64,000 bases of DNA from Gryganskiella cystojenkinii (lineage: Eukaryota > Mortierellomycota > Mortierellomycetes > Mortierellales > Mortierellaceae): the NCBI GenBank assembly GCA_015852425.1, contig JAAAIG010000050.1, forward strand, positions 1-64,000. The letters are read 5' to 3'. The position numbers and the translations under genes were made by a program. Below, in pieces: positions 1-64,000 of this stretch. The notes under the pieces are model-generated. The model saw only the letters and a list, made by a program, of their open reading frames with translations, was not told where the DNA came from and ran no database searches. Within the stretch, counting starts at the first letter, position 1. Every line of letters begins with the position of its first letter.

Positions 1-79
1 AAAAAAAAAAAGTGCAAGCAAGGTCAAAAAGGCATCTTTGTTGTCTTTTCCGAAATGTGAATAAAAACACGCCTCTTAC

Positions 80-1271
80 TTTGTTTGCGTCCAGTTCTAC
101 CAAGAGTAAGAAAGGTCCAATGCCCATGTAGACGAAATAAATACAAGCGGTCGTCAAGTAGGTGAGAAACATGACAAAGTAGCGATGGTTGAAGTGTCCG
201 ACACAGTTGTTGATCCATGGGCAGTGCTAAGGCAAAAAGGTGTTGAAAGATAATCCAGACGTGATGGTTCCGGTCAGTCCTATAGCAAATGGGAGTGTTG
301 TGTAATGGAAACAAGTAACAAAACATTGGAAGACAGATGGGTCTTATTTACATGATCGTATTTCAAGATGCATTGTTTGCAGACACTGCAATGATGAGTT
401 CGTTCCGGTTTCGGTAGATGACACCGTTTACAGGTCAGAGGAAACTGTGTGAAAGCTATGATTGGAAAGAAGGATTTTTAAAGTCGTGTTTTCGCTCAAC
501 TAGGGCTCTCTTGAGCACATTTTTTCTCCGCAACAGCTCGTCCAGGTCGGCACACAAATAAAAGTAGCGGAAAGAACTTACACTCCATTTCCAAAAGTAC
601 ATTTTGGAAATCTACCTTTGACTACACACGGAGAGAGGCAGAGAGGTCGAGGATCAAAAATATGATTAATTGCATTAGCGATTGTGCATAAAAAACGCGT
701 CAACGGATCAGTTGATCGGTGTTTCAGGTTCTGCGCTGTGCGTTGTTGATGGTTCATTTTCAAATAAATATGTTTTTTCCTTTTTTTTTTTTTTTTGCGT
801 TACATTCTCTGAAGAGGTACAGTCGAGGACAGCGCCCGGTGGAGTTTTGACGGCATAATAGTAATTCGCAAGGATCCCCCACACAAGGTACAGGGACCAG
901 ATCATGGTCGCGATATAACCTCTGTTCTCGTTCCATCCTGTCCCTGGTTCCCAAGTGTAATGGAAGGGGATATAGACTGCGAAGTAACAAAAGATTGTGA
1001 GTGAGAGAAGGATAAAAGCAATGACGAGAAGGATAGGACCGAGTTTAGCTTGGGTCATGTCCACAAGGACCTCGATCCGGTCAGTCAGAGCCAATCCACT
1101 GTTCAACGAAGAGGATGAAAAAGAAGAAGGGGTTGTCCATCGTGGAGGGTTTACGGAGGATTTCTTTTTGGAAGAAGTTGCCGTGTTGATTGGGAGGTCG
1201 TCCTCTGGGAGAGGGTGAGGATCAAAAGTTGAGAGAGGTTGGAAGGCTATCGTTGAAGGGACAGATGGCAT
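80..1271 (-). CDS. DHHC-type protein S-palmitoyltransferase (3' end outside window)
   Basis: Exons read on the minus strand: 1271-804, 621-582, 455-352, 226-80. The last visible exon ends at a GT donor (79-78), so the gene continues beyond the left edge. All junctions keep frame. The N-terminal exon has a Ser-rich cytoplasmic start and two hydrophobic segments (KLGPILLVIAFILLSLTIF and a second around GYIATMIWSLYLVWGILA). The third exon encodes the zinc-binding Cys-rich domain, CKRCHLPKPERTHHCSVC, ending in DH, and the fourth begins HCPWINNC, so the catalytic DHHC motif is assembled exactly across an intron. A third hydrophobic segment follows. Family knowledge: DHHC enzymes transfer palmitate to cysteines of membrane-associated proteins, usually at Golgi, ER or vacuole; the Cys of DHHC is the acyl intermediate. 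The start ATG at 1271 is the first one giving a plausible N terminus; an in-frame ATG lies at 1313. The exact paralogue cannot be assigned. Confidence 0.9.
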
Positions 1272-2273
1272 TGTAAAGGAGGAGTGATTTCCACTGTGGA
1301 GGGGTGGATGCATAAAGTGATGAGTGAATGTCGTAATGCAGGGAGAGGAGAAGGAAAATGAGAAGAGAGTTGGAGTGGTTGAATGAATGAACAGGAATGC
1401 GAAAAATAGAGGGGTTTAGGAAAGAGAACTAAAACCAAAGACAGGGCAGGGTGTGTGTGTGTGTGTCAAGGAGAGGAGAAAGAGAAGGTCAGTGTGTCGT
1501 GTCTGAAGAGAAGGGAGAAGAAAAGAGAGAGTGTGCATTCTTCTCCATTCCACTCTACGCGTTTTCTTGACCGCTCACTCCATCATTGCATGTCGACTCT
1601 TGTTTTATCCGTTTTCTCCTCCTCTCCTGCACAAGCACAGGTCTTCTGTAGTCCATTTATTGTCTCCTCCCTCTGTCTTTCGAACCTGCGGTCGCGTTTT
1701 GAACAGTGTCTGCTATGTCGTTGAGTCGACTACGAGAGGGTCGAAGGAAAGTCTTGAAATGAGGCTGTGCGACACCCTGAGAAGGAACAAAAAAATCAAA
1801 AAATGAAAATATCTGGGGCATCGCCCTTTTGCGCCTGAGAGGGCTGAGGAACAATGCGCCAAGACGGGACGTTGGGTGGGGCAAGGTGATTCATGACGCG
1901 TTCTGATGCATTCAGAGAATGGTGCGGATGATGAAACGTGGCCGATGAAAAAGAATGAGAAAGTGACAGAGAACGAGAGCAGTTCCTTTTTTTCTTTCCT
2001 TCCATTGTTCTCTTCCTTCCTTTGTCTTTTGGTTCCTCCACCACGTTTTCTGTGGGTTCGAACAAAACAAACGGTTTGTTCTCCGTCCGTTCATTTTTCG
2101 ACTCTGTTCTCGACACGCCCTTCTTTATCTTATACTTAATTCTCATTTTCGTTCCTTGTCTCTCTCACTCTTACTTTCTCATTCTCCTCATCCCACATCA
2201 CATCACATCCATCTCTCTCCTCTTCGCATTCCCTCTAATCTCTTCTTCTGGGCTTGTCGACAGTCGAGCTTTA
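1272..2273. promoter_or_regulatory. Shared upstream region of two divergent genes
   Basis: About 1 kb between the start codons of the divergent palmitoyltransferase and WDR48-like genes. It contains a (GT)n run at about 1451-1466 and long pyrimidine-rich stretches (about 1980-2270) like those in front of other genes in this window. I see no convincing coding sequence; the open frames here look random. Confidence 0.5.
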
Positions 2274-5200
2274 ATGTACCAACGGCCCGCCGTCACCCAG
2301 CGGATATCCTATGTCCTGCGCAAGGACGAGAACCGCAATGCCCATCTGCTGGGTGTCAATGCCCTCGCCCTCGACACCTCTACTCTCACCGCCAACCCTC
2401 CAGACTCGACTGAACATCTCCTCGACCCTCACTCCCATCACTCTCATGCGCACTCGAGACGTAGTCAACATCACAGGCACGCACTCCCAGGAGGCATCCT
2501 ATACACAGGTGGCAGGGATGGCATGATCGCTTCATGGGACCTCCACATTGAGGTAAAATTGCATCGGCTTTTCTTTTTATTCGCATTGGAAAGCAAGACA
2601 GCCACCTCCTCTCCCCTGGAGACGCTTTTCTCTATCCAAACCCACGAATCTGCTGCATGTCAATTCGACCTGCTCTTTGATTAGTGATGTCGTTTCTTTA
2701 CTTTCTCTTCGACTTGTTGGTCGAGAGGCAAAGTTGTGCCCCAAAACTTTAAAAAACATTCTTCTTTGTCGTCGACCCCTGACCCCCACCGCCTGTCTTT
2801 TGTTCCGTGGGACACTTGCTCTTTCCCACACTTTATTATCGGATTGTACCTTTTGTTTTGTTTTGTTTTATCAGACCACTGCGTTGCTGACTCTGCACCC
2901 TCTTGTCCTTTGTAGTCACCACTCGCTCGAGATATCCCTGGCGAAGACATTGATCAACCCAAGGTAAAGGCGAAAAAAAAAATCAATTGGACTTGGAGCT
3001 CGTTGCAAGGAAAACAAAAAAAAAAGCATGTTTGTGTTCCTAGGAGAGGCAAGCTAGGAGCAGCAGGAAGAGGAGAGGGTCAACGAAGAAAAAGGAGCGA
3101 TCCCTCCCGTCAAGGATCAAGGAAGAACACAGGCTTAGTCTGCTCCTGTTCTAGATCGACTTGGCAACAAACAACAAACCAGCTAAGCAGACTACACAAC
3201 ACACCCCAGGAATACACAACGAGAATACTACCTGTTGTTCTCTTTTCTGCAATCTCTTGTTGCCTTTTTTATCTCACCAAAAAGCGTCATTTTCATTTCC
3301 CAATTTTTTTTGGACATAGGGTCTTCCACCATCGACATTTCGCCAATCGTTCAACCATCACACGGACTGGGTCAATGATATCGTTCTGTGCCACAACGGA
3401 GAAACTTGTAAGTTCTCTTCTTATTTTTTTAGCTCCATTTTTCAAAAAAGATACCGCTAAACACGCACCCCCCTCCCCCATCTGCATTCTTCAGGAAGTG
3501 GATATTTACCTGTGAAACGTTTTCAATTCATTTGTTTAGTGGTTTCTGCATCGTCCGATAGAACCGTGAAATTAGTGCGACCTCATTCCCATAGCCCGAC
3601 GACAGCACATATCATTGGAACGCATGGCGATTATGTCAAGACGCTCGCTTATGCGTCCGGAGCAGGATGGGTCGCCAGTGGAGGATTGGACAAAACTGTA
3701 CATCTCTGGGATATCAAGGAAGGACGTACTGGACAATTCGGGGCGCTTGGTAAGTCGATGCAGATTGCGGCTTAGAATGAAACCATCCTTTCGAAAATAG
3801 ACAACGGGGGGACACAAAACACAACGAGAGGATGTACGACCAAAGCACAGACTTCATATCTGCAAAAACAGCTTTTTTTTTTCTCACTCATGGCCATCTC
3901 GCAAAAAAACATTGTTTTTCTTTTTCTTAGGAAGCATCCCCGAAACTTCTTCCAAGGCGTCGGTCTATGCGTTGGCTTGTAACCCTGCAGGAACTGTTCT
4001 GGCAACTGGTTCACCCGAGAAGGTAATTGATATTTTCGGTGCTTTGTTGCTGGAAGACTTAAAGTTATCTTGAACACCACAGTGTTGATAGGCGTTCGCA
4101 ACTAACATATTTCGCTTTCGTTTTTTTTTTTGAATCGTATATTAGATTATCAGAGTGTGGGACCCACGTTCAGGACAGAGGATCACCAAGTTTGCAGGAC
4201 ACACTGATAATATCCGTGCCTTGCTTGTCAGCGAGAGTGGAGACACCGTAAGGATCGTTTTTGAAAGACACGCTCGACAGAACTCAATGGTGAAATTATT
4301 TCAGGAATTACATGCGCTTTCGGAACTAACGCGAAAGCGCATCAAATTATCTTTCGTTCTTGTTCATTTTCGATCGATTATAGATCCTGTCAGCATCATC
4401 GGATACAACGGTCAAGTTGTGGTCCCTGACGGCTCAACGGTGCATCACTACATTTACGATGCACTCTGATTCTGTCTGGTCCCTGTATTCAGATCATCCA
4501 CAACTCGCGACTTTTTACGCAGGAGGCAAGGACGGTCTCGTGACAAAGACCGAGATCAATCGGTATAATCCTCAAAACAGCGGCGATTATGACGATGAGG
4601 ATCCAGGACAGTGTGTCGTCATTTGCAAAGCGGACGCAGGCGTCGCTAGGGTAAAGGGAGACTGCATTAAGCGGAGAAGAAAATTCGATCGGACACCATT
4701 CTCTTTTTCTTCTTCTCCCACTAACTTAATTTTGTCCATGCTTCGGTTCACTATGCATAGTTGGTGGCGCACGATAATGCACGGATCTGGACAGCGACTT
4801 CTTCAAGCAGTGTATACCAGTGGCCCGATATCCCGACGCGAGCGAATCGTTCTTCGGAGTTGGCCGAGGCGATCGTCCCTGCCAATTTGTTAAAGATGAA
4901 CCTGAACGAGTCGACGTTTACCGACCCGATGCCAGAGTCTTACTATCCGACCTCGACAGTCTACTCTGCGGCATCTCTAGGATCGTTGTTGCCCGGCGGA
5001 ATGGGAGGCACTGGACGTGATAAACTAAGTCAACACAGTTCAGAGGATGACGAAGGTCTGATCACCCCAATTTTTGATCAACCCGAGAATGTGATCCTGG
5101 GCGAACATGGGCTGATCAAGCATACGGTCTTGAATAACCGACGGATGGTCGTTACCGAGGACAAGTGTGGTGAGGTTGCTCTTTGGGATCTTATCAAGGT

Positions 5201-7726
5201 AAAGGAAAGGGGGTGTTTTTATGAATATTTGGACAGAGCTGATGTCAATTTTTTAATGAGTCTAAAGTTTTCATCGGCTATTACACACTTTTTTTTCTTC
5301 CTGACTGACATTAGTGTGTTCAAGTGGACACATATACGGGTCGTAAGCTGGACGATGTCGTGAATGAACTTAACACGATCGAATCTGTACCGACTTGGTG
5401 CACAATTGACACGCGCATCGGAGCACTGACGGTGCATTTGGATGAGGGTCGCTGCTTTGATGCAGAAGTATATGCAGACGAGGTCGAGGAAGTTCCGGAT
5501 CCAGAGAGGCCAGACGATATGAGGAGTAAGTCATACCAATCGATACGTTTCTGGAGCCTCTTTATTTGTTGTTCGACTACTAAAACCCGCCCCCTTTTTT
5601 TTTGTTGTTTTGGTCTTTCACTTTTCGATTCCTTAGTTAGCATTGGAAAGTGGGTCTTGAAAAACCTGTTTGAGCGGTATATCCCGGTCCATATCGACGC
5701 CTATGAAAAGGAGCAGAACCGACAATTACATCAGGATGATCCACCCACAGGACAGTTATCGGTCCCGACAACGGTGATTACGAACGAACGGAATGAGGTC
5801 GTGGATAGAAACGATACCCAGAATACCGAATCCTCTGAATCAACGGCGACCGACCGACCTACCATCAACACCTCGCCCGAAGGACTCAAGAATCCCAGTG
5901 GAACTGATAACCCGACACCGTCTAGTGAGAGCTCCAAGGGCACCTCGGCATCACTCACACCCCAGGATCAATCACAGCAACCAGCCTCGAGTTCACCGCG
6001 ACTTGTTCCTTCATCCGCAGGCACGACGGCTAGACCTGCTTCGAATGGAGCTTTGGGGGTCTCACCCACAGTGTCATCCTCAGCAGCATCTTCAACGTTT
6101 TCGCCCACGGTGACTACACCATCGACTTCAAGTTCGAGCAACGGATTTATGGGACGACTGAAACATTCCGTTAAAAAATTGGCCCGGACGCCGAGCGCGG
6201 AACAGAGGTTTGAGAACGGAAGACCGATCAGCTCTCGAAAGAATTTTGGAGCCCAGACCCCTAACACAACAGCGACCTCGGCGACGTTGGCCTCGACCCA
6301 AGGAACCGTTAACAGTGGGAACAGCCCAACCGTGCAAGCAGCAACATTAGGGGGTACTGCTCCTGGAACGACGACCAATACCTCTGCGACTTCGTCTCCA
6401 AGGGCGACAATTATGGACGGTGTCGGCTTGGCCACCCCTGGACTTGGATCTGTGGGAGCCTCATCAACTGCTTCAGGAACTTTGGGACTCGGCCTTTCCA
6501 AGTCTGGCAATGGTGGAGCTGAGGACGATCAATCGACTCTGGACTCTACCTCAAGTCATTCTGTGGATTCGATGCCGAGTCCCTCTCTGCAGCAACAACA
6601 GCTGCCCCCTTCAACCATCAGTGTGCGCCCACCGCATCCTCCATTCACACCGCCAACGTCTATGGACTGCCCTGTGACCAAAATCCCAGCCCATATCCCC
6701 GTGATCATTTCAGAACAATCCCGGGAGGCCTCGTCGTCTGTGGATCTCTACCGAGGGAGCGTCGGGACTCTGGCAGAGGATTATATTCCGTTGGTGCAGA
6801 TCATGCCGAATTGGTTGTTGGAGGTCTTGTTGAAGAATACGATTCCACAAAAAGAAGTGGCCAAGATCTCGTTTGTGTTACGACCACATCATGACCAGGA
6901 AGGGACCAGCACGACGTCGACGACAACGAGTATTTCAGGACCAATGTCTCCGGGGGACGGCACGGGGAGGTTGGGCGATTTACCTGGTGGGAACCCGAGA
7001 CTGACAGCTCCCAGGATGCTGCGCGTTCGAAAAGTGGTGGGGCATGTGGCCGAGAAGTTGAATTTGACGCCACCCAAGATTTTGTTGGAAGCCGTGGCGG
7101 CGGCGATGATGGCGACGCCACGGAGGTCATTGCCTCCTCCTTCTGGACCTGTGGTCGACCATGGAGACGAATCGCATCCGATGTCAAGGTCATTGGAGTC
7201 GGTGCAGGAGGAGGAGGCCGAGGGTACTTTGGAGCATCCTAGTCAGCATCCAGCAAGACAGGTCAATGGATCCTCTACAGGTTCTGAGCAGGACCGTCCT
7301 CCTTCGTCCCTGTCAGTGCCTTCAAGGACTTCGACGCCAGGTCCAGCTACAACAGCTACAGCGACGACTCCTGTCCACGAAGGCAACGTATCATCCTCAT
7401 CGTCATCATCATCAGGAGGACCAGTGTTACAAGTTGCACCCCCAGACCTGTATACGGCTGAGGAAGAGTACCGTTTGCGACCAGAAAACTGGCTAGAGAT
7501 TCTGTGTAACGATCAAGTGCTGTCTCCGACTATGACCTTGGCAACGATCCGGACGCATCATTGGAAATCTGGGAGTGATGTTGTGTTGACGTACCGGTAC
7601 AAGAATCTGTCTGCGCCCGTATTGAACTCTACAACCAACTCTTCAGCGGCAGCAGGTGGTGGAGGAGGAGGGGCTAGTCAACACCAGCAACAGCAGCAGC
7701 CGAATGGAGTAGCAGGGTCCTTTTAA
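2274..7726 (+). CDS. WDR48: WDR48/UAF1-like WD40-repeat protein with C-terminal DUF3337
   Basis: Ten exons: 2274-2552, 2916-2963, 3320-3407, 3540-3749, 3931-4022, 4146-4247, 4384-4650, 4761-5198, 5315-5525, 5637-7726; 1274 codons, every junction in frame with GT-AG ends. Exons 1-8 encode WD40 blades, with typical endings such as [46 protein letters not shown] and [15 protein letters not shown]. Exon 9 leads into the DUF3337 region ([19 protein letters not shown]) and the last exon ends with the family's C-terminal motif ([26 protein letters not shown]). Known role: WDR48/UAF1 (Bun107 in fission yeast, Duf1 in budding yeast) binds and activates USP1/USP12/USP46-type deubiquitinases. Between the blades and the C-terminal motif lies a long Ser/Thr/Pro-rich, probably disordered stretch (roughly residues 620-950), making the protein about twice the length of the animal protein. 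Confidence 0.93.
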
Positions 7727-8229
7727 GAGTGGACAGTCCAAAAATAAAATAAAAAAGTGGATGCTTCCCAACCCAAAAAAAAAAATCGTCAATTTGGTGG
7801 CGTGGAATGGTGACAGTTGACACCCTTAAGAGAAATTTGTACCTCGCTTTCACCTTTCACCTTCAACTTTTTTGTCTTGCAGTCCGCTTTTTCTCTTTAA
7901 AGTCTTCACATTGCATAGCCTTTCACTCTTACAATAATAACTTTACTCCAAGATAAGTATCGTTTCGTTTTTCATGTGATGGTAATGGAACGGATTGAGA
8001 CGTATCGACTTTGCTCCGGAGTGTATCGACCAGCTCGGACGGCGAGTCCTCTTTGATAGAGTGCACCGACTGCATCTGGGATAGGCCCTTACCGTACGGA
8101 TAGAAACAGGTTGTAATTTGACTGAGCCGTTATTTCTACTGCCATGGATCGGTCAAGATTCCATAATATGCTCAACTTAGAGAAAACCCTGTTACTATGA
8201 CAGACATGAGAAAGGCAACAACCGAGGCG
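7727..8229. other. 3' flank of WDR48-like gene, no gene seen
   Basis: A-rich sequence with AATAAA-like signals at about 7742-7755 shortly after the stop codon, then AT-rich spacer with no coding signal. Confidence 0.45.
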
Positions 8230-10160
8230 CACCCATTCAAAGACCCGGACATTCCGAACCGTTTCTGATGGTACCGAATACAAGATTAGTGGCATCATGG
8301 TCAACTCGACTTACCATTTGTCCATCAAGGGGAAGGAGGTCTTTGGCCTCACCACTCGGCTCATCCCCAAGACTATCGAGGCGGCCTTCTACTTCCTCAA
8401 CAAAAAACCTGAGATGTACATTGCCTAAGACTATGTTCGGACATTTCACGGATCTCGGCCTATCAAACAAGGTGAAGCTCCACTGGTGTTGGTCGAGAGC
8501 ACTTCAAACGATGACAGCCAGCAGTGTGAAAGCCTTTCAGCCACGCGGAAATCAGCTCCTGTCTGTCTGGAATTCGCCTGACAGAGGTTTGAAAGGCCTT
8601 TCAGCGTTCGAATGAAGTCTCCGAGTTTGAATCGATCACCGTCCGCAGTAACGCCGTGACGCTCAAGAAGAGATTTATCAAGCTCGCCTTGAAAACATAC
8701 ATCAAGGCGGGCCATGCCCTCAACGACGGTAAGGATTTTTAGAGGTACTTCTCCCTTTCACACTTTTGCCTCTCACTATTTCTTGTCATTACTATCCCAA
8801 GAATCAAGAATCGAGTCGACCTAGGGCTAAAGAAATCAAGACAGAAATCGGGGCAAGCTTGGATAACAGCGCGCATACAAATCCCGAACGGAAGCGACCC
8901 CGATTCACCAAACCGATGGTAAGCTTATTCGCAAGCGTAAGCATCTGGGGATCTCACGAGCAGGGTTGACCACTCTCGGGGTTGTGAGCCAAAATGATTA
9001 CGGAAAAAGTGTCAAGAGGCTCGGGATAATGACCAACTCATAAGATTATCTCTGCGCTGGAAGAAAAGCGTAAGTCAAATTGCATGATGTATCTATCGAC
9101 CCGTTGCTGTTGTCAGTGTAGGAAGATATAGTCTCCAGTATCGTGATAGTACAGGAAGTGTGTCTCAGTGACAATGGGGTGGAGTTGTAAAGCTCAGTGA
9201 CCTCACCCATACACAGGTCAACTCGGCAAGGAGTATCTGCCATCGAAGGAACGAAGGCAGCAAGATACGCCAGACGCCGAAGGACACCGACCTGACCATT
9301 TTTGAAGATCAACCTTCTCGCTCGAGTGTTTTCTGTTTGTTTTTGAAGCCAAAAAATATCGACAGACCTCCAGATTTGGAAAAAGTCGGTAACGAACTTT
9401 AGGACTCGGTTGAGTACTTGGCCGTGGTGTTTGGTAAGTACGCGTGTTGTATTTCGAATGAATGCTGATATGAAAAGTTGGCATCTTTCATTGTCCCCAA
9501 CACGCAAACATGCACGCGTCCGGTGCGTTCGTTATCCATTTCATTTTGGTCTTCTTTTCCTAATCCTTATTGTTTTATTTTTCTTTTTTTGGGGTTTGAA
9601 TATAGGTGACGAGGAAATAGTGTATTCGATGGAACTGGTGAGATGCGGACCAGGACGTCAGGTTTCTCAAATATTCGACTTTTTTTCCCGCACTAATCCT
9701 ATTTAAGACATGCTTGGGCCAGCTTTGTACACTTCAAGGCATTAATCGTATTGATAGTTTGTCCAAGTAGACCGAGGCACATGTTTGACCGAAAGGCACA
9801 CAGAACACCGTATCTCTTCATGACATGAAGACAACATGATCCATGGATTCTCAGGTGTCGATTAAAAGTCGAGTCGAATCTTAGGGTCGTTTCAGAACCC
9901 ACAAAAAGTTGACCTACTGGTATCTCTGCCGAGTATCCAAGCTCACCGCCTATTCGAATTGCGAAGACGAGGCAGCCTCTGGTCCATGAGAAGTTCTGAG
10001 GATACGGCTATACAACAATCAACAAGAACAACGTCAACCACGACAACATGAAGACAAATTGGCTTCACCAGTCACAAATCAAATGGACTATTGAGATTGC
10101 GGTTTCCGATCCTTCGTGTGATGTTTCAAAGCCTGATGGACATTGACTGAGCAAATCATT
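8230..10160 (+). pseudogene. Decayed gene relic with FEN1/XPG-like motif
   Basis: Plus-strand reading frames carry protein-like stretches that are broken by stops and frameshifts. From about 8230 a frame reads through SDGTEYKISGIMVNSTYHLS and stops after MYIA; about 8610-8740 reads ESITVRSNAVTLKKRFIKLA; about 8935-9040 reads GISRAGLTTLGVVSQNDYGK followed by SVKRLGIMTN; about 9120-9190 reads EDIVSSIVIVQEVCLSDNGV. Fragments such as SRPRHMFDRKAHRTPYLFM continue near 9770. The LGVVSxNDY...LG pattern resembles the region after the catalytic core in FEN1/XPG-type nucleases, but this is from memory of the family and is weak. No intact reading frame connects the pieces, so I call it a relic, possibly of a repeated or transposon-borne gene. 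A few junctions could be introns, but the in-frame stops within coding-like stretches argue for decay. Confidence 0.45.
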
Positions 10161-10252
10161 TCGGCTTTCATAATTTTTTTTTAAATAAGTAGTGCAGTTG
10201 CTACAGTTGCCATGATTATTATGTTCAATGTCTGTATTATTACATGGTTCCC

Positions 10253-11994
10253 TCAAACCTCTCCTTCATCCAGATCATCTTCATCCTCATACCCAGTTCC
10301 AGACAAAAGAGCTTCGGAGCTCGATCTTCCTTGTCCAGGACGCTGCTGTTGTTGAGGATGATCCGCATGACCGACGGTAAGATGATGTTGATCCTGCAAA
10401 GGTGCATCCTCGGTATTTGTAAAGCCGCCTGCACCATACCCATTGGAACGTCCGTTTTTTCGTCTTGCGTCCTTCCAGTACTTGGAATAGATGACAGTCT
10501 GAGCAATGATGACACAGTCGATACAGAGCTGGATGATACCACAACCAATGAACTGGTACTTTTGATGTGTGGAGATGTAGTAGTAGGTCTTGAACGAGTC
10601 TCCAATGACCCACATCAATAAAATCGCCGGTGAGAAGCCTGCGGTCGATTTAGTTTTGAAATTTTGAATCGCTTGAGGCAAGGGAACCGTGGCTTCGATA
10701 CCGAGGGCCTATTTCGAGACAAAAAAGGAAGGGAATGCGACGCGGAGGAAAATATTAGAGGACTGGGCTCATGTAGTATCTATGGTTTTTTGCCAGGTAT
10801 AACAGCGTAATAGCAGTAAAATAAAAATAAAAAAAAAAGATTTACAGCGAGACCAAGGAGACCGACGTAAAAGGGCGTGTTCCCGATGATGACCAAAGAT
10901 AATCCAAGGACCAAGGTAAAAACGGCTAGAAACAAATAATAGGGTCCGATGGTTGGCCAAGCCCAAAAGTGCGTACCCCAATAGGCGGCATGTTCCCGAT
11001 ACCACCCTACACCGGAACCATGGACTCTGGAGGCGCGAGTCGTCACATGATCCATTGGACCGTCGGGACTGGGCGAAGAGGAAGATCCGGTCGAAGAAAA
11101 CAAGGCACCGCTGATACCATGGTTGTTGTTGGCTGGATGGTACGGTTGGCTTTGTTGTTGATTTTGTTGAAGAGGGTTACGGAAGAGGAAGCGCGAGGTC
11201 GAGAAGGATTGGGTGACAGGCGCGGGTATCTGAACGGTCCAAGGATAATAACGGACACAGAGTTCCAACAAGAAGAGTTGAACGATCGTCATGAGGATCG
11301 ACTGATAGAGCAGGGCGTCATCGAATCTGATATGAAAGAAAGGATATTGAAGCAGGTTAATTTTTTTCTTCCCCTTTTTGTAGTTGGGGTGAGGAAAAAT
11401 TGAATGCCGTTGTTGGCTGTTTTAAGGCTGTTAGCAAGAATAGCCCATCGGGCCGAGCAAGGCCACAAGCTGTCCTTCAATGTACTTACGGTTCACCGAT
11501 CCTGAGGTCAGAGCGAACAAAAAAGAGAACAACGGAAAAAAAAGAGTGCAGGATATTTGGTTAGAGATGACGGCATAAATTGTAGTGGTTGTTGTTTTTC
11601 TTTGTGCATCCGAGCATTGTCGTCCAGGATCGACTTCCAACACATACCAGAAAAAGATACGGATGATACTGCGTAAAAAAAATAAAAAATATAGCACCAA
11701 GAGAAACGTTAATACATGGTCCGTATTTTGAAGCATTCATTCATTCTCAGACCCTTTTCGTTATTTTAAGGAACCCAACATGCTCCTCTTCAATGGCACG
11801 TTTCGGGAGGCTGTTCGTTGGTTCTTTCTGCATTACCTCGAGATAATCAAGACTCCACAAGTGACGCTACTGAACCCCATTGAGGTCTTCATCTTGTACA
11901 TTGTGTAGTACTGATGGAAGTAACCGGTGACAGGTCCAACGACCATCGATAACCGGATCAGGTCCCAAGGGACTGGCTCCGTCGGGTCCAGCAT
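10253..11994 (-). CDS. PQ-loop repeat membrane protein (SLC66A2/PQLC1-like)
   Basis: Five exons on the minus strand: 11994-11837, 11668-11648 (21 nt), 11501-11490 (12 nt), 11326-10846, 10708-10253; 375 aa, all phases match. The two microexons are needed to build SIIRIFFWIGEPFDDALLYQ, which matches the conserved third-helix region of this family (ILRIFFW.G..FE.PLL.QS). PQ-loop 1 lies near GPVTGYFHQYYTMYKMKTSM and PQ-loop 2 at EATVPLPQAIQNFKTKST. Between them exon 4 inserts a roughly 80-residue Gln/Ser/Pro-rich loop before further helices. The C-terminal tail after the last helix is acidic and Gln-rich. Family knowledge: seven-helix PQ-loop proteins sit in endosome/Golgi or lysosome membranes; the yeast relative Any1 counteracts phospholipid flippases. 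A function in lipid asymmetry is inference. The start ATG opens directly into the first conserved segment. Confidence 0.88.
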
Positions 11995-12424
11995 GTATGT
12001 ATGTGTGCGAGTTGATGCTGTCGCTGAGGTAGTAGTAGGGTCCTGGCTTTGATGGTGTCAATTAGAAACGAATGAAAGGCAGGAATCAAGAGGGAAGAGA
12101 GGAGAGGGCTGGACTACGTGAGTGATGAGAGACAAGAAAGTTTATTCAAACTCTTTCTTGCTTTTTTCGCTCCTCCTGAACAGTCACGTATTCGATCCTC
12201 TTTCGCGTGCGATGCAAATGAAAAGAAAAAGTCTTGGCCACCCACACTGTTGTCAGCCAGGCTTTGTTCAGGGGAAAAAGGAGACATTTTTTTTAATTAT
12301 GTAGGAAAGGATTACTTGGCATGTGCGGTAAAGATACAGAGTCAAAAAGATGAGGAGGGAGGTCTGGACCGGAGAGGTGTAGGAGTGCAAAAAAAAAGTC
12401 AATAATGCTGAGAAATACTGAAGT
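11995..12424. other. Intergenic, upstream of PQ-loop gene
   Basis: About 430 bases between the 5' end of the PQ-loop gene and the 3' end of the SYLF gene, both on the minus strand. No coding signal seen; it must hold the PQ-loop promoter. Confidence 0.4.
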
Positions 12425-13861
12425 TTAAAGCTCGCGGTTGAGACCGGCCTCAATGACCGTGTACAACTCCAGGGCCTCGGGAGGTTGAGGGATGGTCTTC
12501 AAGATTTCAGCCGCAGTGATTGCTCGCCCATAGAACGCAGCGTTCGCTTCCTTGCGCTCCAAAAGAACAGTGCCATCCAAGGAAACACCAGCGTAAAGAC
12601 CCTTGGATTTTGTGTACGAGTAAATCTGGGAGGTGTTGGCGCCACTCTCCATGTTGGCCGAGACACCGACCTCACCACCGACACCGACTGGTCCAGCACT
12701 GACCGACAGACCACCTCCGAGGGTCACGGATCCACCCTGGACAAACGTCGTCTCGACGGCCTCATCCGTCATCAAGACAAGGATAATATCAGTGATATCA
12801 GCTCCGACCAATGCACCGAAACCGACACCTCCTGTAGCGATGAAACTAGGAGCGGACCACTGTCCATCCGCGTTTTTGATGACGACCACTCCACTGCCTC
12901 CACGAGCACTGACGATGAAGCCCTATTATGGGGCAGGGAAGTGGGCAAATAAAATGTTAACATGTGCATGTGAGAAATTGTTTTTTTTTTTTCTTGTGCA
13001 TTTTTTAAACACGAGTTCACCGTCATGGCGTCATATTGACCCTCAACCCCCTCTTTTTGTTCGTTTCCTTCGAAAAATGAAAAAGACTTACAGCCTTGAT
13101 GACAGTGTAGATAGCCAAACCCTTGGCACGACGAAGGACCTCTGTGGGGATAATGTTGTCGAAACCTTGTTCGTTCTCCTCCTTGTCGACAAAGCCTCGG
13201 AGCAAATTGGCAGCCTTTTTCAAATCCTCCGCTGCCGAAGAGTCGGGCAAAGGCGAAGAGATGTTTGCGTTTTTGGCGGATTCCTGCATCTGACGGGTTG
13301 CGACGGTTGCAGTCTCTTGGAAACGACGACCGGCCTCACCGGCCTTCTTGCCAACGTCTAAATAAAAATGATAGAGAGAGAGAGAGAGAGAGACGAAGCG
13401 CGCGCGGCGAATAAAGACAAAACATGGCATAAGGGGGTGGTATCAGTCAGGAGTTCGCTGAAGAGATAACACGAGTCGGTGACGCGCCACATTGTGGTTT
13501 GATGGAGGAAACTCTCATTTTCGATTCTCAAACGGAAATTACACCCTCCAGAAAATAAAGAGGCGATGCAGTCGACATTGCAACAAGGACAAAGTTCCAA
13601 TAATGAGTAGAAAACAAGTCAGCCCCTTGGGGAGGCGGCAGTGCTTCCGAGTAGTTTTGTTCATAATGGCGCAGATTGTTTTTGTCCGAGAAAATAAAAT
13701 ATAAAAAAGGTTGCCCTATCTAATTAAAGCATTTGCGGTGGGGTCTATTTTTGTGTCGGGTTATATTTCGTTCCTGTGCCTTGTGAGTGAGAAAGGGTCG
13801 AGTCGACTTGATGAGGGGGTGTACCTTGAGCAGCAGCCTTGAATTTGTCTAAGAAGGACAT
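12425..13861 (-). CDS. SYLF (Ysc84-type) domain protein without SH3 domain
   Basis: Three exons: 13861-13825, 13357-13092, 12922-12425; 266 aa, phases match (CAA G|AC GTT; AAG GCT|GGC TTC). The protein starts MSFLDKFKAAAQ, followed by a Gln/Ala-rich helical stretch and then the SYLF domain: IPTEVLRRAKGLAIYTVIKA, GFIVSARGGSGVVVIK, GQWSAPSFIATGGVGFGALV, DIILVLMTDEAVETTF, SVTLGGGLSVSAGPVG and YGRAITAAEIL near the end. Family knowledge: SYLF domains bind phosphoinositides and F-actin; yeast Ysc84/Lsb3 act in actin patches during endocytosis and carry a C-terminal SH3 domain. Here the frame stops about 15 residues after the SYLF core, so no SH3 is present, as in several other fungal paralogues. 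Intron 1 contains a (GA)n run at about 13374-13394. Confidence 0.92.
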
Positions 13862-14569
13862 GATGTGATTGATTTGAAGAAATGGGATTGAAGAAAAGAT
13901 TCAAAAACACAAACACGAGAAGAAGAAAAAAAAAAGAGCAAAAAGGACAATCGATGAGAGCACTGTTCTTTTTTTCTGGTATTCCCCCTCTTTGTTCGTT
14001 TTTGGATGGATGGGCTGTGACCATGTTGGACAAAAACCTTGTGGGTGTTGTTTGTAGGCCTGTACACATTCTCCAATATTGACAAGGGCGAGAAAAGCGT
14101 GCACAGCCCTCATAGCTCTCTTCTTTTTCGAGAAGGGGGGCGGGACGCGCGCGAGAACGCTCCTCCTTCGCCACTTTATCTTCTGTCTTTTCTGGCTCAA
14201 TTGTAATAATACTTTGCACTCTTTCTCTCCCTCACTCTCTGCCTATCTTTTCCTCTCACCTCCTTCTTTTGTCTTGTCGTCCCTAATTCTCTCTGTCTCT
14301 CTTTTCATTCTCCCATTGACACTTCGCATCCTTCCCTTCGCTTTGCCCTTCCATTGCCTGCAACCACACTCGTAATCTAATCTAATTATACTTTTTACCG
14401 AGCAAGATCAACCGATTTCCTCGGACAGTCCATCAGACAGCTGCAACCGCTTCAGCCTCTCCCCTTTGCTGACCACTGAACTCTTTTTCTCTCTCACTCC
14501 TTTTTCCAACAGCAAGTTTTGCTGCAAAGAAAGGGGACGCACTCCTAGATATAAAAAAACGTGGGAGCA
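13862..14569. promoter_or_regulatory. Divergent promoter region, pyrimidine-rich
   Basis: About 700 bases between the start codons of the SYLF gene (minus) and the receptor-like pseudokinase gene (plus). The right half (about 14215-14400) is strongly CT-rich, and TATATAAA-like sequence occurs about 20 bases before the plus-strand ATG. No coding signal. Confidence 0.45.
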
Positions 14570-17500
14570 ATGCGTTCTCCATCAAGACGACATGGTCTTC
14601 ATAGACCCTCACTCCATTCTCCCTCTTTACTGCTCCTCCTCCTCTGGACTCTCGCAACTGCCATAACAGAGGCACAGGCTGGCCCACAAGCATCACTTAC
14701 TCCCTTCACACCTTCTACAACCCCTCTTCAACCACAACCTTCTCCTGCTGCAGTTTCTCTTACGAAAATAACGACCTGCGCCAGTGCAAACAACACTTCC
14801 TGGATCGTCGGCAAGAACGGCACGGCGCTCGTATTTGTTAAGGTCTTTGCTCCGGCTCCCCCAGGCTCCTTCTCTGCAGTCGTCCCCCCAGTCCCTTACA
14901 CGGCCAGCGGGACCGATGACGTGGAGGACACTTTTCAGGGCGGGAAATGTTTCGAGGTCAATCCAACCACCGTCTATTATATCTCGGCTAGTCACACCGG
15001 ATGGATCACTCTCCCAAGCGGTGGCGGATCAGCGGGAACAGGTGCGACTGGTCTGACTGCTCCCTGGAACCAGGCTGACCTCCCCGCCGACAAGAATTTC
15101 AATGTCGGGGCTATGAATGTCACTCAGTCGGCGATTGGTTTTGGCACTGCAGCTACGCCGAACGCGGAGCATGTCATGGTCATTTCGGTCTTTGGTGAAA
15201 ACTTGATGAGTTGGGATACGAACGGAACCAAGACCTGGGGAATCGCTAAACTTACGGGGTAAATCTTTTGTTTTGTTTCAGTTATTGTCGCCGTCATTGA
15301 CAGGAACAAGAAACAACAAAGAAAGAGAAAGAAAGAAAAACTAAAGACAATTAGGAAAACAGAAAGAACCACAAGGAAGTACCATAGAAAAAAGAACGCG
15401 AGCACAGCAGGAGACGGGATTCGAGGATCGAGGGGATGAACCGCCTCTGTTTTTTGTGTTCAGGCGTACCAACAAATCAGGATCCATTTTTTTTTTTCTC
15501 CGCTCGCTTTTGCCTCCCAGTTGTCGAGCTATTTAAGAATTGCCAACTAACACATTTGTTTGTGGTGACCCCTGTATGCCTAGCCTCAAGATCCCGGTTG
15601 CGAGCAGCATTCAAGGCATGGCATTCTCGTCCAAGGGAGGCAGCTCATCTTATGTCTGGATCCTTTACACGGACACTGCAACTTCGATGCAACTTCTCAG
15701 AGTCAACCCAAACCCAGGCATGAAAAACGATACAGTGAATTATCAGGATGTGCCTCAGAATGTCACCAGGCTTGTACCCTTGTCGGACGGTAATGGTGTC
15801 GCCCTCCTTGGACCTGCGTCGGTATGCTGTCGCTGTTTTGCAAATTAGATATCATTCTGTGGAAAATGACAAGGGGGCTGGCTTTTTTTTTTAAAAAAAA
15901 AAAAAGTTGAGGCATATGCACTGAAAACTAACAAAAGAACAAACAATCATATTAATTCTTCTCTTTATTTCATTAGGATGGAACCAATGAAGGAAACACG
16001 ATTGTCTCATATTACCGACCGTCGGGACCACCCACAGCGCAACAACGAAAGATCGTCAGGACAGAGCCAAACGGCTTGACTGAGGATCAATTTCTTGTCA
16101 GTGACACCAGCATCTTGCAAGTCAATCCTTCGAGCCTGGCAGCGACTATGATCGACGATGGTACACCACAGGTTTCAGGATCCGCCACCGGACCGGTCCT
16201 CCCTCAGCCTACAAACAGTTCACCAAAACGCTCGTCCAGGAATACTCTGGGGGTCATTCTAGGGATCGCTGGTAGCGTGGTTGTCCTAATGGCGTTGACG
16301 GCGACGTTTGTCCTGTTGAGGAGAAGAGCGCGCAAGAACGGTGGAGGAGGTGGTGGCAAAGGTGGCCTCCGATCCTTGTTTGCCAAGAAACCAAAGGACC
16401 TCTTTCCGGCGAAACGGGACGAGACGCTGGTACCATTGGGACTTTATCATCATCAGGATCGGAGTTTACCTGAGCTCCCACGGCATCTCGAAAACGATCT
16501 GCAAAGACTCGGTTATGCGGCGCCTAACGGTCAACATGGATACGGCAACAGCACGATGCAACAAAACCATCAACCTCCTCAGCAACCACCATCACAGCAC
16601 GGTCCACCCTACCCAGCCCGACCTTCGTATCTCTTGAACGATTCGTCCAGCACCAGTGTCGATGCCACGATCCCGATCGAGGCGGCCATGACTCATAACC
16701 GACATGACAAGATCATCAGCCCACATTCACAGGGACTCTCCCATTCGATCTCGATCAGCTCTACTACCTCGAACTTCGCGCGCAGGAACGCAAAGTCTGG
16801 GAAACGATTCGAGGAAAAGATTCAGTTGCAAGTGATTCGGTACGAGACGCCAGACTCTTATTTGATCAGTCCTCATGGTTCCCAGGGTCGAGTCGTGCTG
16901 GGGACGTATGCAGTGATTTCTCAAGCGAGGAGTGCGCGTTCAATCAAAAAACAAGGCGGTCTCACGCCCAGTATCGGTCGTTCCGGAACTGTGGTCGTGA
17001 GGAGGAGTCGATTGGAGATGGGCAGCTCACCAGGCGCTGGCGCAGGAACTGCAGGAGAGTCTACGACCGGCGAGAGTTCCATGTTGTTGACCGAAGTTGA
17101 GAACCAACATACTTTCGAAGTCGCGACACTGAAGTGGTACATGACCGAGATCCATTGGAAACGCGAGGCGGCTTTACTCAAACATTTGAAATCCCCCATC
17201 TTCGTGATGGAACTCCTTGAATCGTACGTTATTCCATCCCTTCAGAACCGAGTCCATACGTATCCGTTTGTCAATGCCATGGGTGGCTGTAGTTCGCTCC
17301 TGTCGGAACTGGGTCCTGTTAGGACGGCGCAACATACGCGATCAATCTTGAGGTCGATTTCCGCGGCGGTGGAATGGTGTCATCGCCATGGCGTCGTGCA
17401 TTTGAATATTCAGCCAGGTTCGTTCTTTTTGGAAGAGGGAATCGATCCTGCAACAGAGGACGCGTCCTGGAAACTGTGGGATTTCACATGCGCCAGGTTC

Positions 17501-18130
17501 ATCGGAGAGCCAGTCGGTCTTGTCGGTGGTGGTGGAGGGCATGAAGCTGTCGTATCCCCCCATCTGGCGCCAGGATCACCATCGTCTCATCAACAACAGC
17601 AGCATCCTTTGGGAGGTGGTCAGGACCAGTATGCGTTCTTACAGCAACGCCAACATGAGGAACAGATGGACAGGATTGGAGGCAACCCGTTACCAGCCGC
17701 GTATACTTCCCCGGAATTGTTGGAGGCCTGGCGTGCGGGTGATACGACGTATCCTGCAGAGGCCTGTATGGATGCCTGGTCACTTGGTTGTGTCTATTAT
17801 GAGATTTTGACTGGTGGACAACCACTCTTCCACACGGAGGCCGAGGCCTGGGCGCTTGTCGGGGGTTGGTCGAATCAAGGTGGCTGGACAGCACAAGATT
17901 TCCGGGTACCGTACCCGCCCCCTCCGCAAACACTTGCACAATCAACGTCAACGTCAACATCAAGCAGGCAAGGATCCTTTGGGGCTGTGGTGGAAGAGAC
18001 GAGTACGGCGTTTGAACGAAGTCAGATCTTGGATCCCTCGGGATCAATTGGCAGGTTGTTGCAAGAAATGATGACGGTCCATGCGGACGAGCGCGTTTCT
18101 CTTGAGACGATCATGGAGAGGATATACTAA
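14570..18130 (+). CDS. Receptor-like single-pass membrane protein with cytoplasmic pseudokinase domain
   Basis: Three exons: 14570-15258, 15584-15821, 15977-18130; 1026 aa, phases match. A signal peptide (SLLLLLLWTLATAITEAQA) leads into a roughly 370-residue extracellular part with several N-glycosylation sequons. A transmembrane helix follows at about 400-424 (LGVILGIAGSVVVLMALTAT), then RRRAR and a Gly/Gln/His-rich juxtamembrane stretch. The C-terminal third has a protein-kinase fold outline: a VAxK-type lysine at about 695 (VATLKWYMTE), HGVVHLNIQPGSFFLEE at the catalytic loop, WDFTCARF where DFG is expected, then YTSPELLEAW (APE-like) and DAWSLGCVYYEILTGGQPLF. The HRD aspartate is replaced by Asn (about 786) and DFG reads DFT, so I predict weak or no catalytic activity. 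Function unknown; the layout suggests signalling at the cell surface. The start ATG follows a purine-rich leader directly. Confidence 0.82.
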
Positions 18131-18635
18131 AAAAAAAATTCTTCCGTCTCTGCATCCTTAAAGGAGAACATTAAAATGTCATTTTTCTTTGCACGGTTCC
18201 TAATCAATGTTACTTTGCGGAGATTTTGTAAGGAGTTTACATAACCGGGAGGTCATCGATCGAGCCTGTGATTTTTTCAAGATTAGAACATCAATAAGGG
18301 ATCCTCATTGTTTCCATCGTTTTGTCCGAGGAGAAAAACTCTGTGCTCTAGATCTATGTTCTTTGTGCCCATCTGCTGTCAGCGTTGTTTGTTTGTTTGT
18401 GTTGTTTGAACGTCCCAAACTCCAATTCTTCCTTGTCTAAGCAACGATTTGTCAATCTGTTATGTCGACCATGTTTTTCCACTGAACTTTTCTTTCCTAG
18501 TTTTGTGTTTATATGCAGGAGACCTTTTTTTTGTTGGTTCCCATTCTTTCTTCAACTTTCCTCTCCACTCCATCGAAAATATCGCCACTTTACTTCTCGA
18601 TTTTTACCTTCACCTCTCTCAAAATCCATTTTTTA
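18131..18635. other. Intergenic, promoter of the next gene
   Basis: About 500 bases between two plus-strand genes, T- and CT-rich toward the right. No coding signal apart from chance frames that extend the next gene upstream. Confidence 0.4.
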
Positions 18636-19361
18636 ATGACTACCACGTCCGAGCCCGCCCCTGAACAACACCATCACTACCATACTCACCATGGTCATGA
18701 TCAAGATATCCAAAAGGCAACAACCGCTACCGTTATCGTCACCACCACGACCACCACGGTCGAAATTTCTCCCTCTGACTCCCCTCTCCTGTCGCTAATC
18801 TTTGACGATGTCACGTTGGCTGTATCCGATTTCCTCGTGGTGCCTCTTCGAGATCTTCAAAAGGAACTTGTCCGAGCCTTTCTCGATCAACCCAATGTGT
18901 TCTTTGAGACCCCCGAGATGAAGGATCAAGCCGGGGTCTTGTTCTCCGAGTTGTTTAATGATGTTCTCTTCAATGCCGGTCTTGGACGGTTTCACGAAAA
19001 GTTCCTTTATGCCAAAACACGAGCGATCGTGGACACGATTTGTCCCCGGGGACCAGCCAACAGCGAGGACGGCGAGGACCACCAAGTCAACGAGACGAGC
19101 AAGCGTCTTTGGGAAGAAATTCTCGAGGCACACCGTGAAAAGATCGTCCAGGCATCGAAATGGGATACGTTACAAGAATTTCCTTGGTTTATCCAAAGCG
19201 AGATCCGAGAACGGGTCGAGTTGACGTCAAGAGAGCTTTTGGACGAGAATTCGTTCATGATTGTGAATTGGGATAATGGCTGTAAATTGGCACTCTCGGA
19301 AATGGAGCGCAGCTCGATGGCTTTGTCCATGGAGATTGAACGAGCCATGGAACGAGGATGA
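18636..19361 (+). CDS. Hypothetical intracellular protein
   Basis: An uninterrupted 241-codon frame. ATG 18636 is chosen because the frame upstream is low-complexity leader sequence. The N terminus is His- and Thr-rich (HHHYHTHHGHD, then a Thr/Val run). The rest is a regular mixture of hydrophobic and charged residues, predicted mainly helical (LSLIFDDVTLAVSDFLVVPL, FSELFNDVLFNAGLGRFHEK, SEIRERVELTSRELLDENSF). No signal peptide or membrane helix is visible. I do not recognise the family. Length, codon regularity and the AATAAA-like signal at about 19403 after the stop make it a likely real gene. Confidence 0.68.
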   Translation: MTTTSEPAPEQHHHYHTHHGHDQDIQKATTATVIVTTTTTTVEISPSDSPLLSLIFDDVTLAVSDFLVVPLRDLQKELVRAFLDQPNVFFETPEMKDQAGVLFSELFNDVLFNAGLGRFHEKFLYAKTRAIVDTICPRGPANSEDGEDHQVNETSKRLWEEILEAHREKIVQASKWDTLQEFPWFIQSEIRERVELTSRELLDENSFMIVNWDNGCKLALSEMERSSMALSMEIERAMERG

Positions 19362-20287
19362 ATGATAAGGACATCTTGCGAGAAAGAGTAGAGAGAGAGA
19401 AAAAATAAAGTCAACTTTCCACCAGGCGCGTTCGCGCTTTGTCTCCAGTCGGACGCAAACTCGATCTCACGTTTTCCTCTTTCCTTTTCTTTTCACCCTA
19501 TCAACGCCTCTTTTTCCGCCATCACTCTCTGGGCCCTTCTCCAATACATACTTTACAACACAAAATTACATATCAATAAACTCTGGGGGTAATAAACAAA
19601 GTTTCCTCCGACAGTTCTTCAGTTCCACTTAAGGACCTCCACTCCTACCGGAATACTGCCTGAATCAGAGAGTAATTCCTCGACGAGATCTCATTCCCCT
19701 CTCCTCTTCACCTGTACAGAAAGGATATCAGGGCTATTCTTCTCGTAGCCAATGCAGGACGCCTGCACCACCATTGTGCCGCTGGTCTGCTCTCCATCCC
19801 CCTTGCTAGCAGCTAGAGGACTCCGGACTCCACATCTCGTGGCCAACAGTGTAACAGATCCAGACTTGAAATACAGTTCCCTGGAAATAAAGAGAGGACA
19901 GAGAGTCTACAAGGGTGTCAAGCATTCAGATAAGAAAAGGTATGGCGAACGTCGAGAAAGAACATATGCTGCCGCTGTTTGAGTTCCTGTTAGATAGGAA
20001 AATATTGCACCAAAAGGAAAAATCTACAGAAATTGTATCTCTACTGTAGACAGACTTTATGACTGAGACCACCGTATATTGGAAAGATCGCAGGTGTAAG
20101 CGGAACGCACAAACTTGTTATCAAGACCCTGCCAACAAATCTGAGTATTCCAAGTTTAATGACACTATCACTCTGCCCGCGCTTTCTTACATCAATTTGG
20201 ATAAAAAAAAATGGTAGGATGGTAGGATGGAAAGGGTATGAGACTTGCGTGAAGATATACTGGATCCTATATTCATCCCCGTTTGCT
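19362..20287. other. Intergenic between convergent genes
   Basis: About 930 bases between the ends of two convergent genes. It carries an AATAAA-like signal near 19403 for the left gene. Small frames around 19752-19982 show no recognisable protein features. Confidence 0.4.
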
Positions 20288-21793
20288 TCAGCTCAAAGGA
20301 ATGGCCTGAGGGAAAGAGAAAATGTTACCGATATCGACACTCTTCTTGATATGAACGAGCCGAGACAGGTTATCGCCATAGTAGGCCTGTAACCCATTGG
20401 GTATGTCGCGTTCCATATAGTTTTGATATCCTTCCAGACCTTGGCTTGAGCTATAGGCGGCCTGTAGCTCCTTGGCAAAACGATCGCTCCAGTCTGTGCA
20501 CTCTGTGCAAACCGAGCCTGACTCTGAACTTGAAACACTCCAGATGACGCCATATTGGATGCTGTAGAGTGTACCGCGATGATTGTCAAAGGCAGAAGCT
20601 GAGTTAGGGTAGTCTATCCTACCACCCCACATTTCAAATATGACAGAAGGAGTCACTCGGCCGTTGGTATTGTTAGGAGGGTTGTTGAGGTATTTGCTGA
20701 TTATCATCATTTCGCGATCAGATATGGGCTGGCGGTAGAGAAGTGAGCGAAGACGGAAAGAGCGAGCCTGTTCCGCAAATGGATCATCAAGTTTAGCACC
20801 CTCAAACTTGGCCCACTTGGCTGCGGCCTGATACCAAGTGCCTTCGTCGAAAGTTGTCTGCAGAGGCGGGCCTGTGAGAGCAATTAGAGAAGCGAGAGCG
20901 ATCTGGGCTTTGTCTTGGGAACCGAGAAAGGTGCCCGCGACCAGAACCATGTCTTGGTCGATGGATATCAGAGGTGTGAAGTCGTTCACGATGTTCTTTG
21001 CCCATATACCAAAGGCATCTATGACAGTTCGAAACGCTGCCCAAGGGTACGAGGCTAACACTATCGTTACTATAGTGGGAGCCTTGTACGCTTGAATCTT
21101 GAATTCTGTCACCAATCCAAAAGATCCTCCGCCTGCTCCTCGTAATGCCCAAAACAGGTCTGGTCTCGACGTTGCATTGACCTTCCAAATATGGCCATTG
21201 GCATCAACCATGGTCAACCCGACGACGTTGTGGGTCAGCATACCGTACTTGCGTCCCACCATACCCATGCCGCCTCCAAGAGCATGTCCACCAACGCCAA
21301 CACCAGGGCATGATCCGGCGGGAACGAGATATTCGCCAGCGTTCCATAGCTTGATATACAAAGGCCCAAGTCGATTGCCAGCGCCAACTGTGGCGATACC
21401 GGTGTCATGATCGATTACAAACTGCTGAAACAGGTTGAGGTCGATCACCAGCGAGCCATTTTTGCCACCTCCACTGTACCCCTCAAAAGAGTGACCACCA
21501 GATCGAGGTGCAATGGAAACATTGTGAAGAACAGCGCATAAGACAGCGGCAGCAGCCTCAGCCTCACTAGCAGGATGGAAGATGGCACTTGGTTCATAAT
21601 CAAAAATGTGGTTGTACACTCGTCGGTCATTGTTGTACATAGGCGAGGATGGGGTGCTGAGGTATGACTTCCTGTCACCCTTTATGCTTTGGAGACAGGT
21701 GATAAGGCCAACTGGCTGTGCCTCGGTGCTACTAATGTACATGAGAATTGTGCACAAGGCTGTGGCGGTTAGCGCTCTGCACTGGACGAACAT
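20288..21793 (-). CDS. Secreted FAD-linked oxidase, berberine-bridge (BBE) family
   Basis: Single-exon 501-aa protein. The N-terminal hydrophobic stretch ending TEAQPVG is a likely signal peptide. The FAD_binding_4 (PCMH-type) domain follows: APRSGGHSFEGYSGGG has the His (about 101) that normally carries the 8-alpha FAD bond. AGSCPGVGVGGHALGGGMG has the Cys (about 162) that forms the second, 6-S-cysteinyl bond in glucooligosaccharide-oxidase-like members. Both attachment residues being present predicts bicovalent FAD. The C terminus has the BBE motif (YYGDNLSRLVHIKKSVDIGN, then FSFPQ). Family knowledge: such enzymes oxidise oligosaccharides or secondary metabolites with O2, releasing H2O2, usually outside the cell; the substrate cannot be read here. 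It sits next to the first array of secreted six-cysteine proteins. Confidence 0.93.
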   Translation of the reverse strand: MFVQCRALTATALCTILMYISSTEAQPVGLITCLQSIKGDRKSYLSTPSSPMYNNDRRVYNHIFDYEPSAIFHPASEAEAAAAVLCAVLHNVSIAPRSGGHSFEGYSGGGKNGSLVIDLNLFQQFVIDHDTGIATVGAGNRLGPLYIKLWNAGEYLVPAGSCPGVGVGGHALGGGMGMVGRKYGMLTHNVVGLTMVDANGHIWKVNATSRPDLFWALRGAGGGSFGLVTEFKIQAYKAPTIVTIVLASYPWAAFRTVIDAFGIWAKNIVNDFTPLISIDQDMVLVAGTFLGSQDKAQIALASLIALTGPPLQTTFDEGTWYQAAAKWAKFEGAKLDDPFAEQARSFRLRSLLYRQPISDREMMIISKYLNNPPNNTNGRVTPSVIFEMWGGRIDYPNSASAFDNHRGTLYSIQYGVIWSVSSSESGSVCTECTDWSDRFAKELQAAYSSSQGLEGYQNYMERDIPNGLQAYYGDNLSRLVHIKKSVDIGNIFSFPQAIPLS

Positions 21794-22217
21794 GTTAATG
21801 AGAAAGTGGAGAGAGAATTTGCAACAATGAGGAAAACAATAAGAGATGGAAAACTGAATTTATTGAAAAGTACAGTTAACCTACAATAGCAGCATGGGCG
21901 ACAAACGGTCGCATCAACTTAAGAGTGGGAAGCTCAAACAGTGCAACGGTGTGCATGGAGGACAGTTTGGAGAACACACCTCCTTATCCCCTTGAAGTCG
22001 AGGGGGTTTGATTCCAGTGCACATAGGTAACCTTGGACCAGCGAAGGCCGTCGTCTTAAACTTCAACAGAAAATGGAGGCTCTCCAAGAGTTGATTTTTT
22101 TACTTCTCGATCTTGTCCCTTGATGCTATCCCTTGATACTGTCCCTCAATATTATCCCTTAATGTTATCTCTTGATATTTTTCGGAGTACTGCTTGTTGC
22201 CCTCAAGCGGTCGAAAT
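21794..22217. other. Intergenic upstream of the oxidase
   Basis: About 420 bases containing the oxidase promoter (minus strand) and, at its right end, the 13-bp tandem repeat listed separately. No coding signal otherwise. Confidence 0.4.
22114..22178. repeat. Five tandem copies of a 13-bp unit
   Basis: Five consecutive 13-base units of the form TRTCCCTTGATRY: tgtcccttgatgc, tatcccttgatac, tgtccctcaatat, tatcccttaatgt, tatctcttgatat. They differ from each other by 1-5 bases, so the array is not young. It ends about 40 bases before the truncated family copy that starts near 22218. Confidence 0.85.
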
Positions 22218-22506
22218 CTGAAGACATGTGTCTTGTCAGCAATTTCTGTCATCCAGCAGGACTATGCCTATTTCGTGGAGCGAGTCTTGGTCAACGACAT
22301 TTTTGGGTTTTGGTCGCCGATGGCGATGGTCCTGGGTTTTCAAGGGTTGGATCTTTAACCAAGGTAAGCCGGATCGCACGCACTACGCTGTTATTGTCGC
22401 CTCTGGAAACCATTCTTCTCTTGACGTTATGTTGCCTCCAATGCCATTATCTCTTCCTGTCAATGTTACCGACATCGCTACCACCTCTCGCTACAAGTCG
22501 TGTTAA
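22218..22506 (+). pseudogene. Six-Cys secreted family, truncated copy
   Basis: Only the C-terminal half of a family member remains. The frame begins at the TTC-like motif (LKTCVLSAISVIQQDYAYFV), continues through ERVLVNDIFGFW, shifts frame around 22320-22350, and ends KGWIFNQGKPDRTHYAV, VASGNHSSLDVMLPPMPL, RYKSC-stop. The signal peptide, first four cysteines and start codon are missing. It is the outermost copy of the left array. Confidence 0.75.
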
Positions 22507-23070
22507 AAAATACAATATACTGTTGTTTATCTCCTAGGCGACCTTGGCTTGGCTCTAATTTTTGTCCTCTTCATTCGTGCATACGACAAGAGGGGAGGTG
22601 ACAGTATTAAATAAACAGAAAAGAGGCTGAAGAGTGGCACGGCAAGATCATTGGTGGCCATGCGAGAGTTTTTTTATAAAAGTAGGACCTACTGTTCAGA
22701 TGATGGGGGCTTGCGGAGGCTGTACAAGCATCGTGCAATTCGTCATGCACTGTGTCGCTGGTCCTAAGGTCACTTTTAGCTTTCATGGTAATAGACCTCA
22801 TCCGAAGAAATCACTGTTGAAGGATGACAAAAGATAATTTTCTGTTTCCTCGGACCTTTCTACCCTTACACACCTTTCGTTCTTTCTCCCTGTCAACGAT
22901 ATCCACTATTTTTCTTCTCTATCTCCTCTCCCAATGTATCCAATTTCTTGAAAAAAAAGACCACCATCGCTTCCCTTGCGTACACTTTCCGTCGATACGG
23001 TACATCAACTAACAAGTGACCTCTCTCTCTTTATCTTTACTTTAAACCAGTGCTTTTTTATTTAAAAATC
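22507..23070. promoter_or_regulatory. Upstream region of family copy 23071
   Basis: About 560 bases. A TATAAAA box lies at 22675-22681, about 390 bases before the ATG. Long CT-rich stretches precede a likely leader-intron acceptor (TTTAAACCAG at 23041-23050), 20 bases upstream of the ATG. Confidence 0.45.
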
Positions 23071-23622
23071 ATGAATCTCGCCCTGTTTGCCCTCGTCGTC
23101 GCCTTGACGATCACGCTTTTGGATCCGTCAGTCGCCGCGGTGGACCCTGTTCAGTTTCAAAACATTATGCTCGCGGAAGGATACGGATGCCGGACCGCGA
23201 AATACACTCCGAGCTGTGACAATATCACCTCCATGACCTACCCACGATGCACCTACCTGGCGTCGAGCATCGATATGGCACCAAAAGTGGAGCACTGCGT
23301 CTTCCATCCGAGCGGTCTTAACCTGACAACATGTTTTATTTTCAGCAAGGGTGTTCAAAAGGAGGATTTCAACTACTTGCTCGAACAGACGCTCTTTTTC
23401 AAAAACATCTTTGGTTTCCGTTCCACCACAGGAAATGAAAATTCCGCGCGAGGTTGGGCCAAGGGTTTCATTTGGACCAAGGCTTTTACTTACTACACTT
23501 ACTATGCAGTCTCGATCGCTGCTGGATCTCATGCGACCCTTAATACTACCTTGCCACCGATGCCCTTGATTTGGCCGGCTAACCGTACGAGCACACTGAC
23601 TCCTATCAAGGCTGCATGTTAG
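23071..23622 (+). CDS. Six-Cys small secreted protein
   Basis: 183 aa, no intron in the coding part. The signal peptide (MNLALFALVVALTITLLDPS...AA) is followed by VDPVQFQNIMLAEGYGC. The six cysteines are in family spacing: GC-RTAKYTPS-C, then YPRC, EHC, NLTTC and the C-terminal KAAC-stop. Other family blocks are present: FNYLLEQTLFFKNIFGFR, ARGWAKGFIW, YYAVSIAAGSHATLNTTLPP. In the left array it is the odd one out: its TPxC and TTLPPMPL blocks are closer to the copies at 44-49 kb than to its neighbours at 24-28 kb. ATG 23071 is preferred over an upstream in-frame alternative because it starts the signal peptide right after a splice-acceptor-like CAG. Role unknown; I expect it to be secreted and disulphide-bonded. 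Confidence 0.85.
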   Translation: MNLALFALVVALTITLLDPSVAAVDPVQFQNIMLAEGYGCRTAKYTPSCDNITSMTYPRCTYLASSIDMAPKVEHCVFHPSGLNLTTCFIFSKGVQKEDFNYLLEQTLFFKNIFGFRSTTGNENSARGWAKGFIWTKAFTYYTYYAVSIAAGSHATLNTTLPPMPLIWPANRTSTLTPIKAAC

Positions 23623-24403
23623 AACTGCCACGAAGTTTTTTCTTTCTTTGAAGTAAAAAAATTCGCCTAGAGTGCATATTTACTTTTCTATCTTTTTGCT
23701 GACGATGAAGTCTGGAACGGTAGGACAAGCCTTACTGTCCTGCTTGTGCGTACGAAATAGGTGAAACTCCAGCGAAAGAGGCTTGGCCCTTGAAACTCCT
23801 GAACCAACTGAGGGAGAATAGGCAAAAGAGGCGTCATGTTGAAAGACATAAAAAGACTGTGGGCGGACTCTTAGACGCGTAAAAAAATTATATCGGACAC
23901 ATTCGTTGTATGCTCAGACAAAGATAAAATAAAAGAATTGTATCTTTTCAACTAGTTTGTATCGAAAGAAGGCAACGAGGATCAACAGATGGGGTAATGA
24001 ATGAGTACGAAGGGGCGGCAATGGAATATCAGGGGCGGTACATCCCCAAACAAAAAGCGGTCGCAAAGATAGTGCATATTGTCCTTGTAGCTGGCCCTGA
24101 TGTAATAATAAAAAGACTCAGCTCAACAAACACAAAAGGTCTCCAAATGTTCTTTGGCTCTTCCTCTTTTTCTACCCACTGCCTTTCTTCTTAACCTCTA
24201 CTTCCACGTCCACGTCCACGTCCACGTCCACTTCCACTTCTCTCCAAGCCTCTGGTTTTTCTCCACTTTTACGTTTCTGCGCTGGTAAGTTGTTTTCTGC
24301 GAAACACTGCCACGCTTTTGCACTGTTCACCGTGATCCCAAGCACAGGACCGCTAACAAGTTCCGCCCATTCTTTCAGCCCTTGAAAACACCGCGTCTTC
24401 GAC
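23623..24403. other. Intergenic within the left array
   Basis: About 780 bases. It holds the promoter and leader of the next copy, with a leader-intron acceptor TTCTTTCAG about 25 bases before its ATG, and the 6-bp minisatellite at 24203-24240. No gene seen. Confidence 0.4.
24203..24240. repeat. Minisatellite of 6-bp TCCACG/TCCACT units
   Basis: About six tandem hexamers, TCCACG four to five times and then TCCACT, in the presumed leader region of the next family copy. It does not fall in a coding frame I accept. Confidence 0.85.
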
Positions 24404-24824
24404 ATGATGAGGTTCGTCTTGGTCGCAACTACAGTCGCTTTGGTGATAGCCCTCCTTTTGACTCCTTCAACCCTGGCTGATGACATCAGAGACAGAGGAT
24501 CTGGTCGGATTTCACCTGTTAGGTTCGACTACATCGTGAGGAGCCAGGGATGCAAAGATAACGTGTACCATACGGAATGCAAGCGCGGTGGTCTGGACGC
24601 CGCCAACTACGTTGGTTGTGAAATCAACTGGTATATCTCCGATACGCCCGCAAGGCTATATCGAGAGCAAATCGTCCTTTCGTGGGGTCACTTACTCGAC
24701 CTATTTCGGAGCTTATATCCGGCAGGGCATGTGGTCGACACTTTGGTCCAGATTGCCAAAGACAGACCCGTTCGACTTTCCTGAAAAAATAGTCCAGAAA
24801 GTAGAACCTAATCCCAATTGCTAG
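24404..24824 (+). pseudogene. Six-Cys secreted family copy with internal deletion and frameshift
   Basis: The N-terminal half is intact: signal peptide MMRFVLVATTVALVIALLLT, VRFDYIVRSQGC-KDNVYHTE-C and NYVGCEINWYISDT. Then about 70 residues covering cysteines 4 and 5, the FGF block and the start of the WAQG block are missing. Sequence resumes in another frame at GYIESKSSFRGVTYSTYFGA, continues YIRQGMWSTLWSRLP, and ends PNPNC-stop at 24824. In the original frame translation runs 126 codons to 24784 with an unrelated tail. It is closest to the copies at 26078 and 28094. An intron is unlikely because no donor/acceptor pair accounts for the missing coding blocks. Confidence 0.8.
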
Positions 24825-26077
24825 AACCAAGGAAATAAGAGAGGTTGCAAGTAGAATAAAAAGTCGAGGGTCCTTCAAGAGTTGCCTCTGTGTCCGCGTC
24901 GCCGCCTTACGGAAAAGGGCAAAAAGGTTTCCTTTTTCGCGCTGTATCTCTCCGCGTCTCTGTATTGCTAGCTTTTGGCGCGAGTACGATTGATGGACGA
25001 AGTTTTCTCCACATGCATCATCGCATCATCGCATCAACAATCCTGACCTCTAAAAATACTCATTGAAGAAAAGGAAGGGGGATGAACCAGAAAAGGTGGT
25101 TCATCGAATCACTTGTTTCAAGGCGGAGGTGAAGTGAGAGTCGGCAACGTTAAAGAGCAAAACATGTAGGGTCAACGACATGACTTGGTGCAGGAGACTA
25201 AAAAGAGTCAGAGAAAAGGAGTCTCGGTCGGATTGGCCTATCAATAGATCAAAAGACTATAGATTGTCTTATGCCTGTGCGAAGACAGAGACCCTCTCGA
25301 ACTCGCGAAAGGCGACAATGCGGTGCGGGTAGAAAGCGTGACTCGATGAGGGATGTCCAATATAAAGACCGAAGTGTGGATTTTCTCGCTTGTGAAAAGA
25401 AGACACCATCCTCATTATCGTCACCACGAGCCGGGGGCTTTGATTTGTGGCTGCAAAAAATATCCGACGCATTTTTTTTATTTTTTTGATCCAGCCCCAA
25501 CGCGCAAAAAATGAGAAATCTGAGAATGGAGAAGAGAACATGAAGAGAGGCTAGGATCAGTTCGCGAAGGAGGCGACACATGCAGAACAGAGGCGTGGCA
25601 AAGGAGTTAACAGAGAAAGGATGGTTCAAGATGCGAAGAGAACAGCAAAACTAAAAACTAAAAAACGGTGAATGAGAGGATTGAAACACAAAAATACGAA
25701 GAGTGGCGACACGGTAAACTTGATAATGCAGACGAGAATTCCCCGCGCCAAGGCGAAAAAGAGTTCGACGCTGATTAGGCGCTGAGTAGGCATAAAAGAG
25801 AACGCTGTTCGACAAAAATCGTCAATCTCTAATCCTCTACTCAACGCTTTCTCTCTCTCTACCTAGCGCTCTATCTCATATTCTACGTGCTTCCTGTTCA
25901 AGAGCCAGCTTTTTTTTGATCTGATACTAATTTTCCAAGGTAAAAGTTCGCTGCATGATGTTCTCGCACACGCTTTTGTTATCCCTCTATCCTCCCCCAG
26001 CAGATCAACTAACAATATTTACAAGGTACACACCGAATTTTTTATATGTCACCCTTGGGAACAGGTTTCCTGAAAGG
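24825..26077. other. Intergenic within the left array
   Basis: About 1.25 kb with no convincing gene. The right end has a CATAAAAG box at 25791-25798, a CT-rich stretch (about 25845-25870) and an acceptor-like GGGAACAG just before the next ATG. Confidence 0.4.
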
Positions 26078-26689
26078 ATGAGGTTCTTTTGGACAGCTTC
26101 TGTGGTCTCTCTAGTCATAGCCATCTTTTTGACTACACCGGCATTGGCGGACTCCGATCTCATCGTGGATACGATCTCCGATCTGTATAAACCGGTCAAA
26201 TTTGATAATATCATCAGAACCGATGGATGCGCGAGTGGTCGGTACCATGCCCTGTGCAAGCCTGGTCGTATCAACCCTGCCAGTTATGCGGGTTGCGAAA
26301 TCACAATGTTTCTCTTAGACAGCCCAGTTCCGGCCAACCAAGAAACGTGCCTTTATCACAACAGTGGTCTGGACGTGACAACCTGCTTTCGCTTTGGTTA
26401 TCAGACGGATCCCGGTGATGTCAACTATCTCCTTTATCGGATCCTTTGGGACGATCTTTTTGGGTTTTTCGATATTGGAGGCATGGGCATGGCGAATTAT
26501 GCTTGGGCGCAAGGCTACGTATATAGCAATCCCGACTCTAATGGGCTCAATCATGGGACTCATTACGGCGTGTTTGTCCGGCAGGGCAGGTGGTCGACGC
26601 TTGAATCCACGCTGCCCGACACCAGCGTGGTCCAGATGACTCAAAACGTACCAATGCGAGTCAAACTTGACACCAATTGCCAAAAGTAA
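26078..26689 (+). CDS. Six-Cys small secreted protein
   Basis: 203 aa. Signal peptide MRFFWTASVVSLVIAIFLTT, mature part with VKFDNIIRTDGC-ASGRYHAL-C, SYAGC, NQETC, GLDVTTCFRFGYQ, DVNYLLYRILWDDLFGFF, YAWAQGYVY and THYGVFVRQGRWSTLESTLP. Unusually, the last cysteine is followed by two residues (NCQK-stop); in nearly all other copies the cysteine is terminal. The frame is open 41 codons further upstream, but that part is leader-like and contains a splice-acceptor-like GGAACAG next to the chosen ATG. Closest relative in the window: 28094-28666. Confidence 0.84.
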   Translation: MRFFWTASVVSLVIAIFLTTPALADSDLIVDTISDLYKPVKFDNIIRTDGCASGRYHALCKPGRINPASYAGCEITMFLLDSPVPANQETCLYHNSGLDVTTCFRFGYQTDPGDVNYLLYRILWDDLFGFFDIGGMGMANYAWAQGYVYSNPDSNGLNHGTHYGVFVRQGRWSTLESTLPDTSVVQMTQNVPMRVKLDTNCQK

Positions 26690-28093
26690 AGAGGACGGGT
26701 TTCGAAATAGACCAATAAAAAGTCAAAAGAAAGATGTACGTTGCTTATCGTCGAAGTTGTGTAGATCAATCCCACGAACCTATTCTTGAACAGGATGGGG
26801 CATCGAAAAAAACCTCCTCAACTGCACTTTGCAAAATTTTCAATTTACGACTGGGTTCTTTTCCTCGGTGGGCTTGGGATCGATCGGTCCAGCGACTATT
26901 TTCATTGACAAACCCTTGCCTCTGAATTTTTTTTAAAAAAATTTAAAAGAAGGAAGGCAAGAACGAAGCACGGAGAAAAGAGAGCTTCGGTGTTTTTCTC
27001 GAACTTGGGAAGGGTAGGCACAAGAGGCGGGACAGCGAAGCTAAACCACAAAGATGGACACGATCTTTAACGTGGCTCGATTTTGGAGTCAGTGGAACAA
27101 AAGTGCCTGATAAAGATGATTGATTGAGAAGGCGAGGAGGACACATAAAGAACCACAATATAAACGTAAATGAGCAGAACTAAAAGGGCAAAGGTGGCGA
27201 CAAGGAGATGACCTTGAAGCGTAAATAAACGAAGAATATTTCTCTTGCTCGTCGTCATTAGTGGAAGGCAAGGGAGGGGGAGGGGGGGGGGTTGGCGCCT
27301 CTCGTCGACTTCTAAAAAGTTCCTGGACGCATTTCTCGTCTCCCACCGCTATCCGGATTCTAGCCTCTTCCGCCTCATATCGTCCACCACTTGTTGTCGC
27401 AGCCCCCGACCCCCAAAAACACAATTGCCAGAAGGAAAGGAAAGGCACACACAGAGAAAAGGCATACCCGGCAATGGTGTGGTAACATGCAACTAGCTTG
27501 ATCGTCCCTCGATAAGGAACGAAGAAGGAAGAGTGAGTTTAGCATGACCCCTACTCTGGTATATGTTTGATAGTTTGGCACAAGTAGTGAAAGAATTAAG
27601 GAGTGGCTCAGTAGCAGAGAAATTTCCATGGATCCCGCCACAATGTGTGGCTGCCTGCTTTGGGGCGAGCACGCGAGAAGGCAAAATCTCTTGGCCACTG
27701 AGATGCTTGCTTGGCTTAATTAAAGTGATGGGGGGAGGGGATGCCCTTGGAGAATATCGCTTAACGTTTTAGAAAAAAAAAGCGGGGAGGCTGTTCTGGC
27801 GCACATTAGCGCTTATAAAAAGGGTCCTTGACGAACAACTGTGGTCCCTTGGGATTCCTCTCGTGCACCGACTCACTTTATCTCTCTCTGCTCGCCCTCC
27901 TTTAAGCAAAGTTATCTTCCCCCGTCAGCACCAACAAACTTCCTCCGCTCGGTAATTTCTTTATTCATGCGCATTTCGCTTCTGCGTCTTTCTTTCATCT
28001 CCCTCTCTGACACAAAACCAAAATACAAGGTCACATACCATATCTCTATTTTTCTTCTTGGTTGCATTCTTCATAAGCAGTTTCCTTGAAACC
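26690..28093. other. Intergenic within the left array
   Basis: About 1.4 kb. It contains a G-rich run at about 27267-27291 and a TATAAAA box at 27814-27820, about 275 bases upstream of the next ATG. A leader-intron acceptor CATAAGCAG ends about 15 bases before that ATG. A 63-codon minus frame at 27258-27067 has one hydrophobic segment, but nothing else supports it as a gene. Confidence 0.4.
27814..27820 (+). promoter_or_regulatory. TATA box of six-Cys family gene 28094
   Basis: TATAAAA in a locally GC-richer context, positioned so that transcription would start about 30 bases later and leave a leader of about 250 bases with an intron. Confidence 0.55.
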
Positions 28094-28666
28094 ATGAAGT
28101 TCACCTGGATTGTGTCCACGGTCGCTTTAGCGATAGCGCTTTTCTTGACTCCAACACACTCGGCGACTGACTTCGGTTTCGATCCGTTTACACCGGCCAA
28201 GTTCCAGAACATTATGAGGAGCCAAGGATGCAACAATGGTCTTTACCATCTCAAGTGCAAGCCTGGTAGTATCGACAGTGTCGGCTTCAAAGGTTGCGAA
28301 TACTTTTGGATCAAGGTGGATCTTCCGGCCAACACAGAATACTGCATCTACCACGACAGTGGTCTGGACGTGACGACTTGTTTCATCTTTAGCAACACTG
28401 TCCAGGCTCAGGACTTCATGTACTTTATTTATCGGATCTTTTACGACGACATTTTTAATTTTTATGAAGGCGGCGGTCTTGGGATTGCGTCCAAAGCCTG
28501 GGTTCAGGGTTGGATCTGGAACGATGACAAGAGCTATGGGACCTATTATGGAGTTTATCTCCAGATGAGTCCCTGGAAGACCCTCGGAGCCCAATTGCCT
28601 GATACGAGCTCATTCAAATGGCCAGAGAATATGTTGTTGAGAACAAGATCCGATCGTAATTGCTAG
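28094..28666 (+). CDS. Six-Cys small secreted protein
   Basis: 190 aa and a good type example of the family. Signal peptide MKFTWIVSTVALAIALFLTP; then AKFQNIMRSQGC, eight residues, C; FKGC; NTEYCIYHDSGLDVTTCFIF; FIYRIFYDDIFNFY; SKAWVQGWIW; YGTYYGVYLQMSPWKTLGA; and DRNC-stop. The cysteine spacing is C-x8-C-x12-C-x15-C-x11-C-xn-C(end). Six cysteines without membrane helices after the signal peptide fit a compact secreted protein with three disulphides (inference). It is the last copy of the left, plus-strand array; the next gene is conserved and converges on it. Confidence 0.88.
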   Translation: MKFTWIVSTVALAIALFLTPTHSATDFGFDPFTPAKFQNIMRSQGCNNGLYHLKCKPGSIDSVGFKGCEYFWIKVDLPANTEYCIYHDSGLDVTTCFIFSNTVQAQDFMYFIYRIFYDDIFNFYEGGGLGIASKAWVQGWIWNDDKSYGTYYGVYLQMSPWKTLGAQLPDTSSFKWPENMLLRTRSDRNC

Positions 28667-29037
28667 ACCCTTCTCACACAGCAGTACAAAACGCAGTAAA
28701 ATTTGTCAGCGAAGATTTTTCTTCAAGAAAAGAGCGCGGATAACCTCTACTTACAGTCGAGTTATCTACTTTTACTCAGTCGGATTATCCGCAAGTTTGC
28801 ACGCAGTTAGGCATAACACTCCTAGAAAGGAGAGGTCGTTATCTCCTATGTCCCTTTCTCACACATACAGTAATAAGCAGTCCTTCGTTTTCACTCTTAT
28901 GACTTATCATCACGCACTGAATACACTACGTTTTTTCATATTGTCTTCGGAATTAGCAATGTTCGATCTCGCCTTTTGTACATGTTACAGTATTGGTGTG
29001 CTTTTTATTCTCAGTTCGAAAAAGTTCTCTCTCCTTT
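28667..29037. other. Intergenic between convergent genes
   Basis: About 370 bases separating the array from the aminotransferase. Only 3' ends meet here, and no coding signal is seen. Confidence 0.4.
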
Positions 29038-30593
29038 TTATGCGGATGAAGAAGCGTTGAGATCGTCACAGATCTCCTTCCAGATATTGCCCAAGCGGAT
29101 GAAATCTGACAACTCCAGATAGATCTGAGCCGAGACGCGGGTCCACCACTTTCCATCGTGTTTAAAAGCAGGTGTGAACAAGTTGTACTTGTCAAACATC
29201 AAGTCCAGAATGTACTTTGGGTTCGCCTCTAAAATTGGGTTGTCAATGTCGATGGGGAGACGAATGTTGACCATGTTGCCGACCTGATGATCCGCATCCG
29301 GGGTCAAGGTGTTCGTGCCCAAGATCTTGGCAATCGCGGCACCACCCTCGAGAGCCAAATTATGCGTGTAGTTGATGATGGCATCTTCGCCGTATTGCTT
29401 ACGGAACTCTAATGCGGCCGAGATCGACATGATGGACGAATAATCCTGGGTGCCGCACCAAGCAAACTCTGCATCGAATCCTTGTTTGTATTCGCCTGTG
29501 ATCGATGTCGGGTGGATCTTGTGCTGGTGACGCTTGGCGACATACAAGACTGCAGATCCTCGAACACTGAACAGCCACTATGGAAAAAAAGCGGGAGTTC
29601 AAATGATATGAGCATAGGAGGGCCAAAAGTGCGTCAAGGAAAAAAAAAATTCGTGATTTTTCAGCAGTTTTGAGTTTACCTTGTGAGCATTAGTGATGTA
29701 GAAGTCGGGATGCAACTCTGCCAAGTCCACATGGACTTGACCGATCGAATGTGCACCATCGACAAAGACAAGAACACCCTCGCTCTGAAGGTAATCGACC
29801 AACTTTTTGATCGGATGGACGACGCTGGGCACAGAAGAGATCCAGTCCACCATCGCGAGACGAATGCGAGAGCCGTCCTTCAGACTCTTGTGTTCCTCAA
29901 CGATCTTCTCGACTTTTTCCAAAAGATCCTCATCCGAGATCGGATAAGTAACGGGCACTTGGACAATCTTGACATTCTCATGCGTATCACAGACATACTC
30001 TGTAGTCTTGTCGACAGAGACATAGCCTGTCGAGAATTGAAGAATTCTATCGCCTGGTTGGAAATCCAAAGAACGCAAGATTGTGTTCGCACCCTGAGTA
30101 GTGTTGGTGACTAGAGCGAGTTCATCTGGCGAACAGTTCAAGAAAGATCCAAGGTCTGCACGAAGATTCTTCAAAGATGTGTAGAGATCACGACGCATCC
30201 ACAAATCTATGGGGTAGCGTTGTCAGGAATGATAAAGAGAAGTCAGGACATTTTTGATTTTTGAGCTAAATTGTTCCCACGACATTCAAGTGGAGACGCA
30301 ATTGTTGAGCGCCGTTTTCTTTTACCAGGGTTACGCTCTGCACGATGATGGTATTCGATCATGGAATCTTGGACGACCTTGGGGAAAGTGCCTAGTTACA
30401 ACAGTCGTGCCCAAGAACATGCATGTTAGATCTTCTCCAATGGAAGGTGTCCCTCTTGTGCTGTCAAACATGACCTACCAAAGGATCCATGGTTGAACTG
30501 GGTATAGCCTTCTGGGAAAAGAAAGTTTTTACGCTGCGCATGGCCAAAGGGACCAGGATTCGAGGGAGTGGGTAAAGCTGTGGTATGCGTCAT
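29038..30593 (-). CDS. Class-V PLP-dependent aminotransferase (isopenicillin-N-epimerase-like)
   Basis: Four exons: 30593-30479, 30391-30326, 30206-29680, 29577-29038; 415 aa, phases match. The start reads FPEGYTQFNHGSFGTFPKVV, typical of the class. ELALVTNTTQGANTILRSL is the cofactor-phosphate region, VFVDGAHSIGQVHVDL has the Asp that contacts the PLP ring, and ITNAHKWLFSVRGSAVLYV has the Schiff-base lysine, K236. That lysine is the last codon of exon 3, so the active site spans an intron. Family knowledge: fold-type I PLP enzymes of this group include cysteine-lyase/desulfurase-like and epimerase-like proteins; the substrate is not predictable from sequence. There is no targeting peptide, so it is probably cytosolic. 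Confidence 0.9.
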
Positions 30594-31353
30594 TACTGTT
30601 CAATGTTGCGGTGGTGATGTTTGAGGAGTGCAATTTGGACGAGACACAAAAAATGTAAAAGAGCAATTGAAAAAAAAGGGGGGGAACCAGGACACTTTTA
30701 TATAGGAAGGCGTGCGCAGACCTTTACAGAAGAAAAGTGGTCTTTTTTCGGCTGCGGCGTGGATATAAAAAAATTACAGAGCCCTTTTTCTCTCCCGTTC
30801 TTTTTTTATCCCAAATCTTCTTTCCCCTTTGGGGCCAACCCAATTGGCCATCAATCTGAAGGAACCCAACTGACTCACTGTGAGAGACAGACAAGACGAA
30901 AGACGCGATCAAACCAAACAGAATCGACAACACACCTCAGCTCTCGCAACTTGCGCGTTGGCTGTCTTGCTTTGAACTTCTTTTTTATCTTTCCCAGTTT
31001 TCCCACGTTTGTTTATTCTGTTCTGTTTTCGATCTTTTCATCAATTTGTCATCGTTGTCGCCGCATCTCCCAAATCTCCAAGTGTTGCTGAGCATACTAT
31101 AGTACACACTATACGTTTTAAACTTTTGCAAAGCTCTTTTTGACTTCTCAAACCGGGGTGCCAGTCTCTCTGCAGAGGTTTTCTCTGAGAAAGTGGTGCT
31201 TTGAAAGACAATTTTAAGTGATTTTTTTGTTTTTGTTTTCAGAGCTTTCTTTTTGACTAACGACTTCACTATGCGAAAAAGAATGATAGGAGATGAAGTG
31301 GGGGTATCTCGCCTAGGACGTGGAAGGTGGATATGTGCAGTACGCTCAGGCTT
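30594..31353. other. Intergenic, promoter of aminotransferase
   Basis: About 760 bases between two minus-strand genes. CT/T-rich and otherwise featureless; the small frames show no conserved features. Confidence 0.4.
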
Positions 31354-32279
31354 TTAGTTGGTCTTGATGGCCTTGAACCTCAAACGGAAATACATAATGC
31401 TCCAGGATCCGTCATCCTGTGAGAACTTCAAGTTGCTCTGGACTTCGTCCCGGATCTCCTTCTGCATCGCCTCATCGCCCTCGAACGGTTTCATGAACGA
31501 GAATCCAAATGTATCGATCCAACCCGCGATATCCGTGTTCAATTTGGTCAATCTGGGGATCAACTCGATGTACTCAACCCGGAAACCGTTCTGTTCCAAC
31601 ATGCGTGAATACGTGTTCACACCTGGGAAGAACCAAGGGTCGTACGCGTCCGGGTTCTCGATCCCGCGCTTTTTCAACGCCGTATGCAAACCCGATCGGA
31701 CTTCACAACAGTTCATGTAACCGCCACATTCGGCTACAAATCGGCCCTCGGGCTTGAGACACTTGTTGACACCCTGGATCACACGTTCGGGGTCACGCTT
31801 CATCCAGTGCAAGGCTATTGCGGCATAGGCATTGATAACAATACAAGAGGGGGGGGGGGGGTTAGACCTGAATCAATTTTTTGACGATTGTCGACTTCTT
31901 TTCATTCAGTCTATTATTATTCATGCTTACCGGCGTTAGAAAAGACGGCATCAAACTGTTCCGTAGCCAAGTCCGCATCTTCGACGAGATCATGCCCATC
32001 GACGACTCGAGCGTCCTGGCATCCGATCCGCTTAGCCGCTTCGATCATATCCGCACTGGCATCAACAGCTACGACGGACGAACAATGTTTCTCGAGCTCA
32101 ATCGTCAAGACACCATCGCCGGCACCGAGGTCCAAGATGCGTTCATGCGGCTGAGGATCCAAAAGGCGCAAGACGGGTGCACCGAGTGCGGGAACAAACG
32201 AGGCATGCTTGTCGTACTTTTGCGAGGACCATTTGTCCTCGTTCTGGACTGGGGCAGATACTGAAGTTGACTCGACCAT
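31354..32279 (-). CDS. Class I SAM-dependent methyltransferase
   Basis: Two exons: 32279-31931 and 31814-31354; 269 aa, joined as FSNA|ALHWM. Motif I is RILDLGAGDGVLTIEL (about 47-62), motif II VVAVDASADMIEAAK, then ARVVDGHDL and FDAVFSNAALHWMKRDPE (motif IV), followed by LKPEGRFVAECGG (motif VI region). This order is that of small-molecule methyltransferases such as trans-aconitate methyltransferase or UbiE-like enzymes; HWxxD.. favours the former group, but the substrate is unknown. There is no signal or membrane segment. The intron (31815-31930) contains a run of 13 G on the + strand (31849-31861), i.e. a C13 tract ahead of the acceptor. Confidence 0.92.
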
Positions 32280-33423
32280 GATTATATGTCTTGTTGTTAC
32301 TTGTTGGAGAAATTGTTTTGTAGTGATAGAGATATGGATAGTATGCAGCGTGTTGCAATTAGCAAGAAAAGTTAAAAGTGTGGGAAAGGCGTGTTGATGG
32401 AGAAAAAAAAGGGAAAAGAGAGCCGGCTAAATCCGCCTTTTATGCTAACCGGTGTAGCCAGTCAAAAGAAGCTCGTAAATGTGTGTGACTCGCCCCAGCG
32501 ACAGGAGAGCTTATTTTCTTCGAATTTCTTTGATCAAAAATTTCATTTTCGTACGACCCACACAAAAATAATAGTATGCAACTGACTCAGGTTCGTTATC
32601 TCCTGGCAGAAAGTGGGTTTTGTCCCTTTGGAAGAACGCCGCACTTGCTTGTTTTTGAGTATGTTGAAGTGGTTGACAGCGGTCGCTGACTCAGTTATAC
32701 CTCTTCCCAGTACAATACCTTCTCCCGCTCACTCTCGCTCTCTAAGAGAGCTCTCTATTTGCTTCGCCCAAGCTTCTCTACACGGCTAATCCTCCCACAT
32801 TTGACCCGCGCCACGATAGCACGGTCAGGGGCAACATACCAGTGTCAAACAATAGTCTCTGTCCCACAAGGAACATGACTGACTCAGTTGAATCCATACC
32901 TGCACCTCTTGCACTTGATATGGCCTATCTGATAGTATGTCTATTCTCCGGCGGATAATCTCCCCAAATTGAAGCGCGCCACCGATAAGCACGACGGATG
33001 CTGTTAACAGACGTTGACAGTTGGAAGAGTACAACGCTTTGCAGATTGGTCATGTCAAAGAAACAAATGACAAATGGAAGATTGTGAGAATCTAGTCATG
33101 GGTGTCTCGATTATGCCCTATGCCCCATACCAGACTGCTCTCAATTGATTACCGTATCCTTCATTTGTCTTGTCGCATAAGAAACAAACATATACGTTTG
33201 AAAACATTTGCCTCAACTCTTATTGATTGGGTAAACTGAAATAAAGGGTTTCTGTTAAAGATATAATGTACAGTTGAAAAGGAGCAAAAGGGGCTTTTCG
33301 AGGTGTCCGGACAGGATCCGATGGTGAGGCAGAGACAGCGAGACAGAGTGGTCGAATTTGCAACGAGCTGGACTACACTGGGTGCCGAGACTCGAAAACA
33401 AAAACGAGAGAGATGATCACGTT
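32280..33423. other. Intergenic with a diverged direct duplication
   Basis: About 1.1 kb between the 5' end of the methyltransferase and the 3' end of the PC4 gene, both on the minus strand. Contains the diverged repeat listed separately; no gene seen. Confidence 0.4.
32676..32998. repeat. Diverged direct duplication, two units of about 150 bp
   Basis: Two blocks share the same order of words: CTGACTCAGTT (about 32689 and 32879), then CGGnTAATCnnCCC (about 32783 and 32952) and GCGCCAC.GATA.GCACG (about 32808 and 32977). Identity between the blocks is partial, so this is an old duplication or two copies of an unnamed repeat. Confidence 0.5.
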
Positions 33424-34297
33424 CTACTTCAAGCCCTTGATGGCCTTGGCGATCTCGGGCCCAAGATCCATCACGGACTTAAATTGTTCTGCCGTCAGTG
33501 AGATACCCTTCTTGCCCGGTTTGGACTCCCCAGATTTGTCCTGGTAATATTCTCGAATATCGATCAGGACCATGTCTTTCCAGGGGCGAACTGTGAGTCT
33601 CTTCTTAGGCCCAAGCTAAGAAAAAAAATGTCGCCAAACCAATAAACCAAAATACAGAGATTGAAACGGGTGAGTGTTGCTGTTTAGAAAAAGTCGTCGT
33701 GATCCATAAACAAAAATAAAGAGTCCCTCCAGTCTATTGAATTTCTGCCTTTGATGCTGTCATAACCTCGATGTTCTAGGCGTGGATGAAATACCTCAAA
33801 GAAAGTCTCTCCTTCTGCGTTCTTGCTTCCTGCGCTTGCTTTTGATGATGAGGATGAGGATGACGCTGCCGCGGCCTAAGGATATCGCCATGAGGATCAT
33901 ACGGAGCCTCTGTTAGTCTTTGTTCGGTCCAGGAGCTTCCAGCAAGAAATACTATGGCCTCTTACCGGTCTTTCCTCCTTGTACTCCTGTTCTTCAAAGG
34001 CCTCGTTTTGGCCGTCCTCTTGGTCCTCATTCTTGATTTCCCGCTTTACGCTGGGCTCCTTCTTGATCTCTTTTTTGACTCTAGCAGACTTGGGTTCGAC
34101 CTAGGTCCAATGTAAAAAAAACAAAACAAAGGACGGTCAGAATGATGCCCATTTTCGCGTGTTTTTTTCCAGTTTCGGACAGGTCGATTTTGATTTCATT
34201 GCGTCGTGATTGATTGCAATACCTTGACTTGGTAATCACCATCGTCATCCTCCGGGTCTGAATCCTGAATGACAAAAGGTCTCTTATTGCTGGCCAT
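33424..34297 (-). CDS. SUB1: Transcriptional coactivator PC4/Sub1
   Basis: Four exons: 34297-34223, 34100-33966, 33875-33795, 33615-33424; 160 aa, every exon a whole number of codons. The N-terminal half is charged and probably disordered (MASNKRPFVIQDSDPEDDDG, a Lys/Glu-rich part, then an Ala/Ser run). The last exon encodes the single-stranded-DNA-binding PC4 domain: LGPKKRLTVRPWKDMVLIDI, REYYQDKSGE, KPGKKGISLTAEQFKSVMD, ending AIKGLK. Family knowledge: PC4/Sub1 binds melted promoter DNA, contacts TFIIB and RNA polymerase II/III machinery and is nuclear. The order Trp-Lys-x-x-Val-Leu-Ile-Asp-Ile-Arg-Glu-Tyr is diagnostic. Confidence 0.95.
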
Positions 34298-34463
34298 GAT
34301 GTTGTTGTTCCTGTGGTTTTGTCCTGATTTCGTTGCTGTTGTCGTAGAGAGACCGAGAAGCAAAAGTTGACTTGCCACTCTTTTTTAGGGTCGTAAAACA
34401 TGTCACGTGCGCGGTTTTTTGGTCATGACTGGGGTATATTAAAACTATCTCTATCTCTCTCCC

Positions 34464-36418
34464 TTAACGCTTGGCCTCAAGCATCGACTCATGGATCGAC
34501 TGAGCCTCGACCTGCATGTCTGTAATCTCCTTGTCTGAGGGGATGGGTCCATGGCGGTCAATAATAGGCTCCGAACTCATCGGTGGGTTCGCAGGTAAAA
34601 GCGCATTCAAGACACAACTGACGATCGCACCCAGAGCGAAACCAGTGTCCAGGATAATATTCACAGAGGTGATCAAGGACGTCAAAAAAGCCGAGTTGCC
34701 ATTGTACGTGATCATGTGTGTCAACACACCTGGAACCAAAGCCGTGCCCAAACCAAGAGACATCGAGGCCGCAACAATAAACCGCTCGCGACGGGTCCAG
34801 GGCAAGAATGACAAGATACGGATACCAGAGACGACGACACTGGCAAATAAGAAGGTCGTCATGCCTCCGAGAACTGGATCGGGTACCATGAGAAAAAGTG
34901 CGCCAAATTTGGAAAAAACGCCCATGAGGATCAAAAAGAGGCAGCACATGTAACCGGCCATGGTGTTGGCACAACGGGTCAAGGAGATGATGCCGTTGTT
35001 CTGAGCATAACAGCTCATGGGCGAGTTCATCATCAATGGTGCCAGCATACCCGCCACACCATCAGCAAAGATACCACCCTGGAGACGAGACTCGAATTCA
35101 CGACCCTCGACCGTCAACTGGGAGACCTCGCAAGACGCTGTGATGTCACCGATAGACTCGACCATGGCCAGGACATAAGTGATTAACAGCGGGATGATCG
35201 CCGGAGGGTACACAGAGAGCTTATATGTGGTGGTCCAAAGGAATGTCGCCGTGGGAGCTGCCTTGATTGAATCTGAGGTTGTGTAACCAAGCGCAACAGC
35301 GACAATCATACCGACAATAAGACCGATCACGACTTGGGCGTTCTTCATAAACGGCGATCCAAAGAACTCGACGACCATAATGACTGAGAAGACCAAAAAA
35401 CCCAGACCGATCCACTGACCCGAACCCCAGGGAGCAGCCCGTGGCGCACCGACAGAGGGACAATCGACAAACATACCCGATGTGGGCATCGACATGCAAG
35501 GACCTGCTCCACCACCCCACTGTTGCATACCGGATGTGACCAAGTTAACGCCAATCAGGGCAACAGTGACGCCGGTAACAATTGGGGGAAAGACTTTCTT
35601 CAACATTCTTGGAGGTACAAATGACAACAAGATGGGCAAGAGGGAACAGATCATACAGGTACCCAGGTAAGCACCCCAGGCGTCCGGACAAGGTTCAAAG
35701 ATCTGGGTTCCGGTTGTGTCAATGCTGGATTTGCAGTAGCCAGACTTGTACATGTTGGCGACCGAGGTTTGGAGAACTGGCAGGTAAATGAACGAGGTTC
35801 CGACGACAGACAAGAGACCAGTGCCGAGATAATAGGGGGTTTTACCGAGACGAAAACGTGTAATCTGAACCAGGGACAAGAGACCAGAAGTGATCAAGGA
35901 TGTGGAAATCATTTGGGTGCGGTTGGCGGGAGTAAGGTTGAGACCGTTGGCACCGGAACCGGACATGATGATCGCAGGAGTCACGACACCTGCAATCATG
36001 GCTAAGGAGTGCTGGAAACCTATCAGTGGAGAAGATTATGAGTCATGTTAATAAAAGAGAAACACATGGATAGGTTCGCAAACGGCGTAAAACAAGGAAT
36101 CCCTCACAGGGACCCTTTTTTTTCCCACTCACCCATGATAATGGCGAGAACTAGTGGGAGACGATCCTTGAGACCAAAGAAAGGAGGGATCCTTGGGACC
36201 GAGAACCCAGGAAGCGTGGGCATGCAGAGGAACCCATAATCGTAATCACCGAACCAACCGGTCCGGGTACCTACGGATTCTTGAATCGTTTGCCAGGTCG
36301 GGAGTTTTCCGACCGTGTGTGAAAGATCGATATCTTCCTCCTTTGTCCTGTTCGCATGCGGGTCCAGGATATAAACAGGTGAATGTTGCTGCTCTGGCGC
36401 CTGTGTGATTTCAGCCAT
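34464..36418 (-). CDS. NAT/NCS2 purine (xanthine/uric acid) permease, UapA type
   Basis: Two exons: 36418-36133 and 36019-34464; 613 aa, joined IIMG|FQHSLAMIAG. About 12-14 hydrophobic helices. The N terminus has TGWFGDYDYGFLCMPTLP, as in fungal uric acid/xanthine permeases. The NAT signature is AQNNGIISLTRCAN with Gln at about 435. The upstream helix has AMVESIGDITASCE with Glu about 383 and Asp about 387. The spacing of these three residues (0, +4, +52) equals that of the substrate-binding E356, D360 and Q408 of Aspergillus UapA (family knowledge), which supports purine specificity. The proton-coupled plasma-membrane location is inferred from the family. The C-terminal tail is short and acidic. 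Its promoter faces the 3 kb gap before the bestrophin gene. Confidence 0.94.
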
Positions 36419-39400
36419 GGCTTAATTAAATGTACGGGGCGTTTTGTGTTTCTACGTTTAAGAAAAGAAATATATATATGCAGACGGTGGGAAAGGTCTT
36501 TTGAGTGGGAGAGGGCAGAGTCGGAGAAGCGGATGGGATCGAGTCTGACAAGAAGAAGAAGGAGAAGAAGAAGAAGAAAAAGAAAGAAAAAGTTGAAGGG
36601 ATCCCCATTTTTATATGAAAACGAAAGACGCACACAAACAACAGACACGGTCGATTTGCACACGTCCTTCTGTTGGTGGACAGACCGTTCGACAAACACA
36701 ACGGGAAGGGAGGGTGAGAGAAACAAGATGGAGTTGGACAGTCGCAAGCATTCAAAATACTCTAATTGTCCATTCAATCACAGTCTAGAAGGTCATCCAT
36801 CCAACCCCAACCTTGCCTAGTCGGGAAGGATTGCGGGGTCAAGGTTTACTTGTGCATGCGCAGGTTTTTCATCGAATTGCCCTATCAGTCTCTCCGAAAC
36901 TTAGGTGCTCACTACTTTCTAACAATCCGGGGGGCGGCCAACTCGAGGAAAATTTGTTGTCATCCATGCCTTCTTTAAGCTTTTGGGCAACAAAAGGGTC
37001 AATCAGGTGGGCATCTCTCCTTCATTCGCTATCCGTTTGCTTCACTTGCTGTTCCCCTCAAAAACATGCTCCAGTTTTTTTTGCCGGATTTTATCGTTCC
37101 TTCTTTGTTTACTTGGGATGGTTGCACACACCGGCTTTCCAACTATCTTTGTTGGCAAACAAATCCGGACATACAGATTGCGGGGAAGGCAGTTGGTTAG
37201 GCTTCCTGACAATGTCGCTCGTTCGTTGGTTCATATTTTGCGGGGAATTTAACAAGCAGCCTCTCAAACTCGATCAACATTTTAATTCGACCCAATAGTG
37301 AGTAGGAGTACAGTTTCTTCCTGAACGGCAGACTGTTCACTCAACGACCTCAACAGAGGTGAACCGGAGAGAATGAAAAAGTGTTGGACAAGGGCATACA
37401 CATGGCAAACCTGGAGCAGATGAACCTGTCGGCGTTTGTAGGGGGTTTAGCTCTGTCCGTGAGTTTTTCTTGTCACTTTTTTTTGCATAACAAGACTCCA
37501 CTGCCACCTTTTACCCTTTTGAGTCCACACAACCCACAGCCTGATGATGAATAGACTAAAGCGAATGGACCCACTGGTCGCGGAAGAAAAACATAAACAA
37601 CAAGACATAATAAACAGGTGGACAACAACGATTAACCAAAACATGCTCGCTAATCATCTGGGCCACGCAGAAATATAATACATTTTTAGGAATCAAAGTT
37701 GAGTTGCCCGCATTTTTCATTAATTTCTTTTTCTTTCACTCAACCTCACACAAACATGCTCTATCCTGTCCTGCAGCCCTTTTTGTCGTGTTTGTCTTTT
37801 CTCGCAATGTCCTAACTCCTCCCTCCGCGTCGTCTATTCCCCTTTGGGGTGTGTAATTTGAGGAACGTTTTTGTGGAGACGGCAGTCCCTAACTTGACGC
37901 CCGATCGTATGGATGAAACGTGAGATGAAGGGGTTCGTAGATTGAGCGTTGAATCGTCATCACACCCTCCTTATCTAGGATTTGATATTTGTTTCTTCTT
38001 GGGGATGTTTCGCGAGTAGCCAGTATCGCAATCAATCCTAGAGGAGTAAAGGTTTTTATCTCGCAAGTGGGGAAACCACTTACAGTTAGTGCGCGATTTT
38101 GGTCACGCGAAAGCTCCATTCTTCAAGCACCCAAAGAACAGAGATTTTTTTTTCATTGGTCTTAATAATGATCATCTGCAGCTCCACTTGCAGCGCGCCC
38201 AAGTTCACCTCTTTTTTTTATCGGTGCGGCATCTGCTTCCGTTGCTCTTTTGCTCGATCGCCGGGTTTCCCTCGGTCGCATTTTTGAGCCGATCCATAAT
38301 GATCGTACAGTATTTTTTTGTTCAAGACCTTTAGCTGTGACGCGGTCGGGGGGAAGAGCTTCTTATACAATTATCAGCTGGACGGCAAAGGAATCGATGA
38401 TATTGTTGAATTCATGAAAATGGTGATGGAAAAAAAAAGTGATTCCCTTCGTGGCGAACATTTGATCTCTCTTTACCAGCTTGAGAGAACAAAAATGGTT
38501 TCTATGCTGTTGTCGATGGAATCATGTCACAATCCCGTGACTGCTCGTCGCCACCAAAATTCATGTTTGGGAAATTGTCCCAACAAATGGCCCACAAGCT
38601 TGGATGGACGACAACCAGCGATATCTTTTTTTTGTCTCTAGAATTTGCCGCCTTCAATTGACACACACCCCAGGGCGCAAAGAGATTGGGGACTGATGAA
38701 TAACGGTATGCTGCTGATGCAGGCCTCCTTCTTCTGTTGCCGTCAGTCGTCCGCCTTTTCGTGCTTTTGAGGATCAATGGTCTGTCCGTTCAGATGCACG
38801 CTTCTCACAGATAAAATAATAGACACACCACAACATGCACTTTTTTATCCTTCTTACCAGGGAATGATCGAGAAAAGAAAGGTGGGACATGGGGGTGGTT
38901 GGAGCACATAACAAACAACAAATCCAACAAAATTGAAAATAACCATGAAGCAGAGCGTGAGGCCCATAAAAGTCCCGCAGGAAAATGAGAAAAGGCTCTC
39001 AATTTTTTTTTTTTTTTTTCTTGTTTGGACCATTATTTGGCGGAGGATTGTCATCCCTGCTTTTCTGTACGATGGACCGTTCGCTTTGTTGGCCTGGTCA
39101 GGGGCTCAAGAAAAGAGGGAAGCTCGTGTGATGCGAACAAATTGATAACGGCCAAAGCTGAAGGAAGTGCAAGGGCAGTGCCAAAACTGAAGCGTCATCA
39201 CTAATTGCCTTTAGCACGATTTTTTCAGTCCACCAGCCCTATGCCAACCACACCATGGAGCATTGCGCTATCTATCTTTTCTCGCTATCTCCTTTCATTT
39301 CGGTTGTTCTCCCGGGGGCCCTTGTAATCGGTAATGATTTTCTTTGATAGACTAAGCAAAAGCAAGAGCGGGAAATGAGCTCTTTTCTTCTTCCAGCCCA

Positions 39401-39591
39401 GCTCAGTCCCTGTTTGATCACTTGGGAGGGGGAGAGAAATGAACAAAGTGCTCTCAACTTGTTGACCTATTTCAGCATCATCAATCCTCTTTTCCTCCGC
39501 CTTCCTCTTTTTCTCTCTTTTTACTTTTTTCTCACCTTTCTCTTTTTTTGTTCTTCTCGTCATCCTACCCTTCCCTTCCACCTTCCACAAC
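36419..39591. other. 3.2-kb intergenic region without recognisable gene
   Basis: The longest gap in the window without a gene call, between divergent permease and bestrophin genes. The left end has a purine-rich run (GAAGAAGAAGGA-type, about 36548-36595) and the right end long CT-rich stretches (about 39484-39590), both typical of promoters here. The many small frames have no conserved features. It may hide a non-coding RNA or a decayed gene, but I cannot support either. Confidence 0.4.
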
Positions 39592-41601
39592 ATGTCTTAT
39601 TTCAAGAGACCTCAAGAATACTACAGGAAGACTCAGTGGACTTACCCAGGTACAACTTGCCGCTCATCCTCCCCTCTGCCTTTTCTCCACGAGTTTTCGG
39701 TCTGGACTCAGGAAATTGCGTCGGAGATTCCCGACTTGACGTGATGGGGTTCTCGCTCTCTCTCTCTCGATGGAAGATTTTTGGACTAAAGTCTGCCGAG
39801 AAAAAGGACTACCTCGAATCTCCCCTTGAGGACATTGCATAGCAACAAATACACCCACACACATACGCAAACAAGCCAATCGAGTCAGGGGAAGAGGCTA
39901 GTAAGAATCATCGACACTCGGTATCGGACGACTGCAACACGCGACCATCGAACAAAGTCTTGAGAACCTGAACAGAAAAAAAAACGTGTAGACGGCCATA
40001 CGAACACAAAGCTCCACCTGGAAAAGCATAAACGAGAGCGACGACGATGTGGACTATGATTGAAAAAGATGGAAAAGAGTGAAAGAAATGGAGGAAGTCG
40101 CGACGTGATCTCGACTTTCTCTTAACGAGAAGTTTCCGTTTCTTGGACAAAACATTCATATAGACGGTCTCCGTATTCGAGGATCGGTCATCCCCACGAT
40201 CCTGCCCGATGTTCTCATCATCACATCCTTTACGGCTACGATCCAGCTCATTCAGTGGCTTAAAGTGTTCGGCCCTGACCTCTACATGCCCAACGTTATC
40301 GGTAACGAATCTAAGAAAACTGTGGTGACAGCATGCATGCAACGATCTCTATCCAGGGGTGAAAAATGACGTCATAACTGACAGTTTGATCCACACTTTT
40401 TTGTTTTGTTTCTTTAGCGGGTGCGTTGTCCGTGGTGATCGGTTTGCTGTTGGCCTTCCGTACCAATACTGCTTATGATCGTTTCTGGGAGGGTCGTAAG
40501 CTTTGGTCCACGTTGGATGTTCAGATGCGCAACTTTTCGCGCATGATCTGGGTTGGCATGAAGGAGACCCCCCACGACATCAACGGATTCGTTGGTGGCC
40601 CCAGTACTGCCTCTTTGACCGCTGCTCCCGGAAAGCCTGCGGCCGCTGCTCCTACCTCGCCTAGTGCTTCTTCTACCGGTGTTCATCTGTTTGGCCGTGG
40701 TGGCTCCAAGACCGCTTCTCGTGATGCTTCCAAGGTCAACTCGAATGCGACACTGTCCGAGACCGCTGGAGGCGTCTCTGCTATGCATCACCACCACCAC
40801 GCGGATGATCACGAGAAGGTCCTTGTGATCAAGCTCTTGCTTGCCTACGCTGTCTCAGTCAAGCACCACTTGCGTCAGGAATTCGGTACCCGTTACTATG
40901 ATTTGGAATATTTGCTCCCCGAGGGTTTCGTTCCCTGTGCGGCCACGGATCGTGTCGAGATCAAGGTTCAACAGCAAGATAAGGCTCTTGGTGATCGGTT
41001 CAGACATTACAACGAGGAGCCTTGGACCATCCAATCCGGCAACGAGGACGGTCAGATGTCATTGCCCTTGGAGATTGCTTATGCATTGTCGCTCTGGGTC
41101 ATTGGCGAGGCTCGTGGTGGAAGAATCGAAGGTTCCTTGATTGGAAACCTTTTGGGAGCGATCAACACCATGACTGATATCTTTACAAACATGGAGCGTA
41201 TTGTCTTTACACCTATTCCTCTTGCCTACAGTATTCACTTGTAAGGGTGCTTGAATTTTCTCTCTCAGGAATAGTCCAGTTGATGTATCAATGATATAGA
41301 TTTCGGTTTTACTAACCTTTGTTATTCTCTGATGTGATCGTCATTTAGGCGTCAGGTCGTTTACTTGTACTGCTTGGCCTTGCCATTCACCTTCTTGAAG
41401 GAACTGGGATGGGGCACCGTGCCTTTGATGACTCTTGTTTCCTTCACGCTTTTTGGTATGGAAGGTATCGCGACCGAGATTCAGAATCCCTTCGGAAAGG
41501 ATGCCAATGACTTGCACATGGATGAGTACTGCCGTGACCTCAAGCGTGAGTTTGATTATCTCGTCAACCTTCGCAACACCGTTCCCGGTGCCCACAACTA
41601 A
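39592..41601 (+). CDS. Bestrophin-like (RFP-TM) anion channel
   Basis: Four exons: 39592-39649, 40164-40301, 40418-41240, 41349-41601; 423 aa, phases match. It starts MSYFKRPQEYYRKTQWTYPD and continues LRIRGSVIPTILPDVLIITS, the first transmembrane block. SVVIGLLLAFRTNTAYDRFW plus EGRKLW is the hallmark bestrophin motif. A Ser/Ala/His-rich loop (about 120-195) separates it from the second half, where LPFTFLKELGWGTVPLM and GMEGIATEIQNPFGKDANDL form the conserved C-terminal block. Family knowledge: bestrophins form pentameric Ca-regulated anion channels in animals; fungal members are less studied and may sit in internal membranes. The first intron is unusually long for the region (514 nt). Confidence 0.9.
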
Positions 41602-41868
41602 AAATGGAAGAGCTTGGGATTATCCTCTCTCTCTTTACCAGTTTTCGAACTTCTTATTATTAAACAAAAGTGTTTTTGTTCCCCAAAAATCACCCGCTGC
41701 TGGAAGGAAGGAAGATGGCTGACTTGTAATGCATTGTATTTTGTTTTTAATGTGTATCATTTAGAGAAAACGGTGGTATGCGTTTGTGGTATGTGGGTGG
41801 TGTGGATCATGAATAGGTTATCTACAGTGAAAGGTAAACAAGTGTGCGAATAAGCTACCCCAGTTCAT
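41602..41868. other. Short spacer between convergent genes
   Basis: Only 3' flanks, no coding signal. Confidence 0.35.
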
Positions 41869-43059
41869 TTATCCACGAGCGTTCTGTGGCATGGTGCCAG
41901 GTTCAGGACGGTATTGAGTTGGTGCCGTAGGATTCTGAGGATAAGCCCCCAGTTCGACTCTTTCATCGTCCTCGTCATCATCGCTGTACATGCCCGCGCC
42001 GCTTCCTGTGGGTTGACCATCAAACCGTTCGTCTTCAAAGGAGACTCCGACACGAGACTGCATAAGAGCCGAGGAATGGGGACCATTCTCGGCCACGATC
42101 TCGTCATCGTAATCTTCTCTGAGGGACATAAACCGCCCGTCGCCGCCGCCGCCTCTGTTGTTGCCTTTGAGGAGACCGCCAGCGGCCCCTCCAGCAATGA
42201 ATTTCTTGTAACCTAAGAAACAGGCGCCGATAACACCCGCAAAGGCGACGATTCCGACGATACCGGAGCTGACAGCGAATCCTGCGGTGTGTGTTCCTGA
42301 GGGGACGGGTGTCTCTGTTGATGTAGGGGTTGAGGTCGCGGTAGTGATCTCTGCTGCTGTTGTTGTTGCTGATGCAGAAGATGATACCGATGTTGTCGTG
42401 ACTGAAGAGGTGGGCAAAGCCGAGGAGACGGATGAACTCGTGGGTAAGGAGACCGGTCCGGTATGGTTCTTGCCATCGGGATCCTGATCGGGCAAGGCAG
42501 TCGGTGATAACTCTCTCTCATAAAGGCCTGGTTTCGCGTCCAGGAACTGACCGACATACCTGACGGAGGCAAAAGAGCCTACCCAGGAGAGGACCTGAGA
42601 CTGAATGGCGAAGTCGAATTCGTTGCATTGGTCGTCCAAAAAGAAGTTCAAACCGACTTCGGCATCCGTTGCAATGATGTTGGTGTAGTTCCGGACAGGG
42701 ATGTCCGGGTTTGGGCCTGAGAGTGGGAGCTTAAAGTTGGAGAAGCACTCGTCGAGGTTGAGATGTTCAATGTAGGGGGTGTCCTGAGTCTGAAATGTAA
42801 CCTCGATCAGCGGGGCCGAAGCGGTGACATAGCTGACATCGCGACGGACCAAAGCAGGGATATTCTGTTCTTGTTGTTGTTGAAGAAGAGGAGCTGGAGC
42901 CGCAAAGGTGCTGTCTTTAAGGACGAGAGCTAAAGCGACGGTCATGGCGATGTTTCTCCAAGTCCATGGCGATGATCTTGATGGGGTTGATGATGTCGAA
43001 GGATTCCTTGTCCTTGAGGACTGGATTCCTGACGCTCCTGTCAGTCCTGCTGGTGCCAT
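41869..43059 (-). CDS. Single-pass membrane protein of unknown function
   Basis: Single-exon 396-aa protein. The N terminus is Ser-rich and then hydrophobic (AMTVALALVLKDSTFAAPAP), a late signal peptide or signal anchor. An outside domain of about 120 residues (about 70-190) has two cysteines and an NYT sequon. A Ser/Thr-rich, probably O-glycosylated stalk (about 200-255) precedes a transmembrane helix (about 260-283, FAVSSGIVGIVAFAGVIGAC) and a Gly- and Asp-rich tail with MSLREDYDDE and YSDDDEDDERVELGAY. Stalk-plus-helix architecture is that of fungal wall-stress sensors and mucin-like proteins, but the outside domain matches none I know. If translation starts at a later Met (about residue 39), the signal peptide would be more conventional. 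Confidence 0.72.
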   Translation of the reverse strand: MAPAGLTGASGIQSSRTRNPSTSSTPSRSSPWTWRNIAMTVALALVLKDSTFAAPAPLLQQQQEQNIPALVRRDVSYVTASAPLIEVTFQTQDTPYIEHLNLDECFSNFKLPLSGPNPDIPVRNYTNIIATDAEVGLNFFLDDQCNEFDFAIQSQVLSWVGSFASVRYVGQFLDAKPGLYERELSPTALPDQDPDGKNHTGPVSLPTSSSVSSALPTSSVTTTSVSSSASATTTAAEITTATSTPTSTETPVPSGTHTAGFAVSSGIVGIVAFAGVIGACFLGYKKFIAGGAAGGLLKGNNRGGGGDGRFMSLREDYDDEIVAENGPHSSALMQSRVGVSFEDERFDGQPTGSGAGMYSDDDEDDERVELGAYPQNPTAPTQYRPEPGTMPQNARG

Positions 43060-43789
43060 GAGGTTGTGTGGTGTCTGAGTTGATGAATGTGAGTAAAGAA
43101 CAAAAAAGAAAAAAAAGAAAGGAATGATGGTTTGTGATGATCAAAAAGGGACCAGAAGCAGTGGCCAGATAAATAAGTCGTCAATCTAAAAATACACACC
43201 AAGGATGCTTCGGACTCTCTGTCTTCGGCTGTGCACTGTCTTCGTTCTTTGTTCATTCCAAGTTGTTGATCTTATGCTTTATCGTGCACAGGTCTGGAAC
43301 GACCTTTTTTGGGGTTCTGTAGAGGTAAATCCAGCGCCCACTTGCTCGAGGCGTTTGCCATTCCGACGTCTGTTTTGTTTCAACCAACGTCTATTTTATA
43401 TTTCTCGGCGTGAATTGCTGGAGTTGGCAACCCGACAATAATCTGCACTTGCTGTTTTGTTCCAGATCTCGGAGCGAACCCCAAGAGCCAAAAATAATCA
43501 TACTTTCTTATAAGGCGTTGGGCGAAATTTTGTCTTGGGGCTTGACATGTTCGTGCTCTCTCCAACGTCTATCTGTTTACTTAGGATTGATTACCCCAAT
43601 GAGTCCCAAAAGTATGATAGCCTCAAAAAAGCTGCTGTCCGAGAAGATCACTGATCGGATAGCTAATTGACATTTGCCACCAAAAGTTTCACCCCCGTTT
43701 GACATTCAAAGTCCATGAACGCTCATTCGTGTATTACGTAAGTTTTTTAAAAAAATTCGGCTTTTAAAGGGTGAGCGTGGAATGACTTC
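43060..43789. other. Intergenic at the edge of the right array
   Basis: About 730 bases between the membrane-protein gene and the first (degraded) copy of the right array. No gene signal beyond chance frames. Confidence 0.4.
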
Positions 43790-44215
43790 AAGGAAGACCA
43801 GTACCGAAGGGAAGTATGGTCGCATCCAGGGTAGTCCACGACCACTGCTTTATCGAAGAGTAAAATTGGGTCGTGCAAGCTTGTCGTCACTCCAGATGTA
43901 CCCTTTGGCCCGGCTCTGGAGGCGATCCTGACATCTCTAAAGTCCTGGAGGCCAATGCGATCGTTGTTCCAGAGGATCTTCCCTAGGAAATAGTTCGCAT
44001 CCTCTTGTATGACTCTGTGTCAAAGAGGAAACAGGCCGTCGTGTCAAGCCCAGCCGAGCGGTAGATACAGTACTCTGGGAAGGACTCAGTGAGTACCGGT
44101 CAAAAATCCAGTGCGTGCAATAAGCTACGTCAGTGCCTTTGCTGTTCAGGCAGCCACCGAAAAAATCGCCACTGTTGCATCCGTCCTCTATTCCCAATTC
44201 GATCCACCTCCGTGA
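43790..44215 (-). pseudogene. Six-Cys secreted family, degraded copy
   Basis: Family blocks are recognisable in several frames, read on the minus strand: GCNSGDFFGGC near 44180, then YCIYRSAGLDTTACFLFDTE in another frame, ANYFLGKILWNN, KGYIWSDDK and QWSWTTLDATILP. At least three frameshifts or stops separate them, and the signal peptide is not recognisable. It lies directly downstream of the intact copy at 44351-44923. Confidence 0.72.
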
Positions 44216-44350
44216 TCGAAGAAGACGACAACAAGAATAAGAATAAGGCGTGTAGAGAAGAACTCGTGACTGAAGAATCTCGCGTCTTTCTCGCAACGCA
44301 ACACAATTTTTTGGCTATATTAAAGCTTTAATAATATCTAAAGTAGGGCG

Positions 44351-44923
44351 CTAACAAGCGTCCTGGAGAGGAGTGATCGTGTTTTCTATATCATAAGGGG
44401 TAAAGGCTGCAGAGAAAGTCTCGAGCTTGAACAAATATTTTCCTGGCAGATTGACATTCAGAGAATTGTGCTCGCCCGCAGCGATTGCGACTGCAAACGG
44501 AAAGCCGTCGGGCTTGTCCTTGTTATATATCCAACCTTTGGCCCAACCCGAGGTGGAATAGCCGTCCCCAACATTGTCCCCTCGGCGGAAGCCAAAGATG
44601 TTGTACCAGAGAACCAGATCTATGAAGTATCTGGCATCTTGCTGGATAACAGGGAGACCGAACTGGAAACAGGTGGTCAGGTTCATCCGATAAGCGTGGT
44701 ACAGACAATGTTGTTTAAACGGCTCGAGATCAATTTTGAAAACATTGTACCAACAGCCGCTCAGATCGGCTGGGTCATCTGTACACTTTGGCGTGGACGC
44801 GGTGGTGCTGCATCCCAGCCCAGCACCCTTCCAGACACTTTGGAACTTGACAGGACCATTTTCGGTGGCGGACAAAGCCAACGGAGCGATCGCCAAAACG
44901 GCAATGAAGGCAATCCTTAACAT
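44351..44923 (-). CDS. Six-Cys small secreted protein
   Basis: 190 aa. Signal peptide MLRIAFIAVLAIAPLALSAT, then GPVKFQSVWKGAGLGC, eight residues, C (STTASTPK between), LSGC, FKQHCLYHAYRMNLTTCFQF, ARYFIDLVLWYNIFGFRRG, TSGWAKGWIYNKDKPDG, FAVAIAAGEHNSLNVNLPG, ending QDAC-stop. Groups with the copies at 46109, 48303 and 23071 (shared G[LF]GC...xC and SGWAKG blocks). A leader intron is suggested by a GTAACC donor at about 45050; its acceptor is less clear than in sister genes. Confidence 0.87.
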   Translation of the reverse strand: MLRIAFIAVLAIAPLALSATENGPVKFQSVWKGAGLGCSTTASTPKCTDDPADLSGCWYNVFKIDLEPFKQHCLYHAYRMNLTTCFQFGLPVIQQDARYFIDLVLWYNIFGFRRGDNVGDGYSTSGWAKGWIYNKDKPDGFPFAVAIAAGEHNSLNVNLPGKYLFKLETFSAAFTPYDIENTITPLQDAC

Positions 44924-45190
44924 CTTTGAGGTTCGGATAATCAATTTTTATTACAAAAAAAATGGACGTGCCTTGATTAGCTGATACGGGATAGAGATGA
45001 AGCTCCAGGAGCAAAAACAGAGATCAGATTGGGAAGTATGGTTACCTTCGCAATGTGTTGTGTCAAAGGTGATGAGATGGCTCTGGGTGTAGATGAGTAT
45101 GATACGTGGGGAGGAAAGAGATAGGGAGAGGGCTTTAGAGAAAGTGTTCCTGTTGCTGTTGTTATCTACATCCATCGTCTTTCTTTTTCC

Positions 45191-45197
45191 TTTTATA
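45191..45197 (-). promoter_or_regulatory. TATA box of six-Cys family gene 44351-44923
   Basis: TATAAAA on the minus strand, about 270 bases upstream of the ATG, the same distance as for the copy at 28094. Confidence 0.5.
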
Positions 45198-45661
45198 CGC
45201 ATCCAGAGCAGGAATCCTCCGACTAACGCTCTCGCCGGTTTCTAAGACAGTTGACCAGCGTCGGAGGCAACATTATCGGCTGCACGATATAGAATTATAC
45301 TATTGCTCTACCATAGCCCCCCAGGCTATCGTTCTTTCACCTCCAGCACTTTGACCTCCTCAATCAGCCTCCTCTCCTATTCTTGAGACACAAGGCTCAT
45401 TTGCGTCCTACTTCATGTCCCTTTTTACGGGATTTCGCTTTACTTTTGATGCCTCTCTAACTTTGCCCCCTTTCGCCACCACTGCCTCTTCTGTCATTCC
45501 CCTCTCGCCCCTTTCACTTCAGCTATTTCACCTTCCTTTTTATTGATGGCAAACACACGAACATCCAGACCAATGCATTAAACAATCGTGCTTCGTCGTT
45601 TTTTCCTTCTGTTTTAGGTTTCATTTTTTTGCACAGGAAAAAAACCTTTTGAAACGTATAT
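45198..45661. other. Intergenic within the right array
   Basis: CT-rich spacer between an intact copy and the next pseudogene; nothing coding seen. Confidence 0.35.
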
Positions 45662-46010
45662 CTAGCAAGAGTCGTTTTCCGAGCCAACTTAAGTTCTCAA
45701 CGTCTGACGGGACGCCGTCGAAGTGGAAGGTAGAGTCATTCGCAAAGTACCATACATTCCAGAGGCGACTGCCACGGTGCCACGGCAAATATTAATAGGT
45801 CGAGTATATCATTCTGGGCCATTCGCCCAGCCCTACATAGTATAACCAGTCCCGGTTACTCCGTACTGTAGCGAAATCCAAAGATATTGATAAAGATAAC
45901 CTGCTCGCTCAAGCAGCCACCATTTGCCGCTTGACAAGAAAACCAAAGATAAAGCAGGTCATCACATTGATCATCCTTTCCATCTCCTTGATTACGTCTC
46001 CACACTGCTC
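45662..46010 (-). pseudogene. Six-Cys secreted family, degraded C-terminal part
   Basis: Read on the minus strand: MTCFIFGFLVKRQ, then INIFGFRYSTE after a frameshift, and VAVASGMYGTLRMTLPST close to the end, with DSC-stop at 45662. Stops (including one inside the GYTM-GWA block) and frame changes break it. The N-terminal half is gone. Confidence 0.68.
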
Positions 46011-46108
46011 TCGGCTACAAGTGCATAAAAAGTTGTCGTGCCTTTATTCACTTGAGAGTGGCGGGCCTAGATATTCTTCCTTTCGTTTATGAATTGTTCA
46101 CGGTGTAC

Positions 46109-46657
46109 CTAGCAAGTGTCCTTGAACGGGGTAATTATAGTTTCAACTTGGCTTGGCTGTGGCGTGGATTTCGAGGGCAGGGTCGTACCCAGAGAATCAT
46201 GCTTTCCAGCGGCGATCGAGACAGCATAATAGCTCGAGTATTTGAAATCTGCGCTGTAGACCAAACCTTTAGCCCAACCCTTGACAGTATAACCTGCTCC
46301 CTCGTGTCCGATACGAAAGCCAAAGATGTTGCTTGTGATAACTTGCTCGATCATGTACCTACTGTCCTGCTGTTGGACAGGAGAATCAAAAACAAAACAG
46401 GTCGTGATGTTCATACGACCCCCATGACTGACGCAGTATTCCATGAAGGGATCGAGATCCATCGTGAAATACGAGTAAGCGCAACCACCCATACCGTTGA
46501 TAAGATCCACACAAGCTGGCGTATATGATGTCTGACGACATCCCAGTCCATCGGCCCTCCATATTTTCTGAAAGTTGACGGGCTCCGTTGCGGCGACCAA
46601 GGTAGCCAGAAGAGCGATCGCTAGAGCTACATTCGAGCGGATGAGAGAAAATATCAT
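46109..46657 (-). CDS. Six-Cys small secreted protein
   Basis: 182 aa. Signal peptide MIFSLIRSNVALAIALLATL, VNFQKIWRADGLGC-RQTSYTPA-C, MGGC, FMEYCVSHGGRMNITTCFVF, SRYMIEQVITSNIFGFRIG, VKGWAKGLVY, SYYAVSIAAGKHDSLGTTLP and KDTC-stop. A leader intron fits an acceptor AAACAG 15 bases before the ATG and a GGTAACTTTCC donor at about 46775. Closest in the window to 48303-48860. Confidence 0.88.
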   Translation of the reverse strand: MIFSLIRSNVALAIALLATLVAATEPVNFQKIWRADGLGCRQTSYTPACVDLINGMGGCAYSYFTMDLDPFMEYCVSHGGRMNITTCFVFDSPVQQQDSRYMIEQVITSNIFGFRIGHEGAGYTVKGWAKGLVYSADFKYSSYYAVSIAAGKHDSLGTTLPSKSTPQPSQVETIITPFKDTC

Positions 46658-47087
46658 TGTTTGTGACAGGCTGTTTTTTTTTACAAGATGATAAACGGGT
46701 CCCAGTTAGTAAATCTACGATAATATAACCACAACAGAAGAAATACACGGGCATGAACGGAAGAAGGAAAGTTACCGCTCAGGAGGATTGAAGTTGTAAG
46801 AAAGCACAATCGACTGTGGAGGGGAAAGTGGAGAGGGAGTAACAGTTTCTGCTGAAGAGGAAAAAAGTGCTCGGTTGAAATGGAAGAGGGTGGTTTTTTT
46901 AAGAGACTGGGGTGATCCCTGCTATTTTATTGCTTCCTCGTCAGAATAGAGAATTCTGCAAAACGACATCCGTCCAGTTTCGAGAACGACTATGTGGGGC
47001 TGAACCATGCCCGCTGATGTCAGATTGAAGTGATAGCTGACAATGTCTCACAGCCTCTTATTATTTTACTCTGCTTTGGCCTCGTCT
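46658..47087. other. Upstream region, ends at assembly gap
   Basis: Promoter and leader of the copy at 46109-46657; no other gene seen before the gap. Confidence 0.35.
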
Positions 47088-47997
47088 NNNNNNNNNNNNN
47101 NNNNNNNNNNNNNNNNNNNNNNNNNNNNNNNNNNNNNNNNNNNNNNNNNNNNNNNNNNNNNNNNNNNNNNNNNNNNNNNNNNNNNNNNNNNNNNNNNNNN
47201 NNNNNNNNNNNNNNNNNNNNNNNNNNNNNNNNNNNNNNNNNNNNNNNNNNNNNNNNNNNNNNNNNNNNNNNNNNNNNNNNNNNNNNNNNNNNNNNNNNNN
47301 NNNNNNNNNNNNNNNNNNNNNNNNNNNNNNNNNNNNNNNNNNNNNNNNNNNNNNNNNNNNNNNNNNNNNNNNNNNNNNNNNNNNNNNNNNNNNNNNNNNN
47401 NNNNNNNNNNNNNNNNNNNNNNNNNNNNNNNNNNNNNNNNNNNNNNNNNNNNNNNNNNNNNNNNNNNNNNNNNNNNNNNNNNNNNNNNNNNNNNNNNNNN
47501 NNNNNNNNNNNNNNNNNNNNNNNNNNNNNNNNNNNNNNNNNNNNNNNNNNNNNNNNNNNNNNNNNNNNNNNNNNNNNNNNNNNNNNNNNNNNNNNNNNNN
47601 NNNNNNNNNNNNNNNNNNNNNNNNNNNNNNNNNNNNNNNNNNNNNNNNNNNNNNNNNNNNNNNNNNNNNNNNNNNNNNNNNNNNNNNNNNNNNNNNNNNN
47701 NNNNNNNNNNNNNNNNNNNNNNNNNNNNNNNNNNNNNNNNNNNNNNNNNNNNNNNNNNNNNNNNNNNNNNNNNNNNNNNNNNNNNNNNNNNNNNNNNNNN
47801 NNNNNNNNNNNNNNNNNNNNNNNNNNNNNNNNNNNNNNNNNNNNNNNNNNNNNNNNNNNNNNNNNNNNNNNNNNNNNNNNNNNNNNNNNNNNNNNNNNNN
47901 NNNNNNNNNNNNNNNNNNNNNNNNNNNNNNNNNNNNNNNNNNNNNNNNNNNNNNNNNNNNNNNNNNNNNNNNNNNNNNNNNNNNNNNNNNNNNNNNN
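47088..47997. other. Assembly gap (910 N)
   Basis: Run of N in the middle of the repetitive array. Apparent open frames across it are artefacts. The true length may differ from 910. Confidence 0.99.
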
Positions 47998-48302
47998 ACC
48001 CTCCCTTGTTTTTGTCTCTTTTACTTCTTTTGGCTTCTATCGCTCTTCATGAATGATAGATGCTCGTCTTTCATTTCAAAAATGACCTGGCTACACTTTG
48101 GCCGTGCTCAAAACAAACCTCTGCTCCATATTCCTCACAACTGTTATCGAACGGAACTCACACAAGAAACTAGTGGAATTGTAAGGCAAAGTCGCAACAA
48201 CGTTTTCTTTTCTTTGCCATTACCCCTCACGAACATGGCTGTCTGTGCAAAATCGCACGCTTTCTATTTATCTTTACGTTTTGATTCTACGACTTCACAG
48301 GT
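47998..48302. other. Intergenic after the gap
   Basis: About 300 bases, 3' flank of the next copy; nothing coding seen. Confidence 0.35.
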
Positions 48303-48860
48303 CTAGCATGTGGCCATAAAAGGCGTACGAAGCGAAGCCGTTTCGTTGGCAGGCCAGCTCAATGGCGTGAGAGGCAGTGTGGTATTCAGGGAATCGTGTT
48401 GTCCAGAGGCGATTGACAGTGCATAATAAGTGCCATATGTCCTTTCCTTGTTATAAATCCATCCTTTGGCCCAGCCCCTGGAAGCATAACCGGTTCCCTT
48501 GGGTGAACGAAAACCGAAGGTGTCGTTCGTGAGGATCAGACCGAGCAAGTAATTTATGTCGTCCTTCAGAACAACACTACCGAAATTGAAGCAGGTTGTC
48601 ATATTGAGACCACTCGTGTGGAACAGACAGTGCTCCACGGTCGGAATACTGGCATTATCAGTATTGAAGGTCAAATATGTGCAATTGCCTGTGGCGACAC
48701 CTGTGTTGTTCATACAGTTAGGAGCGAAATCGTTGTTGTGGCATCCGAATCCGTCAGCTCTCCACATTTTCTGGAACAGAACAGGATCTGCCGCGGTGGC
48801 AAGAACAGCGAAAAGAGTGGTCGCCAGAGCAGCAATGGCGGCGAACGAGAAGACCTTCAT
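48303..48860 (-). CDS. Six-Cys small secreted protein
   Basis: 185 aa. ATG 48860 is chosen: it starts the signal peptide MKVFSFAAIAALATTLFAVL right after an acceptor-like CGAATAG, although the frame is open 95 codons further upstream through leader-intron sequence. Mature part: VLFQKMWRADGFGC-HNNDFAPN-C, TGNC, TVEHCLFHTSGLNMTTCFNF, INYLLGLILTNDTFGFRSP, SRGWAKGWIY, YGTYYALSIASGQHDSLNTT, MATC-stop. A GGTAATTTG donor at about 48972 would give a leader intron of about 100 nt. Confidence 0.88.
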   Translation of the reverse strand: MKVFSFAAIAALATTLFAVLATAADPVLFQKMWRADGFGCHNNDFAPNCMNNTGVATGNCTYLTFNTDNASIPTVEHCLFHTSGLNMTTCFNFGSVVLKDDINYLLGLILTNDTFGFRSPKGTGYASRGWAKGWIYNKERTYGTYYALSIASGQHDSLNTTLPLTPLSWPANETASLRTPFMATC

Positions 48861-49523
48861 GGAAACTATTCGCGATAGCAAAAAAAATGTCGAGGTTCCC
48901 TTTGTTAAACATTGTGAGATCGAGGAGAACGAAAAGAACGAGAAGAGAGACAAGGGGATGAAGGTCAAATTACCGTTTGGATGTGGAATTAAAGAGCGAG
49001 AAAGGGTTTGGTATGTGACACGGTCGTAGAAAGAGTGAGAAAGGCGTAAAACACTTGAGAAGTTGTGAGTTCCTTGCTGATGAGAATTCCCAAGCTTCCT
49101 TTTATGTTTATCACAGAATACACTTTCAGAATTGTGTCTTGTCACTCTGGTTGGTGATTGACTTCGTCTGTTATCTTGCTTGTTGGTTTAGCAGCCCCTC
49201 GGCTCTGACTCTTTTTCCCTTTTGATAATCCAGCAGACAACTATTGTTCTGTTGCGTGCAGCCTCTTTCTTTTTCATGATCATTACAACGCTTTCATCTG
49301 TCTAATTTTGATTTCATTTTTCTTGCCCCTGGCGCCTCTTTCGCGATTTCCGCAACTCTCCCACTTTGGCGCAATATGACTTTACTCTTGTACGATTTAC
49401 CGGTGCGGATCCTTCTTACCACTACTCCGCTCACTTTCTCTCTAAAAAAAGAAACCTCTCTCGAGTCGTACACTATTGTTGCGTCTTTTTTTATTCAATG
49501 TTGAAACTAGTATCTGTCATTGT
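48861..49523. other. Intergenic within the right array
   Basis: Leader intron and promoter of the copy at 48303-48860, then T-rich spacer. Nothing else coding. Confidence 0.35.
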
Positions 49524-50049
49524 TCAGCAAAATGGATCAAGAGGAGAGCCTCTAAAGACATATCTCCTGTAATTCCTAATGTGTTGGAGGGGATCGTAGT
49601 GGTAAGAGAGCTCCACTGTCCATTCAGTATAGACATCCCAAAGGCAACGCCAGTGCCGTTCAACGGTTCAAACCGTCCATGGACTCAGCTTTGGTGGAAG
49701 GACCTGATCCGTATATTTTGCGAAAGCCAAAGATATCGAACCAGAGCGTCAGCGCGACCAATTCATTTGAGTCGGCCCTGACCACATCCTGGTCGTATAT
49801 GAAACAAGCTGCGAAGGGAATATCAATGGAGGGACCGAGACAGACAGTGCTCTTGATTATTGCCTTGAAGATCGCCACCAAATATCACGTAACCGCAATC
49901 ACCTTGAAGGTGATAACTTCTTCCACAAGAAGAGCGTACACTCCGTTGTGGCATCCCTCGGGCTTTATCACGTTCAGGATGTTGCTGAGTTCAGGGGGAA
50001 TATAAATGGCGGTTGGTGGGGCAAGAAGAGTGGTTACTAAAGCGACCAT
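49524..50049 (-). pseudogene. Six-Cys secreted family, frameshifted full-length copy
   Basis: It starts with ATG 50049 (MVALVTTLLAPPTAIYIPPE), then ILNVIKPEGCHNGVY, after which a stop follows in the C2-C3 part. Family sequence resumes as IDIPFAACFIYDQDVV and LTLWFDIFGFRK. A further frame change leads to GTGVAFGMSILNGQWSSLTT, and the end PFC-stop lies in a third frame at 49524. At least three lesions. Closest to the 52582 and 54026 copies (SILxGxW block). Confidence 0.75.
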
Positions 50050-50789
50050 GGTGGCCAAAGAACAACTATGTGGTTTGAATGTGCTGATGTCAAAAACAAA
50101 TAAAAAAAACCCTGATTTTGTAAGTTTAAGCGGTAGAGACTGAAACCCCCCAAAACGTTCGCCAAGAGTGTCTAAGGACAGAGATTACCTATCCGGGGAC
50201 AGTGTCCAAGAGAACGAGAACACGTAAGAGCAAGGACGAGACACAAAACGAGAGTTGCAACCAGTCGATGAAATCGTGAGAGTGGCTTTCCCGTTGTTTT
50301 CCCGTTGTTATTTTCGCTTTGATGTTGGAGTCTTTTCGTATCCCCACTCCCTGTATGCGTGTTTTTGTGTAGGCTCTAGGTAAATTTGTTCCTTTAGGCA
50401 GCCTTGCTTCATTTTTAGTTCAGGCTTACTTTGCCTCTCCCCACCTCATTTCTATCTAGACTTGTCTCTTTGTATATTTATTACGTTGACCGTGGGTCTT
50501 CATTTGCGACTCAAATTACGCATTCTTACAGAAAAGAGTTTAAATCATGTTGAGCTCCCCTCGTGGATTGGCGATTGAAGGACAGGGAAGCGGTACCTTT
50601 GGAGCGTGTTCTTCCTTTCTTTCCTTGGCAAACGCCACTTTGTGGTGATGTCGGTTTGTAAAAAAAGGCCAGGGGCAGTGGTCAGCCAACAGGTGATAAA
50701 TCTCGAATATTCTCAGGAGCAAGAAATAGCATTTTATGGCCTTTTCATTGATGGCTAATTTGCCTACAAGAAAAATATACTTCGATCGT
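50050..50789. other. Intergenic within the right array
   Basis: Former leader and promoter of the pseudogene (a GGTAATC donor remnant near 50190), then T-rich spacer without coding signal. Confidence 0.35.
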
Positions 50790-50957
50790 CTAGCAAGAGG
50801 ATTTGCGTGGAGTATTCATTATCACCGTGTCTGGCCAAGCAAAACCAACAGGGGGCATATTGATGCTAAGGGTTAGGAATTCTCCAGCTATGATAGACAC
50901 TCCAAAGCGAATCCCGACGTCGCTTCCAGTTGCAAACAGCATATCCTTGACAAACAC
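50790..50957 (-). pseudogene. Six-Cys secreted family, C-terminal fragment
   Basis: About 55 codons in one frame: VKDMLFATGSDVGIRFGVSI, then IAGEFLTLSINMPP, and PRKSSC-stop at 50790. This matches the end of the family (compare GMMYVVGHTAGVRYGLSIMQ in 52582-53112). Everything upstream of the WAQG block is missing and is replaced within a few bases by an unrelated open frame. Confidence 0.72.
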
Positions 50958-50963
50958 AGTTAA

Positions 50964-51503
50964 CTAATCCACTGGCGACGATGGTGTGAATGGAGTGCGA
51001 GAAAGGGAAGGGGACGAAGTGGCAGAATGAGACGGCGATGGGCCAATAGGGGAGGATGCAAGGTTGGAAGTGGCATTCAACCTTGCATGACTATTTTGAT
51101 ACAAGACGGAAGCATCACGCTTCCTCTGAACCTGCTGGAAAGCGTTGATTGTCTTGAGCAAAGACATACGAATGCGAAGGAGGTGTACGACAGCCTGCAT
51201 ATGTGGTGTAGAATCATCGGCAGTTGTAGGAAGGCTGTATGGCTCGTGTTTATGAAAGAGGGACACATAGCCACGGGGTGCTGGGCGAAGCTCGAACGTT
51301 ATAAATCCCTTATCTCCTGTATACGCAGCGAAAAATCGGGCTTCTTCTCGAAATCGTTCATCCTGGGCTTCCTGCATTCGGTGTGTCATGATCGTATGGG
51401 TCTCCCGGAAGAGATCAATGCCATTCTCTCGGATGAATTTACTCGAGTGTGGATCCCAGACATTCATGCGCTCTACCAGGAACCAATCTTTCTTGTTGAC
51501 CAT
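50964..51503 (-). CDS. Hypothetical protein or gene fragment
   Basis: 179-codon open frame with amino-acid composition of a real protein: DWFLVERMNVWDPHSSKFIR, a helical region with ETHTIMTHRMQEAQDERFRE, RFFAAYTGDKGFITFELRPA, LLRIRMSLLKTINAFQQVQ, and a Ser/Pro-rich tail ending SSPVD-stop. I do not recognise it. An acceptor-like CTCCGGCAG at about 51525 would place its first exon further upstream, but upstream frames are broken, so it is probably the 3' part of a truncated gene. Its stop codon lies 7 bases from the family fragment at 50957, suggesting a rearrangement point between them. Confidence 0.45.
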   Translation of the reverse strand: MVNKKDWFLVERMNVWDPHSSKFIRENGIDLFRETHTIMTHRMQEAQDERFREEARFFAAYTGDKGFITFELRPAPRGYVSLFHKHEPYSLPTTADDSTPHMQAVVHLLRIRMSLLKTINAFQQVQRKRDASVLYQNSHARLNATSNLASSPIGPSPSHSATSSPSLSRTPFTPSSPVD

Positions 51504-52581
51504 GTCACGAGCAATTAAACTGCCGGAGGTAGTTCCGGGTGCAGTTATAATGCAAGCCCATCATGACATGCAGGAATGGCCACAGAGATACATCATGCTG
51601 AGAAGCATGGTGATCACACCTCTGCGTTTGCGTTGCGTTGGTGCGAAAAAGTAAAACGGTGATACTGAATCGAAATTACATCCCATTTTACTTACTGATT
51701 TATCCATTATGTTACGTCAATTGTCAGGCGACGACAACGCGTGAGCGATGGGGGGAAGCGGACGAAAGGAGGAAGGAATGGCAAATTCGGTAAATGAAAA
51801 AAGTGTGCGTGATAGCAGCAAGTAATGATTTAGGATGGAAAGGATTGTTGTGCTGCGATAGTTGAAAATAAGGCTGCTTTCTTGGCAAGGGTTGATGGCA
51901 ATGGTCAGTTGACCTATCATCTGGTGACGTAATAACTATTTTCATTTATTTCTTTTTTGGGTTTACCGCACCCGCCACTACACACTGCTGATCCTGTTCC
52001 TGAGCGCGTTCTGCTGAGGCGGAGGATTAAGTGGGATCGAGTGAGTTCGACTGCGATTTTTTTTTCTTGAAGATCCGCCTCGTCTCTTATGTGTAAGTGG
52101 CGTTGAACATTACACACTTCAGTCTATTGTGGTTCTACGTGAGGGGCAATCGTTCCCTGGTCTCCCTCCCGAGCTCTCTCAACTTCAAAATGTGGAAAAA
52201 TCTGCCCAGCTGACCGACCATCTTTAGTGTATGAGCCACATTTACCACGCCTCTTCTTGCGTCGCGCCAATGAGTTCATTCATGAGACCACGACGAGAAA
52301 CAGATCCGTGGATGACGCTTTATGCCCTGGAAGGATAAGCAGGAAGAACAAAGGAGAAACAAACGAACGATGAATCGGGAAAAGTCTGATAAGAGAACCA
52401 AGCTCTATACTTTTACTAATCGGGATACGACCCAAAAACTCGTTTTCTTCAGCATCTCATCGAATTGACGTTTGAATATGGAAAGACCAAGGGGAAAGTA
52501 GGAACACTAATCATCAGGGCGGAAAAAGAATAGCAGCTTACGCCATTCGTGGGTGGAGTTTTCATGATGGCTCATATCTAT
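51504..52581. other. Intergenic within the right array
   Basis: About 1.1 kb with no supported gene; may contain remnants of upstream exons of the fragment at 50964-51503. Confidence 0.35.
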
Positions 52582-53112
52582 CTAGCAATAGTAATTGTAA
52601 GGCGTAGTCAAGACCATGCCCACTTGCCAATTGATCGGAGACGCTGGTAGAGAGGTGGATAGAGAGTCCCATCGCCCTTGCATGATTGATAACCCATAGC
52701 GAACTCCGGCTGTGTGACCAACAACATACATCATTCCCTGAGTCCAGGCCTTGGTGGAAATCTCTGCTCCTTTCGGCCCTCGGAAGCCGAAGGTATCGTA
52801 CTTGAGGACAAACGAGATCAACTTGTTTACTTGGTACGAAGCCATCTCTTGGTCAAAGATGACACAAGTGGTGAAATCATAATCATTTGAAGGGCCAACG
52901 CAATATTCTTGGTTGACTTTCAGCACACCAGTGAACCCCCAGTAAAGGCATTGATTCGATCCGCAAACAGGAAAGTATATTCCGTTGTGGCATCCATCAC
53001 TCCTCTTGATGTCCGTGATGTCGCTTGCCTCCGGAGGGATGTCAGCGGTGACTGACATAGCCAACAAAGTGACCGCCAAGGTGGCAATAAATACAAACGA
53101 AACCTCTTTCAT
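52582..53112 (-). CDS. Six-Cys small secreted protein
   Basis: 176 aa. Signal peptide MKEVSFVFIATLAVTLLAMS, then SDITDIKRSDGC-HNGIYFPV-C. The C2-C3 loop is the shortest of the family (GSNQC), then NQEYC, YDFTTCVIF, VNKLISFVLKYDTFGFRGP, TKAWTQGMMY, GVRYGLSIMQGRWDSLSTSL, PYNYYC-stop. Forms a subgroup with 54026-54571 and the pseudogenes at 49524 and 50790 (HNG[IV]Y, PYNYxC ends). An acceptor TTCAATAG precedes the ATG by 8 bases. Confidence 0.87.
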   Translation of the reverse strand: MKEVSFVFIATLAVTLLAMSVTADIPPEASDITDIKRSDGCHNGIYFPVCGSNQCLYWGFTGVLKVNQEYCVGPSNDYDFTTCVIFDQEMASYQVNKLISFVLKYDTFGFRGPKGAEISTKAWTQGMMYVVGHTAGVRYGLSIMQGRWDSLSTSLPASPINWQVGMVLTTPYNYYC

Positions 53113-54025
53113 AGTTGAGTCCTATTGAAGAACGGGAGAAAAGTACAAAAGAGCTCTTGTTAAGATACTTGTGGTGAAACACTCAGTGCGCAGAGAGGTG
53201 TATGTTACAAGATACAAGAAAAGAAGTGACAGGTAAGGAATGAGGGTCCAAAAATACTTGTAGTTTTGGGACAGTTGGGAGTCTGTGGGGGAATCAAGTG
53301 AGTGAGTGAGATGGGTCCCGTCTTGTGGTTTTTGGCATTTTCTGTTGGCGAGTCTTCTTGTCTTATATACACTGCCCTCTTTGATCTAAACTGCTTTTGT
53401 TGACAGTTTTGTCGATGGCATTGGCAGTGACGCGTGGATCGAATATCCAGGCGCTGTCTTTTGTACGCCTTTGAGTCCTACCATCTTAATAAAACATTTT
53501 GCCATGATAGCCACGATAACCACTTTTTTCATGAAGCGAGGCACAGTTGGCATCTTCAAATTTATGTTTTTTATACGACCAAGCCTCTTTTTTCTCTCCT
53601 TGTTCGGTGCACCATACCGCGTCCAATTTTAGATAAACCACAAAAGCCACCGGACAAGTCGCCTGTGTACAAGATCCAATTAACTTTCTTTCTTTATCTG
53701 TTGACGTCGCAATGAGTCTATTGGAGGGTGTGCGTGGCTTGGTTCTCGGATGCGATCCACGAAGTCGCATTGCAAGTGGTTGTGCGGGAAAGGTGAATTT
53801 TGTCTTGGTCGACCCAGGAGTAAACAGATTTTATGCGTGCTAATTGCACTCGAATATTGCGAAACAGCACTAGAGGTTCACTTTTTTCTCATTTCCCAAG
53901 ATCGTACAAAGACAAGATGGCGGATACAAGAGGAGAACAATGGATTTTTCTATTCAAAAAGCGAACAGAAAACTAGCCTTTTTGAAACGTTTTCTACGAA
54001 ACGTGCTATAATACATTATCTGATT
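53113..54025. promoter_or_regulatory. Upstream region of copy 52582-53112
   Basis: Leader-intron and promoter sequence with a TATATAAG box at 53362-53369 (minus strand), about 250 bases from the ATG. The rest is spacer without coding signal. Confidence 0.45.
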
Positions 54026-54571
54026 CTAGCAAGAGTAGTTGTAAGGCGTGATCATAACGACATTTTGTGGCCAATTGATTGGAGAAGAAGGGATGCTGGT
54101 GGACAGGGTACCCCAATTTCCATGCAGGACTGAGATACTAAAGATGGTCCCGAATTGATACCCGGTGTACGAGGAGTAGAACTTTCCCTGAGCCCAAGCT
54201 CTGGTAGAAAACCCGACACCATCGGGTCCCGCAAAGCCAAAGATATCAGCCACGAAAACAAGCCAGATCAAGTAATTGACATCCACCTTTGTAACGAGTT
54301 GATCGAACTTGAAACAGATTGTCAGGTCGTACGGGACTTGGTAGATACAGTGCTCTTGTAAAGGTTGAAGATCTATCGTAAAGGCGAGTATGGTGCAAAA
54401 AGCTGGAAGTGCCCTGTTTCTGGTAGTACATGTGCTATTGTAAACGCCATTGTGACATCCTGCGCTCCTGTAAAGTTGCATGTTGACGCTATTTTCTGGG
54501 AGAATATCTGCATTGACCGTCGGAGCCAAAAGGGCAACTACCAAAGCGGCGATCAAAGTCACCGTGAACAA
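54026..54571 (-). CDS. Six-Cys small secreted protein, start codon not ATG at the usual place
   Basis: 181-codon family frame: LFTVTLIAALVVALLAPTVN (signal peptide), LYRSAGC-HNGVYNST-C, PAFC, LQEHCIYQVPYDLTICFKF, VNYLIWLVFVADIFGFAGP, TRAWAQGKFY, FSISVLHGNWGTLSTSIPSS, PYNYSC-stop. All six cysteines are kept, but the codon where the others have ATG reads TTG (54571). A spliced alternative exists: a 21-nt exon 54722-54702 (ATG TAT TCA GTC TTT ATC ACT, then GTAAG) joined to an acceptor at 54586 gives an in-frame start and a fuller signal peptide (193 aa). Without that splice the copy would be silent. TTC is reduced to TIC before cysteine 5. Confidence 0.68.
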   Translation of the reverse strand: MFTVTLIAALVVALLAPTVNADILPENSVNMQLYRSAGCHNGVYNSTCTTRNRALPAFCTILAFTIDLQPLQEHCIYQVPYDLTICFKFDQLVTKVDVNYLIWLVFVADIFGFAGPDGVGFSTRAWAQGKFYSSYTGYQFGTIFSISVLHGNWGTLSTSIPSSPINWPQNVVMITPYNYSC

Positions 54572-54722
54572 TTTCTTCGCGAATGGCTTTTCTCAAAAGA
54601 GCAAAAAGAGAAAGAATAGCGCAATAGCTCCTGTTAGTTATGCCGTAACGGTGATTGAGAGAGTGTACGCGGATTAAAATTCAGAAGGGAAAATATCTTA
54701 CAGTGATAAAGACTGAATACAT

Positions 54723-55414
54723 CTCTTGGAAGAAAAGTGATGTGAGCAAATGGTCGGAGAGACTGAGAGACTAGTTGAAATTGGGAGTGCTATGTTCTTG
54801 GTCGGTCGCTATTGCTCTTTGTGGGAGTCGTTGCTCGTCGGTTACATCTCCCTTTTATGTCATTTCAATGCCAGTAGTACTCTTTTCCAGCTTCCCTGTT
54901 TTTGAATGGTGCTATGAATAATGACATACGGACTAATTTTTGGACGACATACATCGAGCGCCTCTGAGCACCATGTCGAAGTGAGACCATTTCGCCATGG
55001 CAACCACATTTTCGAGTCGTTGAGAACCACATTTGCTGCTTTTATTCTGTAGTGCCACCTTTCTTCTTTTGCCTTTTTCGATCCATCCCACATAATTTAT
55101 TTTTACCTTGATTATGCGAACCATAGGTGTAAGGTGGAATACACAAGAGCTCATCTTCCTTTTCTTTGTAGTTTTTGCTCCCTCCAAGTAGACTTGGAGA
55201 CAGCTAACATGAGGAATCGATCGAAAGCGTGATATCTGGGTATTGTTTTGTAGGCAGATTCACTCCATGGCTCAACATGAACAGAAATTACGCGCACTTC
55301 TGTGCCTCAAAAAATCTAATGGTACGCGGTCTATTTTTTTTTTTATTTTGTGTCTTTGTACCTTTCTACTTAGACGGCAGAGAGGAGAATGAGCTACTCT
55401 GTGGTTGGACTGGT
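54723..55414. other. Intergenic within the right array
   Basis: Promoter side of the copy at 54026 and 3' flank of the next; frames here show no family or other protein features. Confidence 0.35.
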
Positions 55415-55966
55415 CTAACATCCCTCTTTATACCAGGCGTGCATTTCCATGTTTGTGGGCCAGGTCATCGGAAGAGAAGGCAACGTGGTGCCAAGAGTAC
55501 GCTGTTCCCCGCCATTAATCGATACGCCATAATAAGTTCCATAGGCATTATCGTTACTCCAGATATAACCTTGCGTCCAGGCCCAGTTGACGACACCAAA
55601 GGTTAGCCGTTCAAAGAGGCCAAAGATATCCTTCCACAGGATCTGCTGGATAAGGTAGTTGGCATCTGCCATCAGGACGACGTTGCTGAATATGAAGCAG
55701 GTTGTCACGTTGAGGTCACTTTGGTGGTAGATGCAATGCTCCTTGTTGGGCTGAAGGTCGCTGGTGAACAAGACGTAGGCGCAATTCGCGGTCATGATGC
55801 CTCTACTGCTTTGACAAGTACCATGGAACTGCCCGTTTGTGCAACCTGTGCTCCTCATGATGTTCTGGAAGTTGGCGGGTTGGAGAGGTGGGACGTAGGC
55901 AGCGATCAGCGGAGCGAGGATGATAGTAGCCAGGGTGGCCATGGAAGCAATTGGGAAAAACTGCAT
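55415..55966 (-). CDS. Six-Cys small secreted protein
   Basis: 183 aa from ATG 55966 (MQFFPIASMATLATIILAPL), chosen because it starts the hydrophobic signal right after the leader acceptor TTTGACAG. ANFQNIMRSTGC-TNGQFHGT-C, TANC, NKEHCIYHQSDLNVTTCFIF, ANYLIQQILWKDIFGLFERL, NWAWTQGYIW, YGTYYGVSINGGEQRTLGTT, KEGC-stop. Most like the copies at 56944 and 58287 in the first half, but with the YHxSxLxVTTC block of the left-array copies. GGTAACGAGG at about 56074 is a fitting leader donor. Confidence 0.87.
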   Translation of the reverse strand: MQFFPIASMATLATIILAPLIAAYVPPLQPANFQNIMRSTGCTNGQFHGTCQSSRGIMTANCAYVLFTSDLQPNKEHCIYHQSDLNVTTCFIFSNVVLMADANYLIQQILWKDIFGLFERLTFGVVNWAWTQGYIWSNDNAYGTYYGVSINGGEQRTLGTTLPSLPMTWPTNMEMHAWYKEGC

Positions 55967-56943
55967 AGTCGGGAAAACTGTCAAATGCGACAAAAATAGT
56001 TAGATTATATTAATACCTTGTCTGTTGTTCATACGGTCAAAAAGCATATGAATGCCAAAGAAAACCTCGTTACCGCGTCGGAATATCGTGTTAAGGAATG
56101 GAGGAGATATTGAAAGTGAGATCGATGAGCTAGAAAAAAATGGGAGGAGAGAGAGAAAGAAATAAAAAGAGAGGAAATGAGACTAGAAGAAGGTGCGACG
56201 TCTAATTGATTGACCGTCTTTGTTGGTCATCCCTTCTGCTATGAGTATCCAAAACCGGAACAGTCCTCTTTTTGGATTGAGCTCATCCACCTGTAGGTAA
56301 ATTGCGTCTGTGACAGATGGCCAATTATTTACACAGCTTTTATGCAGCCCCTGTAAGCTTTTCTCCCTGGAACCATTTGTTCCACTAACACCATCCTTCT
56401 CATCCACACACCCTTTTTTTGAGGATTTTAGTTGACACTGTGGGCTATCTGTTCGTCGTGGTTACGCCAGTGCATCTCGTCTATTATATGAACCATGCCA
56501 ACCATCTGTTTGTTCTTTTGAAATGGTAACGTATGGCTGAAACGGTATTGTTTTGATAGCTTGTGGTTTCCAGACGATGGCTCTGTGGAGCGAAACGTGT
56601 AGAATTTCCATGCTGAGCCCTCGCACAGTTGTATTATTGTTTTTGTTTGTTTTTTTTTTTAACTCTCAGCAGTCGGTGCGCAGGAATAAGCTGTAAGGTT
56701 GTTCACTCATAAAACGAAAATAAAAACGTTCGTCCTGTGTTTTATTATTCGTGATGAGAATACTAAAGAGAGCGAAAAGAGAATGCAAAGTGGACCATCG
56801 CTTCGTCCTGTCGGTCATGTCTAGCCGGAGTCGCATAAACAGAACGACATGAACATAGTCCAAAGATGAATGCAAGGACTCATTATCGGAATCTATTGTT
56901 GAAGGAGAATGTCTAGTTGGTGTTCCTATGAACTATGTGCGGT
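55967..56943. other. Intergenic within the right array
   Basis: About 980 bases: leader and promoter of the copy at 55415-55966, then AT-rich spacer. No gene seen. Confidence 0.35.
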
Positions 56944-57480
56944 CTAGCATGCGGAGTGAACAGGGGTTTTCATGCTCTTATCATCTAGCCATGTCATTGC
57001 ACCCGCGTTTGTAAACAGAGTGGTGTTGAGTGTACTATGTTCTCCAGTGGCGACCTTGAGTCCAAAGTGGGCTCCGTACGTCGTGTCGGCCCAAACGGTG
57101 CCCTCGACCCACGCCTTGGTGGCAACGCCGCCAGAAGGCCTATAGATACCAAAGATATCGGCCCAGAGGATTTGCTCAAGAAAAAAATTGAAATCGGCAC
57201 TGAATACGGGTTCGTCAAAGATGAAACAGGCTGTGAGATACAAGGCTTCTTCTTGAAAGATGCAGTATTCTTGATACGGTTGAAGGTCATCGGGGAACCC
57301 CCAGATTGAGCAAACCCCGTGAGCATAGGCATTGGGCTTACAGATCCCATAGAACACGCCGTTGTTGCAGCCGCTCGCCCTCGCAATGTTCTTGAAGTTG
57401 ATGGGATTCGTCGCGGTGACTAAAGGAGCTGAAAGAGCTACTGCAAAGGCGACGAAGAACGCGATCAAGGAAAACTGCAT
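56944..57480 (-). CDS. Six-Cys small secreted protein
   Basis: 178 aa. Signal peptide MQFSLIAFFVAFAVALSAPL, then INFKNIARASGC-NNGVFYGI-C, AHGVC, YQEYCIFQEEALYLTACFIF, FNFFLEQILWADIFGIYRP, TKAWVEGTVW, YGAHFGLKVATGEHSTLNTT, HSAC-stop. The FGF of most copies is FGI here, as in 58287-58817. Acceptor TTGAACAG lies about 12 bases before the ATG and a GTAAGTATGG donor at about 57572, giving a leader intron of about 80 nt. Confidence 0.88.
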   Translation of the reverse strand: MQFSLIAFFVAFAVALSAPLVTATNPINFKNIARASGCNNGVFYGICKPNAYAHGVCSIWGFPDDLQPYQEYCIFQEEALYLTACFIFDEPVFSADFNFFLEQILWADIFGIYRPSGGVATKAWVEGTVWADTTYGAHFGLKVATGEHSTLNTTLFTNAGAMTWLDDKSMKTPVHSAC

Positions 57481-58286
57481 AGATGGCTTGTCTGTTCAAA
57501 GGTTAGGAGAGGAAGAGGAGCGATCGTGTTAGAGGTGACAAAAAACCTTCGAAAAAAGCAAACCATACTTACTAGTCGAAGAAAAACGAGGATGAGGATG
57601 ATAAAGACGGTAAGAGCAACAACGAGAACCCTCGTGGAAATGGTTGAGGAATGAAAGATGATAATTGAGGAGGAAGGAACAAAAGGCCCCCTCTGCTTTT
57701 TGAACTTTTCCCTAGTGTTGAGCACTATTGCTTGGCCATCTGTTAGTGGCAAGTGGTTCAACCGATGTATACAACCCGCCAGCTCCTCGTGGTGTTATCA
57801 CCTGTTGATTCAATTTTTCGAAATTCATTTCCACGCGCCTGATTTTTGCCACGACCCATGCGATCCATCCGTGGTATGTTTTCAAGACCATCTGGTAAAA
57901 CAAGGGCAGGAAAGAAAATAGTAGAGTCCAGAGGGTAGGATGTAACATGTGGATTTATGTCATCGTTGTGTAACGTTTCCGTGCTGATCGCCTCGGCGTA
58001 GGCTTGGGTCTCTTTCCGGCTCACAACTCTTTCTCTTTTTCTAACGCATGCAACGCATGCAGCGGACCACTTCGTATTAATAGGTCCAACCTGTATATAT
58101 ATGCTTTCTCGCTATTGACTCGTACAAGTTACATATCTTCGTGTCCTTCCATGAAACTTAATCGATGACATTGGACGAAATGCAATGGCGAGAGAGAAAG
58201 AGAGAGAGAGAGCATGCGTCTCGAGTCTTACTTTGGAAAAAAAATTGGCTTTAATGCTTCTACATTTGATATATATTTGTCTCTAT
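57481..58286. other. Intergenic within the right array
   Basis: About 800 bases of leader, promoter and spacer. A (GA)n run lies at about 58191-58212. No supported gene. Confidence 0.35.
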
Positions 58287-58817
58287 CTAGCAACGTGGCG
58301 TGCTCATGGTCATGTTGGGTGGGTAGGACAATACTCCCAAAGGCAGACTGGTAGCAAGGGAGCTATGCCATCCAAGCGCGATAGAAACTCCATAGTGGGT
58401 GCCCCAGATTCCGTTCTCGTCCCAAATTTCGCCCTCGGCCCAAGTCCAGGTTGCGATACCGACTCCGAACGGTCCATAGATGCCAAAGAGATCATACCAG
58501 AGGATTTTCTCGATGAAGTAATTGGCATCGGCCTTGAGGATGTTCTGATCGAAAACGAAACAAAGAGTGAGGTCCATCGGAGGCTGTTGGTAGACACACT
58601 GTTCTTGGTTGGCCTTCAAGTCGTCAGCAAACTCCCAAATTTGACAGCCGCCTTGGCCAAGAGGGGCGAAACTTTGGCAGGCTCCGAAGAACTCGCCGTT
58701 GTTGCACCCCTTGCTCCGCATCAAGCTTTGGAACTTGACGGCATTGGTTGCGGTGACAGACGGAATTAAAAAAGCGATCGCGACAGCAAAGATAGCAGCA
58801 GCCGAAAAGTATTTCAT
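58287..58817 (-). CDS. Six-Cys small secreted protein
   Basis: 176 aa. MKYFSAAAIFAVAIAFLIPS (signal), VKFQSLMRSKGC-NNGEFFGA-C, QGGC, NQEQCVYQQPPMDLTLCFVF, ANYFIEKILWYDLFGIYGP, TWTWAEGEIW, GTHYGVSIALGWHSSLATSL, ending TPRC-stop. ATG 58817 is 12 bases after the acceptor TTGTTTTCAG. The upstream donor GGTAAGTTC (about 58938) defines a leader intron of about 105 nt, the clearest example in the family. Confidence 0.88.
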   Translation of the reverse strand: MKYFSAAAIFAVAIAFLIPSVTATNAVKFQSLMRSKGCNNGEFFGACQSFAPLGQGGCQIWEFADDLKANQEQCVYQQPPMDLTLCFVFDQNILKADANYFIEKILWYDLFGIYGPFGVGIATWTWAEGEIWDENGIWGTHYGVSIALGWHSSLATSLPLGVLSYPPNMTMSTPRC

Positions 58818-59545
58818 AAGTCGGATAAACTGAAAACAAAAAAAGTGGGTGTTGTTAATGTACATGTTGGAGGAGGTGGAATTAACATACGCTCTTACGC
58901 GTGTATCCTAAAAAAAGGCAAAGCGGAAAAGAACTTACCGGTAGGGAAGGTGGCGATGTAGAATGAAGGTGGGATGAGGAGGACTTTGATCAGAAGGAGA
59001 GTCTGTCAGTTACCTTCTTTATATACATCCAAAATGCAGAATATCCTGTGTCACTCACTGCCTAAAAACGAAGGCAAAAGGCCAGGATTTTGTGTTCGGC
59101 GTATCCTTCTCGGTGCCACAATTTCGCCAATGAACCATTTGTTCCTTGTGGTCAATTTTACTCCACTTTTTTTTCTGGGGTCGTACCGCATTCCTGGTCC
59201 ATCTCATATTATTTCCTAGTGGCTATTCCAGCATAAAAATAGCGCGCTTTACATACGATCCATTCCGACCTCCTCTATTTCATCTCCATTAAGTTGTCGC
59301 AAACGTCAACAACACATTTCAATTTGTGTGGATGAATTTCCGCAACCAAAAAAATAAAAAAATAAAAATCGCGTGGGTCTTTGTGAACGGGGCTTTTTTC
59401 TTGGGTATGTTCAGATCCATGATCCATGATCCCACAAGACACGCGTATAAAAACGTAGATCATTAGCCCCCTCCAAAAAAAGAGAGAGATGTTGTACGTA
59501 CTTGCGTTCTACATCATTTTTTCTACGAGGTGGCCACTGGATCAT
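58818..59545. promoter_or_regulatory. Upstream region of copy 58287-58817
   Basis: Leader intron, then TATATAAAG at 59017-59025 (minus strand), about 200 bases from the ATG and 80 bases before the leader donor. The remainder is spacer. Confidence 0.5.
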
Positions 59546-60040
59546 TTAACAAGTGGCATTGAAGGAGGTGAGCATGTTTGTAGGATTGAAAAGAGAGTCT
59601 GAGGGCGGATATCCTCTAGTCAGATCGACGTCGGGAAAGAGAGAGTGGTGTTCGTAGAAGCAGGACTATCTATTACGGATGAAAACCGGAATATGCGCCA
59701 TGTGTTCCAGGCGTTTCTGAGAATGTAACAGACTATTGTACTCCATCCGTTTCACCTTAAGAAAATGGAAATGTCGAATGTCTAACCATTCGTGATACGA
59801 AGACGCAAGGACCTCTGACGTCCTAATGGCAGCTAGAGACCCGACTCTTTGACGGGCTGAAGATCGTTCGAGTACGGCATGTAGGCACAGTTGGCGCTTT
59901 TGATATCCGCACCATTCGCCCAACAAGGTGGAGTGTAAACAGCCCTATGGCACCCAAGGTTTTCTCCTCTCCAGATGTTTCGGAACTTTAGATGTGTCGT
60001 TACGTTGTCCTGGATCTTTGGCGGTTTCGTTGTGCATTGG
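59546..60040 (-). pseudogene. Six-Cys secreted family, broken copy at array end
   Basis: Both ends of a family member survive. The N-terminal half reads LKFRNIWRGENLGC, HRAVYTPPC, IKSANCAYMPYSNDLQPVKE and then stops. The last block reads EHHSLFPDVDLTRGY and FNATC-stop at 59546. The central TTCF, FGF and WAQG blocks are missing or scrambled, and no signal peptide or ATG is recognisable upstream. It is the outermost copy of the right array. Confidence 0.68.
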
Positions 60041-61360
60041 GACTTAGCAGTTTTGTAATGCTCTCTGACATAGTATGTTTTGTTGTGCTGTTATCTTGCA
60101 AATTTCAACGAGTGCCACATCCGTCCACTTGATTTTGGTTTGTCCTGTCCCTTGCATCCTCCTCCACTGGAGACCTATTGATTAATAGGAATGATAAAAG
60201 CCATATGAAGAAGAGGATGGGTTCAGAGCCTCAAACCACATGCTCCCAATTTGGTGGCAAATTATGCGGCGTCAAGGTTTCCATGCACCACCACCACCGT
60301 CACGTTTCCTTTGCTTATCCGATTCACTTCGGCTTGTTTATTACTTAGAAGAAAAAAAAATGATAAAACTGCAGGAACCACAAGTCGCCATCCATCCACA
60401 CTGACCTTCGTATTGGCAACACGATATTAAGGCCGCAGCCTCACGACCCTCCTTATGCCCTAGCCACCCCTAATTCTTTCTATAGTTACTGTTGACTTAC
60501 GATTGAGTCTTTCCTTCGCCACCTCCTAGCCATTTCCTGCGGACTGTTCAAAATATGGGAGAAGGCGGTAGCGTTTCAGCGACCATTTCGTCAGTTGGTG
60601 CATGATGTTTTTGTCCCTGACCATCTTCTTTTTCGCCGTCCTTGGCTCTACTTCTGTTCCATTTGTGGCCTTCATGAACCCCACCGAATGTGCTTAATAA
60701 GACTCGCTCTTTTAATGCTACCTTTTTGTGCACATGAATCGTATTAACTTATTCAGCATTTGGACTTCTGAAGCGTAGCATGGTTATTGACATCCACGGG
60801 TTTGACCATAGGGACAGGCGGCAACGCAGTCTTGCGCGTTGAATGTGTACCCGACTAGATCGCGACCGCATAAAACAACCGATATTTGTCAGCGTTCCTA
60901 AATATAAACCCTTTTGTGTTTCCTTTAGTACAGTACAAATCAACGAAGATTTCTCACATTACTTTTTCGCGGGTCCTTATTCCCGCCTCTCTCTTCCTCT
61001 GCCAATGCTTAGTAAAAAAACTTGTATGGCGATTGCCATCATCGCTCGATCTTTTCAGCCTCTTGCTGTAGGTTTTCTTTCTGACTTAACTCAAAAAACA
61101 AAATCGTCTATTGTCTCGTGTCTATTGTCTTCTATCAACACGTATACACCACGAAATCACCTCGCCTCTTTCTGTCACGTCTCTTCATTCCTATCGATTC
61201 CTCGCGATTTATCTTCTCGTCCCAGGTGTCAAAGAAGATGATTTCTTGTTCGTTTTTGGTGTAAAGAAATTACTGGCTGCAATAATTACAAAAATATTTC
61301 AATTGTCGAAAAGGAGATCAATCTCTATGCTCCTCAGTCTATCTCTTGCTTTTTTTTTTA
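60041..61360. other. Intergenic, right border of array
   Basis: About 1.3 kb between the last family relic and the 3' end of the VAP-like gene. No gene signal; the right part is T-rich. Confidence 0.4.
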
Positions 61361-63957
61361 TCAAGAATGAAAACCAGTTGGGATTGACAACAACCCTGAC
61401 ATTCGACTGAACGGAAACATGATCCCGATCCAGATGCAGATCAACGCCAAGGCCAATAACTGAGTCCTCGAATAGGTTCGAAGACCCTGGAGTTGGATCA
61501 GGACTCGATTCATGATTCGCTTGGACCGAGAAAGATGTTGCAATGTCGTCCCATGATGATCCAAGAAGGGTTCACGCAGCATAATTGTCTCTTTTGATCC
61601 TGCCGCGGGTATCGCCATCGTCCTGGACGGTGTTCTAGTCGTCGGTGAACTGCCTTCCTCTGGGATGGTCGAAGGGATAAACAACCCTTTACTTGTGGTC
61701 GAGGATCCCAGTGGCATGGCCGCCGGTGTCAAGGACAGTTTTGGAGGATGACCCGAGGTCGGGTTTTGTGGGATTGAAGAAGGAGAAGTACTGGTGAGAA
61801 ACAGGGTCGGGTAAGATCCTGGGGAGGATGGTGCAGATGAGCATGTCGAGGATGTACTCGAGGGTCGTCTTCCAAGTCCACCGATTGAGACCGTGGGTCG
61901 CATGGATTCAGAGTATTGCCAACGCTCAAAGACCTGTTGATGTCGATGGTGTTGTTGCTGCTGCTGTTGCGGTTGCCAGTCCAGGGCATGGAACGGTGGC
62001 GTATAGGAGGATGAGGCTGTGGTCGTAGATGAGGCAGAGGAGGAGGAGAGAGACCCTAGATCGTCTTCTGGATCTTTTAGTGCAAGAACTGAGGTTGAGG
62101 TACAAGGGATGTAACATTCTGTTAATCTCGTTCGATCCAGGGTTCTCCACTAAGTAAATCAAAGAAGACGAGGTGGGCTATATTTGTGAGTCTTGATTGT
62201 AACATCGGCAGCCAGAGTCACATAATAGCAAAAAAACCCCACCACGTTGGTCAACTCACTGTTGCAGATGTGAGTCCCTCGACCTCGTCTTTCGTCAAGG
62301 ACACACTTTGTAGTAAGAACCGATCTTGAGGACTGATCCAGCTCTCGCTTCGCACTGTTGAAAGTTCGGAAAAATGTGATCACCAAGAAACAGGTCAAAA
62401 CACAAAAAAAAAACGGGTAGCTCAGTATTCGTGTCTGTTGAAGGGAAGACAAATCTTTTTTTTACCGGAGATCTTGATCGTCTCGCCTGCAGGGACCACT
62501 CCAATGACTGGTTTGACAGAGTACTTCATAGGCGAATTTGTCTTGAACTTATATCCGATTGGACTCGTGGTCGGGTTCTCGAGTTTCAATTTGGCGAACT
62601 GACCTGGCATCACCTTTGAAGCTAGTTCGTAGAGTAGAGGCAGTAATAAAAGAGGTTAGACTTTTGCGCGCGAAACTAATACGCGTTTCACAACACCAAT
62701 CGGGTGAAAGAAATTAGACCGTGGTCAGGGTTCGTATATTTGAACGGTCCCAATCCCTCTTGTTCTGTCTGGGAGATATAATCACCTGTTTATGTTTCTT
62801 TGGATATACTCTTTTCTTGGTTCCCTTTTTTAATAACCAGAGTTGCGGTAACAAGAGACAACGTGCTGATCAACGTTCCGACGCCAGAGCATACTTCCCT
62901 GACATCCACTTCCCTCAGTATCTCTTTCTGCGCAGGTCCTTGGATGACAGATGATAAGAATGAATGAAAAAAAAATTGACGACTTCAAACTCAAAAATTA
63001 TTTTTTTTTTCTTGGGCCAATCCCGAATGCTCGCTTGAGAGCATGCTTGGGCGAAGTCGATGGGGTGGTGTCCGACTCTTTCCTTTTTTTTTGCATCCTT
63101 GCTTTGGGTAATTCCTCTCCACTCTCCCTTCCTTCACGAGCTAAAATTATGTTGTTTAGCTCTGTTATCATCACGCACTCGGATGCTCAGTGACTCTCTC
63201 ACGCATGTCCCCCGGGTTGTGGGCGGAGAGATATGATCTTTTTTCCCTCGCTTTTCTTTTTACACCCCCCCTTCTCTCTCTCTCTCTCTCTGTTTTTCGT
63301 TACCCTTTTGCCGCACACGCATACTCTACCCTATCCCATTACTCTTAGGCCTCCTCTGTGGATTTGGACAGTATCTGGGATGATCTGTTCCGCCTCCCCT
63401 CCGCGCTACCTTGCGCCTTGCGCAAGATAGGGAACTCCGAACCATCTTTTTTTTTTCGTTTGTGATCTGCAATTAGCGCATTGAACTCCCAAAGCTCCGG
63501 ACCAACCGTGCGCAATCATTGAGAACACGCACATCCGAAAAGGCTAAAACGTGGAGAAAGGAGGGGGGGTGCACAACACATTTTTGTTTTTCGCACAGAT
63601 CCTCGTTCCTCAATTATTTTTTTCCTCTTCTCTCTTTTTTGCTTTCAGTTTTTTTTTCAATAGACAAAAGTGGCGACTCATTTTTTTTTCGTTTTTTTTG
63701 TTCGTCTTTGAAAAGGATAGTAGTTTTTTTAAGATAAGGAGCAAACCCGACTTACGAGAGAAGTGAAACCTTGGCGGCAAGACCTGCAGAGGACACTGCG
63801 ATAGTGATGCTGATGAAGGTGATGTTGAAACAGGGAGAGATGATGCTGAAGAGGACGAGATGGATGAAGAAGAAGCGTTTGGCAAAGAATTCGATTGGGA
63901 AGGGGAGCGCATGGCAGCTAAGCCTGTGGTAGAGTTGAGGTGGTTTCCTGTCATCAT
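61361..63957 (-). CDS. SCS2: VAP/Scs2-type MSP-domain ER membrane protein
   Basis: Four exons: 63957-63756, 62621-62466, 62354-62260, 62149-61361; 413 aa, phases match. After a Ser-rich N terminus, the MSP domain runs from CPLQVLPPRFHFS (about 55-67) through PGQFAKLKLENPTTSPIGYK and FKTNSPMKYSVKPVIGVVPA to RFLLQSVSL (about 140). This matches the VAP consensus for the strand with NPT and the KxYxVxP motif that holds FFAT peptides. A long Ser/Pro/Gln-rich linker replaces the usual coiled coil, and the C terminus has one hydrophobic segment (LLALALICIWIGIMF) as a tail anchor. Family knowledge: VAPs sit in the ER and recruit lipid-transfer proteins at contact sites. The first intron (62622-63755) is the longest in the window. 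The start codon is tentative: two ATGs at 63957 and 63954, and sequence further upstream is poly-A-rich. Confidence 0.85.
62622..63755 (-). other. Long first intron of VAP-like gene
   Basis: 1134 nt bounded by GTAAGTC (donor, minus strand) and an AACTAG acceptor. T-rich, with a (TC)n run at about 63271-63291. No nested gene seen. Confidence 0.6.
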
Positions 63958-64000
63958 GACCAAAAAAAAACAAAAAAAAAAGAGGGCAAAAAGAAAGCCT

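Follow-up and report, generated by a model that had tools for sequence, protein, structure and literature searches.

We identified, in the 64,000-nucleotide stretch analysed here (the window, bases 1-64000 of contig C553), a tandemly duplicated family of secreted-type, six-cysteine proteins, which is supported by profile scan, alignment and hydropathy. We give an about even chance to the reading that its members are secreted three-disulphide proteins with a Gnk2/KP4-type sandwich, acting extracellularly in a lectin- or killer-like manner. The six-frame profile scan yielded 19 family loci, 11 full-length frames and 8 remnants; the full-length matches scored 219-267 bits, and the reversed-sequence control returned a single frame at 7.9 bits. 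An earlier note had counted 18 copies, eleven open and seven broken. The cluster itself stood, but its count rose to 19 with a locus beyond the range of that note (60756-60935), and the profile scan and start-codon check now give ten complete members, one doubtful (54026-54577) and eight remnants. The loci form a plus-strand group (22182-28666) and a minus-strand group (43897-60935) about 15 kb apart, with the starts of successive loci within a group about 0.4-2.2 kb apart.

All 11 full-length frames are single-exon and match the profile. Complete members on the plus strand lie at 23071-23622 (183 aa with six Cys; entry P0001 of the protein database), 26078-26689 (203 aa) and 28094-28666 (190 aa). 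Those on the minus strand lie at 44351-44923 (190 aa), 46109-46657 (182 aa), 48303-48860 (185 aa), 52582-53112 (176 aa, with a short C-x4-C third spacing), 55415-55966 (183 aa), 56944-57480 (178 aa) and 58287-58817 (176 aa, its frame also running upstream to an ATG at 58865). The remaining minus-strand frame, 54026-54577, is full-length and open, and its signal-like segment is preceded by no ATG in the same uninterrupted frame; a spliced start could conceivably supply the initiation codon.

Remnants on the plus strand were found at 22182-22485 (profile positions 71-174 in two frames, the N-terminal part gone) and 24407-24821 (positions 1-69 and 136-179 in two frames, the middle absent). On the minus strand they lie at 43897-44185 (positions 36-130, three frames), 45704-45980 (positions 78-96 and 143-167, E 0.09 and 0.03), 49550-50061 (positions 5-172 broken into four pieces, with changes of frame and a stop inside), 50793-50951 (C-terminal positions 127-179 only), 59842-60000 (positions 24-73) and 60756-60935 (positions 121-179, with a stop). 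Two of these score near the reversed control by profile and rest on DNA or tblastn matches: 45704-45980 (9.8 and 8.3 bits) matches the 46109 gene at the DNA level (E 3.9e-7) and is stretched to 45665 by tblastn, and 60756-60935 (11.7 and 12.1 bits) has a tblastn E of 1.3e-10. Introns are not apparent as the cause of the broken window copies, whose pieces overlap in changed frames or lack the middle or one end.

Several other features adjoin the loci. A berberine-bridge-like, FAD-binding oxidase with an N-terminus that looks signal-like by eye (20288-21793, minus strand) borders the plus-strand group, and a permease gene (34464-35999, minus strand), 100% identical to BGZ83_008180 of the Mortierellaceae fungus Gryganskiella cystojenkinii, sits between the two groups. 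A run of 910 N at 47088-47997, between copies 46109 and 48303, could conceal a further copy. Directly beside remnant 50793-50951 lies an unrelated 179-aa open frame (50964-51503, minus strand) for which a Pfam search gave no match. Other contigs hold 13 more matches to it, of which 5 contain stops and 10 fall inside its first 80 residues, and it may represent a multi-copy, dispersed element or a fragment of a gene.

Alignment covered 12 full-length sequences, namely the 11 window frames (the doubtful 54026 included) and a copy on contig C601. The six fixed cysteines described earlier were borne out: they are invariant and occupy the same columns in all 12, and none of 2000 residue shuffles gave even one invariant Cys column. 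The GC-x8-C spacing likewise held, C1-x8-C2 being present in 12/12, while C4-x11-C5 occurs in 11 (x10 in 54026) and C3-x15-C4 in 10 (x17 in two). As had been noted, the final cysteine is usually the last residue (10 of 11 window copies; two residues follow it in 26078). Further residues invariant in all 12 are G18, T65, F70, W107, G110 and L135, and the FQNI-, W- and YG-type blocks of the earlier description were found in the alignment as FQNI-, W-x2-G and YGxxYGVSI-like blocks, together with a TLxTTLP-like one. The 11 window copies share a mean column identity of 45%; with C601 added and mature parts compared, it is 42%. The proposed signal peptide is matched by a hydrophobic N-terminal segment in 12/12, judged by hydropathy rather than a signal-peptide program (12-residue maximum 2.39-3.08). 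With this segment, six Cys and lengths of 176-217 aa, the proteins have the features of the small secreted cysteine-rich class. Mature proteins, taken at crude cleavage points, are acidic in 11/12 (pI 4.5-6.4, one 8.7), and 9/12 sequences carry N-glycosylation motifs. Counted without a chance control, a TATA-like site lies at -208 to -287 in 7 of 11 window copies, and a GTAA-type splice-donor-like site lies about -90 to -140 from the ATG of several, which suggests that the copies have promoters of their own and perhaps an intron in the 5' UTR.

The own-genome search, with three members as queries against 35 Mb in 1050 contigs, gives copy counts that are lower bounds. No more copies were among the matches listed for C553 past 60935. 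The full copy on C601 (P0122, 217 aa) matches BGZ83_008632; the same contig carries a family fragment (L054:3173-3331, 21 bits by profile scan). Two small secreted-looking proteins, alike by eye, adjoin the C601 member (L054:6372-6746 and 7594-7950, minus strand) and had no match in a Pfam search. A copy on contig C168 is interrupted between profile positions 93 and 96 by a 119-base gap (L055:4122-4240, minus strand) that starts with GT and ends with AG; this is most simply an intron, which probably makes the copy the thirteenth full-length member. The intron-like gap is absent from the full-length copies in the cluster and from C601, and may mark the ancestral gene structure. In both the C601 and C168 members, the N-terminal stretch ahead of the first Cys is longer than in the cluster.

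Searches of known families returned nothing related. The Pfam search that the earlier note had proposed gave no match for 8 members at E <= 1, for all 12 at E <= 10, or for P0122; at E <= 10 the profiles of DUF26 (PF01657), KP4 (PF09044) and Hce2 (PF14856) each matched 0/12, and the DUF26 motif C-8X-C-2X-C is absent from all 12. These three profiles had no match in the fungus's own genome either, yet control genomes were also silent at the cut-off. The best NCBIfam E was 0.017, in one of 12 members, the best PHROGs E was 0.32, and PDB sequences gave a single unrelated chain per query (E 0.55-0.94). A bacterial or viral origin was considered and rejected for lack of relatives, using two query proteins with six short peptide patterns each: genome_contigs gave 31 and 4 pattern matches, none confirmed, and viral_contigs gave 7 and 0 and no relatives. 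Two family searches of a protein database rich in Mortierellaceae proteins returned one protein each, both from this fungus. That search is blind at about 35% identity, each run having missed a known paralogue (P0001 or P0122), and thus restriction of the family to the species is not established. The run that missed P0122 had been built from 11 proteins and returned just one of them, the rest perhaps being absent from the database. Partial listings of the literature surveyed for the phylum name no Mortierella family of KP4/Gnk2 type. By sequence comparison, then, the family is not DUF26, KP4 or Hce2. The earlier remark that this layout belongs to no known named family stands at the level of sequence, for the libraries searched (Pfam, NCBIfam, PHROGs, PDB sequences), and perhaps not for the fold.

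Structure models were obtained for the mature parts of 55415-55966 (pLDDT 85.6, pTM 0.81) and 48303-48860 (pLDDT 80.8, pTM 0.78). Both VIA rankings are headed, at low Z, by the same five related entries, which span the greater part of the domain. They comprise a killer-like effector, two plant DUF26 ectodomains, an antifungal lectin and a glycan-binding protein of fungal origin. Foldseek gave no significant match, and none of the five was among its 50 rows listed. The link once drawn to antimicrobial, effector or recognition proteins is reduced to a weak but repeatable fold lead from the five best rows of two models. Among viral structures, searched with the first model, nothing appeared at E <= 0.001; the P1 protein of a Ustilago maydis virus (second rank, E 0.37, prob 0.18) was not taken as evidence.

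By fold, one of the closest known systems is the KP4 family (PF09044) with the Zymoseptoria effector Zt-KP4 (8ACX), from which the present members differ in having no Pfam KP4 or Hce2 match, no helix 1 in the models and a cysteine pattern of their own. KP4 activity is marked by growth inhibition and an effect on calcium channels. Another is Ginkbilobin-2/DUF26 (PF01657), including PDLP5 and PDLP8. That fold has an antiparallel beta-sheet at its centre, topped by two helices; the first helix is missing in our models. In the plant DUF26 domain, C-x8-C lies near helix 2; here it follows strand 1, and the DUF26 motif is absent. DUF26 has been reported as land-plant specific. Zt-KP4 has been termed an Hce2-domain protein (PMC11952758). 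Of the fungal lectins Y3 (Coprinus comatus, 5V6I) and LDL (Lyophyllum decastes), Y3 is the weakest of the five neighbours and LDL is in neither VIA list, an absence that excludes nothing. The models' strand order fits; the strands are conserved and the hairpins variable (entropy 2.16 and 2.55 bits vs 0.81 in strand 3). The models weakly but consistently resemble fungal killer proteins and antifungal plant lectins.

The strongest competing explanation, which we regard as possible although the less probable one, is that the proteins have a beta-rich secreted fold that is new and has no relation to Gnk2/KP4. The ranked entries would then reflect no more than a common five-stranded sandwich, and the function would be another one, such as wall structure, inhibitor or carrier. 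The low Z, the Foldseek result, the missing helix and the different cysteine layout speak for it; the recurrence of five related, largely covering entries in both models and the matching strand order speak against it. Near that group by fold, though not decisively so, the proteins are best classed as a new family at the sequence level, a variant that falls inside the Gnk2/KP4 group or next to it.

Over 66 pairs (11 window copies including 54026, plus C601; Nei-Gojobori counts) the median pN/pS was 0.60, with pS >= 0.75 in 21 pairs, which are uninformative on selection. Among the 14 closest pairs, 8 had finite dS of 1.3-4.4 with dN/dS of 0.11-0.39, and the other 6 were saturated. DNA similarity between copies is limited to coding parts, complete matches being shared flanks of neighbouring loci. 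These values therefore indicate that the copies are old and, in the closest measurable pairs, under purifying selection. The family tree, strongly supported on 2 of 9 inner branches, pairs the neighbours 26078 and 28094 (100/99), 44351 and 46109 (99/97), 52582 and 54026 (94/94) and 56944 and 58287 (85/89), and joins 23071 of the plus group to 48303 of the minus group (86/83). The cluster looks old, maintained and pruned rather than the product of a recent burst; the picture of a fast arms race is not supported, nor is positive selection as a driver wherever dS could be estimated.

Old maintained paralogues under purifying selection would also suit proteins with a self-directed or developmental role in the fungal wall, in spores or in mating, expressed stage by stage, and so would the upstream TATA- and splice-donor-like sites, uncontrolled for chance. 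We consider this unlikely, since decay of 8 of 19 copies suggests that single copies are dispensable. Slightly less probable still is a role as effectors or in symbiosis, directed at a partner of the fungus among plants, animals or bacteria. The small, cysteine-rich, clustered, secreted-type proteins fit such a role, and KP4-like folds are reported as common among effector candidates (PMC10462633, PMC11952758), but the purifying selection in the closest measurable pairs argues against it. The portions of the genus literature surveyed deal with soil, compost, cave and ant-nest habitats and with a genome review, which gives no pointer to a host but is no test of one. A non-genic repeat or chance frames, for which the many broken copies might speak, is contradicted and dismissed by the profile scan, the coding-only similarity, dN/dS values under 0.4 in those of the closest pairs that could be measured, and six cysteines invariant in 12/12.

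For the secreted Gnk2/KP4-type reading, we envisage a mature domain of about 150-180 residues forming an alpha/beta sandwich of five antiparallel strands and one helix, in which a cystine-rich loop would stand in for the first helix and three predicted disulphides would brace the whole. After putative signal cleavage the protein would act outside the cell, its variable hairpin loops on a conserved core binding a surface ligand, most likely a glycan of the wall of a competitor, a grazer or the fungus itself, in the manner of lectins or killer proteins. The tandem duplicates would differ in the specificity of their loops, and some have decayed. The most probable use would be antagonism towards competitors or grazers; rival uses are roles in the fungus's own wall and effector action on a partner. 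At the surface of the fungus the proteins may serve as weapons or in recognition. More tentatively, and at clearly lower confidence, they could be an undescribed Mortierellomycota family in which the sandwich has lost its first helix to a cystine-rich brace and one locus holds a lectin- or killer-like repertoire whose loops differ in specificity. This would be the fungal equivalent of DUF26 arrays in plants and a branch of the killer-protein superfold that diverged early. If the Gnk2/KP4-type reading is right, a fold common to killer proteins, antifungal lectins and plant immune ectodomains would gain a branch that has no known relatives in sequence. The cluster would then offer ten natural variants of a single scaffold for testing loop changes against ligand choice and, coming from a soil fungus, would be a source of candidate lectins against fungi or nematodes.
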